Positions 1 through 64,000 of a stretch of DNA of 64,000 nt are shown here, piece after piece. The position numbers and the translations under genes were made by a program. The DNA comes from an uncultured Opitutia bacterium (lineage in GTDB: Bacteria; Verrucomicrobiota; Verrucomicrobiia; Opitutales; Puniceicoccaceae): contig CAJXLM010000008.1 of NCBI GenBank assembly GCA_913056175.1, positions 1 to 64,000 on the forward strand, read 5' to 3'. Numbering within the stretch: position 1 is the first letter of the stretch; the number at the start of each line of letters is the position of its first letter. The notes below the pieces were generated by a model, which had not been told where the DNA came from, did not search any database, and was given only the letters and a program-made list of their open reading frames with translations.

Positions 1-304
1 CCCCAACCGAAACTCCCCCAACAACTCCCCCCGCAAATAGTAGTACCCCTCCCCCCGCAACTTGTAGCGCCGCCGTCTCATGTTTCCACCCCAGCACTAA
101 ACATCTTAAATGTCAAGTGGCAACAAAGCCTGGCACTATATTCCGGCGAGCGGGTTTTGAGGAGGATGGCGTGTGCTGACTGTGGGGGTAGGAATAGAGT
201 GTTAGACGTGGTTGGGGAAAGGGGACGGTTGGGGGGTGTTTGTCGGCCGCTGGGGGAGGGAAGGCGCGGGGGTTTGTTGGGGGGGGGAGGGCGGACTAGT
301 TCCG
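1..304. other. Non-coding edge region, no gene seen
   Basis: No convincing gene was found here. The first 75 bases are unusually rich in runs of C, and the stretch at 225-300 is a long G-rich run. Small open frames give proline- or glycine-rich low-complexity translations typical of non-coding GC-rich DNA. It directly borders IS remnants, so it may be decayed mobile DNA. Confidence 0.4.
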
Positions 305-448
305 ATCCGTATGGATTCCGTGGCGGGTCTGGAGTTCCGGGAGTGTGGCACGGTCGGTGACATCCAGCACCTCCTGGCACATCCTTTTCACCTCGCGCAG
401 CGGGTGATCCTGGTCCACGAGCTCCTCAAGGTTCACCAGAAACGCCAT
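305..448 (-). pseudogene. N-terminal fragment of an IS transposase (IS5/IS1182-like)
   Basis: Reading leftward from the ATG at 446-448 gives about 48 residues beginning MAFLVNLEELVDQDHPLREV. This resembles the opening of IS5/IS1182-group transposases, in which a 'V(N/D)LE..VP.DHPLR.I+R' segment precedes the catalytic domain. Similarity fades after roughly residue 45 and no DDE domain follows, so it is only a stub. It lies beside a second, unrelated IS remnant on the opposite strand, indicating an old insertion hot spot. The family assignment rests on this short motif alone. Confidence 0.5.
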
Positions 449-539
449 GTTCGTTTGCGGTCTCGCTTTGCCTCGGAGGACCCAATTCCAGCGATTCGCG
501 CCAGCTGGGCCGGAGGGATTTCTTCAACGGCCTGCTAGG

Positions 540-1060
540 ATGGCACTGGGCAACGACGACTTCGGCTTCCAAGCTCGCGTCGATCGGTTGAGGACCGAGA
601 CCCTTGCCACCGGCGCTTGGATGGGCGAATCCATCAGCCGTCTCCCGCAAGGGCTGCCGGAGAGGGTCAAAGCCACCTCGCCGTCGCCCTCGGGGTCAAG
701 GCGAGGGAGCAGGGCTGCGAAGCTGCCTTCCACCGCTTCGAGGACCCCTTCACGCAGTGCGCAAGGACGCCGTCCACCCCGCCCGCGCAGCTGCGCCGCA
801 AGAAGTCCCCCAGCGTCTCTTCCTTTGTCGTGGACGAGGTGGGTTCCGAAGTGATGGAAACTTCCGGCACCGCCCTCTTCTTCCGCCGGATCCGCGATCG
901 CTAGGGCCGCAGCAGCATCGCCCTCACCGCCCACAAGTTCGTCAAGGAACGGTCCGGAGTCTTCGCCGGCGACCAGGCAATGACCGCCGCGATCCTCGAA
1001 CAAGTCCTCCATCGCGCTGTTGTCTTCGATATCCGTGGCCCCTCCTGCCGGCTCTTGGAT
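540..1060 (+). pseudogene. istB: Decayed IS21-family helper ATPase (IstB-like)
   Basis: Pieces of an IstB/DnaC-type AAA+ ATPase can be followed in order. Around 558-630 one frame reads FGFQARVDRLRTETLATG. A frameshift near 630-640 leads to a frame with a ruined Walker A (GEGQSHLAVALGVKA), then a Walker B-like VVDEVG near 830-845. An in-frame TAG follows at 902-904, and the tail SIALTAHKF...MTAAILEQVLHRAVVFDIRG resembles the conserved IstB C-terminus. At least one frameshift, one stop and a lost Walker A lysine show it is dead. No IstA or clear terminal repeats were found nearby. Confidence 0.7.
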
Positions 1061-1488
1061 CCCGAGAAATTCCTCCCATCAACCCGCCCTTCCGATTCCC
1101 CGAGGCAGCCCTGGGCGCCCCGGGGAATCGGCTCACGCGATCCTCCACCATCACCAAGCCCATTCCTCAGGTGCGTAAAACATGGTCCCAGGTCACCGAG
1201 AGAAAGTACCGGTTCATTGAAACGCGTCCGCTCTCTGTCCGCCCCAGAACCTTCTCCAGCCCGGATGCCAAGCTCGCCAGAACCATTGCCCACGGCCCCT
1301 GACGGGATCCCCGCCCACTGGGAATGCCCGGCTGACCAACGCGTTCCATGAGGGACTCATGAGGGTCTTCTGCGCTGCCCTGAGGAAAGCCTGAGGGATC
1401 GCTCCCTCCGCAACCGGCTCTTCTTCCCAGGATCCCAACTCCAGTTGCCCTCCCTCGTTCCCTTCCACGGGCAATGGCGAGGAGCCCC
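1061..1488. other. Intergenic stretch, no gene seen
   Basis: Nothing recognisable lies between the istB remnant and the terminator of the leftward catalase-peroxidase gene. Open frames on both strands give low-complexity translations without motifs. It may contain the remaining non-coding half of the IS21-type element. Confidence 0.4.
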
Positions 1489-1523
1489 AAAAAAAGGCCG
1501 CCGGATCGCAGGATCCGGCGGCC
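1489..1523 (-). terminator. Rho-independent terminator of katG
   Basis: A perfect 12-bp stem (1496-1507 with 1512-1523, four-base loop) is followed on the minus strand by a run of seven T residues (A-run at 1489-1495). It lies 28 bp beyond the katG stop codon, as expected for its terminator. Confidence 0.9.
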
Positions 1524-1550
1524 GGAGAAGGCAAGTCGTCGATGGGGCGC

Positions 1551-3932
<2,382 letters not shown>

Positions 3933-5033
3933 CTACCCGTCGCCGGGGATCGCACCGAGCAGCCTGCGGCCGCTCACCGGGTCGAAAACATGGAGGCGGT
4001 CAGCGGGGGCCGCCAGGCGGATTTCGCTCCCCGGGGAGAGCCCTGCCAGGCGGCGCTGCTCCACCACCATTTTCCATTCACCGGCGGCCGTTGTCACCGT
4101 GACAATCCCCCGGGCCCCGAGCAGCTCGACCAGCTCGACGGTGGCCGGTGCGGTGAGGGCGGGAGTGTCCGAGGACGGGTCCTTCCATGGCTGGAGGTCG
4201 TCGGGGCGGACCCCGATGCGGACGCTGCCGGTATCCGGCTGTTCCGGCGGACCGAGGATCGTGCCGAAAGGCGTGGTCCATCCCGAGCCGCACCATTGGC
4301 CGTCCACGAAGTTCATGGTAGGGCTGCCGACGAAGGAGGCCACCATGAGGGTTTCCGGTTGGAAGTAGATCTCGGCGGGCGTGCCTGCCTGCTCGACGCG
4401 CCCCTCGTTCATCACGACGATCCGGTCGGCCATGGTCATGGCCTCTTCCTGGTCGTGGGTCACGTAGACACTCGTCGCGCCGAGCCGCCGGTGCAGCCGG
4501 ATGAGCTCGGCCCGGGTGTCGACGCGGAGCTTGGCATCCAGGTTGGAGAGCGGTTCGTCGAAGAGGAAGAGGTTGGGGTTGCGGACGATGGCCCGGCCGA
4601 TCGCGGCCCGTTGCTGCTGGCCTCCGGAGAGCTCGCGCGGGAAGCGGTGGAGGAGGGATTCCATGCCGAGCAGGGTGGCCGTTTCCCGTACCCGGCGGCG
4701 GATCTCCGCCCGGGGCACGCGCTGGTTCTTCAGCCCGAAGCCCATGTTCCGCTCGATGCTCATGTTCGGGTAGAGGGCGTAATTCTGGAAGACCATGGCG
4801 ATGTCGCGGGCCCGTGGTTCGAGGTGGGTGACCTCCCGCTCGCCGATCCAGATCCGGCCCGAGCTGACCTCTTCGAGGCCGGCGAGGCAACGCAGGGTGG
4901 TCGATTTGCCGCAGCCGGATGGACCGAGGAATACCGTGAAGCTCCCCGCCTCGACGCGGAGGTCGATGCCGCGGAGGACTTCCTCCTCCCCGAAGCTCTT
5001 GCGCAGGTTTTCCAGGACGGTGGTCGTGGCCAT
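3933..5033 (-). CDS. Sugar ABC importer ATPase (MalK/UgpC/MsmX type)
   Basis: Energises the CUT1-type sugar importer encoded immediately upstream. The 366-residue protein has Walker [10 protein letters not shown], the Q-loop in [10 protein letters not shown], the signature ELSGGQQQR, Walker [14 protein letters not shown] and the switch histidine in [11 protein letters not shown]-terminal TOBE/OB regulatory domain follows from about residue 240. Start ATG at 5033 gives [15 protein letters not shown], the normal beginning of this family. It is the last gene of the leftward operon, 20 bp downstream of the second permease gene. Such ATPases can be shared among several importers. Confidence 0.95.
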
Positions 5034-5053
5034 GATGGGGAGGGAGGGGAGGG

Positions 5054-5875
5054 CTACATCTTGACGGCGCCTCCTCCGAGCCCGCGGACGAGGTGTTTCT
5101 GCACGAAGAAGGAGAGGGTGAGGACCGGGACAACGGCCAGGAGGATGGCCACGGCCATCTTGCCCATCTCGATTCCCCGGAAAGTCCAGAAGCCGGCGAT
5201 GGCCACCGGGAGAGTTCGGCTCTCCCCGCCCGTGAGAATGAGGGCGTAGAAGAGGTCGTTCCAGGAGAGGACGAAGCCGAAGACCGCGGCGGCCCCCAGA
5301 CCCGGCCGGATGGTGGGCAGCAGGATGCGGAAGAAGGCCCCGAAGACGCTGCACCCATCGATCCGGGCCTGTTCCTCGAGCTCGCGGGGCACCGCGTCGA
5401 AAAACCCGATCAAAAACCAAGTGACCACCGGGACCACCAGAGTGAGGTGCGTGACGACCACCCCGGCGAGGGAGTCGATCAGCCCGAGCCGGTAGAAAAG
5501 GAGGAAGAACGGAAGGATGAGGATGGCCGGGGGCATCATTTCCGCGCTGAGGATGGAGAAGCGGAGCGGACCGCTCCGGCGGGAGCGCGAGAGGGCGTAG
5601 GCGGCCGGACAGCCCACCAGCAGGGCAATCCCCACGGTGCAGAGCCCGACGATGAGGCTGTTGAGGATGTTGCGGGGCACCTCCGTGCGGAGGAGCACTT
5701 CCCGCCAGTGGTCGAGGGTGGGCGCGAAGACCCAGCGGCCCGGGTCGGCCACCAGTTCGGCGGGCTTCAGGGACGTGGCGAGGATCCAGACGAAGGGGAA
5801 GAGGACGAGGACCAGGGCGAGAGTCACTCCCAGCTCGGTGAGCAGGCGGGCGGCGCGGGAGGGGCGGCGGTTCAT
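5054..5875 (-). CDS. Carbohydrate ABC transporter permease (MalG-like)
   Basis: A 273-residue inner-membrane permease with about six hydrophobic segments. The cytoplasmic EAA loop that docks the ATPase reads [20 protein letters not shown], followed by P. This is the MalG/UgpE-type partner, ending in a short basic-hydrophobic tail. It is transcribed after the MalF-like gene, with a 21-bp gap, and before the ATPase gene. Substrate specificity cannot be read from the sequence; the operon context suggests a sugar or polyol. Confidence 0.93.
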
Positions 5876-5896
5876 GGGTCGGGTGGCAAGGGGCCC

Positions 5897-6739
5897 TCAG
5901 GAACGGCGCAGCACCGTGTAGAGCAGAAAGACCAGAACCAGGGTGACGGCGACGAGGACAAAGGCCATGGCGGCGGCCTCGCCGAGCCGGTAGAAACGAA
6001 ATCCCGTCTGGTAGATCAGGTACTGGATGGTCTCGGTCGAGGTGCCGGGTCCGCCCCGGGTGATGGCGAAGACGTACTCGAAGACCTTGAAGGCGTCGAG
6101 GGAGCGGATGATCAGGGCGACGAGGATGACCGGCCGGAGCAGTGGGAGCGTGAGGTGGAGAAACTGCGACCATCGGCTGGCCCCGTCGACCTCGGCCGCC
6201 TCGAAGGGAGAGCGGGGGAGCGACTCCAGCCCGGCGAGGAACATGAGGAACATGAACGGCGTCCACTGCCAGGTATCGATGAGGATCAGGCTGAAGAGGG
6301 CCAGTTGGGGTCCGAACCAATCGATGGAGAGGCCGACCCCGCGGAGGAGGAAGGGGATCACCCCGATTTCCGCGTTGAGGAGGAAGCGGAAAAGCAGCCC
6401 GACGGCGATCGGGGTGATGAACATCGGGGCGAGGAGCAGCGACCGGGCGAGGTGCCGGGCGCGGTCCAGTCGCTGCACCAGCAGGGCGAGGGCGAGCCCG
6501 AGGACCAGCTCGAGGGAGACGGCCCCGAGGACAAAGATCAGCGTGTTGCCGAGCGCATTCCAGAAATTGGGATTGCGGAAGGTGTCGGTGAAATTCTCGG
6601 CTCCCGTGAAGCGGATGTCGGACAGCCGGGTCAGTTGGTAGTCGTGCACGGAGATCCACCCCGCGAAGACGAGCGGGTAGACGAGGATGCCCGTGAGCAG
6701 GAGGGCGAGCGGGAGGAGGAAGCGAAGACGCAGGCCCAT
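5897..6739 (-). CDS. Carbohydrate ABC transporter permease (MalF/UgpA-like)
   Basis: A 280-residue integral membrane protein with six predicted membrane segments; the first covers about residues 5-25. The EAA loop [20 protein letters not shown] lies in the second half. Together with the MalG-like protein it should form the transmembrane channel. It lacks the large MalF periplasmic insertion, as is normal for CUT1 importers outside the maltose system. It is separated from the binding-protein gene by about 95 bp containing a strong stem-loop. Confidence 0.93.
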
Positions 6740-6785
6740 GCGGGGAGGGGAGCGGTAGCCAGGCGAGGGTCCGGGAAGAGACCGG

Positions 6786-6816
6786 GATCCCCCCGCCCCA
6801 AGGGGACGGGGGGATC
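6786..6816 (-). promoter_or_regulatory. Intercistronic stem-loop after the sugar-binding-protein gene
   Basis: A 9-bp perfect outer stem (6786-6794 with 6808-6816) continues into an inner GC-rich stem, 17 bp beyond the binding-protein stop codon. There is no T-run on the minus strand, so it is probably not a complete terminator. Such hairpins commonly stabilise the upstream message or attenuate read-through, so that binding protein is made in excess over permeases. That role is inferred. Confidence 0.65.
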
Positions 6817-6833
6817 ACACGGGCGGAAACGGC

Positions 6834-8072
6834 TCAGCGCATCCTTTCCAGTTCGGCGGCCGCGTCGTCGAGCGCCTCCTGGGGTGTCTTCTGCCCGGCC
6901 ACGGCCGCGTTCAGGTGAGTGCCGACGATGTTGATGACTTCTTCGGCCCCGTTGCCACGGGCGAGGGGGGCGGCATCCTCGAGGATCCCGACGAGGGTGG
7001 TGTAGTAGTCTTCCCCGTAGCCTTCCGCCCACACCTGCGGGTCCTCAATGACGCTGCGGCGAACTGGGGCACCCCCGGCCATGACCCTCTCCTTTTCGAT
7101 CGGCTTGCTCGTGATCCAGGAGATGAAAGTCCAGGCATCGTCGGCGTGTTCGGAATTCGCAGCGATCGACCACGACCAGGTGCCGAGCACCGCCTTGCCG
7201 CCGGGCACCTCGTAGAGTTTGAAAAGACCGGCACGCTCACCGGCGATGCCTCCCTCCTCGTTGAGGGTGGGGAGCATCCAATTGTAGCTGAGCATGGTGG
7301 CGGCGCGGCCGCCCGCGACGGCCCGGAGCGCTTCATCGAAGCCCCAGTTCAGGGAATTCTCGGGGGCGGACGTCTCGTAGGTATCGATGTAGGCCTCGAG
7401 GGCGGCGACCGCCTCCGGACTGTTGATGACCACCTCGCCCTGTTCGTTGAAGACTTCCCCGCCCTCCGCGTAGAGCCAGTTCTTCCACTCCTCCATGATC
7501 TTGTAGCCGCGCTGCGGTTGCATGGCCGCCCCGGCCATGGACTCGGTGGTGAGCTCGCGGGCGAGTGCGCGGTACTCGTCGAGGGTCGTTGGAGCGCCCC
7601 GCCCCGTCGCCGCGAGAAGATCCTCCCGCACAATCAGGCCGAGCGCGTAATTGTAGTAAGGCACTCCGTAAATGGTGCCGTCGACGATTCCGATCTCCCG
7701 CAGCGGAGCGAGAAAATCGGAGAAGTCGTAGCCGGGGATCGCGGCGATCCGCTCGTCGAGCGGGGCGAGGTAGCCCGCCCGGGCAAACTCCGTCATCCAC
7801 GGATTGTCCACGATGATCACATCGTAGACCGCGGAGGGCGCCAGCGAGGAGGTGAGGATCCGGTCGCGCATGGCGTCGAAGGGCATGGCGTCGAAGTTGA
7901 CCTCGATGTCCGGATACTCCGCCTCGAACTGGGCGGTGAGTTCCCGAACGATGTCGTACTCGGGAACTTCTTCGATGATGACATTGATCTCGGCGGCGGC
8001 GGCTGTGAAGGTGCCGCTCAGCAGAGTGAGGGCGAGGAAGGATGCCTTCCTCCATGGGTTGGGATGGTTCAT
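6834..8072 (-). CDS. Extracellular sugar-binding protein (family 1)
   Basis: Periplasmic solute receptor of the neighbouring importer, 412 residues. The N-terminus MNHPNPWRKASFLALTLL followed by SGTFTAAAA-E is a Sec signal peptide cleaved about residue 27. The mature part has the family 1 layout: EINVIIEEVPEYDIVRELTA, then DVIIVDNPW, GVPYYNYALGLIVRE and the C-terminal AWTFISWITSKPI. No lipobox was seen, so it should be soluble in the periplasm. It starts 18 bp after the phosphatase gene and precedes two permeases and an ATPase. The ligand is probably a sugar, sugar alcohol or derivative, judging from the kinase and dehydrogenase nearby. Confidence 0.92.
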   Translation of the reverse strand: MNHPNPWRKASFLALTLLSGTFTAAAAEINVIIEEVPEYDIVRELTAQFEAEYPDIEVNFDAMPFDAMRDRILTSSLAPSAVYDVIIVDNPWMTEFARAGYLAPLDERIAAIPGYDFSDFLAPLREIGIVDGTIYGVPYYNYALGLIVREDLLAATGRGAPTTLDEYRALARELTTESMAGAAMQPQRGYKIMEEWKNWLYAEGGEVFNEQGEVVINSPEAVAALEAYIDTYETSAPENSLNWGFDEALRAVAGGRAATMLSYNWMLPTLNEEGGIAGERAGLFKLYEVPGGKAVLGTWSWSIAANSEHADDAWTFISWITSKPIEKERVMAGGAPVRRSVIEDPQVWAEGYGEDYYTTLVGILEDAAPLARGNGAEEVINIVGTHLNAAVAGQKTPQEALDDAAAELERMR

Positions 8073-8090
8073 GGTCCTGTCAGTCCTTTC

Positions 8091-8783
8091 TCAATCAGGT
8101 TCTTGGTTTGGGTTGGAGGGGTTGCGATCGGTGCAGTGGACGGTCGGGAGATCGAGAGCCCCCGGAAGGTCGGTGATCCTTTCGATCCAGACATTGGCGG
8201 TTTCCGGCGGGAGGGAGACGGCTGGCGTGCGGAGGCCTACAGTGTAGCAGCCGGCCGCGCGACTGCTCCGCAGTCCGGAAGGACTGTCCTCCACCACGGC
8301 GACCTCCGCCGGGGGGAGCTCGAGGCGTTCGGCGGCCCTGCGGTACGGGGCCGGGTCGGGTTTGGGGGCGGGTACTTCCTCCAGGGCCAACGAGAAGCGG
8401 AAGCCCGGGAAGCGGGAGAAGAGACCGAGGTTGGTATCGACGATGGCCCGGTGGGAGTTGGAGACCGCCACCTGGGGGATCCCCAGCCTCTCGAAGTGGA
8501 GGAGGACCTCTTCGGCACCCTCGCGCAGTTGGAGGGAGGCGGAGTGCTCGCGGTAGAAGGAGCTGATCCCGGCGAGCCATTCCTCCCGGGGAGTGCCCTC
8601 CGGCAGTCGGGGGCGCAGCACTTCCCACACTTCCACGATGCCCGCCCCGAGAAAGCGGTCCGCGGGTTCGGCGGACAAGTCGAGGCCGTACCGCCGGCAG
8701 GTGTCCAGCAGCGCCCGCAGGTGGAGCGGCTCACTGTCGACGAGGGTACCGTCGACATCCCAGGCAATGGCGCTCGTCTTCAT
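8091..8783 (-). CDS. HAD-superfamily phosphatase/phosphomutase (beta-PGM-like)
   Basis: A 230-residue HAD hydrolase of the beta-phosphoglucomutase/sugar phosphatase subgroup. Motif I is WDVDGTLVDSE near the N-terminus; motif II is the Ser in VAVSNSHR; motif III is the Lys in APKPDPAPY; motif IV is VVEDSPSGL. An alpha-helical cap occupies about residues 20-85. Its ATG (8783-8781) overlaps the stop of the upstream kinase gene in an ATGA junction, so the two are translationally coupled. A role in interconverting or dephosphorylating the kinase product is inferred. Confidence 0.9.
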   Translation of the reverse strand: MKTSAIAWDVDGTLVDSEPLHLRALLDTCRRYGLDLSAEPADRFLGAGIVEVWEVLRPRLPEGTPREEWLAGISSFYREHSASLQLREGAEEVLLHFERLGIPQVAVSNSHRAIVDTNLGLFSRFPGFRFSLALEEVPAPKPDPAPYRRAAERLELPPAEVAVVEDSPSGLRSSRAAGCYTVGLRTPAVSLPPETANVWIERITDLPGALDLPTVHCTDRNPSNPNQEPD

Positions 8784-10303
8784 GCGGAAAGGGCGTCGAG
8801 GCGGGCGGTCGCCGGGCGCGAGGCGAGCGCCTCGTACTGCCCGCGGTAGTCGAGGTAGAGGGCGTCGTATCGCTCGCGGAAGTGGGACCGCGGCGAGAAG
8901 GTGGCCCCGTGGCGGAGGAAGGATCCGAGTCCCTCCCAGTCGTCGGTGGCGCCCGAGGCGAGGGCGCTCATCCAGGCGGCGGCGAGGCAGGAGCCCGGGT
9001 GTCCGCCCAGCCGGCGTACCGGCGCGCCGAGGATGTCGGCGGTAATCTGCAACCAGAGGTCGGAGCGGCTGCCGCCGTCGGAGGCCACGAAATCCTCGCA
9101 GGGATAGCCGATCGCGCGGAACACCTCGACGTGGTGCCGGAAGGCGCAGGCATAGCCCTCGAGGAGGGCCCGCCAGAAGTGCTCCTTGCGATGGTGGAGG
9201 GACCAGCCGGTGACGATGGCCCCGGTCCGGGGATCGTGGACGGGCGTCTTCTCGCCGAGGAAGTAGGGGATGACAAGGAGGCCGTCGGCCCCGGGTTCGG
9301 TCTCCGCGGCCTCCGCGTCGAGGAGGGCGTGCGGGTGTTCGGGACGGTTGTCGGGCGGGCACCAGGGTTCGAGGTGTTCGCGGATCCACCAGTTGAGGGC
9401 CGATCCCCCGGTCGCCATGCAACCATTGGGCATGTAGTGCCCGGGGAGGAGGTGGTAGTCGAGGAAGACGCGGGCATCCGGGCGGGCTTCCCTCGCGGAC
9501 AGGAGAATGTCATTGGCTCCACCGAACTTGAGGAGCACCTGGCCCGGCCGGGTGATTCCGGCCGCGTAGGCCGAGGCGATGTGGTCCGCGCAGCCCCCGC
9601 AGAGAGGGGTGCCGGCGGACAGGCCGGTCGCCCGGGAAGCCTCCGCGGAGATCGTGCCGATGAGCTCGTGGGAGGCGGAGAGGCGGGGTACCTGGTCGAG
9701 GCGGAGATGGCCGAGGGCGAGGAGCTCGGGATCGAGCTGCCCGGTCTGCAGCGAGAGGAGGCCACCCTCGAGGGCCCAGTTCCGGTCGGCCCGCAGCTCA
9801 CCGGAGAGGCGGTAGAGGAGGTAGTCGTAGGACCCGATCACCGTGGTCGTGGCGGCCCATGCCTCGGGCTCGTGCCGGGCCAGCCAGCGGGTCTTGGCGG
9901 TGACCAGTTGCTGGTTGATGCCGTTGCCCGTGCGGGCGAGGAAAGCGGCTTCGTCAATCTCGGTGCGCAGGGTGTCGACCTCCTCCTCGCAGCGACTGTC
10001 CGATTGCTGCACCGAGGGCCGCAGGGGTTTTCCCTCCCGGTCGAGGAGGAGGACGGCGGGCAGCATGCCCGTGAGCCCCACCGAGTGTACGGCCCCGGCC
10101 GCGAGCCCCGCCTGGCCGAGCAGTTCCGGCACGAGGGCGCAGACATTCGACCACCACTGCTCCGGATCCTCCTCCGCCCACCCGGGATGCGGACAGGAGA
10201 GCTCCACCGGCCGGGAAGCGAGCGCATGGGTCTGACCGGCGGCATCGATGAGCACCCCGATGGTCGAGGTCGTCCCGATGTCGATGCCGAGAAAGACCCT
10301 CAT
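8780..10303 (-). CDS. FGGY-family carbohydrate kinase (xylulokinase-like)
   Basis: ATP-dependent kinase of 507 residues that phosphorylates an imported sugar, ketose or polyol in the cytoplasm. The N-terminal phosphate-binding motif is FLGIDIGTTSTIGVLIDAAG. The xylulokinase-like segment GWAEEDPEQWW and SVGLTGML follow, and the C-terminal ATPase half has LLKFGGANDIL and ASDGGSRSDLWLQITADIL, matching FGGY signature 2. The start ATG at 10303 lies two bases before the stop of the BtpA/SgcQ-family gene, and its end overlaps the HAD gene by 4 bp. The exact substrate is unknown; xylulose, ribulose, erythritol-type or other polyols are all possible. Confidence 0.93.
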   Translation of the reverse strand: MRVFLGIDIGTTSTIGVLIDAAGQTHALASRPVELSCPHPGWAEEDPEQWWSNVCALVPELLGQAGLAAGAVHSVGLTGMLPAVLLLDREGKPLRPSVQQSDSRCEEEVDTLRTEIDEAAFLARTGNGINQQLVTAKTRWLARHEPEAWAATTTVIGSYDYLLYRLSGELRADRNWALEGGLLSLQTGQLDPELLALGHLRLDQVPRLSASHELIGTISAEASRATGLSAGTPLCGGCADHIASAYAAGITRPGQVLLKFGGANDILLSAREARPDARVFLDYHLLPGHYMPNGCMATGGSALNWWIREHLEPWCPPDNRPEHPHALLDAEAAETEPGADGLLVIPYFLGEKTPVHDPRTGAIVTGWSLHHRKEHFWRALLEGYACAFRHHVEVFRAIGYPCEDFVASDGGSRSDLWLQITADILGAPVRRLGGHPGSCLAAAWMSALASGATDDWEGLGSFLRHGATFSPRSHFRERYDALYLDYRGQYEALASRPATARLDALSA

Positions 10304-10305
10304 GC

Positions 10306-11106
10306 TCAGCGCTGGCGGTCGACCACTTCCATGAAGCGGGCGACCCGTTCCCTTTCGACGGGCTTCCAGGTGTCCCCCCCGACCTTGAAGTGCGTGCCGA
10401 CGATGCAGCCGTCGGCGAGGCTGAGGATCTCGCCGACATTGTCCCGGTTGACCCCGGTGTTCGCGAGCACCGGCACATCGGGCACAGCCTCGGCCACGCT
10501 CCGCAGGTCGGAGGTGGCGGCGGACTGGCCGGTGAGCGGACCGGAGACGAGAACAGCGTCGGCGAGGGAGGAGAAGACCGCGCTGCGTGCCCGCAGTTCG
10601 ATGGGCCGCTGGTCGAGGCTGTGGGCGAATTCGGCGTTGATGTTGTAGAAGAGCTGGAGATCCTCGCGGCCGAGGGTGCGGCGCAGCCGGACCGCCCGGG
10701 CGGCATCCGGCGACCATACTCCCATGTCCGAGGCGAAGACTCCCGTGAAGATCTCGCGGACAAAGGTGGCGCCGGTCGCAGCGGCGATCGCCACCGAGGC
10801 GGAGGGATCCCACAAGTAGTTGACGCCAAAGGGGACCCGCAGGTGCGGGCGGACCGCGCTGATCACCGCACTCATCGCGGCGATGCCCTCGGCCGGGGCG
10901 GAGAGCTGGTAAGGGCGGTCGTTCTCGTTCCCGAAGAGAATCGCATCCACTCCTCCTTCCTGAAGCGCCTCGATGTCCGCGAGTACCGCCTCGACGAGTC
11001 TTTCCGGGCCTCCGTCCGCGTCGTAGAGCGGACTGCCCGGGAGCGCGCCGAGGTGCGCCATGCCGATGATAGTTTTCGAATCTTTACGAAGGGGGGAGCA
11101 GTTCAT
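10306..11106 (-). CDS. BtpA/SgcQ family TIM-barrel protein
   Basis: A 266-residue protein of the BtpA/SgcQ family. The sequence shows GMAHLGALPGSPLYD, DAILFGNENDRPY, PFGVNYLWDP, ATFVREIFTGVFASDMGVW and the C-terminal VLANTGVNRDNVGEIL with GTHFKVGGDTW. Family members were named after cyanobacterial BtpA, linked to photosystem I stability, and E. coli SgcQ, which sits in a sugar operon. No reaction is established that I know of, but a phosphate-binding TIM-barrel enzyme is plausible. Here it lies between the DeoR regulator and the sugar kinase, supporting a catabolic rather than photosynthetic role. Confidence 0.88.
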   Translation of the reverse strand: MNCSPLRKDSKTIIGMAHLGALPGSPLYDADGGPERLVEAVLADIEALQEGGVDAILFGNENDRPYQLSAPAEGIAAMSAVISAVRPHLRVPFGVNYLWDPSASVAIAAATGATFVREIFTGVFASDMGVWSPDAARAVRLRRTLGREDLQLFYNINAEFAHSLDQRPIELRARSAVFSSLADAVLVSGPLTGQSAATSDLRSVAEAVPDVPVLANTGVNRDNVGEILSLADGCIVGTHFKVGGDTWKPVERERVARFMEVVDRQR

Positions 11107-11130
11107 GACGGGATTGTGAGAGAAAACAAA

Positions 11131-11946
11131 CTAGGCGAGGCGGAGGCGTACCCCGGCTTTCGCCAGGCCCGCCTCCAGCGCGGGCGGGGGCGGCTGGTCG
11201 GTGACGAGGGTGTCGACGATGGAGAGGTCGCCGATGCGCATGTTGGAGAGACGGTCGAACTTGGAGCTGTCGAGGAGGGCGACCCGGTGGGCGCTTTTCG
11301 ACAGCAGCGTTTGCTTGATTTCGCTGTCATCGAGCGAGTAGTCGAAGAAGCCCTGCGGGGAAATCCCCGAGGCCCCGAGGAAGAAGAAGTCGAAACGGAA
11401 CCGGTGGAGTTGTTCCCGGGCCATCGGGCCGACGAGGGAAGGCTCGGTGCCCCGCAGTTCGCCCCCCGGCAGGTACGTCCGGGCGCGGTGGCGGGCAAGG
11501 TGCTCGGCGATGCGCAGGCTGTAGGTGAAAATCCTGACCTCCTCGTCGCGGAGGCGGTCGGCGAGGCACAGCGCGGTCGACCCGATGTCCACGGCGAGGG
11601 TTTGGCCCGGGGCCACCATCGTGTGGGCGGCCGTGGCGATGGCCAGCTTCGCCTCCGCGTTCTTGCGAATGCGCTCCTCGAGGGCGGGTTCGTCCCGGTC
11701 GAAGCCCATGGGCGGCTCCGCCCCCCGGTAGACGGCACCGCCGTGGGTCCTCTCAATGGGCCCGGAGGTGGCCAGGTGATCGAGGTCGCGCCGCACGGTC
11801 ATCTCCGAGACCCCGACGAGTCGGGCGAGGTCGCCGATCGAAAGGTAGCCCGCTTCCCGAAGAGCCTCGGAGAGCCGCGCGCGGCGCTCGGCCACGGCGC
11901 CCCTCGCGATTGGGGAGGGGGAGGAGGCGGAGGAGGAACGAGACAT
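11131..11946 (-). CDS. DeoR-family transcriptional regulator
   Basis: Likely local repressor of the sugar/polyol operon. The N-terminal winged helix-turn-helix reads SIGDLARLVGVSEMTVRRDL, followed by the family's typical GPIERTHGGAVY. The C-terminal DeoR sensor domain contains VAVDIGSTAL-type, FTYSLRIAEHL and FFLGASGISP segments and is expected to bind a phosphorylated sugar. I chose the ATG at 11946; an ATG at 11961 and a TTG at 11976 are also in frame, and none has a clear ribosome-binding site. It is the first gene of the leftward operon and is divergent from the dehydrogenase gene, a usual arrangement for a regulator controlling both units. Confidence 0.9.
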   Translation of the reverse strand: MSRSSSASSPSPIARGAVAERRARLSEALREAGYLSIGDLARLVGVSEMTVRRDLDHLATSGPIERTHGGAVYRGAEPPMGFDRDEPALEERIRKNAEAKLAIATAAHTMVAPGQTLAVDIGSTALCLADRLRDEEVRIFTYSLRIAEHLARHRARTYLPGGELRGTEPSLVGPMAREQLHRFRFDFFFLGASGISPQGFFDYSLDDSEIKQTLLSKSAHRVALLDSSKFDRLSNMRIGDLSIVDTLVTDQPPPPALEAGLAKAGVRLRLA

Positions 11947-11961
11947 CGCGAGGAAGAACAT

Positions 11962-12046
11962 GGAGGTAGAATTCAAACAGTCAAGCTCTCAAAAGAGTGG
12001 AAACTTACACTTGTCTGATCGGAAACTTTCGCCTTCGCTCTTCGGC
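11962..12046. promoter_or_regulatory. Divergent promoter region, deoR / dehydrogenase
   Basis: About 85 bp separate the regulator from the divergent dehydrogenase gene and must hold both promoters. It contains an AT-richer patch and a small inverted repeat (ctct-caaa-agag at about 11984-11995) that could be a DeoR operator. A TTGACT resembling a -35 box occurs on the minus strand at about 11979-11984. No convincing -10 elements were identified. Confidence 0.35.
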
Positions 12047-12811
12047 ATGGAACAGGAAACGGTACTTATTACGGGCGCGGGTTCGGGCATCGGAAAAGCG
12101 ACCGCGCGGGCCTTCGCCCCTCGGGTGGGGGGTCTGGTGCTGGCCGATCTCGACGAGGGGGCCGCGGCTGAGCTGGCCGCCGAGCTCGGGTCGACCGCGA
12201 TCGCCATGGATATCGACGTGACCGACCGGGACTCGGTGGAGCGCGTCTTCCGGCGAGCGGAGGAAGAGCTTGGGCCCGTCTCGGTGGTCCACGCCAACGC
12301 CGGGGTTTCCAGCATGAAACGGGCCATCGACCTGACGGAGGCGGACTGGGAGTACAACCACGCGGTGAACGCCAAGGGAGTCTTCTTCACCAATCAGGTG
12401 GCTGTGCGCCACTTCCTTGCCTACGGGCTGTCCGGGCGGATCGTGAACACGGCCTCCCTTGCGGCGAAGGTGGGTGCCCCCTTCCTCGGGCACTACGCGG
12501 CGAGCAAGTTCGCGGTGCTTGGCTGGACCCAGTCGTTGGCTCTCGAGGTGGCGGGGCAGGGAATCCGGGTGAACGCGGTCTGCCCCGGCTATGTGAAGAC
12601 CTCGATGCAGGACCGGGAGGTGGAGTGGGAGGCCCGGCTGCGCGGAGTGCAGTCCGAGCAAGTGCGCCAGGAGTACATCGACCAGACCCCCCTCGGCCGG
12701 CTGTGCACTCCCGAGGACGTTGCCGAGGTCGTCCTCTTCCTCGCCTCTGGTGCCTCCGCCTTCATGACGGGCCAAGCCCTCAATGTGACCGGCGGGATCT
12801 ACAAAGGTTGA
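12047..12811 (+). CDS. SDR-family NAD(P)-dependent oxidoreductase (polyol dehydrogenase-like)
   Basis: A 254-residue classical short-chain dehydrogenase. It has the cofactor motif TGAGSGIGKATA, an acidic residue after strand 2 (LVLADLDEG) favouring NAD+, HANAGV in place of NNAG, the catalytic Ser in NTASLAAKVG and the YAASK motif. The C-terminus MTGQALNVTGG is typical of sugar-alcohol and 3-oxoacyl reductases. ATG at 12047 gives MEQETVLITGAG, the usual spacing before the Rossmann motif. It is divergent from the deoR-kinase-importer operon and would fit oxidation of an imported polyol before phosphorylation; that pathway order is inference. Confidence 0.9.
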   Translation: MEQETVLITGAGSGIGKATARAFAPRVGGLVLADLDEGAAAELAAELGSTAIAMDIDVTDRDSVERVFRRAEEELGPVSVVHANAGVSSMKRAIDLTEADWEYNHAVNAKGVFFTNQVAVRHFLAYGLSGRIVNTASLAAKVGAPFLGHYAASKFAVLGWTQSLALEVAGQGIRVNAVCPGYVKTSMQDREVEWEARLRGVQSEQVRQEYIDQTPLGRLCTPEDVAEVVLFLASGASAFMTGQALNVTGGIYKG

Positions 12812-12926
12812 GGAGGGCTCGCCCTCACGGCGTCCAGGAGACGCGTGGAGCTCGCGGACGCCGCCGGGGGGATCCGGAGATCACTTTGGGGTGGACAGGG
12901 GATCGATCCGTGGGGAGCGTGCGGAC

Positions 12927-13730
12927 GTGGCCAATTTTATCATTATAGAAAGCCCCGGTCCTCTCCTCCTCAGTTTTCCCCATGTCGGGACGGCCTTGCC
13001 CCGCGAGGTGGAGGCGACGCTGACGGCAGCCGGCCGTGCCCGGCACGATACGGACTGGCACTTGGAGCGTTTGTATGACTTTGTGTGGGACTTGGGCGTC
13101 GGACAGTTGCGGGCTGTCTGGTCGCGTTACCTGATCGACCTGAACCGGGCTCCGGACGACCGGGAGCTCTATCCCGGGATGGTGAGCACGGGTCTCGTAC
13201 CGACCGTGGATTTCCGCGGTCAGCGAATCGTGCCGGTAGGGGAGGAGCCCGGGGAGGAGGAGCGTCAGCGCCGCCGGGCGCTTTACTGGGAGCCCTACCA
13301 CCGGGCACTCCGCGACTGGATTCGTGTCCGGCGTGAGGAGTGGGGGCGGGTGGTGGTCATGGAGTGTCACTCCATCGCGCCGGAGTTACCGAGGCTCTTT
13401 GCGGGTCGTCTTCCGGACTTCAGCCTCGGGACCTACGATGGGCGGAGCTGCGCTCCCGAGCTGCGGGATCGGCTCGCGAAGGTGCTGGCCTCCTCCGGTC
13501 GCAGCCATGAGGTCGACGGGCATTTCCAGGGCGGCTACCTCACCCAGCACTACGGGGCACCCGGCGATGGCGTGCACGTGTTCCAGCTCGAGCAGGCCCT
13601 GAGCACCTACGCGGATGAGGAATGGCCCTATGCGTATCGACCGGAAAAGGCGGAGCAGGTGCGCCCGCTTCTGCGGGAACTGGTGAGCGTTGCCTCGGAA
13701 TGGGCCAGGGGGGGGCTCGCTAGGCGCTGA
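12927..13730 (+). CDS. N-formylglutamate amidohydrolase-like protein
   Basis: About 267 residues of the N-formylglutamate amidohydrolase (HutG/FGase) family, which releases glutamate and formate from N-formylglutamate in one histidine-degradation route. Visible landmarks are LLSFPHVGTALP, the metal/substrate region RHDTDWHLERLYD, SRYLIDLNR, VVMECHSIAP and HFQGGYLTQHYG. I preferred the GTG at 12927 because it leaves about 17 residues before FPHVG as in relatives; an in-frame GTG at 12891 is the alternative. No hutH/U/I genes are nearby. Instead it sits beside a peptide importer and an N-acylamino-acid racemase-like gene, so its true substrate may be another N-acyl or N-formyl amino acid. Its 3' end overlaps the convergent regulator gene by 11 bp. 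Confidence 0.85.
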   Translation: MANFIIIESPGPLLLSFPHVGTALPREVEATLTAAGRARHDTDWHLERLYDFVWDLGVGQLRAVWSRYLIDLNRAPDDRELYPGMVSTGLVPTVDFRGQRIVPVGEEPGEEERQRRRALYWEPYHRALRDWIRVRREEWGRVVVMECHSIAPELPRLFAGRLPDFSLGTYDGRSCAPELRDRLAKVLASSGRSHEVDGHFQGGYLTQHYGAPGDGVHVFQLEQALSTYADEEWPYAYRPEKAEQVRPLLRELVSVASEWARGGLARR

Positions 13731-14577
13731 TCCCGGTGCCGGGGTCGGCGGTCTCCGGTGCGGGGGCAGGCGGGCGGACACCGGCCTTCTGGCGGGCGAG
13801 GGGGCTGTCCGCGGCGAGGAAGTGCGGCTCAATCCGGGCCTCGCACTCGAGCATGAACTCCTCCGCGTGCATCATGTGCTCGCGCATGATGGCGCGCGCC
13901 GAGGTCGGGTCATCGCGCCGGAAGGCAGCGGCGAGATCCTGGTGATAGGAGGAGGCCCGCTTGCGCAGGTCCTCGTGGGGGTGTTCGTAGATGCGGCGGC
14001 AGACGGCGAGGTTCTTGAGCAGGGAATTGATGAACCGGCATTGCATCCCGAGCAGTTCGTTCGGGCAGGCCTCGGCGAGGATGTCGTGAAAGTCGAGTTC
14101 CGAGAGTCGCTGGGCGTGGTCGACCGGAGTGGCCATGGGCTCGCAGGAGCAGAAGCACATCTCGGCCTCGAGGCGATCGAGGTCCTCCGTGGAGAGTCGG
14201 CCGCAGACGGCCGCGGCCAGTTCCGGCTCGAGCACTTTGCGCATCGCGTAGATGTCCCGGAGGGAAAGGTCCCGGGCGTAGAAGTGGTTCCCGAGCAGTT
14301 CGAGGGTGCGCTCCGTGGGCACCCGGGTGACCGAGGCCCCACCCCCGGGACCCGTGCGCACGCGGATGAGCCCTTGAATCTCAAGGGCCTTGAGGGCTTC
14401 GCGGATGGTCCCCTTGCTGACCCCGAACAGCTCGATCAACTGGGCTTCGGGGGGCAATTTTTCGCCCGGGGCGACGTTCTGCTCCGTGATCCAGAGCCGG
14501 ATTGACTCCGCGACGCGGTCCGAACGCTTCTGCTTGCGGGGCTTGTGGTCGTGGGTGAGGGCGAAGGTAGGGTTCAT
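13720..14577 (-). CDS. GntR-family transcriptional regulator (FadR/FCD subfamily)
   Basis: A 285-residue regulator. The N-terminal winged helix (about residues 20-85) contains SIRLWITEQNVAPGEKLPPE and GVSKGTIREALKALEIQGLI. The all-helical FCD ligand domain spans about 100-245, with the metal-binding-type pattern DFHDILAEAC...H...H near ARAIMREHMMHAE. The tail is proline-rich. FCD regulators usually sense carboxylic acids or amino-acid derivatives and repress adjacent transport/catabolic genes, here the dipeptide importer transcribed in the same direction upstream of it. A shared 20-bp AT-rich element at the amidohydrolase start and in the importer/racemase intergenic region is a candidate operator. 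Confidence 0.9.
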   Translation of the reverse strand: MNPTFALTHDHKPRKQKRSDRVAESIRLWITEQNVAPGEKLPPEAQLIELFGVSKGTIREALKALEIQGLIRVRTGPGGGASVTRVPTERTLELLGNHFYARDLSLRDIYAMRKVLEPELAAAVCGRLSTEDLDRLEAEMCFCSCEPMATPVDHAQRLSELDFHDILAEACPNELLGMQCRFINSLLKNLAVCRRIYEHPHEDLRKRASSYHQDLAAAFRRDDPTSARAIMREHMMHAEEFMLECEARIEPHFLAADSPLARQKAGVRPPAPAPETADPGTGISA

Positions 14578-14656
14578 CGGCGCAGGCGTCTCGGTTGAAA
14601 AACGAATTCCTGAGGATAAATTCCCCCTTCACCCTTGGCAAGGTGGAAACCTCCTT

Positions 14657-15649
14657 TCACGGAGAGCCCGGAGCCAGCGGGAAATGGCAGGCCGTGGTGT
14701 GGCCCGCCGACCCCTCGTGAAGGGTCGGATCCTCCTGGCCGCAAACCTCCCCGGCCCGTGGGCATCGCGTGCGGAACCGGCAGCCCGCCGGGATCCGGGT
14801 GGGATCGGGAATTTCCCCTGCGAGCGTGGCGAGGGCATCCTTCCGGTGGAGGTCGGGAATGGCGTCGACGAGAGCCCGCGTGTACGGGTGCCGCGGACGG
14901 CGGAAGAGCTCGGCGGCCGGGGCGTTTTCCACGATCCGGCCGAGGTACATGACGGCGACCCGTTCGCAGAGGTACTCGACAACGGCGAGATCGTGGGAAA
15001 TCAACAGGTAGGAAAGCCCCAGCTCGCCTTGCAACTCCTCGAGGAGCCGTAGGATCTGGGCCTGGATGGAGACATCGAGCGCGGAGACCGGCTCGTCGAG
15101 AACGAGCAGCCTCGGTTCGAGGGCGAGGGCCCGGGCAATCCCGATGCGCTGCCGCTGTCCACCCGAGAATTGGTGGGGATAGCGTTGCCGCTGGCGAGGG
15201 TCGAGCCCTACCCGCTCCATCAGCTCGACGATCCGTTCCTCGCGGGCGCGGGGCTCGCGGTACTGGGGGAGGCGAGAGAGGGGAAGGCCGAGAATCCGGG
15301 CGACCGGCTGGCGCGGATTCAGGGAGGAGTAGGGGTCCTGGAAGACCATCTGCACTTCCGAGCGCAACCAGCGCAGCCCCTCGCGGTCGAGAGTCCCCAA
15401 TTCCCGGCCGCGGTAGTGGATGGTGCCGCTCGTGGGGGCGAGCAAACGGAGGAGAAGCTTGCCGGTGGTCGATTTTCCGCAACCGGACTCCCCGACCAAC
15501 CCGAGGGTCTCCCCCTCCTCGAGACGCAGGGAAACACCGTCGACCGCGGTGAGTTCCCGGCGCGGCTTGCTTCCCAGCCATCCACCCCCGACCGGAAAGG
15601 TCCGGCGGAGGTTTTCAACCGTGAGCAGTGGTGGGCGTGGAGGATTCAC
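14657..15649 (-). CDS. oppF: Oligopeptide ABC importer ATPase (OppF/DppF type)
   Basis: One of two ATPases of the peptide importer, 330 residues. It shows Walker A GESGCGKST, Q-loop MVFQDPYSSLNPR, signature FSGGQRQRIGIARAL, Walker B LLVLDEPVSALDVS and the switch His in LLISHDLAVVEYL. The C-terminal oligopeptide-transporter extension carries the CRFRTRCPRAGEVC cysteine cluster that in relatives holds an iron-sulfur cluster. Its ATG overlaps the stop of the OppD-type gene by 4 bp. The order in this operon (transcribed leftward) is binding protein, OppB, OppC, OppD, OppF. Confidence 0.95.
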   Translation of the reverse strand: MNPPRPPLLTVENLRRTFPVGGGWLGSKPRRELTAVDGVSLRLEEGETLGLVGESGCGKSTTGKLLLRLLAPTSGTIHYRGRELGTLDREGLRWLRSEVQMVFQDPYSSLNPRQPVARILGLPLSRLPQYREPRAREERIVELMERVGLDPRQRQRYPHQFSGGQRQRIGIARALALEPRLLVLDEPVSALDVSIQAQILRLLEELQGELGLSYLLISHDLAVVEYLCERVAVMYLGRIVENAPAAELFRRPRHPYTRALVDAIPDLHRKDALATLAGEIPDPTRIPAGCRFRTRCPRAGEVCGQEDPTLHEGSAGHTTACHFPLAPGSP

Positions 15650-16671
15650 GGGCGGAGGGGTGGGCTGCCCGCGCGGAAGCAGCGGACCGCGTGGTCGGCG
15701 GAGACCGGGTGGGCCGCGGGAAGGTCGGCCCAGCAGTCGTCCCCGGCTTCGCCGCAGCGGTTGGCGTAGGGGCAGCCGGGGAGGGGATGGGCGAGATTGG
15801 GGGGAAGGCCCGGAATCGGAGCGAGTTTCCTCTCCCCGGTCGGATCGGGCCGGGCGCCGAGGAGGTCGCGGGTGTAGGGGTGGGCAGGCGCGCGGAAGAG
15901 TGCGTCGGCCGGCGCCCGCTCGAGGAGGTGGCCCGCGTAGAGCACCATCACCTCGTCGGCGACTTGGCGGACCACCCCGAAGTCGTGGGTGATGAGGAGG
16001 AGCGCGAGCCGGTACTCCTCGCGCAGTTCCCGGAGGAGGCGGAGGATCTGGGCCTGGACGGTCACGTCGAGAGCGGTGGTGGGTTCATCCGCGAGGAGGA
16101 GGGAGGGCCCGCAGAGCAGCGCCATGGCGATCATGACCCGCTGGCGGAGACCGCCGGAGAGCTGGAAGGGAAAGGCGTCGAGCCGGGTGGCGGGTTCCGG
16201 AATGTGGACCCGCGCGAGCATTGCCACGGCCCTCTCCCGCGCGGCCCGTGGCGAGACCTTCTCGTGCTGGCGAAGCACCTCCATCATCTGGTCCCCGACC
16301 GTGAAGGCGGGATCGAGGGAGGTCATCGGGTCCTGGAAGATCATGGCGATCTCGCTTCCGCGGAGCCGATTGAGCGCGCCCCGGGAGAGCGCACGCAGGT
16401 CCCTGCCGCGGTAGAGGATACGCCCCGCGGTGATGCGTCCCGGCGGATCCGGGAGCAAGCCGAGGAGGGAGAGGGCGGTGACCGACTTGCCGCTGCCGGA
16501 CTCGCCGACCAGCGCGAGGACTTCGCCTTCGTGGAGGGAGAAGGAGAGGTCGTGCACCGCGATCGCCCGACCGGCGGGGGTGCGGAATTCGCAGCGGAGG
16601 CCCTCCACGGCGAGGAGAGGTGTCCCCCTTTCCCCGGAGCGGGAGGGGCCGGGGCCAGCGTTCCCGTTCAT
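15646..16671 (-). CDS. oppD: Oligopeptide ABC importer ATPase (OppD/DppD type)
   Basis: A 341-residue partner ATPase. Motifs: Walker A GESGSGKSV, MIFQDPMTSLDPAFTVG, signature LSGGLRQRVMIAMAL, Walker B LLADEPTTALDVT, switch LITHDFGVV and a C-terminal cysteine cluster GCPYANRCGEAGDDC. The ATG at 16671 forms an ATGA overlap with the stop of the OppC-type permease. About 22 residues precede the nucleotide-binding domain. It acts at the cytoplasmic face of the permease pair. Confidence 0.95.
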   Translation of the reverse strand: MNGNAGPGPSRSGERGTPLLAVEGLRCEFRTPAGRAIAVHDLSFSLHEGEVLALVGESGSGKSVTALSLLGLLPDPPGRITAGRILYRGRDLRALSRGALNRLRGSEIAMIFQDPMTSLDPAFTVGDQMMEVLRQHEKVSPRAARERAVAMLARVHIPEPATRLDAFPFQLSGGLRQRVMIAMALLCGPSLLLADEPTTALDVTVQAQILRLLRELREEYRLALLLITHDFGVVRQVADEVMVLYAGHLLERAPADALFRAPAHPYTRDLLGARPDPTGERKLAPIPGLPPNLAHPLPGCPYANRCGEAGDDCWADLPAAHPVSADHAVRCFRAGSPPLRP

Positions 16672-17636
16672 ACGCGGAGCTTCGGGTCGAGTGCGTCCCG
16701 CAGGCCATCGCCAAGCAGGTTGAAGCTGAGGGCGACCAGCAGAAGGAGAACGCCCGGAACCATGGACACATGCGGGGCCAGCGCGAGCACGCTCCGGCCG
16801 TCGGAGGTCATCACGCCCCAGTCGGCGGTGGGCGGCTGTACCCCGAGGCCGAGGAAGGAGAGTCCTGCCGCGAAGACGACCTGCAGGCCGAGGGAGAGGG
16901 TCGCGTAGACAATCATGGGGGCGGTGACATTGGGCAGGATCTCGCGGAGGAGAATGCTGGCGTCTCCGGCTCCGGAGGACCGTGCCGCCGCTACGAAGTC
17001 CTCCTCGGCCACGGTGAGGGTGGAAGTGTAGACCACCCGGGTCATGTAGGGCAGGAGGACGATGAAGATGGAGATCATGACGTTGGTCATGCCCGGCCCG
17101 AGAATCCCGGCGATGGCGATGGCGAGAAGGACGGCCGGAAACGCGTAGAGGATGTCGAGCAGCCGCATGACCAGCTCCCCGATGCCCCGGCGGTAGTAGC
17201 CGGCCACCATGCCGAGGAGGAGGCTGACAACCGTGGCAGCGGCCACCGGGATGAACGCCATGGGCAGGGCCACCCGCCCGCCCCAGAGCAGGCGGGTCAG
17301 CATGTCCCGGCCCTGCTGGTCGAGACCGAGCAGGTGCCCGGGGGTGCCGATGCCGCCAAGGCGAAGGACGGGGTTCGCCTCGTTCGGACCGTACGGGGAG
17401 ATCCAGGGGGCGACCAGGCTGGCGAGGGCCACGAGGAGGAGAAAGATTCCGGAGGCGAGCGCCCAACGGTCGCGCCGGAGCGCCTTCCCGAACAGGCGGA
17501 GCGCGGATTCCGGCCGCTGGCCCCGGGCGGCTTCCCCGGCCTCCCAGACCCGGCGTGCCTCGGCACCAGTGGGTTGGGAAGACGGCTTCGTGGAAGAGGG
17601 GGAAGGAGCGGGCACGGGAAGGATCGAGGGTTTCAA
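16668..17636 (-). CDS. oppC: Dipeptide/oligopeptide ABC permease (OppC/DppC type)
   Basis: A permease of about 322 residues with an N-terminal cytoplasmic part, a first membrane span near ALASGIFLLLVALASLVAP, the DppC-type hallmark GLDQQGRDMLTRLLWGGRVA, and the EAA-like loop EDFVAAARSSGAGDASILLR. No ATG fits. The TTG at 17636 overlaps the oppB stop as TTGA, so translation is probably coupled and started at TTG. A similar TTGA junction occurs at thiL later in the window. Confidence 0.9.
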   Translation of the reverse strand: MKPSILPVPAPSPSSTKPSSQPTGAEARRVWEAGEAARGQRPESALRLFGKALRRDRWALASGIFLLLVALASLVAPWISPYGPNEANPVLRLGGIGTPGHLLGLDQQGRDMLTRLLWGGRVALPMAFIPVAAATVVSLLLGMVAGYYRRGIGELVMRLLDILYAFPAVLLAIAIAGILGPGMTNVMISIFIVLLPYMTRVVYTSTLTVAEEDFVAAARSSGAGDASILLREILPNVTAPMIVYATLSLGLQVVFAAGLSFLGLGVQPPTADWGVMTSDGRSVLALAPHVSMVPGVLLLLVALSFNLLGDGLRDALDPKLRV

Positions 17637-18583
17637 CCAGCGCGCAGCCGCGGGTTGAGATAAGCGACCGCGAGGTCGGCGAGGAGGTTGAGAACGACGA
17701 AGAACAGGGCGATGAAGAGCATGGCGGCCTGCACGACCGGGATGTCCTTGGCGAGGACGGCCTGGTAGAGTTGTTGACCGATTCCCGGCCAGGAGAAGAT
17801 CACCTCGACGAAGACCGTGCCCCCGAGGAGAAAGCCGGCTTGCAGCCCGGTGATGGAGATCACCGGGGGCAGGGCGTTGCGGAGGGTGTGGCGAAGGATG
17901 ACCCGGTGGGAGGGTAGACCGCGCGCGCGCAGGGCGACGACGAAATCGCTGCGGACGACCTCCAGCACGGAGGAGCGGGTCAGCCGGGTGATCACCGCCA
18001 TGGGAATGGCGGAAGTGGCCAGAGCTGGCAGGAACAGGTGGTGGAGAAGCTCGAGGCGGCCTCCGTCTCCCCGCAGCGACTGCATGCCGCTCGTGGGGAA
18101 CCAGCCGAGCTCGAGGGAGAAGAAGTAGATGAGCAGGAGGGCGAGCCAGAAGGGGGGCGCCGCGGATCCGAACACGGCGAGAAAGGTGCCCAGCCGGTCC
18201 ACCCACGAGTACTGGCGGACGGCGGAGAGGATGCCGATCGGCAGACCCACCGCGAGGGCGAGGAGGAGGGCCGCTCCGGCGAGGAGGAGGGTATTGAGGA
18301 ACTTCGGCACGACCACGGACGCCACCGGGACCTGCAGGGCGATGGATCGCCCCATGTCTCCTTGGAGGAATCCCCCCAACCAGGAGAAGTACTGCCGGTA
18401 GAGTGGTTGGTCGAGGCCGAGCTCGGCCCGGATCTCCGCGATCTTATCGGCGGTGGCCCGTGGCCCGAGGAGAGTGGCAGCGACGTCCCCGGGTACCAGC
18501 TGCAGAAAGAGGAAAAGGACCACCGACACCCCGAAGAGGATCGGGACGATCGCGAGGATGCGCAGGAGTGCGTAGCGGGCCAT
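17633..18583 (-). CDS. oppB: Dipeptide/oligopeptide ABC permease (OppB/DppB type)
   Basis: A 316-residue inner-membrane permease. The first membrane helix (ILFGVSVVLFLFLQLVPGD) ends with the family's LVPGD motif. RAELGLDQPLYRQYFSWLGG follows, and the ATPase-docking loop is DFVVALRARGLPSHRVILRH. The C-terminal region FVEVIFSWPGIGQQLYQAV is characteristic of OppB/DppB. It lies 111 bp downstream of the binding-protein gene, with a strong stem-loop between them. Confidence 0.95.
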   Translation of the reverse strand: MARYALLRILAIVPILFGVSVVLFLFLQLVPGDVAATLLGPRATADKIAEIRAELGLDQPLYRQYFSWLGGFLQGDMGRSIALQVPVASVVVPKFLNTLLLAGAALLLALAVGLPIGILSAVRQYSWVDRLGTFLAVFGSAAPPFWLALLLIYFFSLELGWFPTSGMQSLRGDGGRLELLHHLFLPALATSAIPMAVITRLTRSSVLEVVRSDFVVALRARGLPSHRVILRHTLRNALPPVISITGLQAGFLLGGTVFVEVIFSWPGIGQQLYQAVLAKDIPVVQAAMLFIALFFVVLNLLADLAVAYLNPRLRAG

Positions 18584-18633
18584 CGGGTCCGGGAGGGCTG
18601 CGGGGAGGGAACTTCGGGAGCTTTCAGAAAGAA

Positions 18634-18670
18634 CCGGGGACGGCGGGCGGACAAGCCCGGCCGTCCCCGG
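18634..18670 (-). promoter_or_regulatory. Intercistronic stem-loop after the peptide-binding-protein gene
   Basis: An 11-bp stem (18634-18644 with 18660-18670), continued inward by a 4-bp stem across a one-base bulge, lies just beyond the binding-protein stop. The minus strand then reads a T-rich but interrupted tract, so it could be a partial terminator or RNA-stabilising hairpin. The sugar importer operon has a comparable hairpin in the same position. Confidence 0.7.
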
Positions 18671-18694
18671 CAGACGCGAGCGGGACGATCCCGC

Positions 18695-20335
18695 TCAGCG
18701 CAGTTCAATCGTACGGTAGTCCCGCCAGTTCTGGGGGGCGGCCACATAGCCCTCCACATTGGGCCCGAGGAGGACGGGAGTCTTTCCGTGGACGATGGGG
18801 AGGAGGGCGGCGTCCTCCATCATGACGCGGTTGGCCTCGGCATAGAGAGATTCGCGTTCGGCGTCGTCGATCTCCACGAGGGCCCCATCGAGAAGTGCAT
18901 CGACCTCCTCGCTCTGGTACCAGCCGACATTGGTGCCTTCGGGAGGATGCCACTTGGAGTGACCGACGACCTCGACCCAGAGGGGAGTGGTCATGCCCCA
19001 GGACATCCAGGAGGCGGATTGGCCCTGCTGCAGACCCTTCCACCAGAAGGACAGGTAGGTCTGCCATTCGTAGGCCTCCAGCTCCACGTTGAAGCCCACC
19101 TCGTTGAGGTTGCGCTGGATCCACTCGGAAATCGCGATGGGGGCCATATTCCCGGAGCCGCCGGTTGGGATCAGCCATGTCATGGTCGGGCCGCCGTCCG
19201 GGCAGGATGAGGCGGCGAGCAGCTCCTGGGCCCGGATGGGATCGTAGGCATTCTTCCGGAAGTCCGCATCGAACGAAGGACTGCCCGGCACGATCATGCC
19301 GTAGGCGGGTACCGCGGCCCCCTTGAGGAGATTCTCGGCGATGCCCTGCCGGTCAATCGCGTGGGAGATCGCCTGCCGATACTTCGGATCGTCGAGGCAG
19401 GGCTCCCGCAGGTTGAGAGCGAAGTAGATCACATGCGGGGAGGCGGCCTGCTCGACCTGGAACCCGCGGCGCTCCATCGCGTCCAGCCAGTCGGGCGGGG
19501 GACTCCAGATGAGGTCCACCTCTCCCGCCTGCAGCGCGGCGACCCGGGCCGCCGGATCGGTCATCGGGCGAAAAATGAGCCGCTCGATTCGCGGGCCGGT
19601 GTAGCGGGGATCGTCGAGCTGGTCGCCCCAGTAGTCGTCGAACCGCTCGAGGACGATCTTCTCGCCGCGCACCCGCTCAACGAAACGGAAGGGGCCGGTG
19701 CCCACCGGGTGCTCGCCGATCTCTTCGTTGCCCCACTTTTCCCAGTTGGCGGGACTCATCAGGCTGGTGTTCCCGCAACCGCCGTCGACCATCTTGCCGA
19801 TGAACTCGCCGAAGGGTCGGTTCAAGTGGAAGCGGATGGTGCTCTCGTCGACGACTTCCAGGCTTTCGAGAGCCTGCCAGGAAAAGGCGGTGCAGGCGGC
19901 GGCCTTCGCGGAGTACTGCTCGGCCTCGGGATTCCACATGCGTTCGATGTTCCACCGGACGGCTTCCGCATCCAGTTCCGTGCCGTCGTGGAATTTCACG
20001 CCTTCCCGGAGGTGGAAGGTGTAGGTGAGACCATCGTCCGAGATTTCCCATGATTCGGCCAGGCCGGGAATGATCGGGGGCTGGTCGACGCCTTCGGCCG
20101 TGAGATCCTCCATCACGAGAGTGTCGAACATATTGCGGTTCACCTTCCAGGTGATCCAGCCGCCGGCAGCCTGGTTGTCGAGGAAGTCGGCTTCGGCGTC
20201 CATGGCGACAATCAGGGTGCCGCCGTTCTCCTCCGCTGCGAGTGCAGGGGTGGCCCCCACCCCTGCGAAGAGGAAGAGGGCGACCGCCGCCGCAAGCGGG
20301 GAGCGGGTCCGTGGATGATTTGGGTTCTTGCTCAT
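18695..20335 (-). CDS. Peptide ABC transporter substrate-binding protein (family 5)
   Basis: Periplasmic receptor of the peptide importer, 546 residues. The signal peptide spans about 1-34 (hydrophobic core AAAVALFLFAGVGA, cleavage near ALA-AEE). Family 5 landmarks include LAESWEISDDGLTYTFHLRE, GVKFHDGTELDAEAVRWNIE, HPVGTGPFRF and AISHAIDRQGIAENL. The ATG at 20335 was chosen because it directly precedes the signal peptide; the frame stays open to 20416 without family similarity. It is divergent from the racemase-like gene across a region of about 195 bp. Ligand class is peptide or peptide-like; specificity is not visible. Confidence 0.93.
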   Translation of the reverse strand: MSKNPNHPRTRSPLAAAVALFLFAGVGATPALAAEENGGTLIVAMDAEADFLDNQAAGGWITWKVNRNMFDTLVMEDLTAEGVDQPPIIPGLAESWEISDDGLTYTFHLREGVKFHDGTELDAEAVRWNIERMWNPEAEQYSAKAAACTAFSWQALESLEVVDESTIRFHLNRPFGEFIGKMVDGGCGNTSLMSPANWEKWGNEEIGEHPVGTGPFRFVERVRGEKIVLERFDDYWGDQLDDPRYTGPRIERLIFRPMTDPAARVAALQAGEVDLIWSPPPDWLDAMERRGFQVEQAASPHVIYFALNLREPCLDDPKYRQAISHAIDRQGIAENLLKGAAVPAYGMIVPGSPSFDADFRKNAYDPIRAQELLAASSCPDGGPTMTWLIPTGGSGNMAPIAISEWIQRNLNEVGFNVELEAYEWQTYLSFWWKGLQQGQSASWMSWGMTTPLWVEVVGHSKWHPPEGTNVGWYQSEEVDALLDGALVEIDDAERESLYAEANRVMMEDAALLPIVHGKTPVLLGPNVEGYVAAPQNWRDYRTIELR

Positions 20336-20452
20336 GGGTATCGTGGGTTGGTTGTCCCGGGAGCCTGACGTTGGGTTGGGCTCCCGGGTCCTCGAAGGGA
20401 GGATAGGCGATGCCACTTTCGAGACTTGCCCCGCTCAACGAAGGCTGTCAAC

Positions 20453-20472
20453 GATTTATTATTATAGAAAGC
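20453..20472. promoter_or_regulatory. Candidate operator/promoter element shared with 12934-12953
   Basis: An AT-rich 20-mer in the divergent peptide-receptor/racemase intergenic region matches 17 of 20 positions with 12934-12953, which overlaps the first codons of the amidohydrolase gene. Read on the minus strand it contains TATAAT. Both sites border the gene set that the nearby GntR regulator probably controls. It could be an operator or simply a similar -10 region; the second copy lying inside the assumed coding start weakens the case. Confidence 0.35.
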
Positions 20473-20531
20473 AGCCAGACTCGATTTTATGGGCAAATTT
20501 TCCCGGAAAAAGGGGAGTAAGACAAAAAACT

Positions 20532-21683
20532 ATGAGGATTAAAGGCCTTCGATTGTGGCGCGTCGCCTTGCCCCTGCGGGAGCGTTGGCGGACTGGGGCG
20601 AGTGAGGAAACGGAGATCGAGTCGGTCGTGGTGGGCCTGCAGACCGACACGGGGGTGGGCTGGGGGGAGACGGCTCCCCATCGGGCTCCCCTCTACTCGC
20701 CGGAGTGGGCCCGGGGAGTGTTCCACTTGCTGGCGGAGGAGCTGGGGCCGCGTTTGCTCGGGGCGGACCTCGCCACCGGGGAGGAGCTGCAGGAGTGTTT
20801 GCGCCCGTACAAGGGCAACCGCTTTGCCAAGGCCGGTCTCGATCTCGCCTTGTGGGATGCGCTGGCGCGGGCCGACGGGCAGCCCGTTTGGCGCCGGATC
20901 GGTGGACGGCCGGACCCGGTGGCCGTCGGAGCGGACCTCGGGGTCGTCGACTCGGAGCGGGAACTGCTGGCGGCCGTGGAGCGGTTCGTGGAGGAAGGCT
21001 TCGAGCGGGTGAAGCTGAAGGTGCGACCCGGATGGGGCGCCGGGCCGGTGCGGGCCGTGCGGCGGGCCTTCCCCGAGCTCGTGCTGCACGCGGACGGCAA
21101 CAGCAGCTTCACCCTGCGGGACATGCGCCTTTTCCGGGAACTCGACGAACTGGGGCTGGCCATGATCGAACAACCCCTCCAGCACGATGACCTCCTCGGT
21201 CACGCCCGGCTCCAGCAGATCCTGCAGACGCCGATCTGCCTCGACGAATCCATCAACGGACCGGAGCGGGCGCGGCATGCTCTCGAGCTGGGTGCGTGCC
21301 GGTGGGTGAACATCAAGGTTGCCCGGGTGGGCGGGCTGACCCCGGCGCTGGAGGTGCACCGGCTTTGTCGGGAGGCGGGGGTGCCCATGTGGATGGGCAG
21401 CATGCTCGAGTCGGCGCTCGGCCAGGCTCCCTCCCTGGCCATGGCGACTCTTCCGGGGATGGATTACCCCTCGGATCTTTTCCCGAGCAGCCGTTTTCTC
21501 GCCGCTGAGCTGGCCGAGCCCGAGCTCGCGCTCAGCGCGCCTTCCCGCATGCTCCCGCCGGAGGGTCCTGGCTTCGGGTTCCTGCCGCGGCCCGGGCCAC
21601 TCCTCGCTTATGGCCGGGAAACGGTTGCCCTCGGTGAGGTCGATGCGTTCGCGGCCTGGTCACCCGAGTCCCTCCAGCCGTAG
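20532..21683 (+). CDS. Enolase-superfamily N-acylamino-acid racemase / dipeptide epimerase-like enzyme
   Basis: A 383-residue member of the muconate-lactonizing subgroup of the enolase superfamily, closest by eye to the o-succinylbenzoate synthase/N-succinylamino-acid racemase group. Catalytic KxK is in RVKLKVRPGWG; the metal ligands lie in LHADGNSSF, MIEQPLQHDD and CLDESINGP; the second acid/base Lys is in NIKVARVGG; MWMGSMLESALGQA closes the site. No men genes are nearby, so racemisation of N-acyl amino acids or peptide epimerisation is more likely than menaquinone synthesis. With the peptide importer and amidohydrolase it suggests use of unusual or D-amino acids. Its 3' end overlaps the convergent next gene by 76 bp. 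Confidence 0.85.
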   Translation: MRIKGLRLWRVALPLRERWRTGASEETEIESVVVGLQTDTGVGWGETAPHRAPLYSPEWARGVFHLLAEELGPRLLGADLATGEELQECLRPYKGNRFAKAGLDLALWDALARADGQPVWRRIGGRPDPVAVGADLGVVDSERELLAAVERFVEEGFERVKLKVRPGWGAGPVRAVRRAFPELVLHADGNSSFTLRDMRLFRELDELGLAMIEQPLQHDDLLGHARLQQILQTPICLDESINGPERARHALELGACRWVNIKVARVGGLTPALEVHRLCREAGVPMWMGSMLESALGQAPSLAMATLPGMDYPSDLFPSSRFLAAELAEPELALSAPSRMLPPEGPGFGFLPRPGPLLAYGRETVALGEVDAFAAWSPESLQP

Positions 21684-22609
21684 GCCACGGTAGCGGTTTC
21701 CTGCCCGTTCAGGCGGAGAATCCGGCCGTCGCGGAGGAGGCAGTTCGGCTCCTCGAGCACCCGGCCGAGGCAACGCCCGTCCCGCATGACGGCGGCGCCC
21801 AGGTAGAGGGCTGCCGCATTCCTCTCGCCCTCGAGCAGGCGTGGGTCGCTTGTGCGCACGAGACGGGCGTTCCCCTCCGAGTCGATTTCCACGCTCTCGA
21901 CTTCCCCGAGCGCCAGTTCCAGGCCCGCCCGGGCACACAGGAAGCCCTCCACCCGGGGAAAGGGGCTCATGGCCCCGAGGGCGGTTTCCGCGGCGAGTGC
22001 CGCAAGGGATTCCGGTGGGCGGATGGCATTGAGGAGGACCGCGACCGCGGCATCGCCCGCCCGCCGGATTTCCCCCGCGCGATCGGTCCGCCGCTGGACG
22101 CGCGCGGAGTTTGCGGCATGCAGGTCGGCGGAGAGGCGGTGCAGGGCGATCAAGCCGACATCGCCCTCCGGGTTCGCGCTGAGGATCGTTTCCACGGCTT
22201 CCCGGGCGGACTCCCCCCGTTCCATGCGTTGGAGGGTCTCCAGATTGTAGGGAAGCCCGGAGATCCCGTGGGTCTGGGGCAGTCGATGCCCTGTGACGAG
22301 GCCGGTGGGACTGGCGGCGACAAAGGCTTCGAGGGGCTCGGGGCGCTCGGGACCGCTGGCAATCAAGGCGGCACACGGGGCGGCGGAGTAGGGCGCTGGC
22401 GGCTCCACGCCGGTGCGCTCTCCGGCGAGAAAGAGGGTGCGGGACCCGCCCCGCTGGGTGGTGGCCCGGAGAATTCGCCCGTCCTCCCCGAGGGCGGCAA
22501 AACTGCAAAAGCCCCCGATGGAGCCGGAACCGACCCGCTCCACGGCACGGAGGGCCGCGAAGAGCGCGCTGCCGGCGCGGGGGCCGGTCGCTGCGAGGGC
22601 GAGCGTCAT
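21608..22609 (-). CDS. Conserved protein of unknown function
   Basis: A 333-residue protein that I do not recognise with confidence. It opens MTLALAATGPRAGSALFAAL, without a Sec signal. GSGSIGGFCSFAALGEDGRIL, a glycine-rich start with a buried Cys/Ser, and RGGSRTLFLAGE recall N-terminal-nucleophile or DUF1028-like hydrolases, but no catalytic set is certain. Later segments include GLVTGHRLPQTHGISGLPYN and NPEGDVGLIALHRLSADLHAANSARV. The coding pattern is convincing along its length. It is convergent with, and overlaps, the racemase-like gene, and lies just downstream of the amino-acid permease on the same strand, so it may process the transported or racemised compound. Confidence 0.75.
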   Translation of the reverse strand: MTLALAATGPRAGSALFAALRAVERVGSGSIGGFCSFAALGEDGRILRATTQRGGSRTLFLAGERTGVEPPAPYSAAPCAALIASGPERPEPLEAFVAASPTGLVTGHRLPQTHGISGLPYNLETLQRMERGESAREAVETILSANPEGDVGLIALHRLSADLHAANSARVQRRTDRAGEIRRAGDAAVAVLLNAIRPPESLAALAAETALGAMSPFPRVEGFLCARAGLELALGEVESVEIDSEGNARLVRTSDPRLLEGERNAAALYLGAAVMRDGRCLGRVLEEPNCLLRDGRILRLNGQETATVAYGWRDSGDQAANASTSPRATVSRP

Positions 22610-22769
22610 GGAGTCGGGAGGATGGTAAGGAACCGGGTGGTCCGTCCGCGGAGAGGGAGGAAAACGGGAGGCGTCCCGGACGCGAGCGCAAACGGAGACT
22701 CGCGGGTCTGGAGGCCTCCGCATGAGCCGGCGAAACGTGGCCCGCCCGGAGGTTGAGGACCGCCTGGCG

Positions 22770-24416
22770 TTACTCGTCCTTCGGCGGGCGCCGGTGCTCC
22801 TTGACCTCCTCGGCGAGGGCGGATTCGGCGGAGTCGGCGTGGCCGTAGTCCTCCTCGGCGAACTGCAGCTCCGTAGCGAGCTCGCGGTCGACGCCGGCCC
22901 GGGGGAGATGGCTGCGGGCGGCGAGGAAGAAGATGGGCACGGAGAGGATAGCCACGAGCAGGCTGTCCCAGGGGGCCTGGATCCAGTCGAGCCCATTGCC
23001 GTAGCCGCCGAGCAGGGCGACCCCGCCGAGGACGATCAGGTAGGGCACGAGCCAGACGGCGCCACGGGCGTGCAGGCGCGCCCCGTCGTGGGCGCGGAGC
23101 TTGGGGCTGAGAATCAGCAAGCCCACGGCGAGGAGGAGGAGGAGCCGCCACATGGTGTCCCAGCCGGACCAGTAGACCATGAGGGTCGCGGCGATAAAGG
23201 TGAGCATGGCCACGATCGCTCCTCCCGGCAGGGAAAAGGGTCGCGGGTAATCGGCGAGCACCCTGCGGAAGGAGAGGACCGCGACCGGACCGATCATGAA
23301 AGAGAGGACGAGGGCCGAACTGTTCAAGGCCACGAGGCCCTCAAAGCTGGTGGTGAAGAGGAGGACCCCGCCGACCACGAAGTTGAGGACGAGGGCGTAG
23401 AGGGGGACCCCCGAGGAGTTCAGCTTGGCGAAGAGGCGGGGGAAGACCCCGTTTTCGGACATGGCCATGGCGAGGCGCCCGTTCGAGCCCGTGGAGACGA
23501 GCCCGCCCCCGAGGGGCGAGAGGACGGCGGCCACATTCAGCATGGAGACGAGCCAAAGGATGCCCACGGAGGTGGCGAGGGCCCCGAGCGGTCCGAGGCT
23601 ATGGGTGGCGTCGAGGGAGGACCAGCCGCCGGAGAGCTCCTCCTTGCTGAGTCCCCCCACGAAGACGATCTGGATGGCTCCGTAGACGAGGAAGCAGATG
23701 AGGATGGAGAGGATGAGGGCGCGGGGGATCGTCTTCTGGGGGTTGCGGGTCTCCCCGGCCATGTCGATGGCGTGCCGGAAGCCGATGAAGGCGAAGGCAA
23801 TCCCGCCGGAGGCGACGGCCGCGAAGATGCCTTCCAGCCCGAGCGGGGCAAACCCGCCATGGGCGGTGAAGTTGGAGGCGTCGAAGCGATCGGCGAAGAT
23901 GACGAGGACGAAGACCACCGGGAAGACCAGCTTCACCCAGGTGAGACTCGTGTTGACCTTCGCGAAGAGGGCGACCCCGAAAGCGTTGAGAAGGGTCATC
24001 ACCCCGAGCAGGCCGAGTGAGGCGATGATGCCGAGGAAGGAGAGGCCCTCGTCCTGCCCGCCGTGCAGGGCGGGCAGGTAGGTCGAGGCGTAGCGCATGG
24101 CTGCCTCCACCTCGATGGGGGCGGTGGTGCAGTAACCCGCCCAGGCGCTCCAGCCGAGCACGGTGGAGAGAAGGCGGCCGTGGCTGAACTGGGGGATGCG
24201 GGCGAGTCCGCCGGCCACCGGAAACATCGCGGTGATCTCGGCGAAGGTCAGGGCGAGGAACATCATCGCCACTGCGCCAATCGTCCAGGAGATGATGGCG
24301 GCGGGTCCCGCCAGCTGGCTGGCGAGGAGGGGGGAGAAGAGCCAGCCGGAGCCGAGAACGCCCCCGACGGCGATGAAGGTGAGGCCGATGAGCCCGATTT
24401 CACGTCGAAAGGCCAT
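22770..24416 (-). CDS. APC-superfamily amino-acid permease
   Basis: A 548-residue transporter with about twelve hydrophobic segments. The first helix holds GLTFIAVGGVLGSGWLFSP, the broken-helix glycine motif where APC transporters bind the amino-acid backbone. GFRHAIDMAGETRNPQKTIP is the conserved loop after helix 6. The cytoplasmic C-terminus is charged and ends in EEVKEHRRPPKDE. ATG at 24416 (MAFRREIGLIG) was chosen; the in-frame extension to 24509 is low-complexity. Its place beside the peptide importer and racemase suggests amino-acid uptake or exchange for the same pathway. Confidence 0.92.
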   Translation of the reverse strand: MAFRREIGLIGLTFIAVGGVLGSGWLFSPLLASQLAGPAAIISWTIGAVAMMFLALTFAEITAMFPVAGGLARIPQFSHGRLLSTVLGWSAWAGYCTTAPIEVEAAMRYASTYLPALHGGQDEGLSFLGIIASLGLLGVMTLLNAFGVALFAKVNTSLTWVKLVFPVVFVLVIFADRFDASNFTAHGGFAPLGLEGIFAAVASGGIAFAFIGFRHAIDMAGETRNPQKTIPRALILSILICFLVYGAIQIVFVGGLSKEELSGGWSSLDATHSLGPLGALATSVGILWLVSMLNVAAVLSPLGGGLVSTGSNGRLAMAMSENGVFPRLFAKLNSSGVPLYALVLNFVVGGVLLFTTSFEGLVALNSSALVLSFMIGPVAVLSFRRVLADYPRPFSLPGGAIVAMLTFIAATLMVYWSGWDTMWRLLLLLAVGLLILSPKLRAHDGARLHARGAVWLVPYLIVLGGVALLGGYGNGLDWIQAPWDSLLVAILSVPIFFLAARSHLPRAGVDRELATELQFAEEDYGHADSAESALAEEVKEHRRPPKDE

Positions 24417-24723
24417 GGTAGGAAGGGGGTTGGAGGTGGAGGTTGGGGAAGAGGAAGGCGACGGAAGCGTCGGCGACCATAGGGATGGGGGAAGCGGAAA
24501 CAATGCCAATTTTCAACCGGGATTTCCCTCGCTCGGCACGACGGCCGATCGGCTTTGGGAAGGTGAGAAGACCTTCTGCCGTGAGAAGTGTAGCTCCGTG
24601 TGCCAATGCCTCGGAGGATCCGGAACTCTTCGCTCTCGCTGCATCCCACCGTTTGTCTCGATGGCCGCGACGACTCGTCCGTTTTCTCCACCTCTCTTCG
24701 CTGTCTCCTGTATCTCCGGGCCC
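24417..24723. other. Divergent intergenic region, no gene seen
   Basis: About 300 bp between the leftward permease and the rightward ugpC-like pseudogene. It is somewhat less GC-rich than the genes on either side and presumably holds the permease promoter. No clear -35/-10 pair, hairpin or small gene was identified. Confidence 0.4.
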
Positions 24724-25955
<1,232 letters not shown>

Positions 25956-27033
25956 GTTCTGGGTGCTGCACGACCCGGTGCCCGGTGAGCGCCACTTGCC
26001 GAAGGGGGCCGGGCCGGCCGATTTCCCGTGGTGGGGTCGGCCAGTGTACCGGCTGACCGGGGCGGAGCGCCGGCAACTCCGCGCGGTGGATCGGCCATCG
26101 GGACGGCCGCAATGCGGGGGAGGAGAGCCAATTCCAAGTTTCCGGGAGCTGCTCGCCGAGTTCGGGTCGGCCGTGGGGGATGGGGGCGAGACGGAGGGCA
26201 GCGAAAACGAGGGGAATGGGCCGCCACTGCAGTCCGCCCCGGCCCTCTGGGTGGTGGAGATCAAGTCGGATCCGCTGGATCCGGAGTCCCCTACGCCGGA
26301 GACGGTAGCCGCGGCTTTCCTCCAGCACTGGCGGCAGGCCCCCGCCGGGATTCGCATCGCTGTCAAAAGTTTCGACTGGCGGGTGCTGGACGCGCTCGAG
26401 GAGGCCGGCCGGGGGGAGGGTCCGCGCTGCGGTGCGCTCGTTGCCCGACCGCGCGACGAACGCGATCGCCCGGAGCCCGGCAATCTCTACCCGGGATCGC
26501 CCTGGCTGGGGAGGGCGGGCGAGAGGCTGGCGAAGGGGAGCGCCAGTGGCGACGGCGAGAAGGCGGGCGCGCGAGGGGGTTCCGTCGCGTGGGGGAAAGA
26601 CGGCGGTGCCGTCGGCCGGATCAGTGACGAAGCTCTCGTCGCAGTGGCGGCGGCGCGGGGCTGGTCCTTCCTCTCGGTGCGGGCGGACGGGGATTGTGGC
26701 GCCCTGGTATCGGTCGCCCATCCGGCAGGGATCGCGGTGTGGGCGTGGACGGTCGACGATCCGGAGGAGGCCTGTGCGCTCGCCACGAAGGGGGTCGACG
26801 GGCTCATCAGTGATGACCCGGTCGCGATCCGGGACGCTCTCGCCGGAGGCGTTGGAAAAGCGTCGGTCGGTGCGGGAGGGGAGACTTCCCGTTGACACTG
26901 CCCCGCTCACCGTCAAAGACACAAAGGGTGCTCGTTTTTCGGGACTCGCTTCCTCTCCCCGTTGCGGGCACGGCCCTCTCCGCGAACCCTTCCGTTGCCA
27001 CCTCCTATCTCCCCCCAACCCACCACTCGTCTC

Positions 27034-28665
27034 ATGTCCACCACCGCTCCCCTCCACCAGCGTCCGGCCTGGCAGCAGCTCCAGGAACACTACGAATCGA
27101 TCCACTCCACCCACCTGCGCGAGCTTTTCGATGGGGATGCCTCCCGGGCGGAGCGCCTCTCCGCCGAGGCCTGCGGCCTCTACCTCGACTACTCGAAGAA
27201 CCGGGTGACCGACGAGACCCTCCGGCTGCTCCGCGAGCTGGCCGAGCAGAGCGGGCTGCGGGAACGGATCGAGGCGATGTTTCGCGGGGACCGGATCAAT
27301 GTTTCCGAGGATCGCTCTGTGCTCCATGTCGCCTTGCGGGCCCCGCGCTCGGAGTCGATCGTCGTGGACGGGGTCAACGTGGTCGAGGAGGTACACAAGG
27401 TCCTCGACCGGATGGCCGCCTTTGCCGATCAGGTCCGCTCCGGCGAGTGGAAGGGCCACACGGGGCAGCGTATCCGCAACGTGGTCAACATCGGCATCGG
27501 GGGATCCGACCTCGGTCCGGTGATGGCCTATGAGGCCCTCCGCCACTACAGCCAGCGCGACCTTACCTTCCGCTTTGTCTCGAACGTCGACTCCACCGAC
27601 TTCGTCGAGAATACCCGGGATCTCGATCCGGCGGAGACCCTCTTCATCGTTGCCTCGAAGACTTTCGGCACGCTCGAGACGATGACCAACGCGCACACCG
27701 CGCGGGAGTGGTGCCTGTCCGCGCTCGGCGACGAGGCTGCGGTCGCCCGGCACTTCGTGGCCGTCTCCACGAACGCGGAGCGGGTCTCCGAGTTCGGCAT
27801 CAATACCGACAACATGTTCGGGTTCTGGGATTGGGTGGGTGGCCGCTATTCCATGGACTCCGCCATCGGGCTCTCGACTATGATTGCGGTCGGTCCGGAA
27901 CAGTTCGGCGAGATGCTCGCGGGCTTCTACGCTATGGACGAGCACTTTCGCACGGCCGACTTCAGCGAGAACCTTCCGGTCACCCTCGGGCTGCTCGCGG
28001 TCTGGTACAACGACTTCTTCGGGGCCCAGACTTGCGCGGTGCTCCCCTACAGCCAGTACCTGAAGCGCTTCCCCGCCTACCTCCAGCAACTCACCATGGA
28101 GTCCAACGGGAAGCACGTGACCCTCGAGGGCGCGCCGGTGGAAACCGAGACGGGACCGATCTACTGGGGGGAGCCTGGCACGAACGGGCAGCATAGCTTC
28201 TACCAGTTGATCCACCAGGGCACCAAGCTGATCCCGGTCGATTTTCTCGGTTTCGGGAAGACCCCCAACCCGCTCGGCGACCACCACGATATTCTCATGT
28301 CGAACATCTTCGCCCAGGCCCAGGCGCTCGCCTTCGGCAAGACCGCCGAGGAAATCCGGGCCGAGGGCGTCGCCGAGGAAGTCATCCCCCACAAGGTCAT
28401 GCAGGGCAACCGGCCCACCAACGTCCTCCTCGCCGAAAAGCTCACCCCCTACCAGCTGGGCACCCTCGTCGCCCTCTACGAGCACAGCGTCTTTACCCAG
28501 GGCACGATCTGGGGGATCGACTCCTTCGACCAGTGGGGCGTCGAGCTCGGCAAGGTCCTCGCCAAAGCGATCATCCCCGAGCTCACCGCGGACAGCGAGC
28601 CCGACCTCGCCCACGACGCTTCCACCAATTCCCTGATCCGTCGCTACCGCCAACTGAAACAGTAA
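27034..28665 (+). CDS. pgi: Glucose-6-phosphate isomerase
   Basis: Interconverts glucose-6-phosphate and fructose-6-phosphate in glycolysis and gluconeogenesis. The 543-residue protein is of the long, E. coli/eukaryotic type. It has [16 protein letters not shown] near residue 150, [17 protein letters not shown] for the sugar-phosphate site, the signature [28 protein letters not shown], the catalytic His in [15 protein letters not shown] and the C-terminal signature [17 protein letters not shown] at 27034 ([13 protein letters not shown]) replaces an in-frame upstream start whose extension is not family-like. It is monocistronic as far as seen and is the last conventional gene before the repeat-rich accessory region. 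Confidence 0.97.
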
Positions 28666-28676
28666 GCGCGCGAGCT

Positions 28677-28695
28677 CCCGGAGAAGCTCTCCGGG
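28677..28695 (+). terminator. Probable terminator hairpin of pgi
   Basis: An 8-bp GC-rich stem (28677-28684 with 28688-28695, three-base loop) lies 12 bp after the pgi stop. A T-tract is absent, so termination efficiency is uncertain. Confidence 0.55.
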
Positions 28696-29020
28696 AAACT
28701 GTCCACGAATCCCTCCCTGCGGGTGGAGGGGAAATCGAATTTTCGTGGCCCAAAGGTGGCGGGTCGCAGGGAGACGAGCGCTACGAGAGCGGAAAGGCCG
28801 GGCAGGGGAGGGGGGGCAGCCGGAAACAGGTCATGAAAAAGGGATCGGTCCCCGAGTCCCCCTTCCTTCTGGGCCCTGCCGGTGTCCGCTACGCCTCGAC
28901 CCGACCCGCAGTCCCACCGCCGGCGACCAGCCGACGGATCCCTCGCGGAAAAAATCCGGAAACCGCGGGAGAAAACCCATCGACACCTCTCCCATCCCCA
29001 ACCGACCCCGCAGGAAAATC
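28696..29020. other. Intergenic stretch at the edge of the accessory region
   Basis: No gene was found. The sequence between the pgi hairpin and the first repeat copy gives only low-complexity translations. It marks the left boundary of the repeat-bearing region: 16 bp later the first copy of the ATGGGTGTCTGC family appears in reverse orientation. Confidence 0.4.
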
Positions 29021-29021
29021 A

Positions 29022-29060
29022 GCAGACACCCATTGCGAGTGAGAATCTGCAGACACCCAT
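29022..29060 (-). repeat. Two copies of the ATGGGTGTCTGC repeat (reverse orientation)
   Basis: GCAGACACCCAT occurs at 29022-29033 and again at 29049-29060, both in the reverse orientation and about 27 bp apart. These are the first members of the repeat family that recurs up to 45.67 kb. Confidence 0.85.
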
Positions 29061-29082
29061 AGAAAGAGCCCGCCGGGATTTT

Positions 29083-29576
29083 GCGGACACCCATTGGATA
29101 GAGAAGAGAATATTCACAAAAGGCCGGTGCGCCGCAGAAAGCCGGTGCGATGGGCGAGGAAACGGCAGGGCGGGAGGACTCCGTAAACACCCGTCCATTC
29201 GAGCGGGAGTCCTCGGACACCCATCGAACGCACAAACCCCCATCGAAATCCGGTTAGGACCCTCCGGAAAATTGGAGGAGATCCTTCGCCGCCTCCTTTG
29301 CTCCCGCGTGAGTCAGGTCGGCCGCTGGGAGCGAATGACCCCAGTCAACCCTCCCGGGCGGTTCTCTTTGCGGGTCTCAGTGGATCTCGATGGAAAGGCG
29401 CGCTTCGGAGAAACTCGATCGAAACCGCAGGGCTCTCTGAATTACAAAAAGTAATCGATTGGTAAGACCACCCGTTGCGCGTTGGCTTCTCAGCGAGGTT
29501 GATCCGAGCGCTCGGTGGTCGCCACCCGCTCCAGTTGCGCAGGCGGGTAGAAAATGGGTGTCCGCGATTTCCCCTG
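29083..29576. repeat. About 495-bp element, copy A, bounded by inverted repeat ends
   Basis: The element begins GCGGACACCCATTGG (29083) and ends AATGGGTGTCCGCGATTTCCC (to about 29576), so its ends are inverted copies of the dispersed repeat. A second copy with roughly 90 percent identity by eye lies at 31076-31574 in the same orientation. Internal landmarks shared by both are the GGTGCGATGGGCGAGGAAAC segment, CCGGTTAGGACCCTCC and an AATTACAAAAAGTAATCGATTG palindromic patch. No open frame looks coding. It resembles a non-autonomous MITE-like element. Copy A abuts the truncated end of an ABC-2 permease gene. Confidence 0.8.
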
Positions 29577-30137
29577 TCCATGCTGCTGCTGGCGGCCGCG
29601 CTAATCCGCGAGCAGGAACACGGCACCATTGAGCACCTGCTGGTCATGCCGCTGAGCCCGTTGGAGATCATGCTCGGCAGGGTGTGGGCCAATGCGCTGG
29701 TCGTGGAGGCCGGCACGCTGGCCTGCCTCTTTCTGGTCATCCGAGGGCTGCTCGCGATCCCCCTCGCCGGCTCGCTCGCGCTGTTCATGTTCGGGACCTT
29801 CATCGATCAGTTCACTATCACGGCCATCGGTATGGTGTTGATCACGCTGGTGGGGTCGGTTGCCCAATTCGTCCCGCTGCTGCTGGTCAACATGCCCATG
29901 ATCCTCCTGTCCGGCGTATTCACGCCCGCCGATTCCGTGCCGGAGGCCCTGCAATGGCTCATGATCATCTTGCCCATGCGCTATTACGAGGAGTTGTCCG
30001 TTGCGGTGTTGTTCCGCGACGCCGGCACCGCGGTGCTAGGCCGGGAGTTGCTGCTGATGGCGCTGATCGGCGCGGCCGCCTTCGCGGTCTCGCTGCTGCG
30101 GTTTCGACAGCATTTCAGCGCGGTGGGCAGCAGTTAG
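29577..30137 (+). pseudogene. Truncated ABC-2 type transporter permease (C-terminal part)
   Basis: About 185 residues corresponding to the C-terminal half of a YhhJ/ABC-2 family permease. It reads LIREQEHGTIEHLLVMPLSP, a conserved cytoplasmic segment after the second membrane span, followed by four hydrophobic segments including the family-typical MILLSGVFTPADSVPEALQW. Complete proteins are about 370 residues; everything upstream is replaced exactly by the right end of repeat copy A. An ATG at 29580 could still start translation, but a functional transporter is unlikely. Codon use is CTG-rich and differs in feel from the neighbouring housekeeping genes, suggesting a foreign fragment captured together with the next gene. 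Confidence 0.8.
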
Positions 30138-30144
30138 GGCCCGA

Positions 30145-30174
30145 ACCGGGGCGCAAGGCCGCTGCGCCCCCGGT
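30145..30174. terminator. Stem-loop between convergent genes
   Basis: An 8-bp perfect stem (30148-30155 with 30163-30170), extendable by 3 bp across a bulge, lies between the permease fragment and the convergent acetolactate decarboxylase gene. It is a likely bidirectional terminator hairpin, although neither side has a long T-run. Confidence 0.55.
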
Positions 30175-30231
30175 CGCCGGGTACAGCCGCGTCCACCTCG
30201 GGCCGGTCGAAATAGTGAAGAGATCTTTTGA

Positions 30232-31044
30232 TCACTCGTTCTCGACCGCTCGCACGTCTGCAGCCTTGTCGCCACTCAGCTTTGCCCCCGCAAAGGCCTC
30301 GGAGTCCGGCAGATGCAATCGCAGGTCGCGCACCTCCAGGATCTCGACCGCAAGCTCTCCGGTGGTGGAGAGATCGAGCAGGTGGCCCCCAGCCGTGCGG
30401 TCATCAGCCAGAAAGTGCAGGTGATAGCCGGGCGCGCGTAGCCCTTTCGCATAGTCCGGGCTGCGAAAGCCCACGAGGGTTCCGGTGATGTTGCTGTGCT
30501 CAAACACGGCTTGCTGCTTCACCACCTCGGTCAAGCGGGGATACGGTGGCGTCTGCTTGGGCACCGAGCGGGCCTGCAGCGTGGCGAAAGTCCCCTGGAT
30601 GCGAAACGCGTAGAAGAGGTTTGGGTTCGGGGCCATGCCGTCCAGCGCCCGGAACAAAGCGTCCTTGCTCGGTTGGGGGCCGATAATGCCTGTGCGCTGC
30701 GCCTTGAACGGCACGACGCTCGCATACGGCGAGCGCACCTGCGGGGAGGGTTGCTGCGGTATCCCGGTCACGGGCACCTGCCAGACTTCGCCGTCGAGCA
30801 CGATCATCTCGCCGTCCAGGCCGTTGAAGGTTCCCAGACCCAGAGTGCCTTGTTCGGAGAGCGTCCCCACACGCAGGTCGCCGTCGTAGACCCCTTCCAG
30901 CAGGGCCTCCAGGGTGCCGTACTGGAAGATGACCGTCTCGGCGCGCTGCGTCTCTTTTGCCCCCAGCGGCAGGGTCAAAAACATGAGCCAGAGCAGAGCG
31001 AATGGCCTTCGCGTTGCTCGTCGTGCGGGGTCAAGAGGGGACAT
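30232..31044 (-). CDS. Acetolactate decarboxylase, predicted exported
   Basis: Converts alpha-acetolactate to acetoin. The family signatures are clear: YGTLEALLEGVYDGDLRVG, LGLGTFNGLDGEMIVLDG, then GTLVGFRSPDY and the zinc-binding HLHFLADDRTAGGHLLD with its three histidines. Starting at the ATG at 31044 gives 270 residues, including RRPFALLWLMFLTLPLGA, a Sec signal peptide cleaved near AKE. So the enzyme should act in the periplasm or outside, as the secreted Brevibacillus enzyme does. The frame extends to 31110, but that part is repeat-derived sequence. No acetolactate synthase (alsS) is adjacent, so it is separated from its usual partner. It is bracketed by the two 495-bp repeats, which argues for transfer as a module. 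Confidence 0.92.
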   Translation of the reverse strand: MSPLDPARRATRRPFALLWLMFLTLPLGAKETQRAETVIFQYGTLEALLEGVYDGDLRVGTLSEQGTLGLGTFNGLDGEMIVLDGEVWQVPVTGIPQQPSPQVRSPYASVVPFKAQRTGIIGPQPSKDALFRALDGMAPNPNLFYAFRIQGTFATLQARSVPKQTPPYPRLTEVVKQQAVFEHSNITGTLVGFRSPDYAKGLRAPGYHLHFLADDRTAGGHLLDLSTTGELAVEILEVRDLRLHLPDSEAFAGAKLSGDKAADVRAVENE

Positions 31045-31075
31045 AGGGCTTGCGTTGTGTCGGGGGAGGAATTTC

Positions 31076-31574
31076 CCAGACACCCATTGGATAAAGAGAA
31101 GAGTACCCACAAAAATCCGGTGCGCCAGAGAAAGCCGGTGCGATGGGCGAGGAAACGGCGGGGAGGGGAGGACTTCCTAGACACCTGTCACGCATCAATT
31201 CGGGCGGGAGGCCTCGGACACCCATTGAACGAACAGACCCCCATAGAAATCCGGTTAGGACCCTCCGGAAAATTAGAGGAGATCCTTCGCCGCCTCCTTT
31301 GTTCCCGCGTGAGAACAGGTCGGCCACTGGGAGCAAATCACCCCAGTCAACCCTCCCGGGCGGTTCTCTGTGCGGGTCTCAGTGGATCTCCATGGAAAGG
31401 CGCGGTTCGGAGAAACTCGATCGAAACCGCCGGGCTCTCTGGATTACAAAAAGTAATCGATTGGTAAGACCGCCCGTTGCGCGGTGGCTTCTCGGCGAGG
31501 TCGATCGGAGCGCTCGGTGGTCCCCACTCGCTCCAGTTGCGCAGGCGGGTAAAGAATGGGTGTCCGCGATTTCC
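31076..31574. repeat. About 499-bp element, copy B, bounded by inverted repeat ends
   Basis: Direct repeat of 29083-29576. It starts CAGACACCCATTGG and ends AATGGGTGTCCGCGATTTCCC. Differences from copy A are scattered substitutions and small indels, implying that the duplication is not very recent. Together the copies flank the permease fragment and the acetolactate decarboxylase gene in a composite-transposon-like arrangement. A further single copy of the core lies at 31593-31608. Confidence 0.8.
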
Positions 31575-31592
31575 CGGCGATTCCTGCATTAC

Positions 31593-31610
31593 AAATGGGT
31601 GTCTGCAAAG
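31593..31610 (+). repeat. Single copy of the ATGGGTGTCTGC repeat
   Basis: AAATGGGTGTCTGCAAAG, forward orientation, 19 bp beyond the end of 495-bp copy B. It separates that element from the decayed toxin-antitoxin pair. Confidence 0.8.
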
Positions 31611-31726
31611 AGGTGCTCACCACCCCTCACCCTCGGCCTCCTCTTTGAGGAGGGGGCGGGAGTGCGGACATCGGTGGGAAATTGCGGTTGGCGGGGGAGA
31701 AAAAGGGGCGGTAACCTCTCCGTATC

Positions 31727-31959
31727 GTGAAGGAAGTGACGGTCCAGCAGGCGAAGCGTTCGCTGGAGGTGATCCTGCGCGAAGTGGGGCAGGGAGAGGT
31801 GTTTCGATGGACGGAGGACGGGACGGAGGTGGCCGAGCTGCGCGCGGTGACCGCGACCGGGAGGGGGAGCGAGTGACCTTGTTGGCGCGGCTCGAACGGC
31901 AGCGGCAGGTGGGGCCGGTCTCGTGGAAGCGAGGAGAGCTGTACGATCGATCGGCATGA
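31727..31959 (+). pseudogene. Frameshifted Phd/YefM-type antitoxin
   Basis: From the GTG at 31727 the frame reads KEVTVQQAKRSLEVILREV and RWTEDGTEVAELRAVT, the compact fold of prevent-host-death antitoxins. It then ends at a TGA (31874-31876) after 49 residues. The expected C-terminal tail is found in another frame: TLLARLERQRQVGPVSWKRG, then ELYDRSA and a stop at 31957-31959 overlapping the start region of the toxin gene. One frameshift near 31860-31870 therefore splits the gene. The short version might still be made, but it lacks the toxin-binding tail. Confidence 0.65.
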
Positions 31960-31975
31960 GTGCCGAAGGTTTCCT

Positions 31976-32434
31976 GTGCGCATCGCCCTCGACACCAACC
32001 CTTTCGTCTAAGCGGAGGGGGTGGGGGATCCTCGGAGATACTTGATCGCCCGGGACTGGGTGAAGAGACTCCCGGTCGCCGAGGTGATTCTGCCGGCACA
32101 GGTTCTGGGCGAACTATCCCGTGTCCTTGTTGGCAAGGCAGGCCTTTCCTCTGCAGTGGATTGCGATCGGGTGCTCGAATGGGCCGGCGTGTTTCCCATC
32201 GTTCCCTCCAAGGCAGGAGCCTTGATGGCCGCTTTTGACCTGGCAACGGACCATCAGTGGTCGATCTGGGATGCGTTGATGTGTGCGGTGACCGCGGAAG
32301 CTGGGTGTGGCACCTGGCTCAGTGGCTGGTGCTTCGCACGCATGGGAGGCCTCCGGCCGGCAGGGGAGCCTGCGGCGGCAGGGGAGGCCTTCAGCCGTCA
32401 TGGGTGTAGGCGGGGGAGGCGTGACAAGGGCTAG
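31976..32434 (+). pseudogene. Inactivated PIN-domain (VapC-like) toxin
   Basis: A PIN-domain ribonuclease remnant. From GTG 31976 it reads RIALDTNPFV, the first acidic PIN motif, and then a TAA (32009-32011) stands where Tyr is normally found. The frame continues with LPAQVLGELSRVLVGKAGL, carrying the conserved Glu, and DLATDHQWSIWDALMCAVTAEAGC, carrying the later acidic residues. After that the sequence no longer matches a PIN C-terminus (the usual 'LLSEDL' is missing), suggesting a second frameshift or replacement. With its antitoxin also frameshifted, the pair looks like a dead vapBC-type module. Confidence 0.8.
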
Positions 32435-32493
32435 GGTGGTGATTGTCGGATTGGTGTTGTGACTACCAACTATCCCACCGCGGAGCGGTCCCA

Positions 32494-32521
32494 CCCCTCC
32501 TTGGGAAGGAGGGGAGTTTTT
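32494..32521 (+). terminator. Rho-independent terminator
   Basis: A perfect 9-bp stem (32494-32502 with 32506-32514, GGG loop) followed by AG and five T residues. It is oriented to end rightward transcription from the toxin-antitoxin remnant, 60 bp beyond it. Confidence 0.85.
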
Positions 32522-33181
32522 GGTCTAGAGGAATGCTCGTATTCACGGACCGACTCCTGACCTCCAAGCTCTGACCCCGACCCTTCACTCTTTACCCTTC
32601 ACTCTTCCCTCCTTTGGAAGGAGGGAAGAGCAATCGTAGACACCCATGGGAACGTTGCCCAAGAGGAGAGACCGTCCCCAAACCGGGGACTTTGCGCACG
32701 CGCTTTGGTGCGGTTGGGGGTCAATCGCTCCCGGTCGAGGATTCCATGACGATTCGACCGCTCCGCCCCCTGATCCGGGGAGGAGCCAAGAGTCGGCCGG
32801 AGTTCAAGGGGAGCGCTTGACCGGAATTTGACTGCCCCTTGCGGTCGGTCGTGGCTCGTTAGCGGGAATTTTTTTTTCGCTGTTGGCCGAAAATTCTCCC
32901 TTCAATCGGTAAAGGTGCGTCACCTTGTGGAGTCCCCAAAAGGGAATTTATTGAACGATTCCCTCATTCAATGGGGTGTGGGGGTCGAGCGGCGGAGAAG
33001 GTGACTCCCTACGAGCTCGATTCCGGATCGGGGCAAAGTGGGTGTCCGGTAACGGAGATAGCGATCGGGCGTTTGTCGATCCCCATAAGCCTCTGCAATT
33101 CACCCGCCACGACTCCCATGGAGGTTGGAGGTGGCAGAATCGGCAGGGGGCATGGCGACCCTTCAGACCGGCGTTGAAGCG
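32522..33181. other. Intergenic region with repeat copies, no gene seen
   Basis: No coding region is convincing here. A second hairpin, cttccctcct paired with aggagggaag, lies at about 32603-32629. A reverse copy of the dispersed repeat (TAGACACCCATGGG) is at about 32637-32650 and a forward degenerate copy (GTGGGTGTCCGG) is at about 33038-33049. Around 32865-32960 the DNA is locally AT-richer and could hold promoters. The rest shows nothing identifiable. Confidence 0.5.
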
Positions 33182-34342
33182 TTAGGTGGTTTTCTGGGAT
33201 CGTTCGATGATCCTTTGGAGGGAGGCGCTTCGGCTGTCGGCGGTCTGTGCCTGAATCCGGAGGAACATGGCTTCCCGCACCCGTCTCTCCTGGTCACACC
33301 CGGAGAGGACGCCTGCACCCGCCCGTGCGGTCAGGGCGGTGACCGCAGCCTCGGTGGCGAGGTCGAGGGAGGTAGCTCTCAGGGCGATGGCCTCCGCCCG
33401 TACGGCCGGACTGTCCGGCTCTCCGAGGAGCTCATAGGCGCGGTTGCGTACCGTCCGTATCTCCTTGGCGAGGGCTTCGGCGGCTTCGCCGCAGGCGGAG
33501 TCGCCGCGGTCTCGCCCCCGGGCGACGAGGTCGGCGAGGGCTCCTCGAGCCAGCCCGTAGACCGCGGGATTCCCGTGAACGGTCTTCGCTGCATCAGCGG
33601 ATCTCCAAGCCTCGAGATCCTGCACGGCTACAATCCGTGTGTTGGGGATGAAACCGTCCAGTTCAATGGGACGCGTATACGTACCCCCGAGCGCGAGCAG
33701 CTCGAGGGGCGGTTTCACGGCGAGGCCCGGCCAGGACTCAGCGGCAAAGCCCGCCGGGAGGAGAGCACTGACCAAGGAGGACGTGTCGTTCCCCGCTCCC
33801 CGGGCCATGACGAGAACCAGGTCGGCGTTGTCCCAATTGGTGACCCAATCGAGCCGCCCCCGGAACCTCCAACCACCGGCGGTCCTTTCCGCTACCGGGT
33901 TCGGGGGACCCGGCCTGCGGACATGGGCAAAGGCGACTGCGGCGATTTCCTCCCCGCAGCGGAGCGGACCGAGGTGAGCGCGGCGGAGCTCCTCCACTCC
34001 TGGCGTTTCGTCCGTAGCCTGAGCATTCTCGAGGGCGCGCAAAGGGGTCTGGTGTTGGGCCCAGCAAAACCAAACGGAAGCATCCGCGGCGGCGAGTCGC
34101 TCGGCGAGATCCCTCTGTTGCCCCGGCGAGGGCAGGGGAGAGCCCAGCCAACCTTGCCCAGCAAGTCGGTCGAGGATCGAGCGGGAAACCGCGTGGCGAT
34201 CCCGGTGGGCTGCTCCCTTCGCGAGCGATGCCCACATCGCTTCGTCCCCGTCCCTCCAGTCCACCGCTGGATCGGCGGATCCAACGAGGTCGTAGTCGAC
34301 AAGGGAAGAGGGGGGAGCGCTGGGGAAGAGTCCAAACGTCAT
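33182..34342 (-). CDS. Acyl-CoA dehydrogenase-like flavoprotein
   Basis: A 386-residue protein with the acyl-CoA dehydrogenase fold by eye. It has an N-terminal helical domain with LDRLAGQGWLGSPLPS and AADASVWFCWAQHQTPLRAL, a central beta domain recognisable from VAERTAGGWRFRGRLDWVTN followed by WDNADLVLVMA, and a helical C-terminal domain ending in RIIERSQKTT. The usual active-site Glu region and CoA-binding signatures are not clear, so it may be a distant member acting on a non-CoA substrate, or a flavin monooxygenase of the same fold. No partner electron-transfer genes are adjacent. It stands alone between repeat-bearing intergenic regions. Confidence 0.7.
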   Translation of the reverse strand: MTFGLFPSAPPSSLVDYDLVGSADPAVDWRDGDEAMWASLAKGAAHRDRHAVSRSILDRLAGQGWLGSPLPSPGQQRDLAERLAAADASVWFCWAQHQTPLRALENAQATDETPGVEELRRAHLGPLRCGEEIAAVAFAHVRRPGPPNPVAERTAGGWRFRGRLDWVTNWDNADLVLVMARGAGNDTSSLVSALLPAGFAAESWPGLAVKPPLELLALGGTYTRPIELDGFIPNTRIVAVQDLEAWRSADAAKTVHGNPAVYGLARGALADLVARGRDRGDSACGEAAEALAKEIRTVRNRAYELLGEPDSPAVRAEAIALRATSLDLATEAAVTALTARAGAGVLSGCDQERRVREAMFLRIQAQTADSRSASLQRIIERSQKTT

Positions 34343-34723
34343 CGGACGCCAATCTATGGAAGGTGGTTCTCGCCGTCGAACCTACGGGGATGGTCCAGAG
34401 GACACCAAATCCTTATCCCTGTCTCGTTCACCAGCCAAGTCGCCTCGGCTGAACCCTCGGGATTCGCTCGAGGTAAGCCAACGAAAGTGAGAGACCACCG
34501 GAGGGGTGAGTAACGCGGGAGGGAATCCGATGGCTTCCTCCGTCGACCGGGGGCCCTCGAGTGCGCGTTGGCTCCGGAACAACATGGGTGTCTAAGAAAA
34601 TTGGCGCGCTGAAACGGGCGAGGGTGCATGCGGTCCTCGCCCTCGCCGAATCCTTCGGAACGCACGCGGGTACCCTGACTCGAAGAGTCGGCTTGGCCGC
34701 GCCAGCGGCTAAGTGGGATTTTC
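34343..34723. other. Intergenic region with one repeat copy
   Basis: About 380 bp between two leftward genes. It contains a forward copy of the dispersed repeat (ACATGGGTGTCTAAGAAA at 34582-34599). No gene, tRNA or terminator was recognised. Confidence 0.45.
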
Positions 34724-35473
34724 TCAGTAGCGGGCGAGGTACATCCCATACCCGAAATACTCCCGGAAGGACTCGTAGAGCTCGATTTCCCTTTCCTCGG
34801 CGGCGACAATCGCTTGCGCGGCGGTCTTGTCACTCGCAGAACGGATGAATTCCGGGAATCTCGCCTCCAGAGGGCGGTAGAACTCCTCGATCCAGCAAGT
34901 CTCCGGGATAAGGAAATAGGCAAGAGGTTGATATCCAGCATCTTCGAGAAGCTTCAGTTTTGCCGAAGCCGTATCGATTTCCGGGTATTCCCTCCGCCAG
35001 TAATCCTCCAGTTCGTCCGGCCGGCTGCGCGTCGTCCAGGTGATCTCGGAGACGACGAGGATTCCTCCGGGGCGGAGGAGCCGACGCCACAGGGAGACGC
35101 CCTCGGCGAAGCCGAGGTTGTAGATGGCACCTTCCGACCAAATCAGGTCCAGCGAAGCCTCCGGGAGGGGTACATCGTCCAGCGACGCTTCGAGGGTGTT
35201 GATGCGGTGGCCAACGCCACGTTCCCGCGCTCTCTCCCGCAGATCCTCAAGGAACCGTGGCTCGAGATCAACAGCGGTGATTGTGGACGAGGGTAAAGCC
35301 TCTGCGAGGACGAGCGTGGCAGCCCCCGTCCCGCACCCAAAATCGGCTACCTGCAGGGGAATGGAATCGTCGAGCCCGGTGAGCGCGAGTGCCCGGAGCG
35401 TGGTGCGATCGCTGCCGGGCCCTTGTCGGAGGCCCTTGGCGTGGAGGTCGGCCATGAGCTTTGTTTTGTCCAC
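34724..35473 (-). CDS. SAM-dependent methyltransferase (class I)
   Basis: A 249-residue class I methyltransferase. The SAM-binding motif I is QVADFGCGTGAATLVLAEAL; motif II acid is AVDLEPRF; SLDLIWSEGAIYNLGFAEGV corresponds to motifs IV and V; and LLRPGGILVVSEITW is the post-motif strand typical of small-molecule methyltransferases. The C-terminus is rich in Glu and aromatic residues. Substrate cannot be predicted; ubiE-like or metabolite methyltransferases share this layout. The gene is isolated, with repeat-containing spacers on both sides. Confidence 0.9.
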   Translation of the reverse strand: MDKTKLMADLHAKGLRQGPGSDRTTLRALALTGLDDSIPLQVADFGCGTGAATLVLAEALPSSTITAVDLEPRFLEDLRERARERGVGHRINTLEASLDDVPLPEASLDLIWSEGAIYNLGFAEGVSLWRRLLRPGGILVVSEITWTTRSRPDELEDYWRREYPEIDTASAKLKLLEDAGYQPLAYFLIPETCWIEEFYRPLEARFPEFIRSASDKTAAQAIVAAEEREIELYESFREYFGYGMYLARY

Positions 35474-35642
35474 AAGGGAAGATCATAATCAAAATTCATG
35501 ACTTCGCGAGTCCGAAAAACCACCCGGAGGTCTGCAAAAACAAAGACACCCTTTTTTTGGAGGAGGGGGGGAACCGGAAGTGGTGCCGGTTTGGCCACAG
35601 GTCGAAAGGATGTTGGAGGTGCGCGTCGGTTGATCTCAGCAA
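35474..35642. other. Spacer between methyltransferase gene and MITE-like element
   Basis: No gene is seen. A degenerate fragment (gtctgcaaaaacaaagacaccc, about 35531-35552) looks like an inside-out pair of repeat halves. A T-run follows at 35553-35559. Confidence 0.35.
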
Positions 35643-35878
35643 AATTGCGGACACCCATTGATTCTTGAGAGGAAGCGGGGAGGTGGGAGTGGATTGCTCC
35701 GTCGATGGAGGGGGAGGTGCTTGCGAAAGGCTTTCTGTACGATCCTATCCCGTCTGATAGGGACCAATTCACGAAAGGGGGGATGAGGCCTGATTGGGGA
35801 GCTGGATCGTCTCCAGGTTGGAGGCCCGAGCCTCTCCGGGGCTAGATCGTCGGCGGTAATCAATGGGTGTCTGCAATT
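35643..35878. mobile_element. 236-bp MITE-like element with 21-bp inverted ends
   Basis: The left end at 35643-35663 and the right end at 35858-35878 are inverted copies of each other over 21 bp with one mismatch, and both are members of the ATGGGTGTCTGC family. The interior has no credible gene. No target-site duplication is obvious. It is the clearest isolated example of a repeat pair acting as the ends of a small element. Confidence 0.75.
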
Positions 35879-36043
35879 GTGCGTGCGTGGGTCCAGCCGG
35901 ATGATCTTCTCATTCCGGGCAACTTGAGTCGTCTCATCTCCTTTCATGATTTCTGGCCCTTTTTGGAGACCCTCCGAGAGGCTTACCCCAAAAAAAGTGC
36001 GAAAACTACCAACTGTGATCCCCGGTGAATGCCGAAGTCTTAC

Positions 36044-37441
36044 TCAACGGAGCCACCGGCGAAGGAAGGCGAGGGGTAGGGGACGTCGGCGATCGGTAAG
36101 GTGCCAAGGCCAGCGAGCGGGCATTCGCAGCTCGGAGCGTGGCCGGGTGAAGGCCTCGAAGCTGGCTTTACCGTGGTAGTTCCCCATCCCACTGGCGCCG
36201 ACTCCGCCGAAAGGAAGACGGGGGCTGAGGAGGTGGAGAAGAGTTCCGTTTACGCAGATTCCTCCACTGGGCAGGGACTTCCGAAGAAGGGAAAGTTCCT
36301 GGGCATCTCTGGAAAAGAGGTAGAGAGCCAGTGGTGCGGGTTGATCGCGGAGGCGGGAGATCACTTCTTCGGTTCTCTCGAAAGGGAGGACCGGCAGGAT
36401 CGGCCCGAAGATCTCTTCCTCCATTAAGGGGCTGTCCGGCGTGGGCTCAGCAATGACGGTGGGTGCCAGGTAAAGATCCTCGGCATCCGCCTCTCCCCCC
36501 CGCAACGGGCTCTCCCCTTGGAGCAGCGCGGTGAGGCGGTCGTGATGGCCTCGATGGATGATCCGACCGTACTGGGGATGAAGACGGGGGTCCTCTCCAA
36601 ACCGCGCCCGGATCTCAAGGTCGAGTTTCCGGAGAAGAGCATCGTAGTGATTGTGGTGAACCAATACGAAATCCGGGGCCACACAGGTTTGCCCGGCGTT
36701 GAGAAACTTGCCCCACACGATCCGACGGGCGGCGAGGGAGACGTCCGCGCTCTTCCCCACGATGGTCGGACTCTTGCCGCCGAGTTCAAGAGTGCAAGGG
36801 ATGAGACGTTGCGCGGCGGTAGCAGCGACTAAGTGACCCACCCGCGTGCTTCCCGTGAAGAAAATCTTGTCGAAGGGGAGAGCAAGGAGCGCCTCGCTCG
36901 TGTCCACGCCTCCGCGCACGACCGCGACCTGCCCCTCCTCGAAAGAGTCGGCGATCAATTCCGCGAGGACAGCCTCGCTCGCCGGGGCCACTTCAGAGGG
37001 TTTCAGGATCGCGGTGTTGCCTCCGGCGAGGGCCCCGACGAGCGGGGCGAGGAGAAGCTGGAAAGGGTAGTTCCACGGGCCAAGCAGGAGACAGCACCCG
37101 AAGGGCTCGCGATGAATGCGGCCGCGTCCGGGAAACTGCAAAAGATCCCGTCGGACCCGCTGCGACCGTACCCACTTTCGTAGGTGGCGCTCCGCAAAAC
37201 GGAGCTCCTGGTAAAGGAAAGCGATCTCCGTGGCGTAGGCTTCCTCCGGCGATTTGCCGAGATCGGCCGAGAGTGCGGCGAGAATGGCCTCTTCTCTTGC
37301 GCGGATGCCCGCGCGGAGCCGACCGAGCGCCTCTTGGCGAGCCGGTAGGCTCCGCGTGCGGCCACTCCAGAAGTGTTCGCGTTGGCGGGCGAGGACGGCC
37401 TCGCATTCGCTGGCACTGGTCGGCTGACTCACGACACCCAT
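36044..37441 (-). CDS. Aldehyde dehydrogenase (class 3 type)
   Basis: NAD(P)-dependent oxidation of aldehydes to acids. The 465-residue length and architecture match the ALDH3/YwdH-type group. It has CCLLLGPWNYPFQLLLAPLV, GNTAILKPSEVAPASE, the cofactor-site FFTGSTRVGHLV, the general-base Glu in TLELGGKSPTIV, the catalytic Cys in NAGQTCVAPDFV, EEEIFGPILPVL and the C-terminal LPFGGVGASGMG. The start ATG (37439-37441) and next two codons, ATGGGTGTC, are a half copy of the dispersed repeat, so the N-terminus MGVVSQPTSAS may be repeat-derived. A basic, hydrophobic tail (PWHLTDRRRPLPLAFLRRWLR) resembles tails of membrane-associated class 3 enzymes. Confidence 0.95.
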   Translation of the reverse strand: MGVVSQPTSASECEAVLARQREHFWSGRTRSLPARQEALGRLRAGIRAREEAILAALSADLGKSPEEAYATEIAFLYQELRFAERHLRKWVRSQRVRRDLLQFPGRGRIHREPFGCCLLLGPWNYPFQLLLAPLVGALAGGNTAILKPSEVAPASEAVLAELIADSFEEGQVAVVRGGVDTSEALLALPFDKIFFTGSTRVGHLVAATAAQRLIPCTLELGGKSPTIVGKSADVSLAARRIVWGKFLNAGQTCVAPDFVLVHHNHYDALLRKLDLEIRARFGEDPRLHPQYGRIIHRGHHDRLTALLQGESPLRGGEADAEDLYLAPTVIAEPTPDSPLMEEEIFGPILPVLPFERTEEVISRLRDQPAPLALYLFSRDAQELSLLRKSLPSGGICVNGTLLHLLSPRLPFGGVGASGMGNYHGKASFEAFTRPRSELRMPARWPWHLTDRRRPLPLAFLRRWLR

Positions 37442-37503
37442 CTACTTCCTCGATTTCCTCCTCCTGTGCAACCCGGAGACCATCGCTGGCAGGTGAGCCG
37501 AAC

Positions 37504-37600
37504 GCGAATAATTGCAGACACCCATTGAACTCGGATTCGCGAACAGGCGAATACGAACAGGCGAACAATTGCAGACACCCAGTATACCCGGATTCGCGAG
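37504..37600 (-). repeat. Tandem pair of repeat copies upstream of the transposase gene
   Basis: Two reverse-orientation copies (ATTGCAGACACCCATTGAAC at 37511-37530 and ATTGCAGACACCCAGTATAC starting near 37568) are each followed by a CGGATTCGCGA segment. This gives a tandem unit of about 55 bp. The pair lies 200-300 bp upstream of the RAYT-type transposase gene. Confidence 0.75.
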
Positions 37601-37800
37601 GATCTCGGGGACCTTCGGACCTCACCCATCGATCGACCGCCGATTTTGTCCAATGTCTGATCTCCCCGCGACGCCCCGTTTGGTCGCTGGCCCCAAGCTC
37701 GGTGTGCAACCTTCGGTAGTCCGGCCTCAGGACCAAAGAAAAATCAACAGTTCCCCAAAGGGACTTGACTCCGGGCAGGTAGGGAACTTTTGTCGAGTGC

Positions 37801-38856
37801 ATGGCGGTGCCACGGAGCAAAGTCGTTCGATCCGGGGAGATAGGAGTTTATCACTGTGTGTCGCGCTGCGTTCGGCGCGCTTTTCTCTGCGGGTACGATT
37901 CTTATACCGGCCGAGACTACGGGCATCGACGCGGCTGGGTCCGGCAGCGTGTCCGGGATCTGAGCCGGAATTTCGCTGTCGACGTGTTTGCCTATGCGAT
38001 CATGAGCAACCACAGCCACCTCGTATTGCGTAACCGTCCGGATTTGGCGGCCCAATGGAGCTTGCGGGAAGTAGCGGAACGATGGTGCCGTGTTTTTCCG
38101 GGAGCGCACCGCGAGGGGGATAAAGGATGGGAAATCCGGGTGGAAGGTCTCCTGCGCGATCGGGCAGCGCTCGAGAAGCGACGGCGACGATTGGCCGATG
38201 TCAGTTGGTACATGCGCTGCCTGAATGAGTGGATCGCCCGCCGGGCGAACGGGGAGGACAAGTGCACGGGTCGATTCTGGGAGGGCCGCTTTCGCTGCCA
38301 GGCGTTGGTGGATGAGGGCGCGGTGCTCGCCTGCATGGTTTATGTTGACCTAAATCCCGTACGTGCGGCGTTGGCCACTGGCCTCGAGGACAGTTGGTTT
38401 ACGAGTGTCTATGATCGGCTTCGAGCGGCGAGGGCCAGCCACCGGTTGACGGCAATGGACCGCAAAGGTGGAGCGGACGCGACGGGAAAGTGCCAATCGG
38501 TTGAGGAGGAAAGACAGGCGGTGCGGGAAGCCGAATGGCTGGAGCCATTGGGGCAGACCGAATGTCCAGCTCTCCAGCTGGATCTCGAGCACTACCTCAA
38601 TCTCGCCGAATGGACTGCAGGTGTGCTGCCGGGCGATCCAGCAGCGTCTCCTTGTGAATCGGTTGAGAGGCTGCTCGATCGCTTCCAACTGGATGCCGAG
38701 CGTTGGGCGGAAAATGTCGCCTCGTATGGGAGTTTATTTCATTGCCTGGTGGGGAGCGGCGAGAAGATGGTCCGCGAGGCGCGTAGAAGGGGGCGGTCAT
38801 GGTTTCGCGGGCGCAGGGCAAGTGCGCGCCTCTACGGGCGCGCGCCGACCGGATGA
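37801..38856 (+). CDS. REP-associated tyrosine transposase-like protein (Y1/HUH family)
   Basis: A 351-residue Y1-transposase family protein of the RAYT/IS200-like type. The N-terminal region contains GEIGVYHCVSRCVRRAFLCG. The HUH metal motif lies in AYAIMSNHSHLVLRNRPDL. The helical part WYMRCLNEWIARRANGEDKC, then TGRFWEGRFRCQALVDEGA and MVYVDLNPVRAALATG, is typical of the long bacterial form annotated in Verrucomicrobiota and Planctomycetota. A candidate catalytic Tyr is in the WYMRCLN helix. It has a long, charged C-terminal extension. Such enzymes are single-copy relatives of IS200 transposases and are linked to dispersal of REP palindromes. Here two repeat copies lie upstream and more begin 225 bp downstream. 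Confidence 0.88.
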   Translation: MAVPRSKVVRSGEIGVYHCVSRCVRRAFLCGYDSYTGRDYGHRRGWVRQRVRDLSRNFAVDVFAYAIMSNHSHLVLRNRPDLAAQWSLREVAERWCRVFPGAHREGDKGWEIRVEGLLRDRAALEKRRRRLADVSWYMRCLNEWIARRANGEDKCTGRFWEGRFRCQALVDEGAVLACMVYVDLNPVRAALATGLEDSWFTSVYDRLRAARASHRLTAMDRKGGADATGKCQSVEEERQAVREAEWLEPLGQTECPALQLDLEHYLNLAEWTAGVLPGDPAASPCESVERLLDRFQLDAERWAENVASYGSLFHCLVGSGEKMVREARRRGRSWFRGRRASARLYGRAPTG

Positions 38857-39080
38857 CACCGAGAGCCTCCTTTCACGGTCATCGGCCGGGCAACAAGTAA
38901 AGCGCCTAGCCAGCTCGAGTAAGACGAATCACTTTCGTCGCGGTGGGTCGTTGTCCGAAATCTCGGGCCCCCGGGCGGTGGGAATCGGCGGGGAAAAGAC
39001 GGAGAACCCCAACTCCCAATGCGATAACGCTTTTTGGGGTCACGTTCTGCTGGTTTTGGTTGGTTCGTATCGGAATTTCC
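38857..39080. other. Spacer downstream of the transposase gene
   Basis: No gene is seen between the transposase stop and the first hairpin element. A 17-base segment near 38876 (acggtcatcggccgggc) is partly repeated near 39377. Confidence 0.35.
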
Positions 39081-39179
39081 ATAGACACCCATTGAACAAG
39101 TATTCTGCGCGGAATGGTTCTCCAGGGGACGAGGAGAGGGCGCTTTTCCGGGCACTGACTATGGGTGTCTGTGATTCAC
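39081..39179. mobile_element. About 95-bp hairpin element E1
   Basis: It begins ATAGACACCCATTGAAC (39081-39097) and ends ACTATGGGTGTCTGTGATTC (39158-39177), so its ends are inverted repeat copies. The interior carries GCGGAATGGTTCTCCAGGGG and GGGCGCTTTTCCG landmarks. A close relative, E3, lies at 39499-39597 and a right half, E2, at about 39393-39446. Confidence 0.75.
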
Positions 39180-39392
39180 ACTCCGGCGGGGACCGTGCGA
39201 TCCTCTGCCAGCGCAAGAAACCCTACGAAAACGCCCGGAAGCATCGGCCCGATAGGTGGTTCCGCAAAACCACCCGCAACTGGACCCCTGTCACCTTCAC
39301 CTCCCTCAACCCCACTGATTCCAGAATCCTCGGAAAAACCCTCAAGAAATCAGCCTGAGATCCCCGACAACTTAATTGACGGTCATCGCCGG

Positions 39393-39446
39393 GGGACGAG
39401 GAGAAGGCTCTTTTCCGAGTAGTAATTATGGGTGTCTGTGATTCAC
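39393..39446. repeat. Right half of the 95-bp element (E2)
   Basis: Matches the right half of E1: a GGGGGACGAGGAGAAGGC segment, CTTTTCCGAG, and the terminal ATGGGTGTCTGTGATTCAC at 39428-39446. The left end with the inverted copy is missing, so it is a truncated member. Confidence 0.7.
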
Positions 39447-39500
39447 TCGGGCAGGTCGGCTCCCAAGGCGCGTTCCACCCCTTATAGAAGAGTAATTTGC
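39446..39500 (-). pseudogene. Duplicated fragment of the DEAD-box helicase gene
   Basis: Thirty-three bases at 39446-39478 are identical to 39814-39846 inside the adjacent helicase gene. Similarity continues with some differences to about 39500 (matching to about 39868). The fragment sits between repeat elements E2 and E3, so it appears to have been copied or captured there. Confidence 0.8.
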
Positions 39501-39634
39501 AGACACCCCTTGAACGAGTTTCCTACGCGGAATGGTTCTGCAGGGGACGAAGAGAGGGCGCTTTTCCGAGGACTGATTATGGGTGTCTGTGATGCAGTGT
39601 GATGCAGTGATGCACTCGCTATGGGTGTCTGTGG
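39499..39634. mobile_element. About 95-bp hairpin element E3 plus an extra repeat copy
   Basis: E3 starts GCAGACACCCCTTGAAC (39499-39515) and ends TTATGGGTGTCTGTGATG (about 39577-39594); its interior matches E1. A short direct repeat (gatgcagtgtgatgcagtgatgca) follows, then a further forward repeat copy ATGGGTGTCTGTGG at 39621-39634, about 40 bp before the end of the helicase gene. Confidence 0.7.
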
Positions 39635-39672
39635 ACTACGCGGGACTGGGTAGAGGGGGAGAGGAGAGGCGA

Positions 39673-40929
39673 TCAACGTCGTTTTGTACGAGTGCCCTGG
39701 GTTCTTCCACGGGAGGATCGGCGACTTTGCCGGTTCGGACGAGTGTCCTTGGAGGCACGAGTCTTCTTCCGGGCGCGTGCCGTCTGCTCGCATCGATGTT
39801 CGTGTGCGAAGTCCTCGGGCAGGTCGGCTCCCAAGGCGCGTTCCACGTCTTGTAGGAGAGAGATTTCCTCCCGGCTGCAAAGCGAGACGGCCTTGCCGGA
39901 GGCTCCGGCTCGCGCGGTTCTGCCGATGCGGTGGACATAATTTTCCGCTTCCATGGGCAAGTCGAAGTTCACGACCAAGCCAATATCCTTCACATCGATA
40001 CCCCGCGCCGCCACATCGGTGGCGACCAACACGGGGACCTTCCCGCTGCGGAATCTCTCGAGTGACTTTTGGCGCGCGCTCTGGCTCTTGTTCCCGTGAA
40101 TGGCTTCGCTTTGGATTCCCGCCTTGGAGAGGCGTTCTGCAAGTCGGCCGGTGCCGTGTTTGGTTTTGGAAAATACGAGGCAGCGGTCGGTGTGATTTTG
40201 GAGGAGCAAACCCGTTAGGGCCGTAAACTTGTGGGAGCGGTCGAGGAAGCGAACGGAGTGCTGGAGGCGATCGGCCGTTTTGCGCTCGGGTGTGATCCTG
40301 ATTTCGCGGGGTTGATCGAGGAGACTTTGGGCCAGCTCGGCGATGGCCGGTGGCATCGTTGCGGAGAAGAGAAGGCCCTGCCGTTGCGCCGGCAAGTGCT
40401 TGGCGATTTTGCGGACTTCGGGCAGGAAACCCATGTCCAGCATGCGGTCGGCTTCGTCGAGAACGAGACATTGGACTTCGCTGAGGTCAGCAATCCCCTG
40501 GCGAAGAAGATCCAGCAGTCGACCCGGACAGGCGACGAGGACATCCACGCCATTGCGAAGCTTTTGCTCCTGTGGTTTTTGCGAGACTCCCCCGTGGACG
40601 AGGGCGCACCGGAATCGGATTTGGGCACCGTAAACCCGGAAGCTCGCCGCAATCTGCACGGCGAGCTCCCTTGTCGGTGTGAGCACAAGATTGCGCACCT
40701 CTCCGGGATATGCCTTGCGATTCTCGCAGTGCAGCCTGTGGAGGATGGGGAGGGCAAACGATGCCGTTTTGCCCGTCCCCGTCTGGGCAACGGCGAGAAG
40801 ATCTTCCCCGTTGAGGATCGGGGGAATGCTTTCTAACTGGACGGGGGAGGGATGGTGGTAGCCTTTCTGCTCCAGGGTTTTCTGGAGGCAAGGAGCCAGT
40901 GGTAATTCTTGAAAGGAAGGAGAGGTCAT
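39673..40929 (-). CDS. DEAD-box RNA helicase (RhlE-like)
   Basis: ATP-dependent RNA helicase of 418 residues. Motifs in order: Q motif with F...GYHHPSPVQLESIPPIL, motif I AQTGTGKT, Ia PTRELAVQ, Ib in VACPGRLLDLL, motif II VLDEADRMLDMGF, motif III SATMP, motif V ATDVAARGIDV and motif VI HRIGRTARAG. A basic, Arg/Lys/Ser-rich tail of about 50 residues (ending RGRTQGTRTKRR) fits RNA binding. The ATG at 40929 gives MTSPSFQELPLAPCLQ; the in-frame extension to 41016 is not family-like. A piece of its 3' region is duplicated at 39446-39500. Confidence 0.95.
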   Translation of the reverse strand: MTSPSFQELPLAPCLQKTLEQKGYHHPSPVQLESIPPILNGEDLLAVAQTGTGKTASFALPILHRLHCENRKAYPGEVRNLVLTPTRELAVQIAASFRVYGAQIRFRCALVHGGVSQKPQEQKLRNGVDVLVACPGRLLDLLRQGIADLSEVQCLVLDEADRMLDMGFLPEVRKIAKHLPAQRQGLLFSATMPPAIAELAQSLLDQPREIRITPERKTADRLQHSVRFLDRSHKFTALTGLLLQNHTDRCLVFSKTKHGTGRLAERLSKAGIQSEAIHGNKSQSARQKSLERFRSGKVPVLVATDVAARGIDVKDIGLVVNFDLPMEAENYVHRIGRTARAGASGKAVSLCSREEISLLQDVERALGADLPEDFAHEHRCEQTARARKKTRASKDTRPNRQSRRSSRGRTQGTRTKRR

Positions 40930-41464
40930 GATCGGGGTGCGGGACTCCCGTGGGGAACGAGTGCGCCCGCTCGGGTGCGATGAGACGAAGCGATGGGCCG
41001 GACATCCATCGCTCATCGAAACAGACTTCTCCGGTGGGGGATGCTGTCCACCCCTCGTAGGATATAGGGGCCTGATTCGGAGGGAGAAGCAATCCTCAAA
41101 TTTGCTGCGCGAGATTGGTTGGCCCGGTCACGCGGTGCTCCCCGTCCGAAGGAGATCCACCTCAATCCGGAAGCACTGGCGCCACCGGACGATCCGATAA
41201 CCCTTCCGCGTGGGCGTGAGATGGGTGTTGATTCACGGCGCTCATTCCAGGTTCTCCTCCCTTCCCCGCAAAGATCCAGCGGTTTTTCGTCCTCGATTAC
41301 CGCCCGGGCTGTTCGCAGGGACTGCGCAGGCAAACTTCCGGAGAGTCTCCTCGGCTGCCGAAGGATCGACCCTCGATCCACAACCTCCGGACCACGGATC
41401 ATTGAAACGGGTGTCTGCAAAAAAGTTTCCCCCGGTCGTTTTTCTGGGGGCTTTGCCAGTTCCG
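40930..41464. other. Intergenic region with repeat traces
   Basis: About 535 bp without a convincing gene. A partial forward repeat copy (ATGGGTGTTGATTCAC at about 41221-41236) and a better one (AACGGGTGTCTGCAAAA at about 41406-41422) lie here. The first is followed by GATTCAC, as in the E1/E2 ends. Otherwise nothing recognisable. Confidence 0.45.
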
Positions 41465-42691
41465 CTAGCCTCGCGACCACAACGCCCGGCCGGAGGTGGC
41501 GGCAACGACGAGGCCTACGAGTGCAAACACTGAGAAGGCGGCGTTGTAGCTGAAGGTTTGGATGGTCCAACCACCGACGACCGAGCCCAGCACTTGCCCC
41601 ACCGCAATGGAGACGAAAGGAAGCACGGGTCCCTGGGAGGGATTGGCGCGGGCCACTCGCACGCTTCGCACGAGATAGTACCCGGTCATGCACATGTAGG
41701 AGGCTCCGAAGAGAGCGGAGACACCCATCACCACCGGAAAATTGCCCGGCTGGATCGCGAGCAGGAGCAGGGATACCGAAAGCAGGCCGAGAGTCGCGTC
41801 ATGGGAGCGATCCGTACCGTACCGGTCCAGCCAGTCCCCAGCTCCGATCCCGAGGAGGCCCCCGAGGCCAACCGCTAGCCACATCCATCCGGTGGCCCCA
41901 CGAGCCAGATTGCCCGCTTCAGTGGCATAGTCCGGGCCAAAAATCCAGAAGAGCGAGCTGACCATGCCCATCGTAGCGGCCAGCGCGCTCATGCGAAGCA
42001 GGTCGAACCGCTGTCCGGAGGGTAGGCGGGCGGTACCTAGTTCACGGGCTCTCCAGTGACGGAGGGAAAAGCGCCCCGGGGGCAGCCGCCATCCCGCGAG
42101 GAGGCATCCAACGAGGGCGATTCCCGTAAAGCACGCGTAGACAAGCCGCCAGGAGTCGGGGAAGACGGCGTAAGCGGGCACCGAAGCCATGATGCCAAGG
42201 CTGGTCCCTGCATTCAGCGTAGCGTTGACCCTCCCGCGCAGACGGTCGGGGATCACACTTTCCACTGCGGATGCGAGGATCGGGGTGGAAAGACCGGTGC
42301 AGATTCCACAGACACTCACTCCGACCGCGAGTACGAATCCATTGGGTGCCAAGCTCATCAGGGCCATGCCCACTCCCCCCAAACCCAGCGTTGCGACCCC
42401 GCCAGATCGAATGCCGGCAAAATCGAGCAGACGTGGCCCCGTGAAGATACCGAGGACAAAGAAAAAGAAGGGAAGGGCCCCGATGATTCCCGCAAGGCCG
42501 AGCCCGATACCGAGATCCTCCCGCACCGCAGGCAGAAGCAACCCGAAGGCAAAGCGGGCCAAGCCGTAGGTAATGGCGATCAAAAAGCTACCGAAAGCCG
42601 CAAAAAGCCAGACCGAGGTAGGACGGGCTTCATGGGCCGGGGGAGCTCCTCGAGGATCCGTGGATTGAGCATTGAATGGTCCGTTTCTCAC
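41465..42691 (-). CDS. MFS transporter (YbfB/YjiJ-like)
   Basis: A major facilitator of about 408 residues with twelve hydrophobic segments. Features: FLIAITYGLARFAFGLLLPAV in helix 1, IGALPFFFFVLGIFTGPRL, the intracellular loop after helix 4, DRLRGRVNATLNAGTSLGI, and a C-terminal half starting FDLLRMSALAATMGMVSSLF. The layout resembles YbfB/YjiJ-type permeases, whose substrates are mostly unknown. No ATG fits near the start; I used the GTG at 42691, about 33 residues before the first helix, but the start is uncertain. It lies alone in a repeat-free segment (41.4-44.5 kb) inside the accessory region. Confidence 0.88.
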   Translation of the reverse strand: MRNGPFNAQSTDPRGAPPAHEARPTSVWLFAAFGSFLIAITYGLARFAFGLLLPAVREDLGIGLGLAGIIGALPFFFFVLGIFTGPRLLDFAGIRSGGVATLGLGGVGMALMSLAPNGFVLAVGVSVCGICTGLSTPILASAVESVIPDRLRGRVNATLNAGTSLGIMASVPAYAVFPDSWRLVYACFTGIALVGCLLAGWRLPPGRFSLRHWRARELGTARLPSGQRFDLLRMSALAATMGMVSSLFWIFGPDYATEAGNLARGATGWMWLAVGLGGLLGIGAGDWLDRYGTDRSHDATLGLLSVSLLLLAIQPGNFPVVMGVSALFGASYMCMTGYYLVRSVRVARANPSQGPVLPFVSIAVGQVLGSVVGGWTIQTFSYNAAFSVFALVGLVVAATSGRALWSRG

Positions 42692-43073
42692 CTCAATCGC
42701 TCTCGGTGGGGTTGCCTTTGTGATGCATGAACCGGAGCGAAGAACCGCGAGGGGAATTTGCAAATCGTGTCGGCGACCTGAGCGGCAAGCTCGCGTCGGA
42801 AACAACCGTGACCCTCTAGACGGATTGCCCCACCCGCAGCTCCCACATCCTTCCTCGCCGCAATGGAGTTTCCCGGCAATCAAGCGCCTCTTCACGGTAT
42901 CCCGCCGCACAGAAGGTCGGATCGACAGGCGAGCCCAAAGAGAATGCACCCGTAGAAGATCCCTTTGAACAGTTCCCCGTGGAGCCCCATGGGCCACCGT
43001 TTCGCTTCGCCGCTTGCCCAAACCCGCGGAATCTTCGTAGACCTCCGGCGAAATCACTCCAACCCTCCGAACC
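42692..43073. other. Divergent intergenic region, no gene seen
   Basis: About 380 bp between the leftward transporter and the rightward FMN reductase gene, presumably carrying both promoters. No clear promoter motifs, repeats or small genes were found. Confidence 0.4.
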
Positions 43074-43655
43074 ATGACCACTTCCCCCCGAATCCTCGTC
43101 TTTGCCGGCAGCGCCCGGCAGGAGTCCCTGAACAAACGCCTCGCCCGTGCGGCTGCTGCCACCGCCCGGGAGCTTGGTGCCGAGTCGACGTTCCTCGACC
43201 TTGCGGATCATCCCATGCCGCTCTTTGACCAGGATCTCGAGGCTGCGGACGGGATGCCGGCCAGCGCGCGTGCTTTCCGCGAGCAGCTCGCCTCCCATGA
43301 TGGTTTCCTGATTGCCTCGCCGGAGTACAACAGCTCGCTCACGCCGCTCCTGAAGAACGCCCTCGACTGGGCGTCCCGGGCTCCGGGGGGCGGGGGCGAT
43401 CTTTCCGCCTATCAGGGGAAAATCGCCGGGCTGCTTGCCGCGTCGCCGGGAGGGCTCGGAGGCTTGCGCGGCCTCGTTCACCTCCGCGCCATCCTCGGTA
43501 ACATCGGAGTGCACGTAGTGCCGGCCCAGATGGCCCTCCCCGCCGCGGGTGATGCCTTCGGAGAAGATGGAAGCCTTCTGGACGAAGGTCAGGCCTCCCG
43601 GGTACGGTCGGTGGTCGAGGAGGTCGTCCGGGTGGCGACGGCTCTGCGCGGTTGA
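43074..43655 (+). CDS. NADPH-dependent FMN reductase family protein
   Basis: A 193-residue flavodoxin-fold reductase. The phosphate-binding loop for FMN is VFAGSARQESLNKRLARAAA, and FLIASPEYNSSLTPLLKNAL with DWASRA is the hallmark of the NADPH-dependent FMN reductase/chromate reductase group. AGLLAASPGGLGGLRGLVHLR completes the fold. Probable roles are flavin, quinone or azo-type reduction in the cytoplasm. It is divergent from the MFS gene. Confidence 0.93.
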   Translation: MTTSPRILVFAGSARQESLNKRLARAAAATARELGAESTFLDLADHPMPLFDQDLEAADGMPASARAFREQLASHDGFLIASPEYNSSLTPLLKNALDWASRAPGGGGDLSAYQGKIAGLLAASPGGLGGLRGLVHLRAILGNIGVHVVPAQMALPAAGDAFGEDGSLLDEGQASRVRSVVEEVVRVATALRG

Positions 43656-43962
43656 ACCCGGCAAGGGCGAGTCGGGGTCATTGGGCTCGAGCCCTCGCTC
43701 GGCCCGTGGGGAAACCTGCAGGTTGTTGGCCCCGGCGCCACAGACCTCTCCAGAGCGCTTCCGGCGGTAAAGGGCGGCGGGTGGAGGATGGGGAGCCCTT
43801 ACGGCCGGATCTTTCTGGGCAGATCCCTTGTGTGGAGGTCGGCTGGTCTCGGGTTCTTCGGGGATAGCCGGCTAGGCTCCGCCCGGTCGCACTCCCGGCG
43901 GGGCCTCGCTGCGCAAGGTCACAGATCGACGGGCACCGTGGGAACCGCACTTGCTGACCCGC
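43656..43962. other. Intergenic region, no gene seen
   Basis: About 300 bp between convergent genes. Short GC-rich inverted segments are present but no clear terminator with a T-run. No repeat copies. Confidence 0.4.
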
Positions 43963-44388
43963 TCAGTCCGGCTTGTTGGACTTCCCGGCGAAGAGCTCCC
44001 ACCGCCGCCTCTCGATTTCCTGGCAGAGGGGAATGTCGGCGGGAGCCCAGTGCAGGAGCCGCCATTCCTCGGGTGGTAGCCATCGCAATCCGGTGTGCTC
44101 ACGAAGCTCCACGGTGGGGCGGGTCGAAGTCCGCGCGAGAAATGGCAGCAGCTGGATCGGGCCGAAGGTGTAGTGATGGTTGATGAGGGTCAGGGGTTGC
44201 AGCCCGGGCGGTAGCTCGAGCGCGAGTTCTTCCCGGATCTCCCGGCGTAGGCAAAGCTGCGGGGTCTCTCCCGGTTCCACTTTTCCGCCTGGAAATTCCC
44301 AAAGACCCCCGAGGGACTTGCCGGCAGGACGACGGACCGCGAGGACAAATCCGACGGAATCGGCAAGAACAAGGCAGGCAACGCGCAC
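43963..44388 (-). CDS. Nudix hydrolase (MutT-like)
   Basis: About 141 residues containing the Nudix box GGKVEPGETPQLCLRREIRE followed by EL, with the LGGLWEFPGGK entry typical of MutT/8-oxo-dGTP diphosphatases. LINHHYTFGPIQLLPFLA and LREHTGLRWLPPEEW match the second half of the family. The start is taken at the GTG at 44388 (VRVACLVLADSVG); the frame is open to 44502 and could give a longer protein. A nucleotide-pool cleaning role is likely but not provable. It borders the dense repeat array on its upstream side. Confidence 0.88.
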   Translation of the reverse strand: MRVACLVLADSVGFVLAVRRPAGKSLGGLWEFPGGKVEPGETPQLCLRREIREELALELPPGLQPLTLINHHYTFGPIQLLPFLARTSTRPTVELREHTGLRWLPPEEWRLLHWAPADIPLCQEIERRRWELFAGKSNKPD

Positions 44389-44523
44389 GCGCCTCCATGG
44401 AGAATCCTTACCCGAGGACGGGCGAGACTTTCTTCCGGAAAGGTCGCCTTTTCGCCGTGAGACGATGCGATCGGCTCCGGCAGGGATCGTCTGGCCCAGC
44501 AAGCGGAAGCGGAGGGAGTCTTG
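44389..44523. other. Upstream region of the Nudix gene
   Basis: Short spacer between the Nudix start and the first array unit. It presumably holds the Nudix promoter; none was identified. Confidence 0.3.
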
Positions 44524-45667
44524 TTGGGGTGTCCGAAGATTGTCTTAACTGGGTGTCCGCAAATCTTCCGTCTTCGGGCCGGGGAGTAGCGTGGAGTGGC
44601 GTCAACCAATGGGTGTTTATAAATTTGCCCCATGAAAACCATGGGTATCCTCATGGTCCGGCGAAAATAATGGGTGTCTTCGGAGTGCCCCGCAAAATCC
44701 CCCGGCGAGCGAGAATCCCCAAGTGTCCCCATGGACTCTTGGAGAGTTATGGGTGTCTACGAAGTCCGCTGGGAAACTGTGGGTGCCCACAAAATGATCA
44801 CTCAGCCCGAGGGGAAACCTGCAAGTTTTTATCACCCGCGCAACCGCACCACAGACCACCACTCCCACGAAACGAGTGGGGAGCTCAAATCGTCGCTGAT
44901 GGGTGATTGTCGCGCGCTGAGGGTGAGTGGGTACGTGGAGCGGTGTCTGTGAAATTCGAAGGTCCGTTGGGAAACCATGGATGTCTGCGAAATTCCCCCG
45001 GCAAAATCCCCGGCCGAGTGAGAATCCCCGAGTGTCCCCATGGACTCCAGGAGAGCTGTGGGTGTCTGCGGAGTCCAAATGGGTGTCTGCGGAATTCCCC
45101 GCAAAATCCCCGGGGCGAGCGAGAATCCCCGAGTGTCCCCATGGACTCCATGAAGACTATGGGTGTCTGCGGAATTCCCCGCAAATTCCCCGGCCGAGTG
45201 TGAATCTCCGAGTGTACCCGTGGACTCGAGGAAAGCTATGGGTGTCTGCGGAATCTCTTATGGGGATTGTTGCGTGCTGCGAGTGAGTGGGTGCGTGGAG
45301 GGGTTTCTGGGAAATTCAAAGGCTCTTTGGAGAGACATGGGTGTCTGCGAAATTCCCCCGGGAAACATGGGTGTCCGCAAAATTTCCGAGATTTCCCGAG
45401 TGTCCCCCTGGACTCCAGGAGAGCTGTGGGTGTCTGCGGAGTCCGCTGGGAAACGGTGGGTGCCTTTGGAGTCACCGAGGAAGATGTGGGTGTCTGCGAA
45501 TCTCCTGGGAAGCAGTGGGTGCCTTTGGAGCTACCGAGGATCTTGTGGGTGTCTGCGGCTTTCCTGGATTTCCGAAGAAGATGTGGGTGTCTGCGGATTT
45601 AGTGGGTGTCTTCGAAGTTCTTCGAAGTTTCCGAGGAAGACGTGGGTGTCTGCGAACCTATGGGTGA
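44524..45667 (+). repeat. Dense array of ATGGGTGTCTGCGGAA repeats
   Basis: About twenty forward-orientation copies of (A/G)TGGGTGTCTGCG(G/A)A and variants, counted by eye, occupy roughly 1.1 kb; in the right half they are 18-60 bp apart. Many belong to a longer tandem unit of about 79-80 bp: repeat, then TTCCCCGCAAAATCCCCGG, then GAGAATCCCCGAGTGTCCCC, then ATGGACTCCAGGAGAGCT, as at 44977, 45079 and 45159. A higher-order duplication of about 361 bp is also visible (44896-44975 resembles 45257-45336). GCGG and CCGC flank AATTCC inside the unit and can form small hairpins. Unit lengths are not multiples of three and the frames lack coding character, so it is judged non-coding. It is unlike CRISPR, having no fixed-length unique spacers. 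Confidence 0.85.
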
Positions 45668-45998
45668 CAATCGCGGCAGCGTCCGGAAGGCCGCTGGATC
45701 TCCTCCCCCGGTCGGGCCGGGTTCCGTTTTGGGTCCACCGCCTTCTGGGCTGGGCGCGGCCAGCTCGGTGGTGCTTTGGGTGGGCGGCGAGCACGGTTCG
45801 GTGGGTGTTGTCGGTGCCGATTGGTGGGGGTCTGCTTGTGGGGAGAAGGGAGGTCTCCCTCGGATCGGTACCCCCTTGCTCCACCCTACCCTCCATTCCT
45901 TCGGGCCGGGGAGTTCGGATCCCGGCTCACGGTTCGGGAACCCCCGAGAGAAACCCGGCCGCCCGCTGGGTTGGCGGGAACGGGAGGCGGGAGCCCGG
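45668..45998. other. Spacer between repeat array and ribF, no gene seen
   Basis: About 330 bp with no repeat core. It should contain the end of the long leftward ribF operon transcript, but no classical terminator was recognised. It marks the right boundary of the repeat-bearing region. Confidence 0.4.
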
Positions 45999-46949
45999 TC
46001 AGGGGAGGGAGCGGAAGTGGGCGCGGGCTGCCTCGGTATCCTCGGTAATGGCCGCCCGGAGGGCCTCCAGGCCGGAGAATTTCTGTTCGCGGCGGCGGAG
46101 TTGGAGCAGTTCGACAAGGAGAGTGTCCCCGGGGCCGGCGCCGGGCTCGTCGAGGGAGTGCACCTCGAGGACCGGTGCGGTGCTTTCCTCGACGGTAGGG
46201 CGGAGTCCGAGGTTGGCGACGGCCGGCCGGGGGGCCGCGTCCGGCGGGTCCGGGGCGAGCCGGTACCGGGCGAAGTAGACGCCGAGCAGGGGCCGGATCT
46301 CGGCGGTGAAGGGGAGATTCAGGGTGGGGAACCCGATGGTGCGGCCGAGTTGCTTGCCGGTCTGCACGGGCGCGACCACCAGGTAGGGGTCGACCAGCAG
46401 GGGCTGGACCGTTTCGATCGGTTCGGTGGCGAGCAGTCGGCGGATGCGGGTGCTGCTGACGGCTTCGGCACCTGCCTGGACCCGGTCGACCGCGTGCACG
46501 CGGACCCGTTGTTTCCCGAGGAACTGGTGGAGGAACCCGGCGTCGCCTTCCCGCCCCTTGCCGAAACGGAAGTTGGAGCCCACCGCTACGGAGGTGAGTG
46601 TCGGCACGGTCGCGAGCAGTCCCTCGAGGAATTCCGTGGCCGAGCGGGCGGCAAAGGGGGCGTGGAAGGGTTGTTCGAGGTAGAGGTCCATCCCGAATTC
46701 CCGCAGGCGGGCCTGTTTGGCGGCGGGCGGGTAGATCATCGGGGTGGGCGACTCGGGCCGAAAGAGGTGGCTCGGATGCGGTTCGAAAGTCAGCACACCG
46801 GAGAGGCCCCCGTCGGACCGGGCCGCCTCGCGGGCCTGGCGAAGAACGGCGCGGTGACCGAGGTGAACCCCGTCGAACATGCCGATGGCGAGGTGGACTG
46901 GCCGGGATTCCTTCCGGAGGCAAGCAAAGGGGGCGGGGAGGATCTTCAT
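45999..46949 (-). CDS. ribF: Bifunctional riboflavin kinase / FAD synthetase
   Basis: Makes FMN from riboflavin and then FAD. The 316-residue protein has the nucleotidyltransferase domain first, with AIGMFDGVHLGHRAVL (a GMFDGVHxGH variant), VLTFEPHPSHLF and SVAVGSNFRFGKGREGD. The linker carries SSTRIRRLL, and the riboflavin kinase domain has LGRTIGFPTLNL and VANLGLRPTVEES. Its ATG overlaps the tsaE stop (ATGA). It is the last gene of the leftward glyQS-to-ribF run. Confidence 0.96.
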   Translation of the reverse strand: MKILPAPFACLRKESRPVHLAIGMFDGVHLGHRAVLRQAREAARSDGGLSGVLTFEPHPSHLFRPESPTPMIYPPAAKQARLREFGMDLYLEQPFHAPFAARSATEFLEGLLATVPTLTSVAVGSNFRFGKGREGDAGFLHQFLGKQRVRVHAVDRVQAGAEAVSSTRIRRLLATEPIETVQPLLVDPYLVVAPVQTGKQLGRTIGFPTLNLPFTAEIRPLLGVYFARYRLAPDPPDAAPRPAVANLGLRPTVEESTAPVLEVHSLDEPGAGPGDTLLVELLQLRRREQKFSGLEALRAAITEDTEAARAHFRSLP

Positions 46950-47410
46950 GCGGGCGGGGGCAATCGTCCTTCTTCAACGGTGAGTTGTCGCCCGGAGGTG
47001 CCGGGCATTGCGGCGAGACGCAGGTGGAGGAGCGGGTGGGGGAGGCTCCCGGTTCCGACCCGCTCCGGCCACTCCACGCAGAGGAACCACGGGGAGTGGA
47101 GTTGTTCCTCGAGGAGGAGCTCCTCGTAGTCGTCCGCTCCCCGGAGGCGGTAGGCGTCGAGGTGTACCAGGGTGCCCCGCTCAGTGGGGTAGCTGAGCAG
47201 GTAGGTGTAGGTCGGGCTTTTCACCCGCGCGTGGGTGCCCAGTCCCTCGGCCAGCCCGCGCACCAGGGTGGTCTTCCCGGCCCCGAGCTCGCCGCTCAGC
47301 GCGACCGTGTGGTCCGGAGCCAGCCGTTCGCCGAGTCGGCGGCCCCAGGCATGGGTGGCCTCCTCGTCGGGGAGGCACACGGTGACGCGTTCCCTGGACC
47401 CGGCCGTCAT
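46946..47410 (-). CDS. tsaE: tRNA threonylcarbamoyladenosine biosynthesis ATPase TsaE
   Basis: P-loop ATPase that works with TsaB and TsaD to make t6A37 in tRNAs decoding ANN codons. At 154 residues it is normal in size. Motifs: GRRLGERLAPDHTVALSGEL, Walker A GELGAGKTTLVRGL, VKSPTYTYLLSYP and LVHLDAYRL. The C-terminus CVEWPERVG matches the conserved WPE. The ATG at 47410 is one base after the thiL stop codon, and its stop overlaps ribF. The partner genes are not in the window. Confidence 0.96.
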   Translation of the reverse strand: MTAGSRERVTVCLPDEEATHAWGRRLGERLAPDHTVALSGELGAGKTTLVRGLAEGLGTHARVKSPTYTYLLSYPTERGTLVHLDAYRLRGADDYEELLLEEQLHSPWFLCVEWPERVGTGSLPHPLLHLRLAAMPGTSGRQLTVEEGRLPPPA

Positions 47411-47411
47411 C

Positions 47412-48452
47412 CTAGCCCGAGGAGCCAAAGTGCTGGTAGCCGGCCCCGGCAAAGAGGGGGCGTCCGTCCAGTCCGATGATCTTGGGCACGGAGTCCTCCA
47501 TGGGCGGGGCCAGGACGAGGTTCCCGATCGGGGTGACGGGCAGGGCAAAGCGGTCGCGCCAGGCCTGCTCGAAAGCGCGGTAGTCCGTGCCCGGCCGGGT
47601 AAGGAAGAGCAGTTCGTAGTCTTCTCCGTCGGTGAAAGCGTGGAAGACCTCGGTCTCCCCGGTATCCTGGGCGGTGGCCCGGGCGGCTTCGGAGAGGGGG
47701 AGGAAAGCGAGGTCGACCTGGGCTTGGAGACCGTCCGCGACGAGGGCGGGGAGGTCCTTGGCGAGCCCATCGGTCAGGTCCATCATGGCGACGACGTCCT
47801 CGCGCGCCGCCAGCCAGGCGCCCTCCTCCAGGCGGGGCCGGAAGGAGAGGTGGTGGCCGGCGCGGCTGCCCCCGAGGCTGCCGGTCACCCAGATCCACGA
47901 GTCGAGGTCACCCCCCTTGCGCAGGAGCGGCCGCGTGGCGCTGCCGAGAAGGCTGAGGGTACCGAGAAAGGAGTCGGTTCCGGGGGCTTCCGCGAGGTCA
48001 CCCCCGTTGACCTCACAATCGTATTCGCGGGCGCAGGCGGCCAAGCCACGGAAGAAACGCTCCAGCCAGGCGAGGGAGAGGTTCGGGGAGGCGGCGAGGG
48101 CGAGGATGGCGTGGTGGGGCACGCCCCCCATCCCGGCGATATCGCTGAGGTTCCGCTTGAGCAGCTTGGCCCCGGCAGCCTCCGGCTCGGTGAACTCGTC
48201 GAAGTGCTGGTTCCAGAGGAGGCTGTCGTTGGTGAGAAGGAGGGAGTCGCCGTCGGTCGGGACGGGCAGCACCGCCGTGTCGTCGCCCATCCCCCGTGGC
48301 GGGGCCGGATTGGCGGTGCCCAGCCATTCGCGGATCCGCCGGAGGAGCTCCAGCTCCCCGTGTCGGCGGACTTGGGACTCGGGATCGTCCGTAAAGGGAT
48401 GCACGGGCGCAGCTTTCCCCCGGCCCGCGGCGCGGTCAAGGCAAGCCCTCAA
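47412..48452 (-). CDS. thiL: Thiamine-monophosphate kinase
   Basis: Phosphorylates thiamine monophosphate to the active pyrophosphate. The protein is up to 346 residues with metal-binding GMGDDTAVLPV, LTNDSLLWNQHFD, LLKRNLSDIAGMGG, VNGGDLAEAPG, MDLTDGLAKDLP and DGEDYELLFL, the standard ThiL set. A TTG at 48452 overlaps the upstream stop as TTGA and gives the longest form; the GTG at 48404 (VHPFTDDPE) is an equally reasonable start. It is in a tight operon, so coupling to the protease-like gene upstream is likely. Confidence 0.95.
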   Translation of the reverse strand: MRACLDRAAGRGKAAPVHPFTDDPESQVRRHGELELLRRIREWLGTANPAPPRGMGDDTAVLPVPTDGDSLLLTNDSLLWNQHFDEFTEPEAAGAKLLKRNLSDIAGMGGVPHHAILALAASPNLSLAWLERFFRGLAACAREYDCEVNGGDLAEAPGTDSFLGTLSLLGSATRPLLRKGGDLDSWIWVTGSLGGSRAGHHLSFRPRLEEGAWLAAREDVVAMMDLTDGLAKDLPALVADGLQAQVDLAFLPLSEAARATAQDTGETEVFHAFTDGEDYELLFLTRPGTDYRAFEQAWRDRFALPVTPIGNLVLAPPMEDSVPKIIGLDGRPLFAGAGYQHFGSSG

Positions 48453-49321
48453 CCGGGCGGCGCGGGCAGGAAGAGAAGGTTGAGGAAGGAGAAGAGGTTG
48501 AAGAAGAGGTGGAAAAGGATCGGGACGCGCAGGTCGCCCGACTTGCGGTAAACCCAGGCGAGGAGCACGCCGAGGACGACCAGCGGGAGGAAGCTCTGCA
48601 GGCTCGCGTGGAGGAGCGCGAAGAGGATTCCGCTCGTCCAGAGGGCGAGGGGCAGGGACAGTTTTTCCCCGAGATAGCGAAAGAGGAGGCCGCGAAAGAT
48701 CAATTCCTCCACGACGGGGGCCCCGATCACCACGAGCACTCCCATGCTGAGGAGAAAGGCCGGCGAGTCCGACTCCGCGATCCAGAGGACGGCCCGCTGT
48801 GGCTCCGGCTCGAGGGGAAGACCGAGCGAGCGCAGCAGGAGGAGGAGCAGCCCCCAGAGGACGCCCACCAGCCAGACAAGGGGGAGAAGCCGCAGGAAGC
48901 GTTGCAGGGAGACCCGAAAGACGGAGCGGCCGCTGGCCCCGCTTTCCCGGAAGAATCCCCGCGGGGACCAGCCGCGCGCGCGGATCGCCCAGAGCCCCAC
49001 CCCGAGCAGCCCCAGCTGGAGGACCAGCGTGGAGAGGACGCCCGACCAGCGGAGAAGGGACTCGGGGGGTTGGGCTCCTTCCCAGCTACCGGTGCGCAGC
49101 AGGGTGAGACCGGCCGCGTTGGCGGCGATGAGGACGAGGATGAAGGCCCACACGAGGAAGAGAATCCGGGTGAGCCGGAAGTCCCAGGGTGCCCACGCGC
49201 TCTCCCCGCCCCCGGCAAGGGCACTGGCCGGCAGGGGACGCAGCCAGGCGATCCCGATCCCGGCGAGGACGGCGAGGAGAAGGAAGGCGTTGCCCGCGCT
49301 GATGCTGTCGGCTGCGGTCAT
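48449..49321 (-). CDS. CPBP-family intramembrane metalloprotease
   Basis: A 290-residue membrane protein with about eight hydrophobic segments and the CPBP (Abi/CAAX-processing-like) motifs: EELIFRGLLFRYL with the paired Glu and Arg, GILFALLHAS and ILFHLFFNLFSF. Family members include prenyl-protein processing enzymes in eukaryotes and bacteriocin-immunity or regulatory proteases in bacteria; the target here is unknown. ATG at 49321 begins MTAADSISAGNAF. It lies between the DCC-protein and thiL genes in the long operon, 7 bp after the former. Confidence 0.92.
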   Translation of the reverse strand: MTAADSISAGNAFLLLAVLAGIGIAWLRPLPASALAGGGESAWAPWDFRLTRILFLVWAFILVLIAANAAGLTLLRTGSWEGAQPPESLLRWSGVLSTLVLQLGLLGVGLWAIRARGWSPRGFFRESGASGRSVFRVSLQRFLRLLPLVWLVGVLWGLLLLLLRSLGLPLEPEPQRAVLWIAESDSPAFLLSMGVLVVIGAPVVEELIFRGLLFRYLGEKLSLPLALWTSGILFALLHASLQSFLPLVVLGVLLAWVYRKSGDLRVPILFHLFFNLFSFLNLLFLPAPPG

Positions 49322-49328
49322 CGTCCGG

Positions 49329-49730
49329 TCAGGGAAGGAAGCGGCCTGCCTCCGCCGGGTCCGGCAGGGGGCAGGAATCATCGGTGCCGAACCAGCGGTA
49401 GCGGCGGCGGGCGACAAAGTCGTAGGCAGCATCAGTCCAGCGCCGGGGGAGGAGGGTGCCCACGAGGAGAATTTTCCAAAAGCTACGGACCCGCCGGAGG
49501 ATCCCGAAGACCGCGGAGCTTCTCCCGCGGAGGGAGGCGCCGTCCCAGAGGACGACCGTATCCGCCTGCCGAAGCGGATGGTCGGGCGGGAGCAGCCGTG
49601 CGGCGGTCTCCGAACCGAGCCCCGCAAAGAAGAAGTGGCCGGAGGGGTCGTGGCGGAGGATCCAGCGGACGGCCCCGTGGCAGAGGAGGCAGCGGGCGTC
49701 GAAGAAGACGATCGGGGCGGGCGGCTTCAT
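49329..49730 (-). CDS. DCC-family thiol-disulfide oxidoreductase-like protein (DUF393)
   Basis: A small 133-residue protein beginning MKPPAPIVFFDARCLLCHGA. The DxxCxxC motif (DARCLLC), followed by AVRWILRHDPSGHFFFAGL, defines the DCC/DUF393 family, a predicted thioredoxin-like fold with a redox-active cysteine pair. Its ATG overlaps the pyrC stop. The function is not experimentally fixed for the family as far as I know; a redox or disulfide-handling role is inferred. Its presence in a pyrimidine operon is probably incidental. Confidence 0.9.
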   Translation of the reverse strand: MKPPAPIVFFDARCLLCHGAVRWILRHDPSGHFFFAGLGSETAARLLPPDHPLRQADTVVLWDGASLRGRSSAVFGILRRVRSFWKILLVGTLLPRRWTDAAYDFVARRRYRWFGTDDSCPLPDPAEAGRFLP

Positions 49731-51040
49731 CCTTCCGCGTTGTCGGCAAGGATCCGTCCCTCCCGGTACACCCAGCGCCCGCCCACGGCCGTGGCCACGG
49801 CCCGTCCCCGCAATTCCTTGCCGAGCCACGGGGTGTTCCGGCTGCGGCTGTGCAATTCCCCCGGACCGACTGTCCAGGTGCGGTCGGGGTCGACCACGGC
49901 GAGGTCAGCCGGCGCGCCGGGTGCGAGGGTGCCGCCGGGGAGGCCGAGGAGCTCGGCGGGCCGCCGGGTGAGGAGGTCCACCACCCTAGGGAGGGAGAAG
50001 CCCTCCTGGCGGTGCAGCACCTCCAGGGCGACGGGCAGGGCGGTTTCCAGCCCGATGATGCCGAAGGGGGCAAAGTCGAGCTCCACATCCTTCTCGTACT
50101 CGCGGTGCGGTGCGTGGTCGGTGGCGAGACAGGAGATCGTCCCATCGCGCAGGCCCTCCACAAGGGCCCGCCGGTGCGGCTCCGCCGCCAGCGGCGGATT
50201 CATCTTGGCCGATGGATCGTACCCGGCGAGGGCCGCATCGGTGAGGGCAATATGGTGGGGGGTCGCTTCCGCGGTCACCGGCACGCCCCGGGCGCGGGCT
50301 TCCCGGAGGAGGTCGACGGAGCGGGCGGAGGAGAGATGCTGCAGGTGGATGTGGGCACCCGTGTGCTCGGCGAGGAGTAGGTTGCGGGCCACGATGATCT
50401 CCTCGGCGGCGGAGGGCCAGCCGCGCAGGCCGAGCCGGAGCGACCATTCGCCCTCGTGCATGACGGCTCCCTCCGTGAGGGAAGTGTCCTGGCAATGGTC
50501 GAGGACGGGGAGGCCGAACATGCGGGCGTAGGTCGCGATCTGCCGCATGAGCCCGTTGTTCTGCACGCAGAGGCCGTCATCGGTCACCGCGACCGCCCCG
50601 GCCCGGGCAAGTGAGCCGATCGGGGCGAGTTCCGCGCCTTCCATGGCACGGGTGAGGCAGCCGGTGGTATGCACGCGGACCACTCCCTTTCGCTCGGCCG
50701 CATCGAGGATGGATCGCAGGGTGCCGGCATTGTCGCAGGGGGGGCTGGTGTTGGGCATGCAGACGACCCGGGTGAAACCACCGGCGGCGGCCGCCCGCGT
50801 GCCGCTGGCCACGTCTTCCTTGTGGGTCTGGCCGGGCTCCCGGAAGTGCACATGGATGTCGACGAGGCCCGGGATCACGAGAAGACCGCCGACTTCCTCG
50901 ACCGGCGTGCCGGCGGGTACGGGCGTGTCCGCCGGGGCGATCCGGCCATCGAGCACGAGGAGGTCGCGCTCCTCGTCGGTGCCGTGGGCGGGATCGATCA
51001 CCCGTCCACCGCGGAGGAGAAAGCTGGCCGCCGCGCTCAT
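49727..51040 (-). CDS. pyrC: Dihydroorotase
   Basis: Third step of pyrimidine synthesis, closing carbamoyl-aspartate to dihydroorotate. The 437-residue protein is of the class I, amidohydrolase-fold type. It has VDIHVHFREPGQTHKEDVAS with the metal HxH pair, VCMPNTSPPCDN, VLDHCQDTSLTEG, HIHLQHLSSARSV, the substrate loop MNPPLAAEP and the catalytic Asp in ATDHAPHREYE. The presence of these residues suggests an active enzyme and not the inactive PyrC' seen with some class II transcarbamoylases. It overlaps pyrB upstream by 4 bp. Confidence 0.95.
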   Translation of the reverse strand: MSAAASFLLRGGRVIDPAHGTDEERDLLVLDGRIAPADTPVPAGTPVEEVGGLLVIPGLVDIHVHFREPGQTHKEDVASGTRAAAAGGFTRVVCMPNTSPPCDNAGTLRSILDAAERKGVVRVHTTGCLTRAMEGAELAPIGSLARAGAVAVTDDGLCVQNNGLMRQIATYARMFGLPVLDHCQDTSLTEGAVMHEGEWSLRLGLRGWPSAAEEIIVARNLLLAEHTGAHIHLQHLSSARSVDLLREARARGVPVTAEATPHHIALTDAALAGYDPSAKMNPPLAAEPHRRALVEGLRDGTISCLATDHAPHREYEKDVELDFAPFGIIGLETALPVALEVLHRQEGFSLPRVVDLLTRRPAELLGLPGGTLAPGAPADLAVVDPDRTWTVGPGELHSRSRNTPWLGKELRGRAVATAVGGRWVYREGRILADNAEG

Positions 51041-52008
51041 GCCGGGAGGTCGGCGTTCGAGGCGAGCCGGGCCGCGCTGGCGCAGAGGTAGAGGACGGCC
51101 ATGCGCACGGCGATCCCGTTGGTGACCTGCTCGAGGATCACGGAGGGGTGGGAATCGGCGAGTTCGGAATCAATCTCCACCCCGCGGTTCACCGGACCGG
51201 GATGCAGGATGAGGGCGCCGGGCTTCAGCCAGGAGGAGCGCTCGGCGTTCAGCCCGAAGAGCTGGGTGTACTCGCCGAGGGAGGGGAAGTGGGTGCGCGC
51301 CTGGCGCTCGTGCTGGATCCGCAGGAGCATCACCGCGTCCGCGTCGGCGAGACCCTCCCGCAAGTCGTGGGAGACCTCCGCGCCGAGGGCCGTACAGGTG
51401 GAAGGCACAAGGGTGGAGGGGCCGACCACCGTGACCTTGGCCCCGAGCTTGGTGAGTGCCCAGATGTTCGACCGGGCCACCCGGCTGAAGAGGATGTCCC
51501 CGAGGATGGCCACCTTCCGGCCGGTGAGGTCCCCAAGGTGCTCGCGCAGGGTGAAGGCGTCGAGGAGGGCCTGGGTGGGGTGCTCGTGCGCGCCGTCCCC
51601 GGCGTTGATCACGGGGATGTCCACGATCCGGCTGAGGTAGAGAGGGGAGCCGGGGGCGGAGTGCCGGAGCACGATCATGTCCGCCCGCAGGGCCTCGATG
51701 TTGCAGGCGGTGTCGCGGAGGCTCTCGCCCTTCTCGAGGCTGCTGGAGGTGCCGGTAAGCGTGAGCAGGTCCGCACTGAGTCGGTTGGCGGCCACCTCGA
51801 AAGCGATGCGGGTGCGGGTACTCGGCTCGAGGAAGAGGTTGGCGACGACCTTGCCGCGGAGCGAGGGAAGCTTCTTCTGGGTACGGTCGAGGGTCTTCTT
51901 GAAGGAGGCGGCCGTGTCGAGGATGTGGTGGATCTCGGCGGGGGCGAGATCCTCAGTGCCGAGAAGATGACGGCGTTGCCAGGAGTGGGCTGTCTCGCTC
52001 GGGCTCAT
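51037..52008 (-). CDS. pyrB: Aspartate carbamoyltransferase catalytic subunit
   Basis: Joins carbamoyl phosphate and aspartate. The 323-residue protein carries the carbamoyl-phosphate motif FLEPSTRTRIAFEVA, SLEKGESLRDTACNI, the HPTQALLDAFT loop in GDGAHEHPTQALLDAF, ILGDILFSRVARSN and HPGPVNRGVEID. No regulatory pyrI lies nearby; control is probably transcriptional through the adjacent pyrR. Its ends overlap pyrR and pyrC by 4 bp each. Confidence 0.97.
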   Translation of the reverse strand: MSPSETAHSWQRRHLLGTEDLAPAEIHHILDTAASFKKTLDRTQKKLPSLRGKVVANLFLEPSTRTRIAFEVAANRLSADLLTLTGTSSSLEKGESLRDTACNIEALRADMIVLRHSAPGSPLYLSRIVDIPVINAGDGAHEHPTQALLDAFTLREHLGDLTGRKVAILGDILFSRVARSNIWALTKLGAKVTVVGPSTLVPSTCTALGAEVSHDLREGLADADAVMLLRIQHERQARTHFPSLGEYTQLFGLNAERSSWLKPGALILHPGPVNRGVEIDSELADSHPSVILEQVTNGIAVRMAVLYLCASAARLASNADLPA

Positions 52009-52556
52009 GCGGGGACCAATCCCACACGGTGGTCGTCCCCGCCCTCCTCGTCGAGCGCCAGGCGCACCCTTTGGTCGGCGGGCACCTCGCGGCGGATGCC
52101 GGTGAAGTCCGGTTGCAGGGGGAGGCGGCGGCCCCCGCGGTCGAGGAGGACGGCCAACCGCACCGAGCGGGGCCGCCCTTGGTCGAAGATCTCGTTGAGG
52201 GCCGCCCGCACCGTGCGCCCGGAGGCGATCACATCGTCGACGAGAAGGATGTCACGGTCCTCGACTGCCTCGGGAATCTCCGTCGGGCGGACCTCACCGG
52301 GAATGGGCCGATGGCCGATGTCGTCGCGGTGGAAGGAGATTTCCGCCACCCCAAAGGGGAGCGGGCCGTGCCCCCGGAGGATCCCGAGGCGCCCGGCGAG
52401 GTAGCGGCCGAGAGCGACGCCCCCGTTGGCGATGCCGAGCACGAGGCTATGGCTGAGGTCAAAGCCGGAGGCGGATACCTGCTCGGCCACGCCGTCCATG
52501 AGCCGCACGACCTCCTCGCCCCGGAAGATCACCCGGCTGCGATCGGGAGCGCTCAT
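52005..52556 (-). CDS. pyrR: Bifunctional pyrimidine operon regulator / uracil phosphoribosyltransferase PyrR
   Basis: A 183-residue type I phosphoribosyltransferase-fold protein. The PRPP loop is [35 protein letters not shown] and [20 protein letters not shown] fit PyrR. In Bacillus PyrR binds pyr mRNA and causes UMP-dependent attenuation; in other phyla it may act only as an enzyme or through translation. Because pyrR here follows glyQS with a 4-bp overlap, there is no leader attenuator directly upstream of it. Any RNA control site would have to be elsewhere. Confidence 0.95.
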
Positions 52557-54106
52557 GCCGCGGGGGAAGGGAGCGGGGAGCGACGACGGGCCGCCGCGAC
52601 CACGCGTTCGACGGCCTCGTCCTCGGTGACGCGCTCCTGCTCGCAGGTGTCGCGGTCGCGGAGGGTGACCGACCCGTCGGCCTCGACCGTTTCGAAGTCC
52701 ACCGTGAGGCAGTAGGGGGTGCCGATCTCGTCCTGGCGGCGGTAGCGGCGGCCGATCGCCCCGGACTGGTCGAAGAAGACCGGCACCTCTTCCCGCAGGC
52801 GGTGGTAGAGGGCCCGCGCCCGCTCCACGAGGGGAGGCTTGTTCTTCACGAGGGGAAGCACCGCCGCCTTGTAGGGAGCGAGGCGGGGGTGCAGGCGCAA
52901 CACCGTGCGGGTTTCCCCGCCGATCTCGTCGATGGCGTAGGCGGAGCAGAGGACGGCGAGGAAGATCCGGTCGACGCCCACGGCGGGCTCGATGACATGC
53001 GGGATGTACTTCGCCTTGCGGTCCTCATCGAAGTATTCCATCGACTTCCCGGAAAACTCCTGGTGGCGCCGGAGGTCAAAATCGCCCCGCGCGGCAATGC
53101 CCCAGAGCTCCTGTGTGCCGAAGGGATAGCGGAAGGTGAGGTCGGTGCAGGCCCGCGAGTAGTGGGCGAGCTTGTCCTCGGGGTGGACGTCCTCCTCGAG
53201 GAGTTCCGGGCGCAGGCCGATGGAGACGAGCCACTGGTGGCACCAGTCGATCCACTCGCGGTGGATGCGCGGCCAGAGGTCCTCGTCGGGCGGGATGAAG
53301 TACTCCATCTCCATCTGCTCAAACTCCCGGGAGCGGAAGATGAAATTGCGCGGGGTGATCTCGTTGCGGAAGGAGCGGCCGACCTGGGCGATCCCGAAGG
53401 GTACCTTCACCCGACCGGTATCCACGATATTGCGAAACTCCGCGAAGATTCCCTGGGCGGTTTCCGGGCGGAGGTACGAGACGGAGGAGGCGTCGCGGAG
53501 GGCTCCCACATGGGTCTCGAACATGAGGTTGAAATTGCGCGGCGGGGTCAGGCTGCCGGGCTTGCCCGTGGCCGGGGAGGGGACGAGCGGCTGCTCATCG
53601 GGAGTCGCCTCGGTGTAGGGGCGCAGCTCGACGGGACCGAGGGTGCCCTGGGCGGCTTCCTTCCGCTTGAGCTCGCCCGCTTTTTCCTCCGCCTCCGGCT
53701 GCATGTTCCCGTCCTCCAGCACGGAGACATAGCCGAGGGTGCGGCCGTCCACGGTGACCGCCGCGAAGAAGAGCTGGTCGGCCCGGTAGCGCATCTTCGA
53801 CTCGCGGCAGTCCACGAGGGGATCGGAAAAGCCCTCGACATGGCCGGAGGCCTCCCAGACGCGCGGGTGCATGAGGATGGAGCAATCGACCCCGACGATG
53901 TCGTCGCGGCGGTGCACCATATCCTGCCACCAGGCATCCTTGATGTTGCGGCGCAGCTCCGTCCCGAGGGGTCCGTAGTCGAAGAAGCCGTTCAGGCCCC
54001 CGTAGATCTCGGAGGACTGGAAGACGAAGCCGCGGCGGCGGCACAGGGTGATGATCTCCTCGGTTGTGGAAGCCCCCTCCCGGGGCTGGGTGCTTGCTTC
54101 GGGCAT
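52553..54106 (-). CDS. glyQS: Glycyl-tRNA synthetase, single-chain (alpha2) type
   Basis: Class II glycyl-tRNA synthetase of the homodimeric kind, 517 residues, attaching glycine to tRNA-Gly. Motifs: [20 protein letters not shown] at the N-terminus; [14 protein letters not shown]; motif 2 in [26 protein letters not shown]-like [12 protein letters not shown]; and the anticodon-binding domain with [17 protein letters not shown] near the end. Start ATG at 54106 gives [14 protein letters not shown]. It is the first gene of the leftward run and overlaps pyrR by 4 bp. Confidence 0.97.
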
Positions 54107-54273
54107 AAGCGGCCAGCAAGCGGGATTCGGGCCGGTGCTTCAAGTGCGTTCCGGTGCTCCCGGTGGCCGGGGGCCGTCGGGCGAAGGCGGGGCGAAGGCG
54201 GGGCGAGCCCATTCGCCCCCGCAGGAGCGAAGCTTGGGGGAGAGTGGCCCGAGGAGCCGGACCCCTCCTGCGG

Positions 54274-56280
54274 TCAACCGCCCGGGTAGGGCTGGTAGCG
54301 AAGCTGGCGGTAGTGGTCGGGGGCGATGGTCGCGAGGAAGCGGGTCGGGGGCAGCTTGCGGGGCATGCCGCCCTGCATTTGCAGGCTGGGGAAGGAGAGG
54401 AAGAGCTCCTCCTGGGCCCGGGTGACGGCCACGTAGAAGAGCCGGATCTCCTCGTCGAGGTCCCCGTTCTCGATGGCCCGTTTCAGGGGGAAGAGCCCGT
54501 CGGCCAGCCCGATCACGAAAACGACGGGAAATTCGAGGCCTTTCGCCTGGTGGATGGTGGTCAGCCGTATGCGCTCCTCGTCATCCTCGATGGAGCGATC
54601 GCTGGTCTCCGAGTTGAGGAGGATGAGCTGGGCGAGGAGGTCGTCGAGCTTCTCGAAGCGGGCCGCGAATCCGATGACGCTGAGGATGTCGTCCTCCCGG
54701 TTCTGCCAGTTGGTGTAGAGGTTGCGCAGGTAGAGGGAGTACCAGCCTTCCGCGGCCAGCCGGGTGACTTCCTCGGGGGACTCTCCCTCCCGGTGCGCCT
54801 TGCGACAATCGCGCAGGGTGAGGGCCAGGGATTCCCACTCTTCGCGGGCCGCGGCCGGTACTTTTTTCACGAAGACGGGATCGTCGAGAAGGTCGAAGAA
54901 ATCCCGCTCCTTGTTCTCCGCCATGTCCCGGGCGGCCTCGTGCAACTTCGCCGCGGTGCGCTCGCCGACCTTCGGCAGGAGGCAAGCGAGGCGCTGGAAG
55001 GCGGAGCTGTCGCGGGGATTGGCGACGAGACGGAGGTGTGCGGCGAGATCGCGGATATGGGCCTGTTCGAAAAAGCGGACGCCGCTGGTGATCTGGAAGG
55101 GAACCCCGGCCCGGGACAGCTCGATCTGCAACTCCATTGCCTGGTAGTGGGCACGATAGAGCACGGCGATGTCCGAGAGGGAGCGGCCCTGGGCGCGCAG
55201 CTCGTCCACCGCCCGCATCACGAAGGCCGCCTGCTGCTGGCCATCGCCCGTCGTCACGAAGGCCGGCTTCTCGCGCGCGGGCCGGACCGGCCGCAGCTCC
55301 TTGCGAAAACCGCCCTGGCTGTGCGCGTTGAGCACCTGGTTGGCAAAGGAGAGGATCTGCGGCGTGCTCCGGTAATTGGTCTCGATCTTGAAGATCCGCG
55401 CTCCGGGATGACGCTCGGGGAAAGTGGTGATGTTGCCGAACTCGGCCCCCCGCCAAGTGTAAATGCACTGCGAGTCGTCCCCCACCGCCATCACGCGGTG
55501 GTGGGTGGCCATCCGGTCGATGATCTCGGACTGCAGGCGATTCGTGTCCTGGTATTCGTCCACGAGGATTTCCCGGAAATGGTGCGCGCACCACTCGGCG
55601 AAGGTCGCGTCCTTCTCGAGGAGGTCGCGCCACAATTCGAGGAGGTCGTCGTAGTCCGCGACCTGCTGGCGGCGCTTCGCCGACCGGTACGCCTCGGCGA
55701 ACTGGCAGACCGGCTCCACGTAGCCGTGCGTCCCCATGGTCCGTTCCAGGATGATTCGCTCGAGGGGTTCCCGGGTGTTGCGCGCGTAGCTGATCCAGTT
55801 GGCGAGGGTCTTCGCCTTCGGGTTGTCCTTCGCCTTGAGGAAATCGGCATCCACGCTGCGGATGGCGGTCTGGAGCAGGCTTTCCGCATTCCCTTGGTCG
55901 AGGATGGTGAAGCCGGGCTCGATGCCAAGGGGTGCCCCGAACCTCCGGAGAAGCCGCTGCCCGATATGGTGAAAGGTTCCACCCCAGAAGGCGGTCGCCG
56001 GCACCCCGGTGAGCGTCTCCACCCGCGCGAGCATCTCCCGGGCCGCCTTGTTCGTGAAGGTCAGCAGGAGGATCCGCCCGGGTTCCACGCCCTGGTCGAG
56101 CAGCCAGGCCACCCGGTAGGTCAGCGTCCGCGTCTTCCCCGATCCGGCCCCCGCCAGTACCAGGGCCGGCCCGCTCGGTGCCGTCACCGCCTCCCATTGC
56201 TCCTCGTTGAGTTCCGCCGCATAATCCCGGCTCGCCCCCGCCTCTTCCGACACCGATTCCGCTGCTTCCAAAAAATCCAC
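54274..56280 (-). CDS. UvrD/PcrA-type 3'-5' DNA helicase
   Basis: SF1A helicase of about 668 residues for DNA repair or replication restart. Motifs: ELNEEQWEAVTAPSGPALVL, Walker A GAGSGKTRTL, FTNKAAREML, motif II LVDEYQDTN, motif III AVGDDSQCIYTWRGA, motif IV ETNYRST, motif V TIHQAKGLEFPVVF and motif VI LFYVAVTRAQEELFL. I used the GTG at 56280 (VDFLEAAESVSEE); no ATG suits and the ribosome-binding site is weak, so the start is uncertain. It is somewhat shorter than E. coli UvrD (720). The nearest upstream feature on the same strand is tRNA-Leu. Confidence 0.95.
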   Translation of the reverse strand: MDFLEAAESVSEEAGASRDYAAELNEEQWEAVTAPSGPALVLAGAGSGKTRTLTYRVAWLLDQGVEPGRILLLTFTNKAAREMLARVETLTGVPATAFWGGTFHHIGQRLLRRFGAPLGIEPGFTILDQGNAESLLQTAIRSVDADFLKAKDNPKAKTLANWISYARNTREPLERIILERTMGTHGYVEPVCQFAEAYRSAKRRQQVADYDDLLELWRDLLEKDATFAEWCAHHFREILVDEYQDTNRLQSEIIDRMATHHRVMAVGDDSQCIYTWRGAEFGNITTFPERHPGARIFKIETNYRSTPQILSFANQVLNAHSQGGFRKELRPVRPAREKPAFVTTGDGQQQAAFVMRAVDELRAQGRSLSDIAVLYRAHYQAMELQIELSRAGVPFQITSGVRFFEQAHIRDLAAHLRLVANPRDSSAFQRLACLLPKVGERTAAKLHEAARDMAENKERDFFDLLDDPVFVKKVPAAAREEWESLALTLRDCRKAHREGESPEEVTRLAAEGWYSLYLRNLYTNWQNREDDILSVIGFAARFEKLDDLLAQLILLNSETSDRSIEDDEERIRLTTIHQAKGLEFPVVFVIGLADGLFPLKRAIENGDLDEEIRLFYVAVTRAQEELFLSFPSLQMQGGMPRKLPPTRFLATIAPDHYRQLRYQPYPGG

Positions 56281-56668
56281 GGCGTGAGCCAACACCAGCG
56301 CAGTCCCCGAGGCAACCCTCCCCCGCACCCTCCCGCTTTGGCCACGGCTGGCAAAGGGTGCCGCGGGCGGGTCGCGGCGGGCCCGCGGGTTCTCCGCAAG
56401 GGGACCACCGCACGGTGCCACCGGCTTGCCGGGGAGGGGGGGCGCCGCTGCCGGGGGATCGTCCCGGAGACCTCGGCGAACCCGGGCGGGCTTACCACTC
56501 GCAGGGACGCGGTGCCCAAGCGTCGTGGAGGATTCGTGGGGAGCGCGGCTCAGCCGGTGGGCGGTTGGACGGCCCCGAAGGAAGGCGCGGTGGACGGGGA
56601 GAGGAATCCAGCTCGGCCCGGCGCGCTGTCTGCTCCGGTGCGGGGGTGGATTCCGTTCCCCATCGGGA
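56281..56668. other. Spacer between helicase gene and tRNA-Leu, no gene seen
   Basis: About 390 bp of GC-rich DNA. The helicase frame stays open upstream, but its translation is proline/arginine-rich and not family-like. No promoter or hairpin was singled out. Confidence 0.4.
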
Positions 56669-56753
56669 TGGTGCTCGGGGCGGGACTTGAACCCGCACGG
56701 CTTGCGCCACACGCCCCTCAAGCGTGCGTGTCTACCAATTCCACCACCCGAGC
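56669..56753 (-). tRNA. tRNA-Leu(GAG)
   Basis: The minus strand folds as a class II tRNA. The acceptor GCTCGGG pairs with CCCGAGC, followed by discriminator A and an encoded CCA. The D-arm is GGTGGAATTGGTAGACAC-like, and the anticodon stem CACGC/GCGTG closes the loop TTGAGGG, giving anticodon GAG (decoding CUC/CUU). A variable arm follows, then the T-arm with GGTTCAAGTCC. The 85 bp include CCA. Confidence 0.95.
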
Positions 56754-56961
56754 GATGAAGCCATGAGCCAACCGTCCAGCAGGGGAGAGTGCAAGGGAAA
56801 AACTCCGGGCGGGGTCGCGTGGGGAGGGTTTGACAGGGCAGGCGGCAGGCGTGAGCATCCCGCCGTCATGGATAGTCTTCCTCGGTGGTCTAGGCGGAGG
56901 CGGGAACCCGTTGAGCAGCGAAGCGGGCGTTTCGTCGCGAGCCCGCGGGAGGAGTTTGGCA

Positions 56962-58800
56962 ATGAGTGAGGAAGCGGATCGTTCGTCAGCGGAGGAAACC
57001 CCGCTGGATTTGGAGTCGCTGCGGGATCTGGACTTTGGTCCCCGGTGGACGACTGGATCGAGCAAGCCGACGGAGCGGAAGCGCGGCTCCTCCCCGGCAC
57101 GCAAGGGTGACCGGGACTCCGGGCGTTCGGACGGTCCAGGTCCTTCCGGGCGCGATCGGCGTCCTGCCCGCAAGCGTGCGGCCGGGGGTGGGGAGGCCGG
57201 TCGCGGGCGCCCGCAGCCCGTCGAGCCCGTGGTTTCCTTCACGATCTATCCGGAGGACGAGCCCTTCGACCTGCTCGTGCAGTCGATCCGCAGCACCCTG
57301 AAGGTGCACGAACTGTTCGAGTTGACCCGGCTCATCCTGGACAAGCCGGACCGCATGGTCGTGGTCGTCCATCCCCTTTCGGACGAGTCGCCCCCGCTCG
57401 CCCAGTCGATTCCGGACGGCAAGCTCTTCCTCGCCCCGGAGGCGGCGCTCGCGCACGCGGTCCAGCAGGTGCTCCCCACCTACTTCGAGGAGCGGGAGGA
57501 GGAGGTGGAACCGCCCTCCGGCAATTTTCCCTCGGTCCTGCGATGCCGGAAGACCGGAGTCCTCCTGCCCCCCCGCAACTACCACCTCTACAGTTCCCTC
57601 CTGCGCGAGCATCAGCGCACGCACCTCCCCGAAATGAGCGTGGAGGCGGTGGAGCGGCAGCTCGAGCCCGTCGCGGACGAGGCGGTCGTGCAGGAGTGGG
57701 TGGATTCGATGAGCAAGCGGTCGACCTATGTGCTCCGCCCGGAGGAAGGTCAGGAAGGAGCGGAGCCAACCGTATTTCCCGACCGCGAGCGGGCCCTCCA
57801 GCACCTCATGCGGACCCGGCGGGAGAGCCTCGTCCGCGAATCCCGCTCGGTGCGGCTGCCCGCGAAGGAACTTCTCGAGAACGAGGACCCGGCGATTTCC
57901 GGATCCTTCCGTACCTTCCTCGAGGACCAGAAGCGCTTCCCCCTGGAGAGTTCCCACCAAGTGCGGGCCAAGCTCCGCAAGGCCCGCATGCAGCTCTTCA
58001 AGCAGGGGCGCAAGGGCATCACCTACGTGTCCGCCGTCCGGCGCAAGCAGCGCCCCGCGAACCAGCGCTTCGCCGATTCCGTGGAGCGCATTCTCGCGAC
58101 CCTTGACGGTGCGGACCGGACGATGACGGTGCGCGAGCTGGCCGTGCGGCTCTTCCCGGAGGCGGCCGAGGGCGAGATCCCCGCCGAGGAGAAAAAGCGG
58201 CTGGCCCAGGATCTCAAGTGGCTGAAGAGCGAGGGCTACCTGCTCGAGTACGCCAGCGGCGCCCTCGAAGTGCAGCCCGTGGAAAAGACGGCCCCCTCCG
58301 CGGCGCCGACCCCGGAACCTCCGGCGATCCCTCCCGAGCCTTCGCCTGACTCCTCTTCTCCCTCCGCGGCGGAGCCCGCTGCACCGCCGTCCGCGGGTAG
58401 CGGGCCAACGCCGGCGGAGGAGCCCTCGACCGCCGGCGTCCCCGCTGGTCCGGCCCCGGCTCCCGGTCCGGCTGCCCCCTCCGGCCCTGCGGGTAGTCCG
58501 GAGGGGGCAGGAACCGAATCGCCCCCGTCCGAGGCTGGCCAGCCTTCGGAGGGCCCGGAGGAAAAACCCGCCCCAGACGAGCCGTCGGCCTCGGCAGAAT
58601 CATCCGGCCCCGGCGAACCCAAGCCGTCGCCCACCCCCGTGCCCGCGTCTCCGGTCCATCCGGAGGGCTCGGCGGAGGAAGCGCACCCGGAGGCGACCGA
58701 TGCCGAGTCCACCCCTCCGCCACCGGATCCATTCCCACAGCGCGCCCCGCACTCGTCCGCGCAAGCCGTCCCGGAGGCGGACCTTCCCGAGCGGAGCTGA
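56962..58800 (+). CDS. Large protein of unknown function with low-complexity tail
   Basis: A 612-residue protein from ATG 56962 (MSEEADRSSAEE). I do not recognise a family. Residues about 1-95 are charged and low in complexity. A conserved-looking core (about 95-440) begins VVSFTIYPEDEPFDLLVQSI and contains LFELTRLILDKPDRMVVVVH, CRKTGVLLPPRNYHLYSSLL, FRTFLEDQKRFPLESSHQVR and a possible helical/winged segment TMTVRELAVRLFPEAAEGEI. The last 170 residues are Pro/Ala/Ser/Glu-rich and probably disordered. No signal peptide or membrane span was seen. Two Cys-containing segments are too sparse for a zinc finger. It precedes the NfeD/FloA genes by 61 bp, so a link to that complex is possible. Confidence 0.8.
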   Translation: MSEEADRSSAEETPLDLESLRDLDFGPRWTTGSSKPTERKRGSSPARKGDRDSGRSDGPGPSGRDRRPARKRAAGGGEAGRGRPQPVEPVVSFTIYPEDEPFDLLVQSIRSTLKVHELFELTRLILDKPDRMVVVVHPLSDESPPLAQSIPDGKLFLAPEAALAHAVQQVLPTYFEEREEEVEPPSGNFPSVLRCRKTGVLLPPRNYHLYSSLLREHQRTHLPEMSVEAVERQLEPVADEAVVQEWVDSMSKRSTYVLRPEEGQEGAEPTVFPDRERALQHLMRTRRESLVRESRSVRLPAKELLENEDPAISGSFRTFLEDQKRFPLESSHQVRAKLRKARMQLFKQGRKGITYVSAVRRKQRPANQRFADSVERILATLDGADRTMTVRELAVRLFPEAAEGEIPAEEKKRLAQDLKWLKSEGYLLEYASGALEVQPVEKTAPSAAPTPEPPAIPPEPSPDSSSPSAAEPAAPPSAGSGPTPAEEPSTAGVPAGPAPAPGPAAPSGPAGSPEGAGTESPPSEAGQPSEGPEEKPAPDEPSASAESSGPGEPKPSPTPVPASPVHPEGSAEEAHPEATDAESTPPPPDPFPQRAPHSSAQAVPEADLPERS

Positions 58801-58861
58801 GGGTTCCCGACTGGCCACCGAAATCCGGTGGAGTCGCCTCGCCAAACGCCTCTTCCTTGCT

Positions 58862-60445
58862 ATGGTGGATGGCGTGCGCAGCAAGTGGATCCTTATCGTA
58901 GCCTGCCTGGCTCTGGCCATCGGGCTCGGCGTCGGGGCCGGACCTCTCCGCGCCGAGGAGCCGCCATCGCCCGGGGAGTCCTCGAGCTCCGCGGAGCCGG
59001 CGGCGACGCCCGACTCGGGGGAGCCTGCCCGTGCCCCCGATTCAGGTTCGCCCTCGCAATCCGCGGTAGCTCCTGACGGGGGAGAGCCCGAGCCCGTGTA
59101 CGTCCTCCCCGTGCAGGGGCAAATCAACAAGCCCATCCTCTACATCCTGCGCCGTGGCCTGAAGGAGGCGGAAGCCAACGGGGTGCAGACCGTCATTCTC
59201 GACATTGACACCCCCGGCGGCGCACTCGCGGCCACCCTCGATATCATGGAGGCGATCGATCGGTTCAGTGGGGAAGTCTACACCTTCATCGATCCGGAGG
59301 CGATCTCCGCGGGTGCCTTCATCTCCATCGCGACCGACGAGATCTTTTTCTCCCCGCGCGGGATCATCGGGGCGGCCGAGGCCGTTTCCGGGAGCGGCCA
59401 GGACATTCCCGAGAGTATGCAGCGCAAGCTGGAGAGCTACCTGCAGGCGAAGGTGCGCTCCCTCACCGGGGAGTATCGCTACCGCGCCCAGGTCATGCGG
59501 GCGATGTCCGACCCCGACTACGAGCTGAAGATCGGCGATGAGGTCCTCAAGGAGAAGGGTGAGCTCCTCTCGCTGACCGCCGAGGAGGCCATGCAGACCT
59601 ACGGCGACCCACCCGAACCCCTGCTGGGAGCGGGCATCTACGATTCCGTGGACGATTTGGTCGCCGCCGAGTTGGGACCCGGGGCGTTCGAGGTCCGGGT
59701 CTTCGAAGTGTCCGCGGCCGAATCGGTGGCCCATTACTTGAACACCCTTTCGCCCATTCTTCTCGGGCTCGGGATGCTGCTTCTCTTTATCGAATTCAAG
59801 ACGCCCGGCTTTGGCGTTTTCGGGATCGGGGGCATCGCCCTGCTGGCGGTGGTGTTCCTCTCCAGTCACCTTGCCGGTCTCGCCGGCTACGAGCCCCTGC
59901 TGGTCTTCGTCCTCGGCGTCCTCCTCATCTTCCTCGAGGTGTTCCTCCTGCCCGGCCTGATCTTTCCGTCGCTCCTTGGCGGGGTGCTCATCCTCGGGTC
60001 GCTCATCTGGGGCATGGCCGACATCTGGCCCGACCAGCCCATCGACTTTACCGGGGGCACCTTCACCGCTCCCCTCCTCAATCTCATGCTCGGGGTGGTC
60101 ATCGCCGTCGTCGGCGCTGTTTTCCTGGTGCGGTTCCTCCCGAAGACCTGGGTGTGGAATCGGCTGGTCCTGCAGAGCGCGGTCGGCCGGGTGGACACCG
60201 CCACCCCGCCGGCGGGGAGCGGTGCCAACGGGGAGCGGCCGCTCCCGATCGGGTGGCCGGAGGTAGGAGCGGAGGGACGGGCGCGCACCGATCTCTTTCC
60301 CAACGGGGAGGTGGAGATCGCCGGGCGGCGCTACCAGGCCAAGGCACCCCTCGGCCAGATCGAGCACGGTACGCCGGTGCGGGTGACCGGGTACCAGGAT
60401 TTCGCGTTGACCGTGGAAAGCGCCCGGCGGGGGCGGGAGGGATGA
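58862..60445 (+). CDS. Long NfeD-family membrane serine protease
   Basis: A 527-residue NfeD1-type protein. A signal peptide (about 1-31, RAEE at the cleavage end) is followed by a low-complexity linker. Then comes a ClpP-like protease domain: VYVLPVQGQINKPILYILRR, ILDIDTPGGALAATLDIMEA, and DPEAISAGAFISIATDEIFF with the presumed nucleophile Ser. A Lys in the KLESYLQAK helix fits the Ser-Lys dyad of the archaeal 1510-N protease. Four to five membrane helices (about 300-430) lead to a C-terminal OB-fold NfeD domain ending TGYQDFALTVES. It is expected to work with the flotillin encoded two genes downstream. Its stop overlaps the next start by 4 bp (ATGA). Confidence 0.92.
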   Translation: MVDGVRSKWILIVACLALAIGLGVGAGPLRAEEPPSPGESSSSAEPAATPDSGEPARAPDSGSPSQSAVAPDGGEPEPVYVLPVQGQINKPILYILRRGLKEAEANGVQTVILDIDTPGGALAATLDIMEAIDRFSGEVYTFIDPEAISAGAFISIATDEIFFSPRGIIGAAEAVSGSGQDIPESMQRKLESYLQAKVRSLTGEYRYRAQVMRAMSDPDYELKIGDEVLKEKGELLSLTAEEAMQTYGDPPEPLLGAGIYDSVDDLVAAELGPGAFEVRVFEVSAAESVAHYLNTLSPILLGLGMLLLFIEFKTPGFGVFGIGGIALLAVVFLSSHLAGLAGYEPLLVFVLGVLLIFLEVFLLPGLIFPSLLGGVLILGSLIWGMADIWPDQPIDFTGGTFTAPLLNLMLGVVIAVVGAVFLVRFLPKTWVWNRLVLQSAVGRVDTATPPAGSGANGERPLPIGWPEVGAEGRARTDLFPNGEVEIAGRRYQAKAPLGQIEHGTPVRVTGYQDFALTVESARRGREG

Positions 60446-60906
60446 GCGGGATTATCGGCTTCTTCCTGCTGGCTCTCGTCCTGGCCAGCTTCGAGATCCT
60501 CGTGCCCGGGGGGATCCTCGGGCTGTTCGCGGTGGTCGCCCTCGCCGCCTCCGCCTACTTCGCCTACGAGCCCTTCGGCCTCCTCGGCGCCCTTCTCACC
60601 TTCTTCGTGGGCGGGACCCTCGTGTTAGTGGCCGTCGCCATCGAGTTCCGCCTGATTGGCAAGACCCGCTTCCGCAACCGGATGGTGCTGGGTTCCGCGG
60701 TGGAGGGCCGTACCGAGAGCCTCCATTCCACCGAGGAGATCCTCGGCAAGGAGGGCACCACCCTCACGACCCTCGCACCCTCGGGGATGGTGGTGGTCGA
60801 CGGGCAGAAGTACGAGGCCTTTTCCCGGTCCGGCTTGCTCTCGCGCGACCAGCGGGTTCGAGTGGTGGACCGCGATAACTTTCGCCTCATTGTAGAAAAA
60901 TTATGA
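60442..60906 (+). CDS. Short NfeD-family membrane protein
   Basis: A 154-residue NfeD protein without a protease domain. Two to three membrane helices ([20 protein letters not shown] and onward) precede a small C-terminal OB fold ending [16 protein letters not shown]. The NfeD signature '[12 protein letters not shown]' is clear. It is translationally coupled on both sides by ATGA overlaps. Short NfeD proteins usually sit next to a flotillin/SPFH gene and are thought to be its partner. Confidence 0.92.
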
Positions 60907-61964
60907 ACACCATCGCCCTGCTCGCCCAGATTCCGTGGTCGACGATCCTCATCGGCGTCATCGCCGTTGCGGTCCTCGTCCTCGGCTATGTCCTTCTTTC
61001 CTTCTTCAACGTATGGTTGAAGGCCCTGCTCGCCGGTGCACCCGTCAGCATCTTCACGCTCGTGGCGATGCGGCTGCGGTCCGTCGACTACAAGCTCGTG
61101 GTCGACGCCCGCATCACCGCCTCCAAGGCGGGCATCGAGATCACCACGGACCAGCTGGAAGCCCACTACCTCGCCGAGGGGAACATCATCCATGTCGTCC
61201 AGGCCCTCATCGCAGCGGACAAGGCCTCCATCGCGCTTGACTGGACGCGGGCCTGCGCCATCGACCTCGCCACGAAGGGAACCGGCAAGTCGGTCGTCGA
61301 GGCCGTGCGGGTCTCGATCAACCCGAAGGTGATTGACTGCCCCGATCCCAACGCCGGCCGCAACAGCATCGACGGGGTGGCCAAGGACGGGATTCAGGTG
61401 CGGGCCCGGGCGCGGGTGACCGTGCGCTCGAACCTCGACCGCTACGTGGGCAGCGCCCTCGAGGAAACCATCATTGCCCGGGTGGGCGAGGGCATCGTCA
61501 CGACGATCGGCTCGGCGGACACCTACAAGACCGTTCTCGAGAGCCCCGACTCCATTTCCAAGGTGGTCCTGCAGCGCGGGCTCGACGTGGGTACCGCTTT
61601 CGAGATCCTCTCGATCGACATCGCGGATGTGGATGTCGGCGACAACGTCGGCGCGAAGCTGCAAGTCGCCCAGGCGGAGGCGAACAAGAACATGGCCCAG
61701 GCTCAGGCGGAAATCCGCCGGGCGGCGGCGGTCGCCCTCGAGCAGGAAAATAAGGCGAAGGTGCAGGAGATGCAGGCCAAGCTCGTGGAGGCCCAGGCCC
61801 AGGTGCCCATGGCGGTGGCCGACGCCCTGCGCACCGGGAATCTCGGGGTAATGGACTACTACCGCCTGAACAACATCCAGGCCGACACGAAGATGCGGGA
61901 GACCATCTCCGACGAAGAGGAGGGTGGATCCTCTGGTGGTCTCCCCGGTAATCCGAACCGCTAA
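60903..61964 (+). CDS. floA: Flotillin-like protein FloA
   Basis: A 353-residue SPFH/flotillin protein of the FloA (YqfA) type that scaffolds functional membrane microdomains. The N-terminal membrane hairpin covers about 8-45, and [20 protein letters not shown] is a FloA hallmark. The PHB/SPFH domain follows with [20 protein letters not shown] and [20 protein letters not shown]-like sequence. A helical segment rich in Ala/Glu repeats ([20 protein letters not shown]) supports oligomerisation. The C-terminus is Gly/Ser/Asn-rich. Length is close to the Bacillus FloA size of about 330. Confidence 0.95.
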
Positions 61965-61982
61965 GGGCCGGAGGCACTCGTC

Positions 61983-62705
61983 GTGGAGAATTTCTTCGAG
62001 CTGCTTCTCCCCCTCCTGTTCGTGGGGATCTACTTCCTGACGAACCTGTTGGGCCGCAGGAAGGGCGGGGGCGAATCGGAAGACAAGGCGGGGAAGCAGG
62101 CGACTCCCGGCGAGAACGCGGACGAGCTCCGCCGGATCCGGGAGGAGCTCAAGCGGAAGATGCGGGAGCGCCGGGGGGAAAGCGCCGCGGGGAGCGCCGG
62201 TTCGGCTGGCGAGGCGACCCCCGTGGAACGGGCTGGCACCGAAGACCGCGAGGGTGGGGCGGTTCTCCGCGAGTCCCACCCGAAACGCTCCCGCGGCATG
62301 CGGGAGTCCCGCCAGAGGAGAATGGGGGACGAGGGCGGGGAAGAGACCGAGGAAGCCCGCACCGGTACGGGTCCCGCTCCCTCTCCGGTCCCGGGAGGCC
62401 CCTCGCCGGTCGACCGTCAGTGGAATGAGCGGATGGCGGAGATCCGGCGCACTCAGGAAGAGGCCGAGCGAATCCGCCGGGAGGCGGGCGCACCGCAGGG
62501 CATGCCGGCCTACCGTGATGGGGCGGGCGGCACCCGTCCCCGGCCGGGGGGATCCTTCCCCACCGCCGCCACCTACCGCGAGTTCCTGCGGGCCTCCCTC
62601 GCCGAGCCGTACAACCTCCGCCGCAGTTTCCTGCTTTCCGAGGTCTTCGGCACTCCCCTCGGCCTGCGCGAGGACAACCGCACGCGCCCGAGCTGGGAGC
62701 TGTAG
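61983..62705 (+). CDS. Membrane-anchored protein of unknown function
   Basis: A 240-residue protein from GTG 61983, 18 bp after floA and probably in the same operon. Residues about 3-22 (FFELLLPLLFVGIYFLTNLL) form one membrane anchor. The rest is highly charged: an Arg/Glu-rich stretch (ELRRIREELKRKMRERRGES), a low-complexity middle and a better conserved-looking end, AATYREFLRASLAEPYNLRR with SFLLSEVFGTPLGLRED. No known domain was recognised. By position it could be a structural or regulatory partner of the flotillin/NfeD assembly. Confidence 0.7.
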   Translation: MENFFELLLPLLFVGIYFLTNLLGRRKGGGESEDKAGKQATPGENADELRRIREELKRKMRERRGESAAGSAGSAGEATPVERAGTEDREGGAVLRESHPKRSRGMRESRQRRMGDEGGEETEEARTGTGPAPSPVPGGPSPVDRQWNERMAEIRRTQEEAERIRREAGAPQGMPAYRDGAGGTRPRPGGSFPTAATYREFLRASLAEPYNLRRSFLLSEVFGTPLGLREDNRTRPSWEL

Positions 62706-62750
62706 GCGGTTGGTGGGCGGTCCTGGCTCCCCGACTGGCGAAGGTTCGTC

Positions 62751-63536
<786 letters not shown>

Positions 63537-63566
63537 GGGACGGGGAGGCGGGGGAGCGGGCGGCGC

Positions 63567-64000
63567 TCAACCGCCGACGAGGGCGAGATCGGGCTCGAAC
63601 TCGATGGCGAAGCGGTAGGTCTGGCCCGGGCGCAGGACGAGGGGGTGGTCGCGCTCGAGGGTCTGCAGGTAGAAGAGAGGGCCCCAGTAGGTGCGCGCGT
63701 TCGGATCGTTGGTGACGATCTCGTTCTCTCGCCACTCTCCCTGGAAGTCGTCCTTGAGGATGTTCGGCCGGAGGCCCTCGTCGCCGAGGCGCAGGGAGGT
63801 CTCCATGCAGTGGCGGGAGTGGGGGAGGCCGACCGCCATGGTGTAGCGCATGCCCTGGATCTGCGTCTGCGTGCGCACCTCGTAGACGAACTCGCTGGAG
63901 ATCCGCGAGCCCCGGAATTCCCAACGGACCCGGCAGGATCCGATCCCGCTGAGGATCTTTTCCTCGACGGTGATGAAATCGGGCTGCTCGTAGGTGAAGT
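63567..64000 (-). CDS. Partial protein of unknown function, runs off the window edge
   Basis: The C-terminal 144 residues of a protein whose start lies beyond 64000. The visible part reads VEEKILSGIGSCRVRWEFRG, SEFVYEVRTQTQIQGMRYTM, AVGLPHSRHCMETSLRLGDE and FYLQTLERDHPLVLRPGQTY and ends FEPDLALVGG. Beta-rich, immunoglobulin- or cupin-like character is suggested by alternating hydrophobic residues, but no family was recognised. It is upstream of hisF on the same strand. Confidence 0.6.
   Translation of the reverse strand, partial: FTYEQPDFITVEEKILSGIGSCRVRWEFRGSRISSEFVYEVRTQTQIQGMRYTMAVGLPHSRHCMETSLRLGDEGLRPNILKDDFQGEWRENEIVTNDPNARTYWGPLFYLQTLERDHPLVLRPGQTYRFAIEFEPDLALVGG

Follow-up and report, generated by a model that had tools for sequence, protein, structure and literature searches.

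A short directional motif flanks subclass-2.3 RAYT-like transposase genes and is a candidate for their recognition and cutting site

What is the short repeat that crowds one part of an Opitutia genome, and how does it relate to the RAYT-like gene in its midst? In the window, i.e. the 64-kb stretch of DNA analysed here, ATGGGTGTCTGC occurs 33 times at up to one mismatch, always within 29022-45653, whereas shuffles of the window yield 0.19 ± 0.42 matches. The 9-mer TGGGTGTC[CT] is found 37 times in this repeat region, with 34 of the 37 copies outside called genes (the non-coding share of the window is 19 %) and two of the three genic copies lying ahead of the Pfam domain in the 30232-31110 gene. 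Thus, the real and extragenic repeat described in an earlier note is borne out, while its count of more than 40 copies is reached only with looser matching. Likewise, its restriction to one region holds within the window (29.0-45.7 kb) but not in the 2.6-Mb genome, where 101 copies, some on other contigs, compare with 3 for a reversed-pattern control. Most of these surround two paralogous RAYT-like genes, 65 % identical; the main clusters are at 0.5-67 kb of contig C7 and, on C8, in the window, and different clusters share almost nothing beyond the core. Contigs C4 (at its end) and C27 (at 10.9-11.5 kb) carry smaller clusters, far from any RAYT gene; these contigs are short, however. The exact 12-mer is present 56 times in this genome and at most four times in each of 176 others, an enrichment confined to one genome because the bases after the core vary among species, and exact-12-mer counts in relatives were superseded by core-based tests.

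The gene at 37801..38856 (+) encodes a RAYT-type HuH/Y1 protein of 351 aa, whose best match in a fold search was 4er8, E. coli TnpA_REP bound to REP. Unlike the fold search, a PDB sequence search with the protein profile gave no match; Pfam Y1_Tnp did not match the protein and scored its relatives below the cut-off, and the viral contigs searched held no relatives. The protein carries N70-H71-S72-H73, W160-E161, an FWEGR motif and the predicted catalytic Y181 in YVDLNP (Y181-VDLNP-186), 108 residues from H73, as well as T201-S202, conserved to at least 90 %. In relatives the HuH motif reads NHYH, NHLH, NHVH or NHTH, with N70, H71 and H73 invariant among 41-42 sequences.

Quentin et al. (2018, PMC6006769) characterise TnpA_Y1 subclass 2.3 by NHYH, WE, YVDLNP and a TS motif after the core, a median length of 325 aa and a HuH-Y spacing of about 110 residues, and assign it chiefly to Alteromonadales and Chromatiales, with several copies per genome. 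The window protein has the WE, YVDLNP and TS motifs and agrees in length and spacing, and its relatives occur in Shewanella, Pseudoalteromonas and Thioalkalivibrio; judged by motifs, length and spacing, the gene belongs to subclass 2.3. The paper gives HuH position 2 as hydrophobic, and since the window protein has serine there (HSH), this copy could be impaired. It also records that no associated repeats were found for subclass 2.3, so that substrate and role were open.

The motif was followed in the 800 bp around the gene in 80 relatives from Gammaproteobacteria, Planctomycetes, Verrucomicrobia and other groups. Within this distance TGGGTGTC was the most enriched 8-mer, with 115 copies pointing outward versus 2 inward; distally, over fivefold more DNA, 29 were outward and 19 inward. 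The core consensus is TGG[GAC]TG[TG]C[CT], also written TGGNTGTC, and forms no hairpin (a version of the motif-bearing sequence is AATGGGTGTCTGCAATT). The nearest copies are usually 60-125 bp away on the upstream side of the gene and 180-300 bp away on the downstream side, and both sides carry the motif at 47 of 71 testable loci versus 2 of 184 distal windows. Furthermore, motif variants follow the protein tree, position 6 requiring 6 changes against a shuffle mean of 10.5 (0 of 500 shuffles as low) and position 2 requiring 6 against 9.6 (1 of 500). Near other RAYT types the motif was absent, and tandem motif pairs are concentrated where a genome has a close homologue of the 37801-38856 gene. 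Occurrence with dozens of relatives in other phyla, the tracking of the protein tree, the other RAYT types lacking the motif and the distribution of tandem pairs together uphold the proposed link between gene and repeat; equal abundance in genomes without the gene, named beforehand as evidence against it, was looked for across the order (177 genomes), and the link stood. As read from sequence, the repeat is the predicted recognition motif of the subclass-2.3 transposase and probably also its cutting site. New here is thus a DNA motif for a subclass previously without a reported DNA target. In the literature searched, the motif letters matched unrelated primers only, an earlier description in Bertels et al. 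2017 or ISfinder being possible, and on TIRYT, subclass 2.3 and RAYT in Shewanella nothing came up beyond Quentin et al. 2018 and Di Nocera et al. 2013.

In the window, two outward copies on the minus strand precede the gene, at 37516..37524 (TGGGTGTCTGCAATT) and at 37573..37581, the latter being closest to the start codon at 220 bp, versus the usual 60-125 bp. Downstream, an inward copy (39083..39091, -) is followed by the first outward one (39162..39170, +), 306 bp from the stop, and by an array of outward plus-strand copies at 39429..39437, 39580..39588 and 39622..39630, the second of which leads into nested short duplications (TGTGATGCAG). Within 39083..39596, the block 39083-39178 is 89 % identical to 39501-39596, with motifs near the edges of each.

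Copies within one cluster are generally local duplications. At the left edge of the repeat region, three minus-strand copies (29024, 29051 and 29085; 29024..29093) adjoin or enter a unit of about 500 bp (29075..29573) bounded by outward motifs at 29085 (-), 29215 (-) and 29555 (+), which recurs with 89 % identity at 31068..31575 with motifs at 31078 (-), 31216 (-) and 31557 (+); the two copies are separated by an acetolactate decarboxylase gene. Further copies are at 31596..31604 (+) and 32638..32646 (-), with 9-mer-only copies at 33039..33047 (+; extra mismatches in the 12-mer) and 34585..34593 (+), and an outward pair, 215 bp apart, at 35649..35657 (-) and 35864..35872 (+). The dense array at 44550..45651 (+) holds 15 copies, all directed away from the RAYT-like gene (44550, 44671, 44750, 45059, 45080, 45160, 45239, 45338, 45368, 45427, 45487, 45546, 45584, 45603 and 45643), and is built of local duplications 78-87 % identical. 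Near its end (45603..45653, +), a copy adjoins a short duplication starting in the core, TGGGTG^TCTTCGAAGT followed directly by a second TCTTCGAAGT.

Do gene and motifs move together? In Shewanella, dispersed copies share 1.29 kb that start with the upstream motif and end about 8 nt beyond the downstream motif, with some 20 copies or fragments in two genomes. An empty idh-ilvI site was found in Pseudoalteromonas sp. CF6-2, a comparison made at about 83 % identity, which therefore places the outer ends only to some nucleotides. The empty sites anticipated by the earlier note were thus recovered in Pseudoalteromonas, another genus than that of the window, and not as a precise site in Shewanella, where flanks were too diverged or rearranged. 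Dispersed copies, common ends and an empty site, as seen across these two genera, are features of insertion sequences in general.

Tandem duplications of about 11-16 bp often follow the motif, starting inside the core, and are sevenfold denser proximal to the genes than distally (1.07 versus 0.16 per kb). Their left edge falls at core position 6 (TGGNTG^TC) in 22 of 125 cases (9 at the next highest position), a peak that suggests TGGNTG^TC as a putative cleavage site. Relatives supply this signal; in the window's genome just 2 of 130 copies have a core-internal duplication edge.

We consider it likely that the repeat is the cognate motif of a subclass-2.3 TnpA_Y1, that protein and outward motifs on either side constitute a single mobile unit, IS-like and REPtron-like, some 1.3-1.6 kb long, and that motif cleavage and array growth belong to the same system. 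The protein would most likely recognise single-stranded TGGNTGTCYnnnWTT and cut within the motif after TGGNTG, the 5' end staying on Tyr181. Transfer of this held end would spread whole elements, while adjacent DNA may be duplicated when the cut is unequally re-joined or repaired, 11-16 nt first and larger motif-bounded blocks later, such steps producing the arrays around the gene; that the protein binds and cleaves, forms a covalent intermediate and joins the ends is what we infer from sequence. More tentatively, and with doubt somewhat outweighing belief, we propose that cutting at TGGNTG^TC itself drives the stepwise duplication by which the transposase writes arrays near its own gene.

The repeat had been proposed to be a palindromic REP/BIME family of unusual sequence, and its high copy number, extragenic position, arrangement singly or in inverted pairs and proximity to a RAYT gene fit this. 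However, the GTAG/GTGG foot that marks the stem-loop base of REPs (GT[AG]G) is absent from TGGNTGTC, folding of the first copies and their flanks gave mean z values of -0.05 to -0.46 in four sequence windows, so near zero that the REP hairpin was rejected, and copies of different clusters have only the core in common. Element-end motifs and local duplications, not one uniform dispersed family, make up the copies, and we regard a true REP family as very improbable. Hardly better placed is an operator bound by the RAYT-like protein or a host factor for self-regulation, with arrays from ordinary slippage: a copy 60-125 bp upstream of most genes is within promoter range and slippage can yield short tandem repeats, but the downstream copy at 180-300 bp is equally consistent, the polarity is 115 to 2, element homology stops at the motifs, and slippage predicts no duplication edges at a single position of a conserved 8-mer.

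A classical terminal-inverted-repeat element served by the same protein, with single-strand cleavage playing no part in array growth and duplications left where the host repairs nicked or stalled ends, is the least unlikely of these alternatives, though still improbable. It would account for the outward inverted motifs on both sides, the defined ends and the empty site, and TIRtrons have been described for other RAYT types (Di Nocera et al. 2013, PMC3733652); yet the inverted similarity spans merely some 8-16 bp and the protein has a single-strand HuH fold. The duplication edge would still need a nick at that base, and this alternative therefore differs from the motif-cleaving mobile unit mainly in the joining step.

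If enzyme-driven duplication is true, bacterial tandem repeats could be made by a route other than slippage or REP dispersal. A defined motif of 8-16 nt that holds across phyla and comes with a predicted cut site makes the enzyme testable in vitro with short oligonucleotides. The motif also accounts for many intergenic repeat arrays that lack annotation, among them those of Shewanella, Pseudoalteromonas, Lysobacter relatives, Planctomycetes and Opitutia, and provides a concrete model of tandem duplication driven by an enzyme in bacterial genomes.

Among known systems, the REPtrons of E. coli, Stenotrophomonas and Pseudomonas (TnpA_REP/RAYT with GTAG-tagged REP/BIME) share the HuH/Y1 single-strand nuclease fold, a gene between inverted short-repeat copies that also occur elsewhere in the genome, amplification in extragenic DNA and co-evolution of motif and protein. 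Unlike theirs, the motif here is linear, 8-16 nt long and free of GTAG foot or palindrome, the protein is larger, with a 55-residue-class insertion and a C-terminal domain, gene-bearing units are dispersed whole (a Shewanella genome can have about 20 copies or fragments), and short duplications begin within the motif. The IS200/IS605 family resembles our element in its Y1 HuH transposase (subclass 1.1 TnpA), intragenomic dispersal and defined ends. Its ends, however, consist of subterminal hairpins that lie on one strand and pair with guide tetranucleotides, whereas our element has inverted end motifs that lack hairpins and often form tandem arrays, and a protein of about twice the length. TIRtrons likewise have a Y1 gene between short inverted repeats that lack the REP hairpin and in some cases form moderate families, but their flanking motif is GGGGWSAS (Di Nocera et al. 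2013, PMC3733652) and their protein subclass differs, Quentin et al. (2018, PMC6006769) placing the 26 TIRYTs in subclasses 2.1 (most), 2.2 and 2.5. Around the 80 relatives, TGGGTGTC was the top motif, and GGGGACAG occurred twice outward and once inward. Finally, two P. shioyasakiensis strains differ in a motif-array duplication, which one has and the other lacks.

A short core, TGG[GAC]TG[TG]C[CT], recurs throughout part of the window: with up to one mismatch, the 12-mer ATGGGTGTCTGC was found 33 times against 0.19 expected, always within 29022-45653, and 34 of the 37 copies of the 9-mer TGGGTGTC[CT] lie outside called genes. The whole genome (2.61 Mb, 84 contigs) holds 101 motif copies versus 3 for the reversed pattern used as control, most of them on the window contig (C8) and contig C7, while C27 and the end of C4 carry small clusters. 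The C7 cluster contains another RAYT-like gene, which shares 65% identity with the window gene (37801-38856, forward strand). Thus, the earlier description of the repeat as region-restricted holds in kind, but the genome has at least two regions of this sort (C8 and C7). The host belongs with Opitutia; Opitutia bacterium UBA4506 was found by two routes as a close relative.

Copies inside one cluster are parts of local duplications, as seen for the unit at 29075-29573 and 31068-31575 (89% identity), the array at 44.67-45.65 kb (78-87%) and tandem units of ~250 to 570 bp on C7 and C4 (86-96%). The core is nearly all that separate clusters have in common, the consensus of the host's own copies being A-TGGGTGTC[TC]GC[GA]A[AT]. 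Around the window gene, upstream copies point outward, as do 4 of the 6 found within 1 kb downstream, and all copies in the 44.55-45.65 kb array are oriented away from it. The 500-bp motif-bounded units (89% identical) on both sides of the acetolactate decarboxylase gene (30232-31110) give 29075-31575 a composite-like layout. The stretch 39446-39498, which lies between motif copies, duplicates with 89% identity the 3' end (39814-39866) of a DEAD-box helicase gene (39673-41016); it is a captured piece of that gene, of the kind to be expected if duplications extend into adjacent genes. Downstream of the window gene, an open-frame tail noted by eye at 39200-39360 (RDNWTPVTF-like, ending NPTDSRILGKTLKKSA) resembles the remains of a different gene, and GAGTGTCCCCATGGACTC, a sequence able in principle to fold into a small hairpin, recurs several times in the dense-array spacers (44640-45460).

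The window protein, 351 aa long, scores 36 bits against NCBIfam REP_Tyr_transpos (curated cut-off 80), and a Pfam search gave no match; Shewanella, Pseudoalteromonas and Vibrio proteins align with it over its full length. Its residues N-H-S-H (70-73), W160-E161 and Y181-VDLNP, with 108 residues from HuH to Y, appear to match subclass 2.3 as described by Quentin et al. 2018 (NHYH, WE, YVDLNP, median 325 aa, spacing 110; PMC6006769), except for the Ser between the two histidines. AlphaFold2 models it with confidence (pLDDT 90.6); in the PDB its top match is 4er8, the structure of TnpA_REP in complex with REP (probability 1.00, E 0.0044).

Scanning 84,980 species genomes yielded 80 loci of relatives, each taken with at most 10 kb of flank per side. 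In these, the most enriched 8-mer within 800 bp of the gene was again TGGGTGTC, with a strong polarity (115 outward vs 2 inward); TGGATGTC gave 37 and 0. Spacing is also regular: in most loci, 60-125 bp separate the gene from the first upstream copy and about 180-300 bp from the first downstream copy. TGG[GAC]TG[TG]C is present in 61 of the 71 loci with enough flank, and on both sides in 47 of them vs 2 of 184 distal windows; the ten motif-less loci mostly carry, by eye, related words at similar positions (TGCCTGTCC, TGTCTGTCC, TGACTGTCA, GGGGTGTCC). Bases 8 (Y) and 12-16 (W-T-T) are further biased, and variants at two core positions agree with the protein phylogeny more closely than when labels are shuffled. 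The motif belongs to subclass 2.3. A Y1 transposase and its cognate repeat are parts of a known kind, but this subclass had no reported repeat: Quentin et al. 2018 (PMC6006769), searching automatically and by hand, reported none of REP-like type for subclasses 2.1 and 2.3.

This motif is unlike REPs, and RAYT loci of other types from the same order lack it (1 outward, 0 inward in 35 kb). Tandem motif pairs across 177 genomes of the order number 38 in the host, 6 in G022, 2 in G056 and 1 in G055; elsewhere, single matches occur at the control rate. Close homologues of the window gene occur in three genomes only (G000, G022 and G055). G056, of the same family, is a weak exception, with pairs on contigs C115 and C129 and no close homologue found by the search; possibly these are a relic array, or the gene was lost at contig ends. 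The host has yet another Y1 gene, its third, on C6 (63045-63485, L003; region 53001-73000, L050); it is distantly related (28% identity) and has seven copies of GGGGACAGA / GGGACAGAC within 20 kb, fitting the TIRYT motif GGGGWSAS (PMC3733652), which differs from the motif described here. Two RAYT types, each paired with a motif of its own, seem to coexist in the host genome.

Gene and flanking motifs form a mobile unit. Two Shewanella genomes contain about 20 copies or fragments each of a 1.29-kb unit, and dispersed copies are homologous from the motif 74-75 bp upstream of the gene to ~8 nt past the downstream motif. In two strains of Pseudoalteromonas shioyasakiensis the unit sits between the isocitrate dehydrogenase and acetolactate synthase genes, which adjoin in Pseudoalteromonas CF6-2, an empty site. 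Compared with A316, P. shioyasakiensis SDCH90 has one additional duplicated block, roughly 110 bp long, in its upstream motif array.

In known TnpA_REP systems, cleavage occurs at CT or CA beside a hairpin selected by GTAG (PMC8266576). No hairpin is evident at the present motif, and therefore recognition must be mainly sequence-based. By analogy with the HuH/Y1 family, the transposase would bind the motif as a single strand and cleave it, leaving a 5' end on Tyr181, and the cut ends would then be re-joined. Short tandem duplications, with periods peaking at 11-15 bp, reach 1.07 per kb adjoining these genes vs 0.16 per kb farther off. Among the 125 with a same-side motif, the left edge falls exactly at core position 6 (TGGNTG^TC) in 22, whereas the next most frequent offsets account for 9 and 8. 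Counted independently, 22 of 239 motif copies had an edge at this offset, versus 15 of 1065 at shifted control positions (offsets 5 and 6 together). At locus L063, for instance, GGGTG is followed by TCCTTAAGGTATCCA and then TCCTTAAGGTATCC, and at L127 GGGTG is followed by TCTTAGGTTTATTTT twice in tandem. Such an edge within an otherwise conserved 8-mer is hard to account for unless the DNA is cut at that point. In the literature searched, no earlier description of core-internal duplications was found. Within the window one copy (45603) shows such an edge, and most host-genome copies do not. The longest short-unit array seen lies downstream of the L070 gene, 271 bp from its end, where a 14-bp unit, TGGTAATTTTGGCT, forms an exact run of >90 bp beside the motif.
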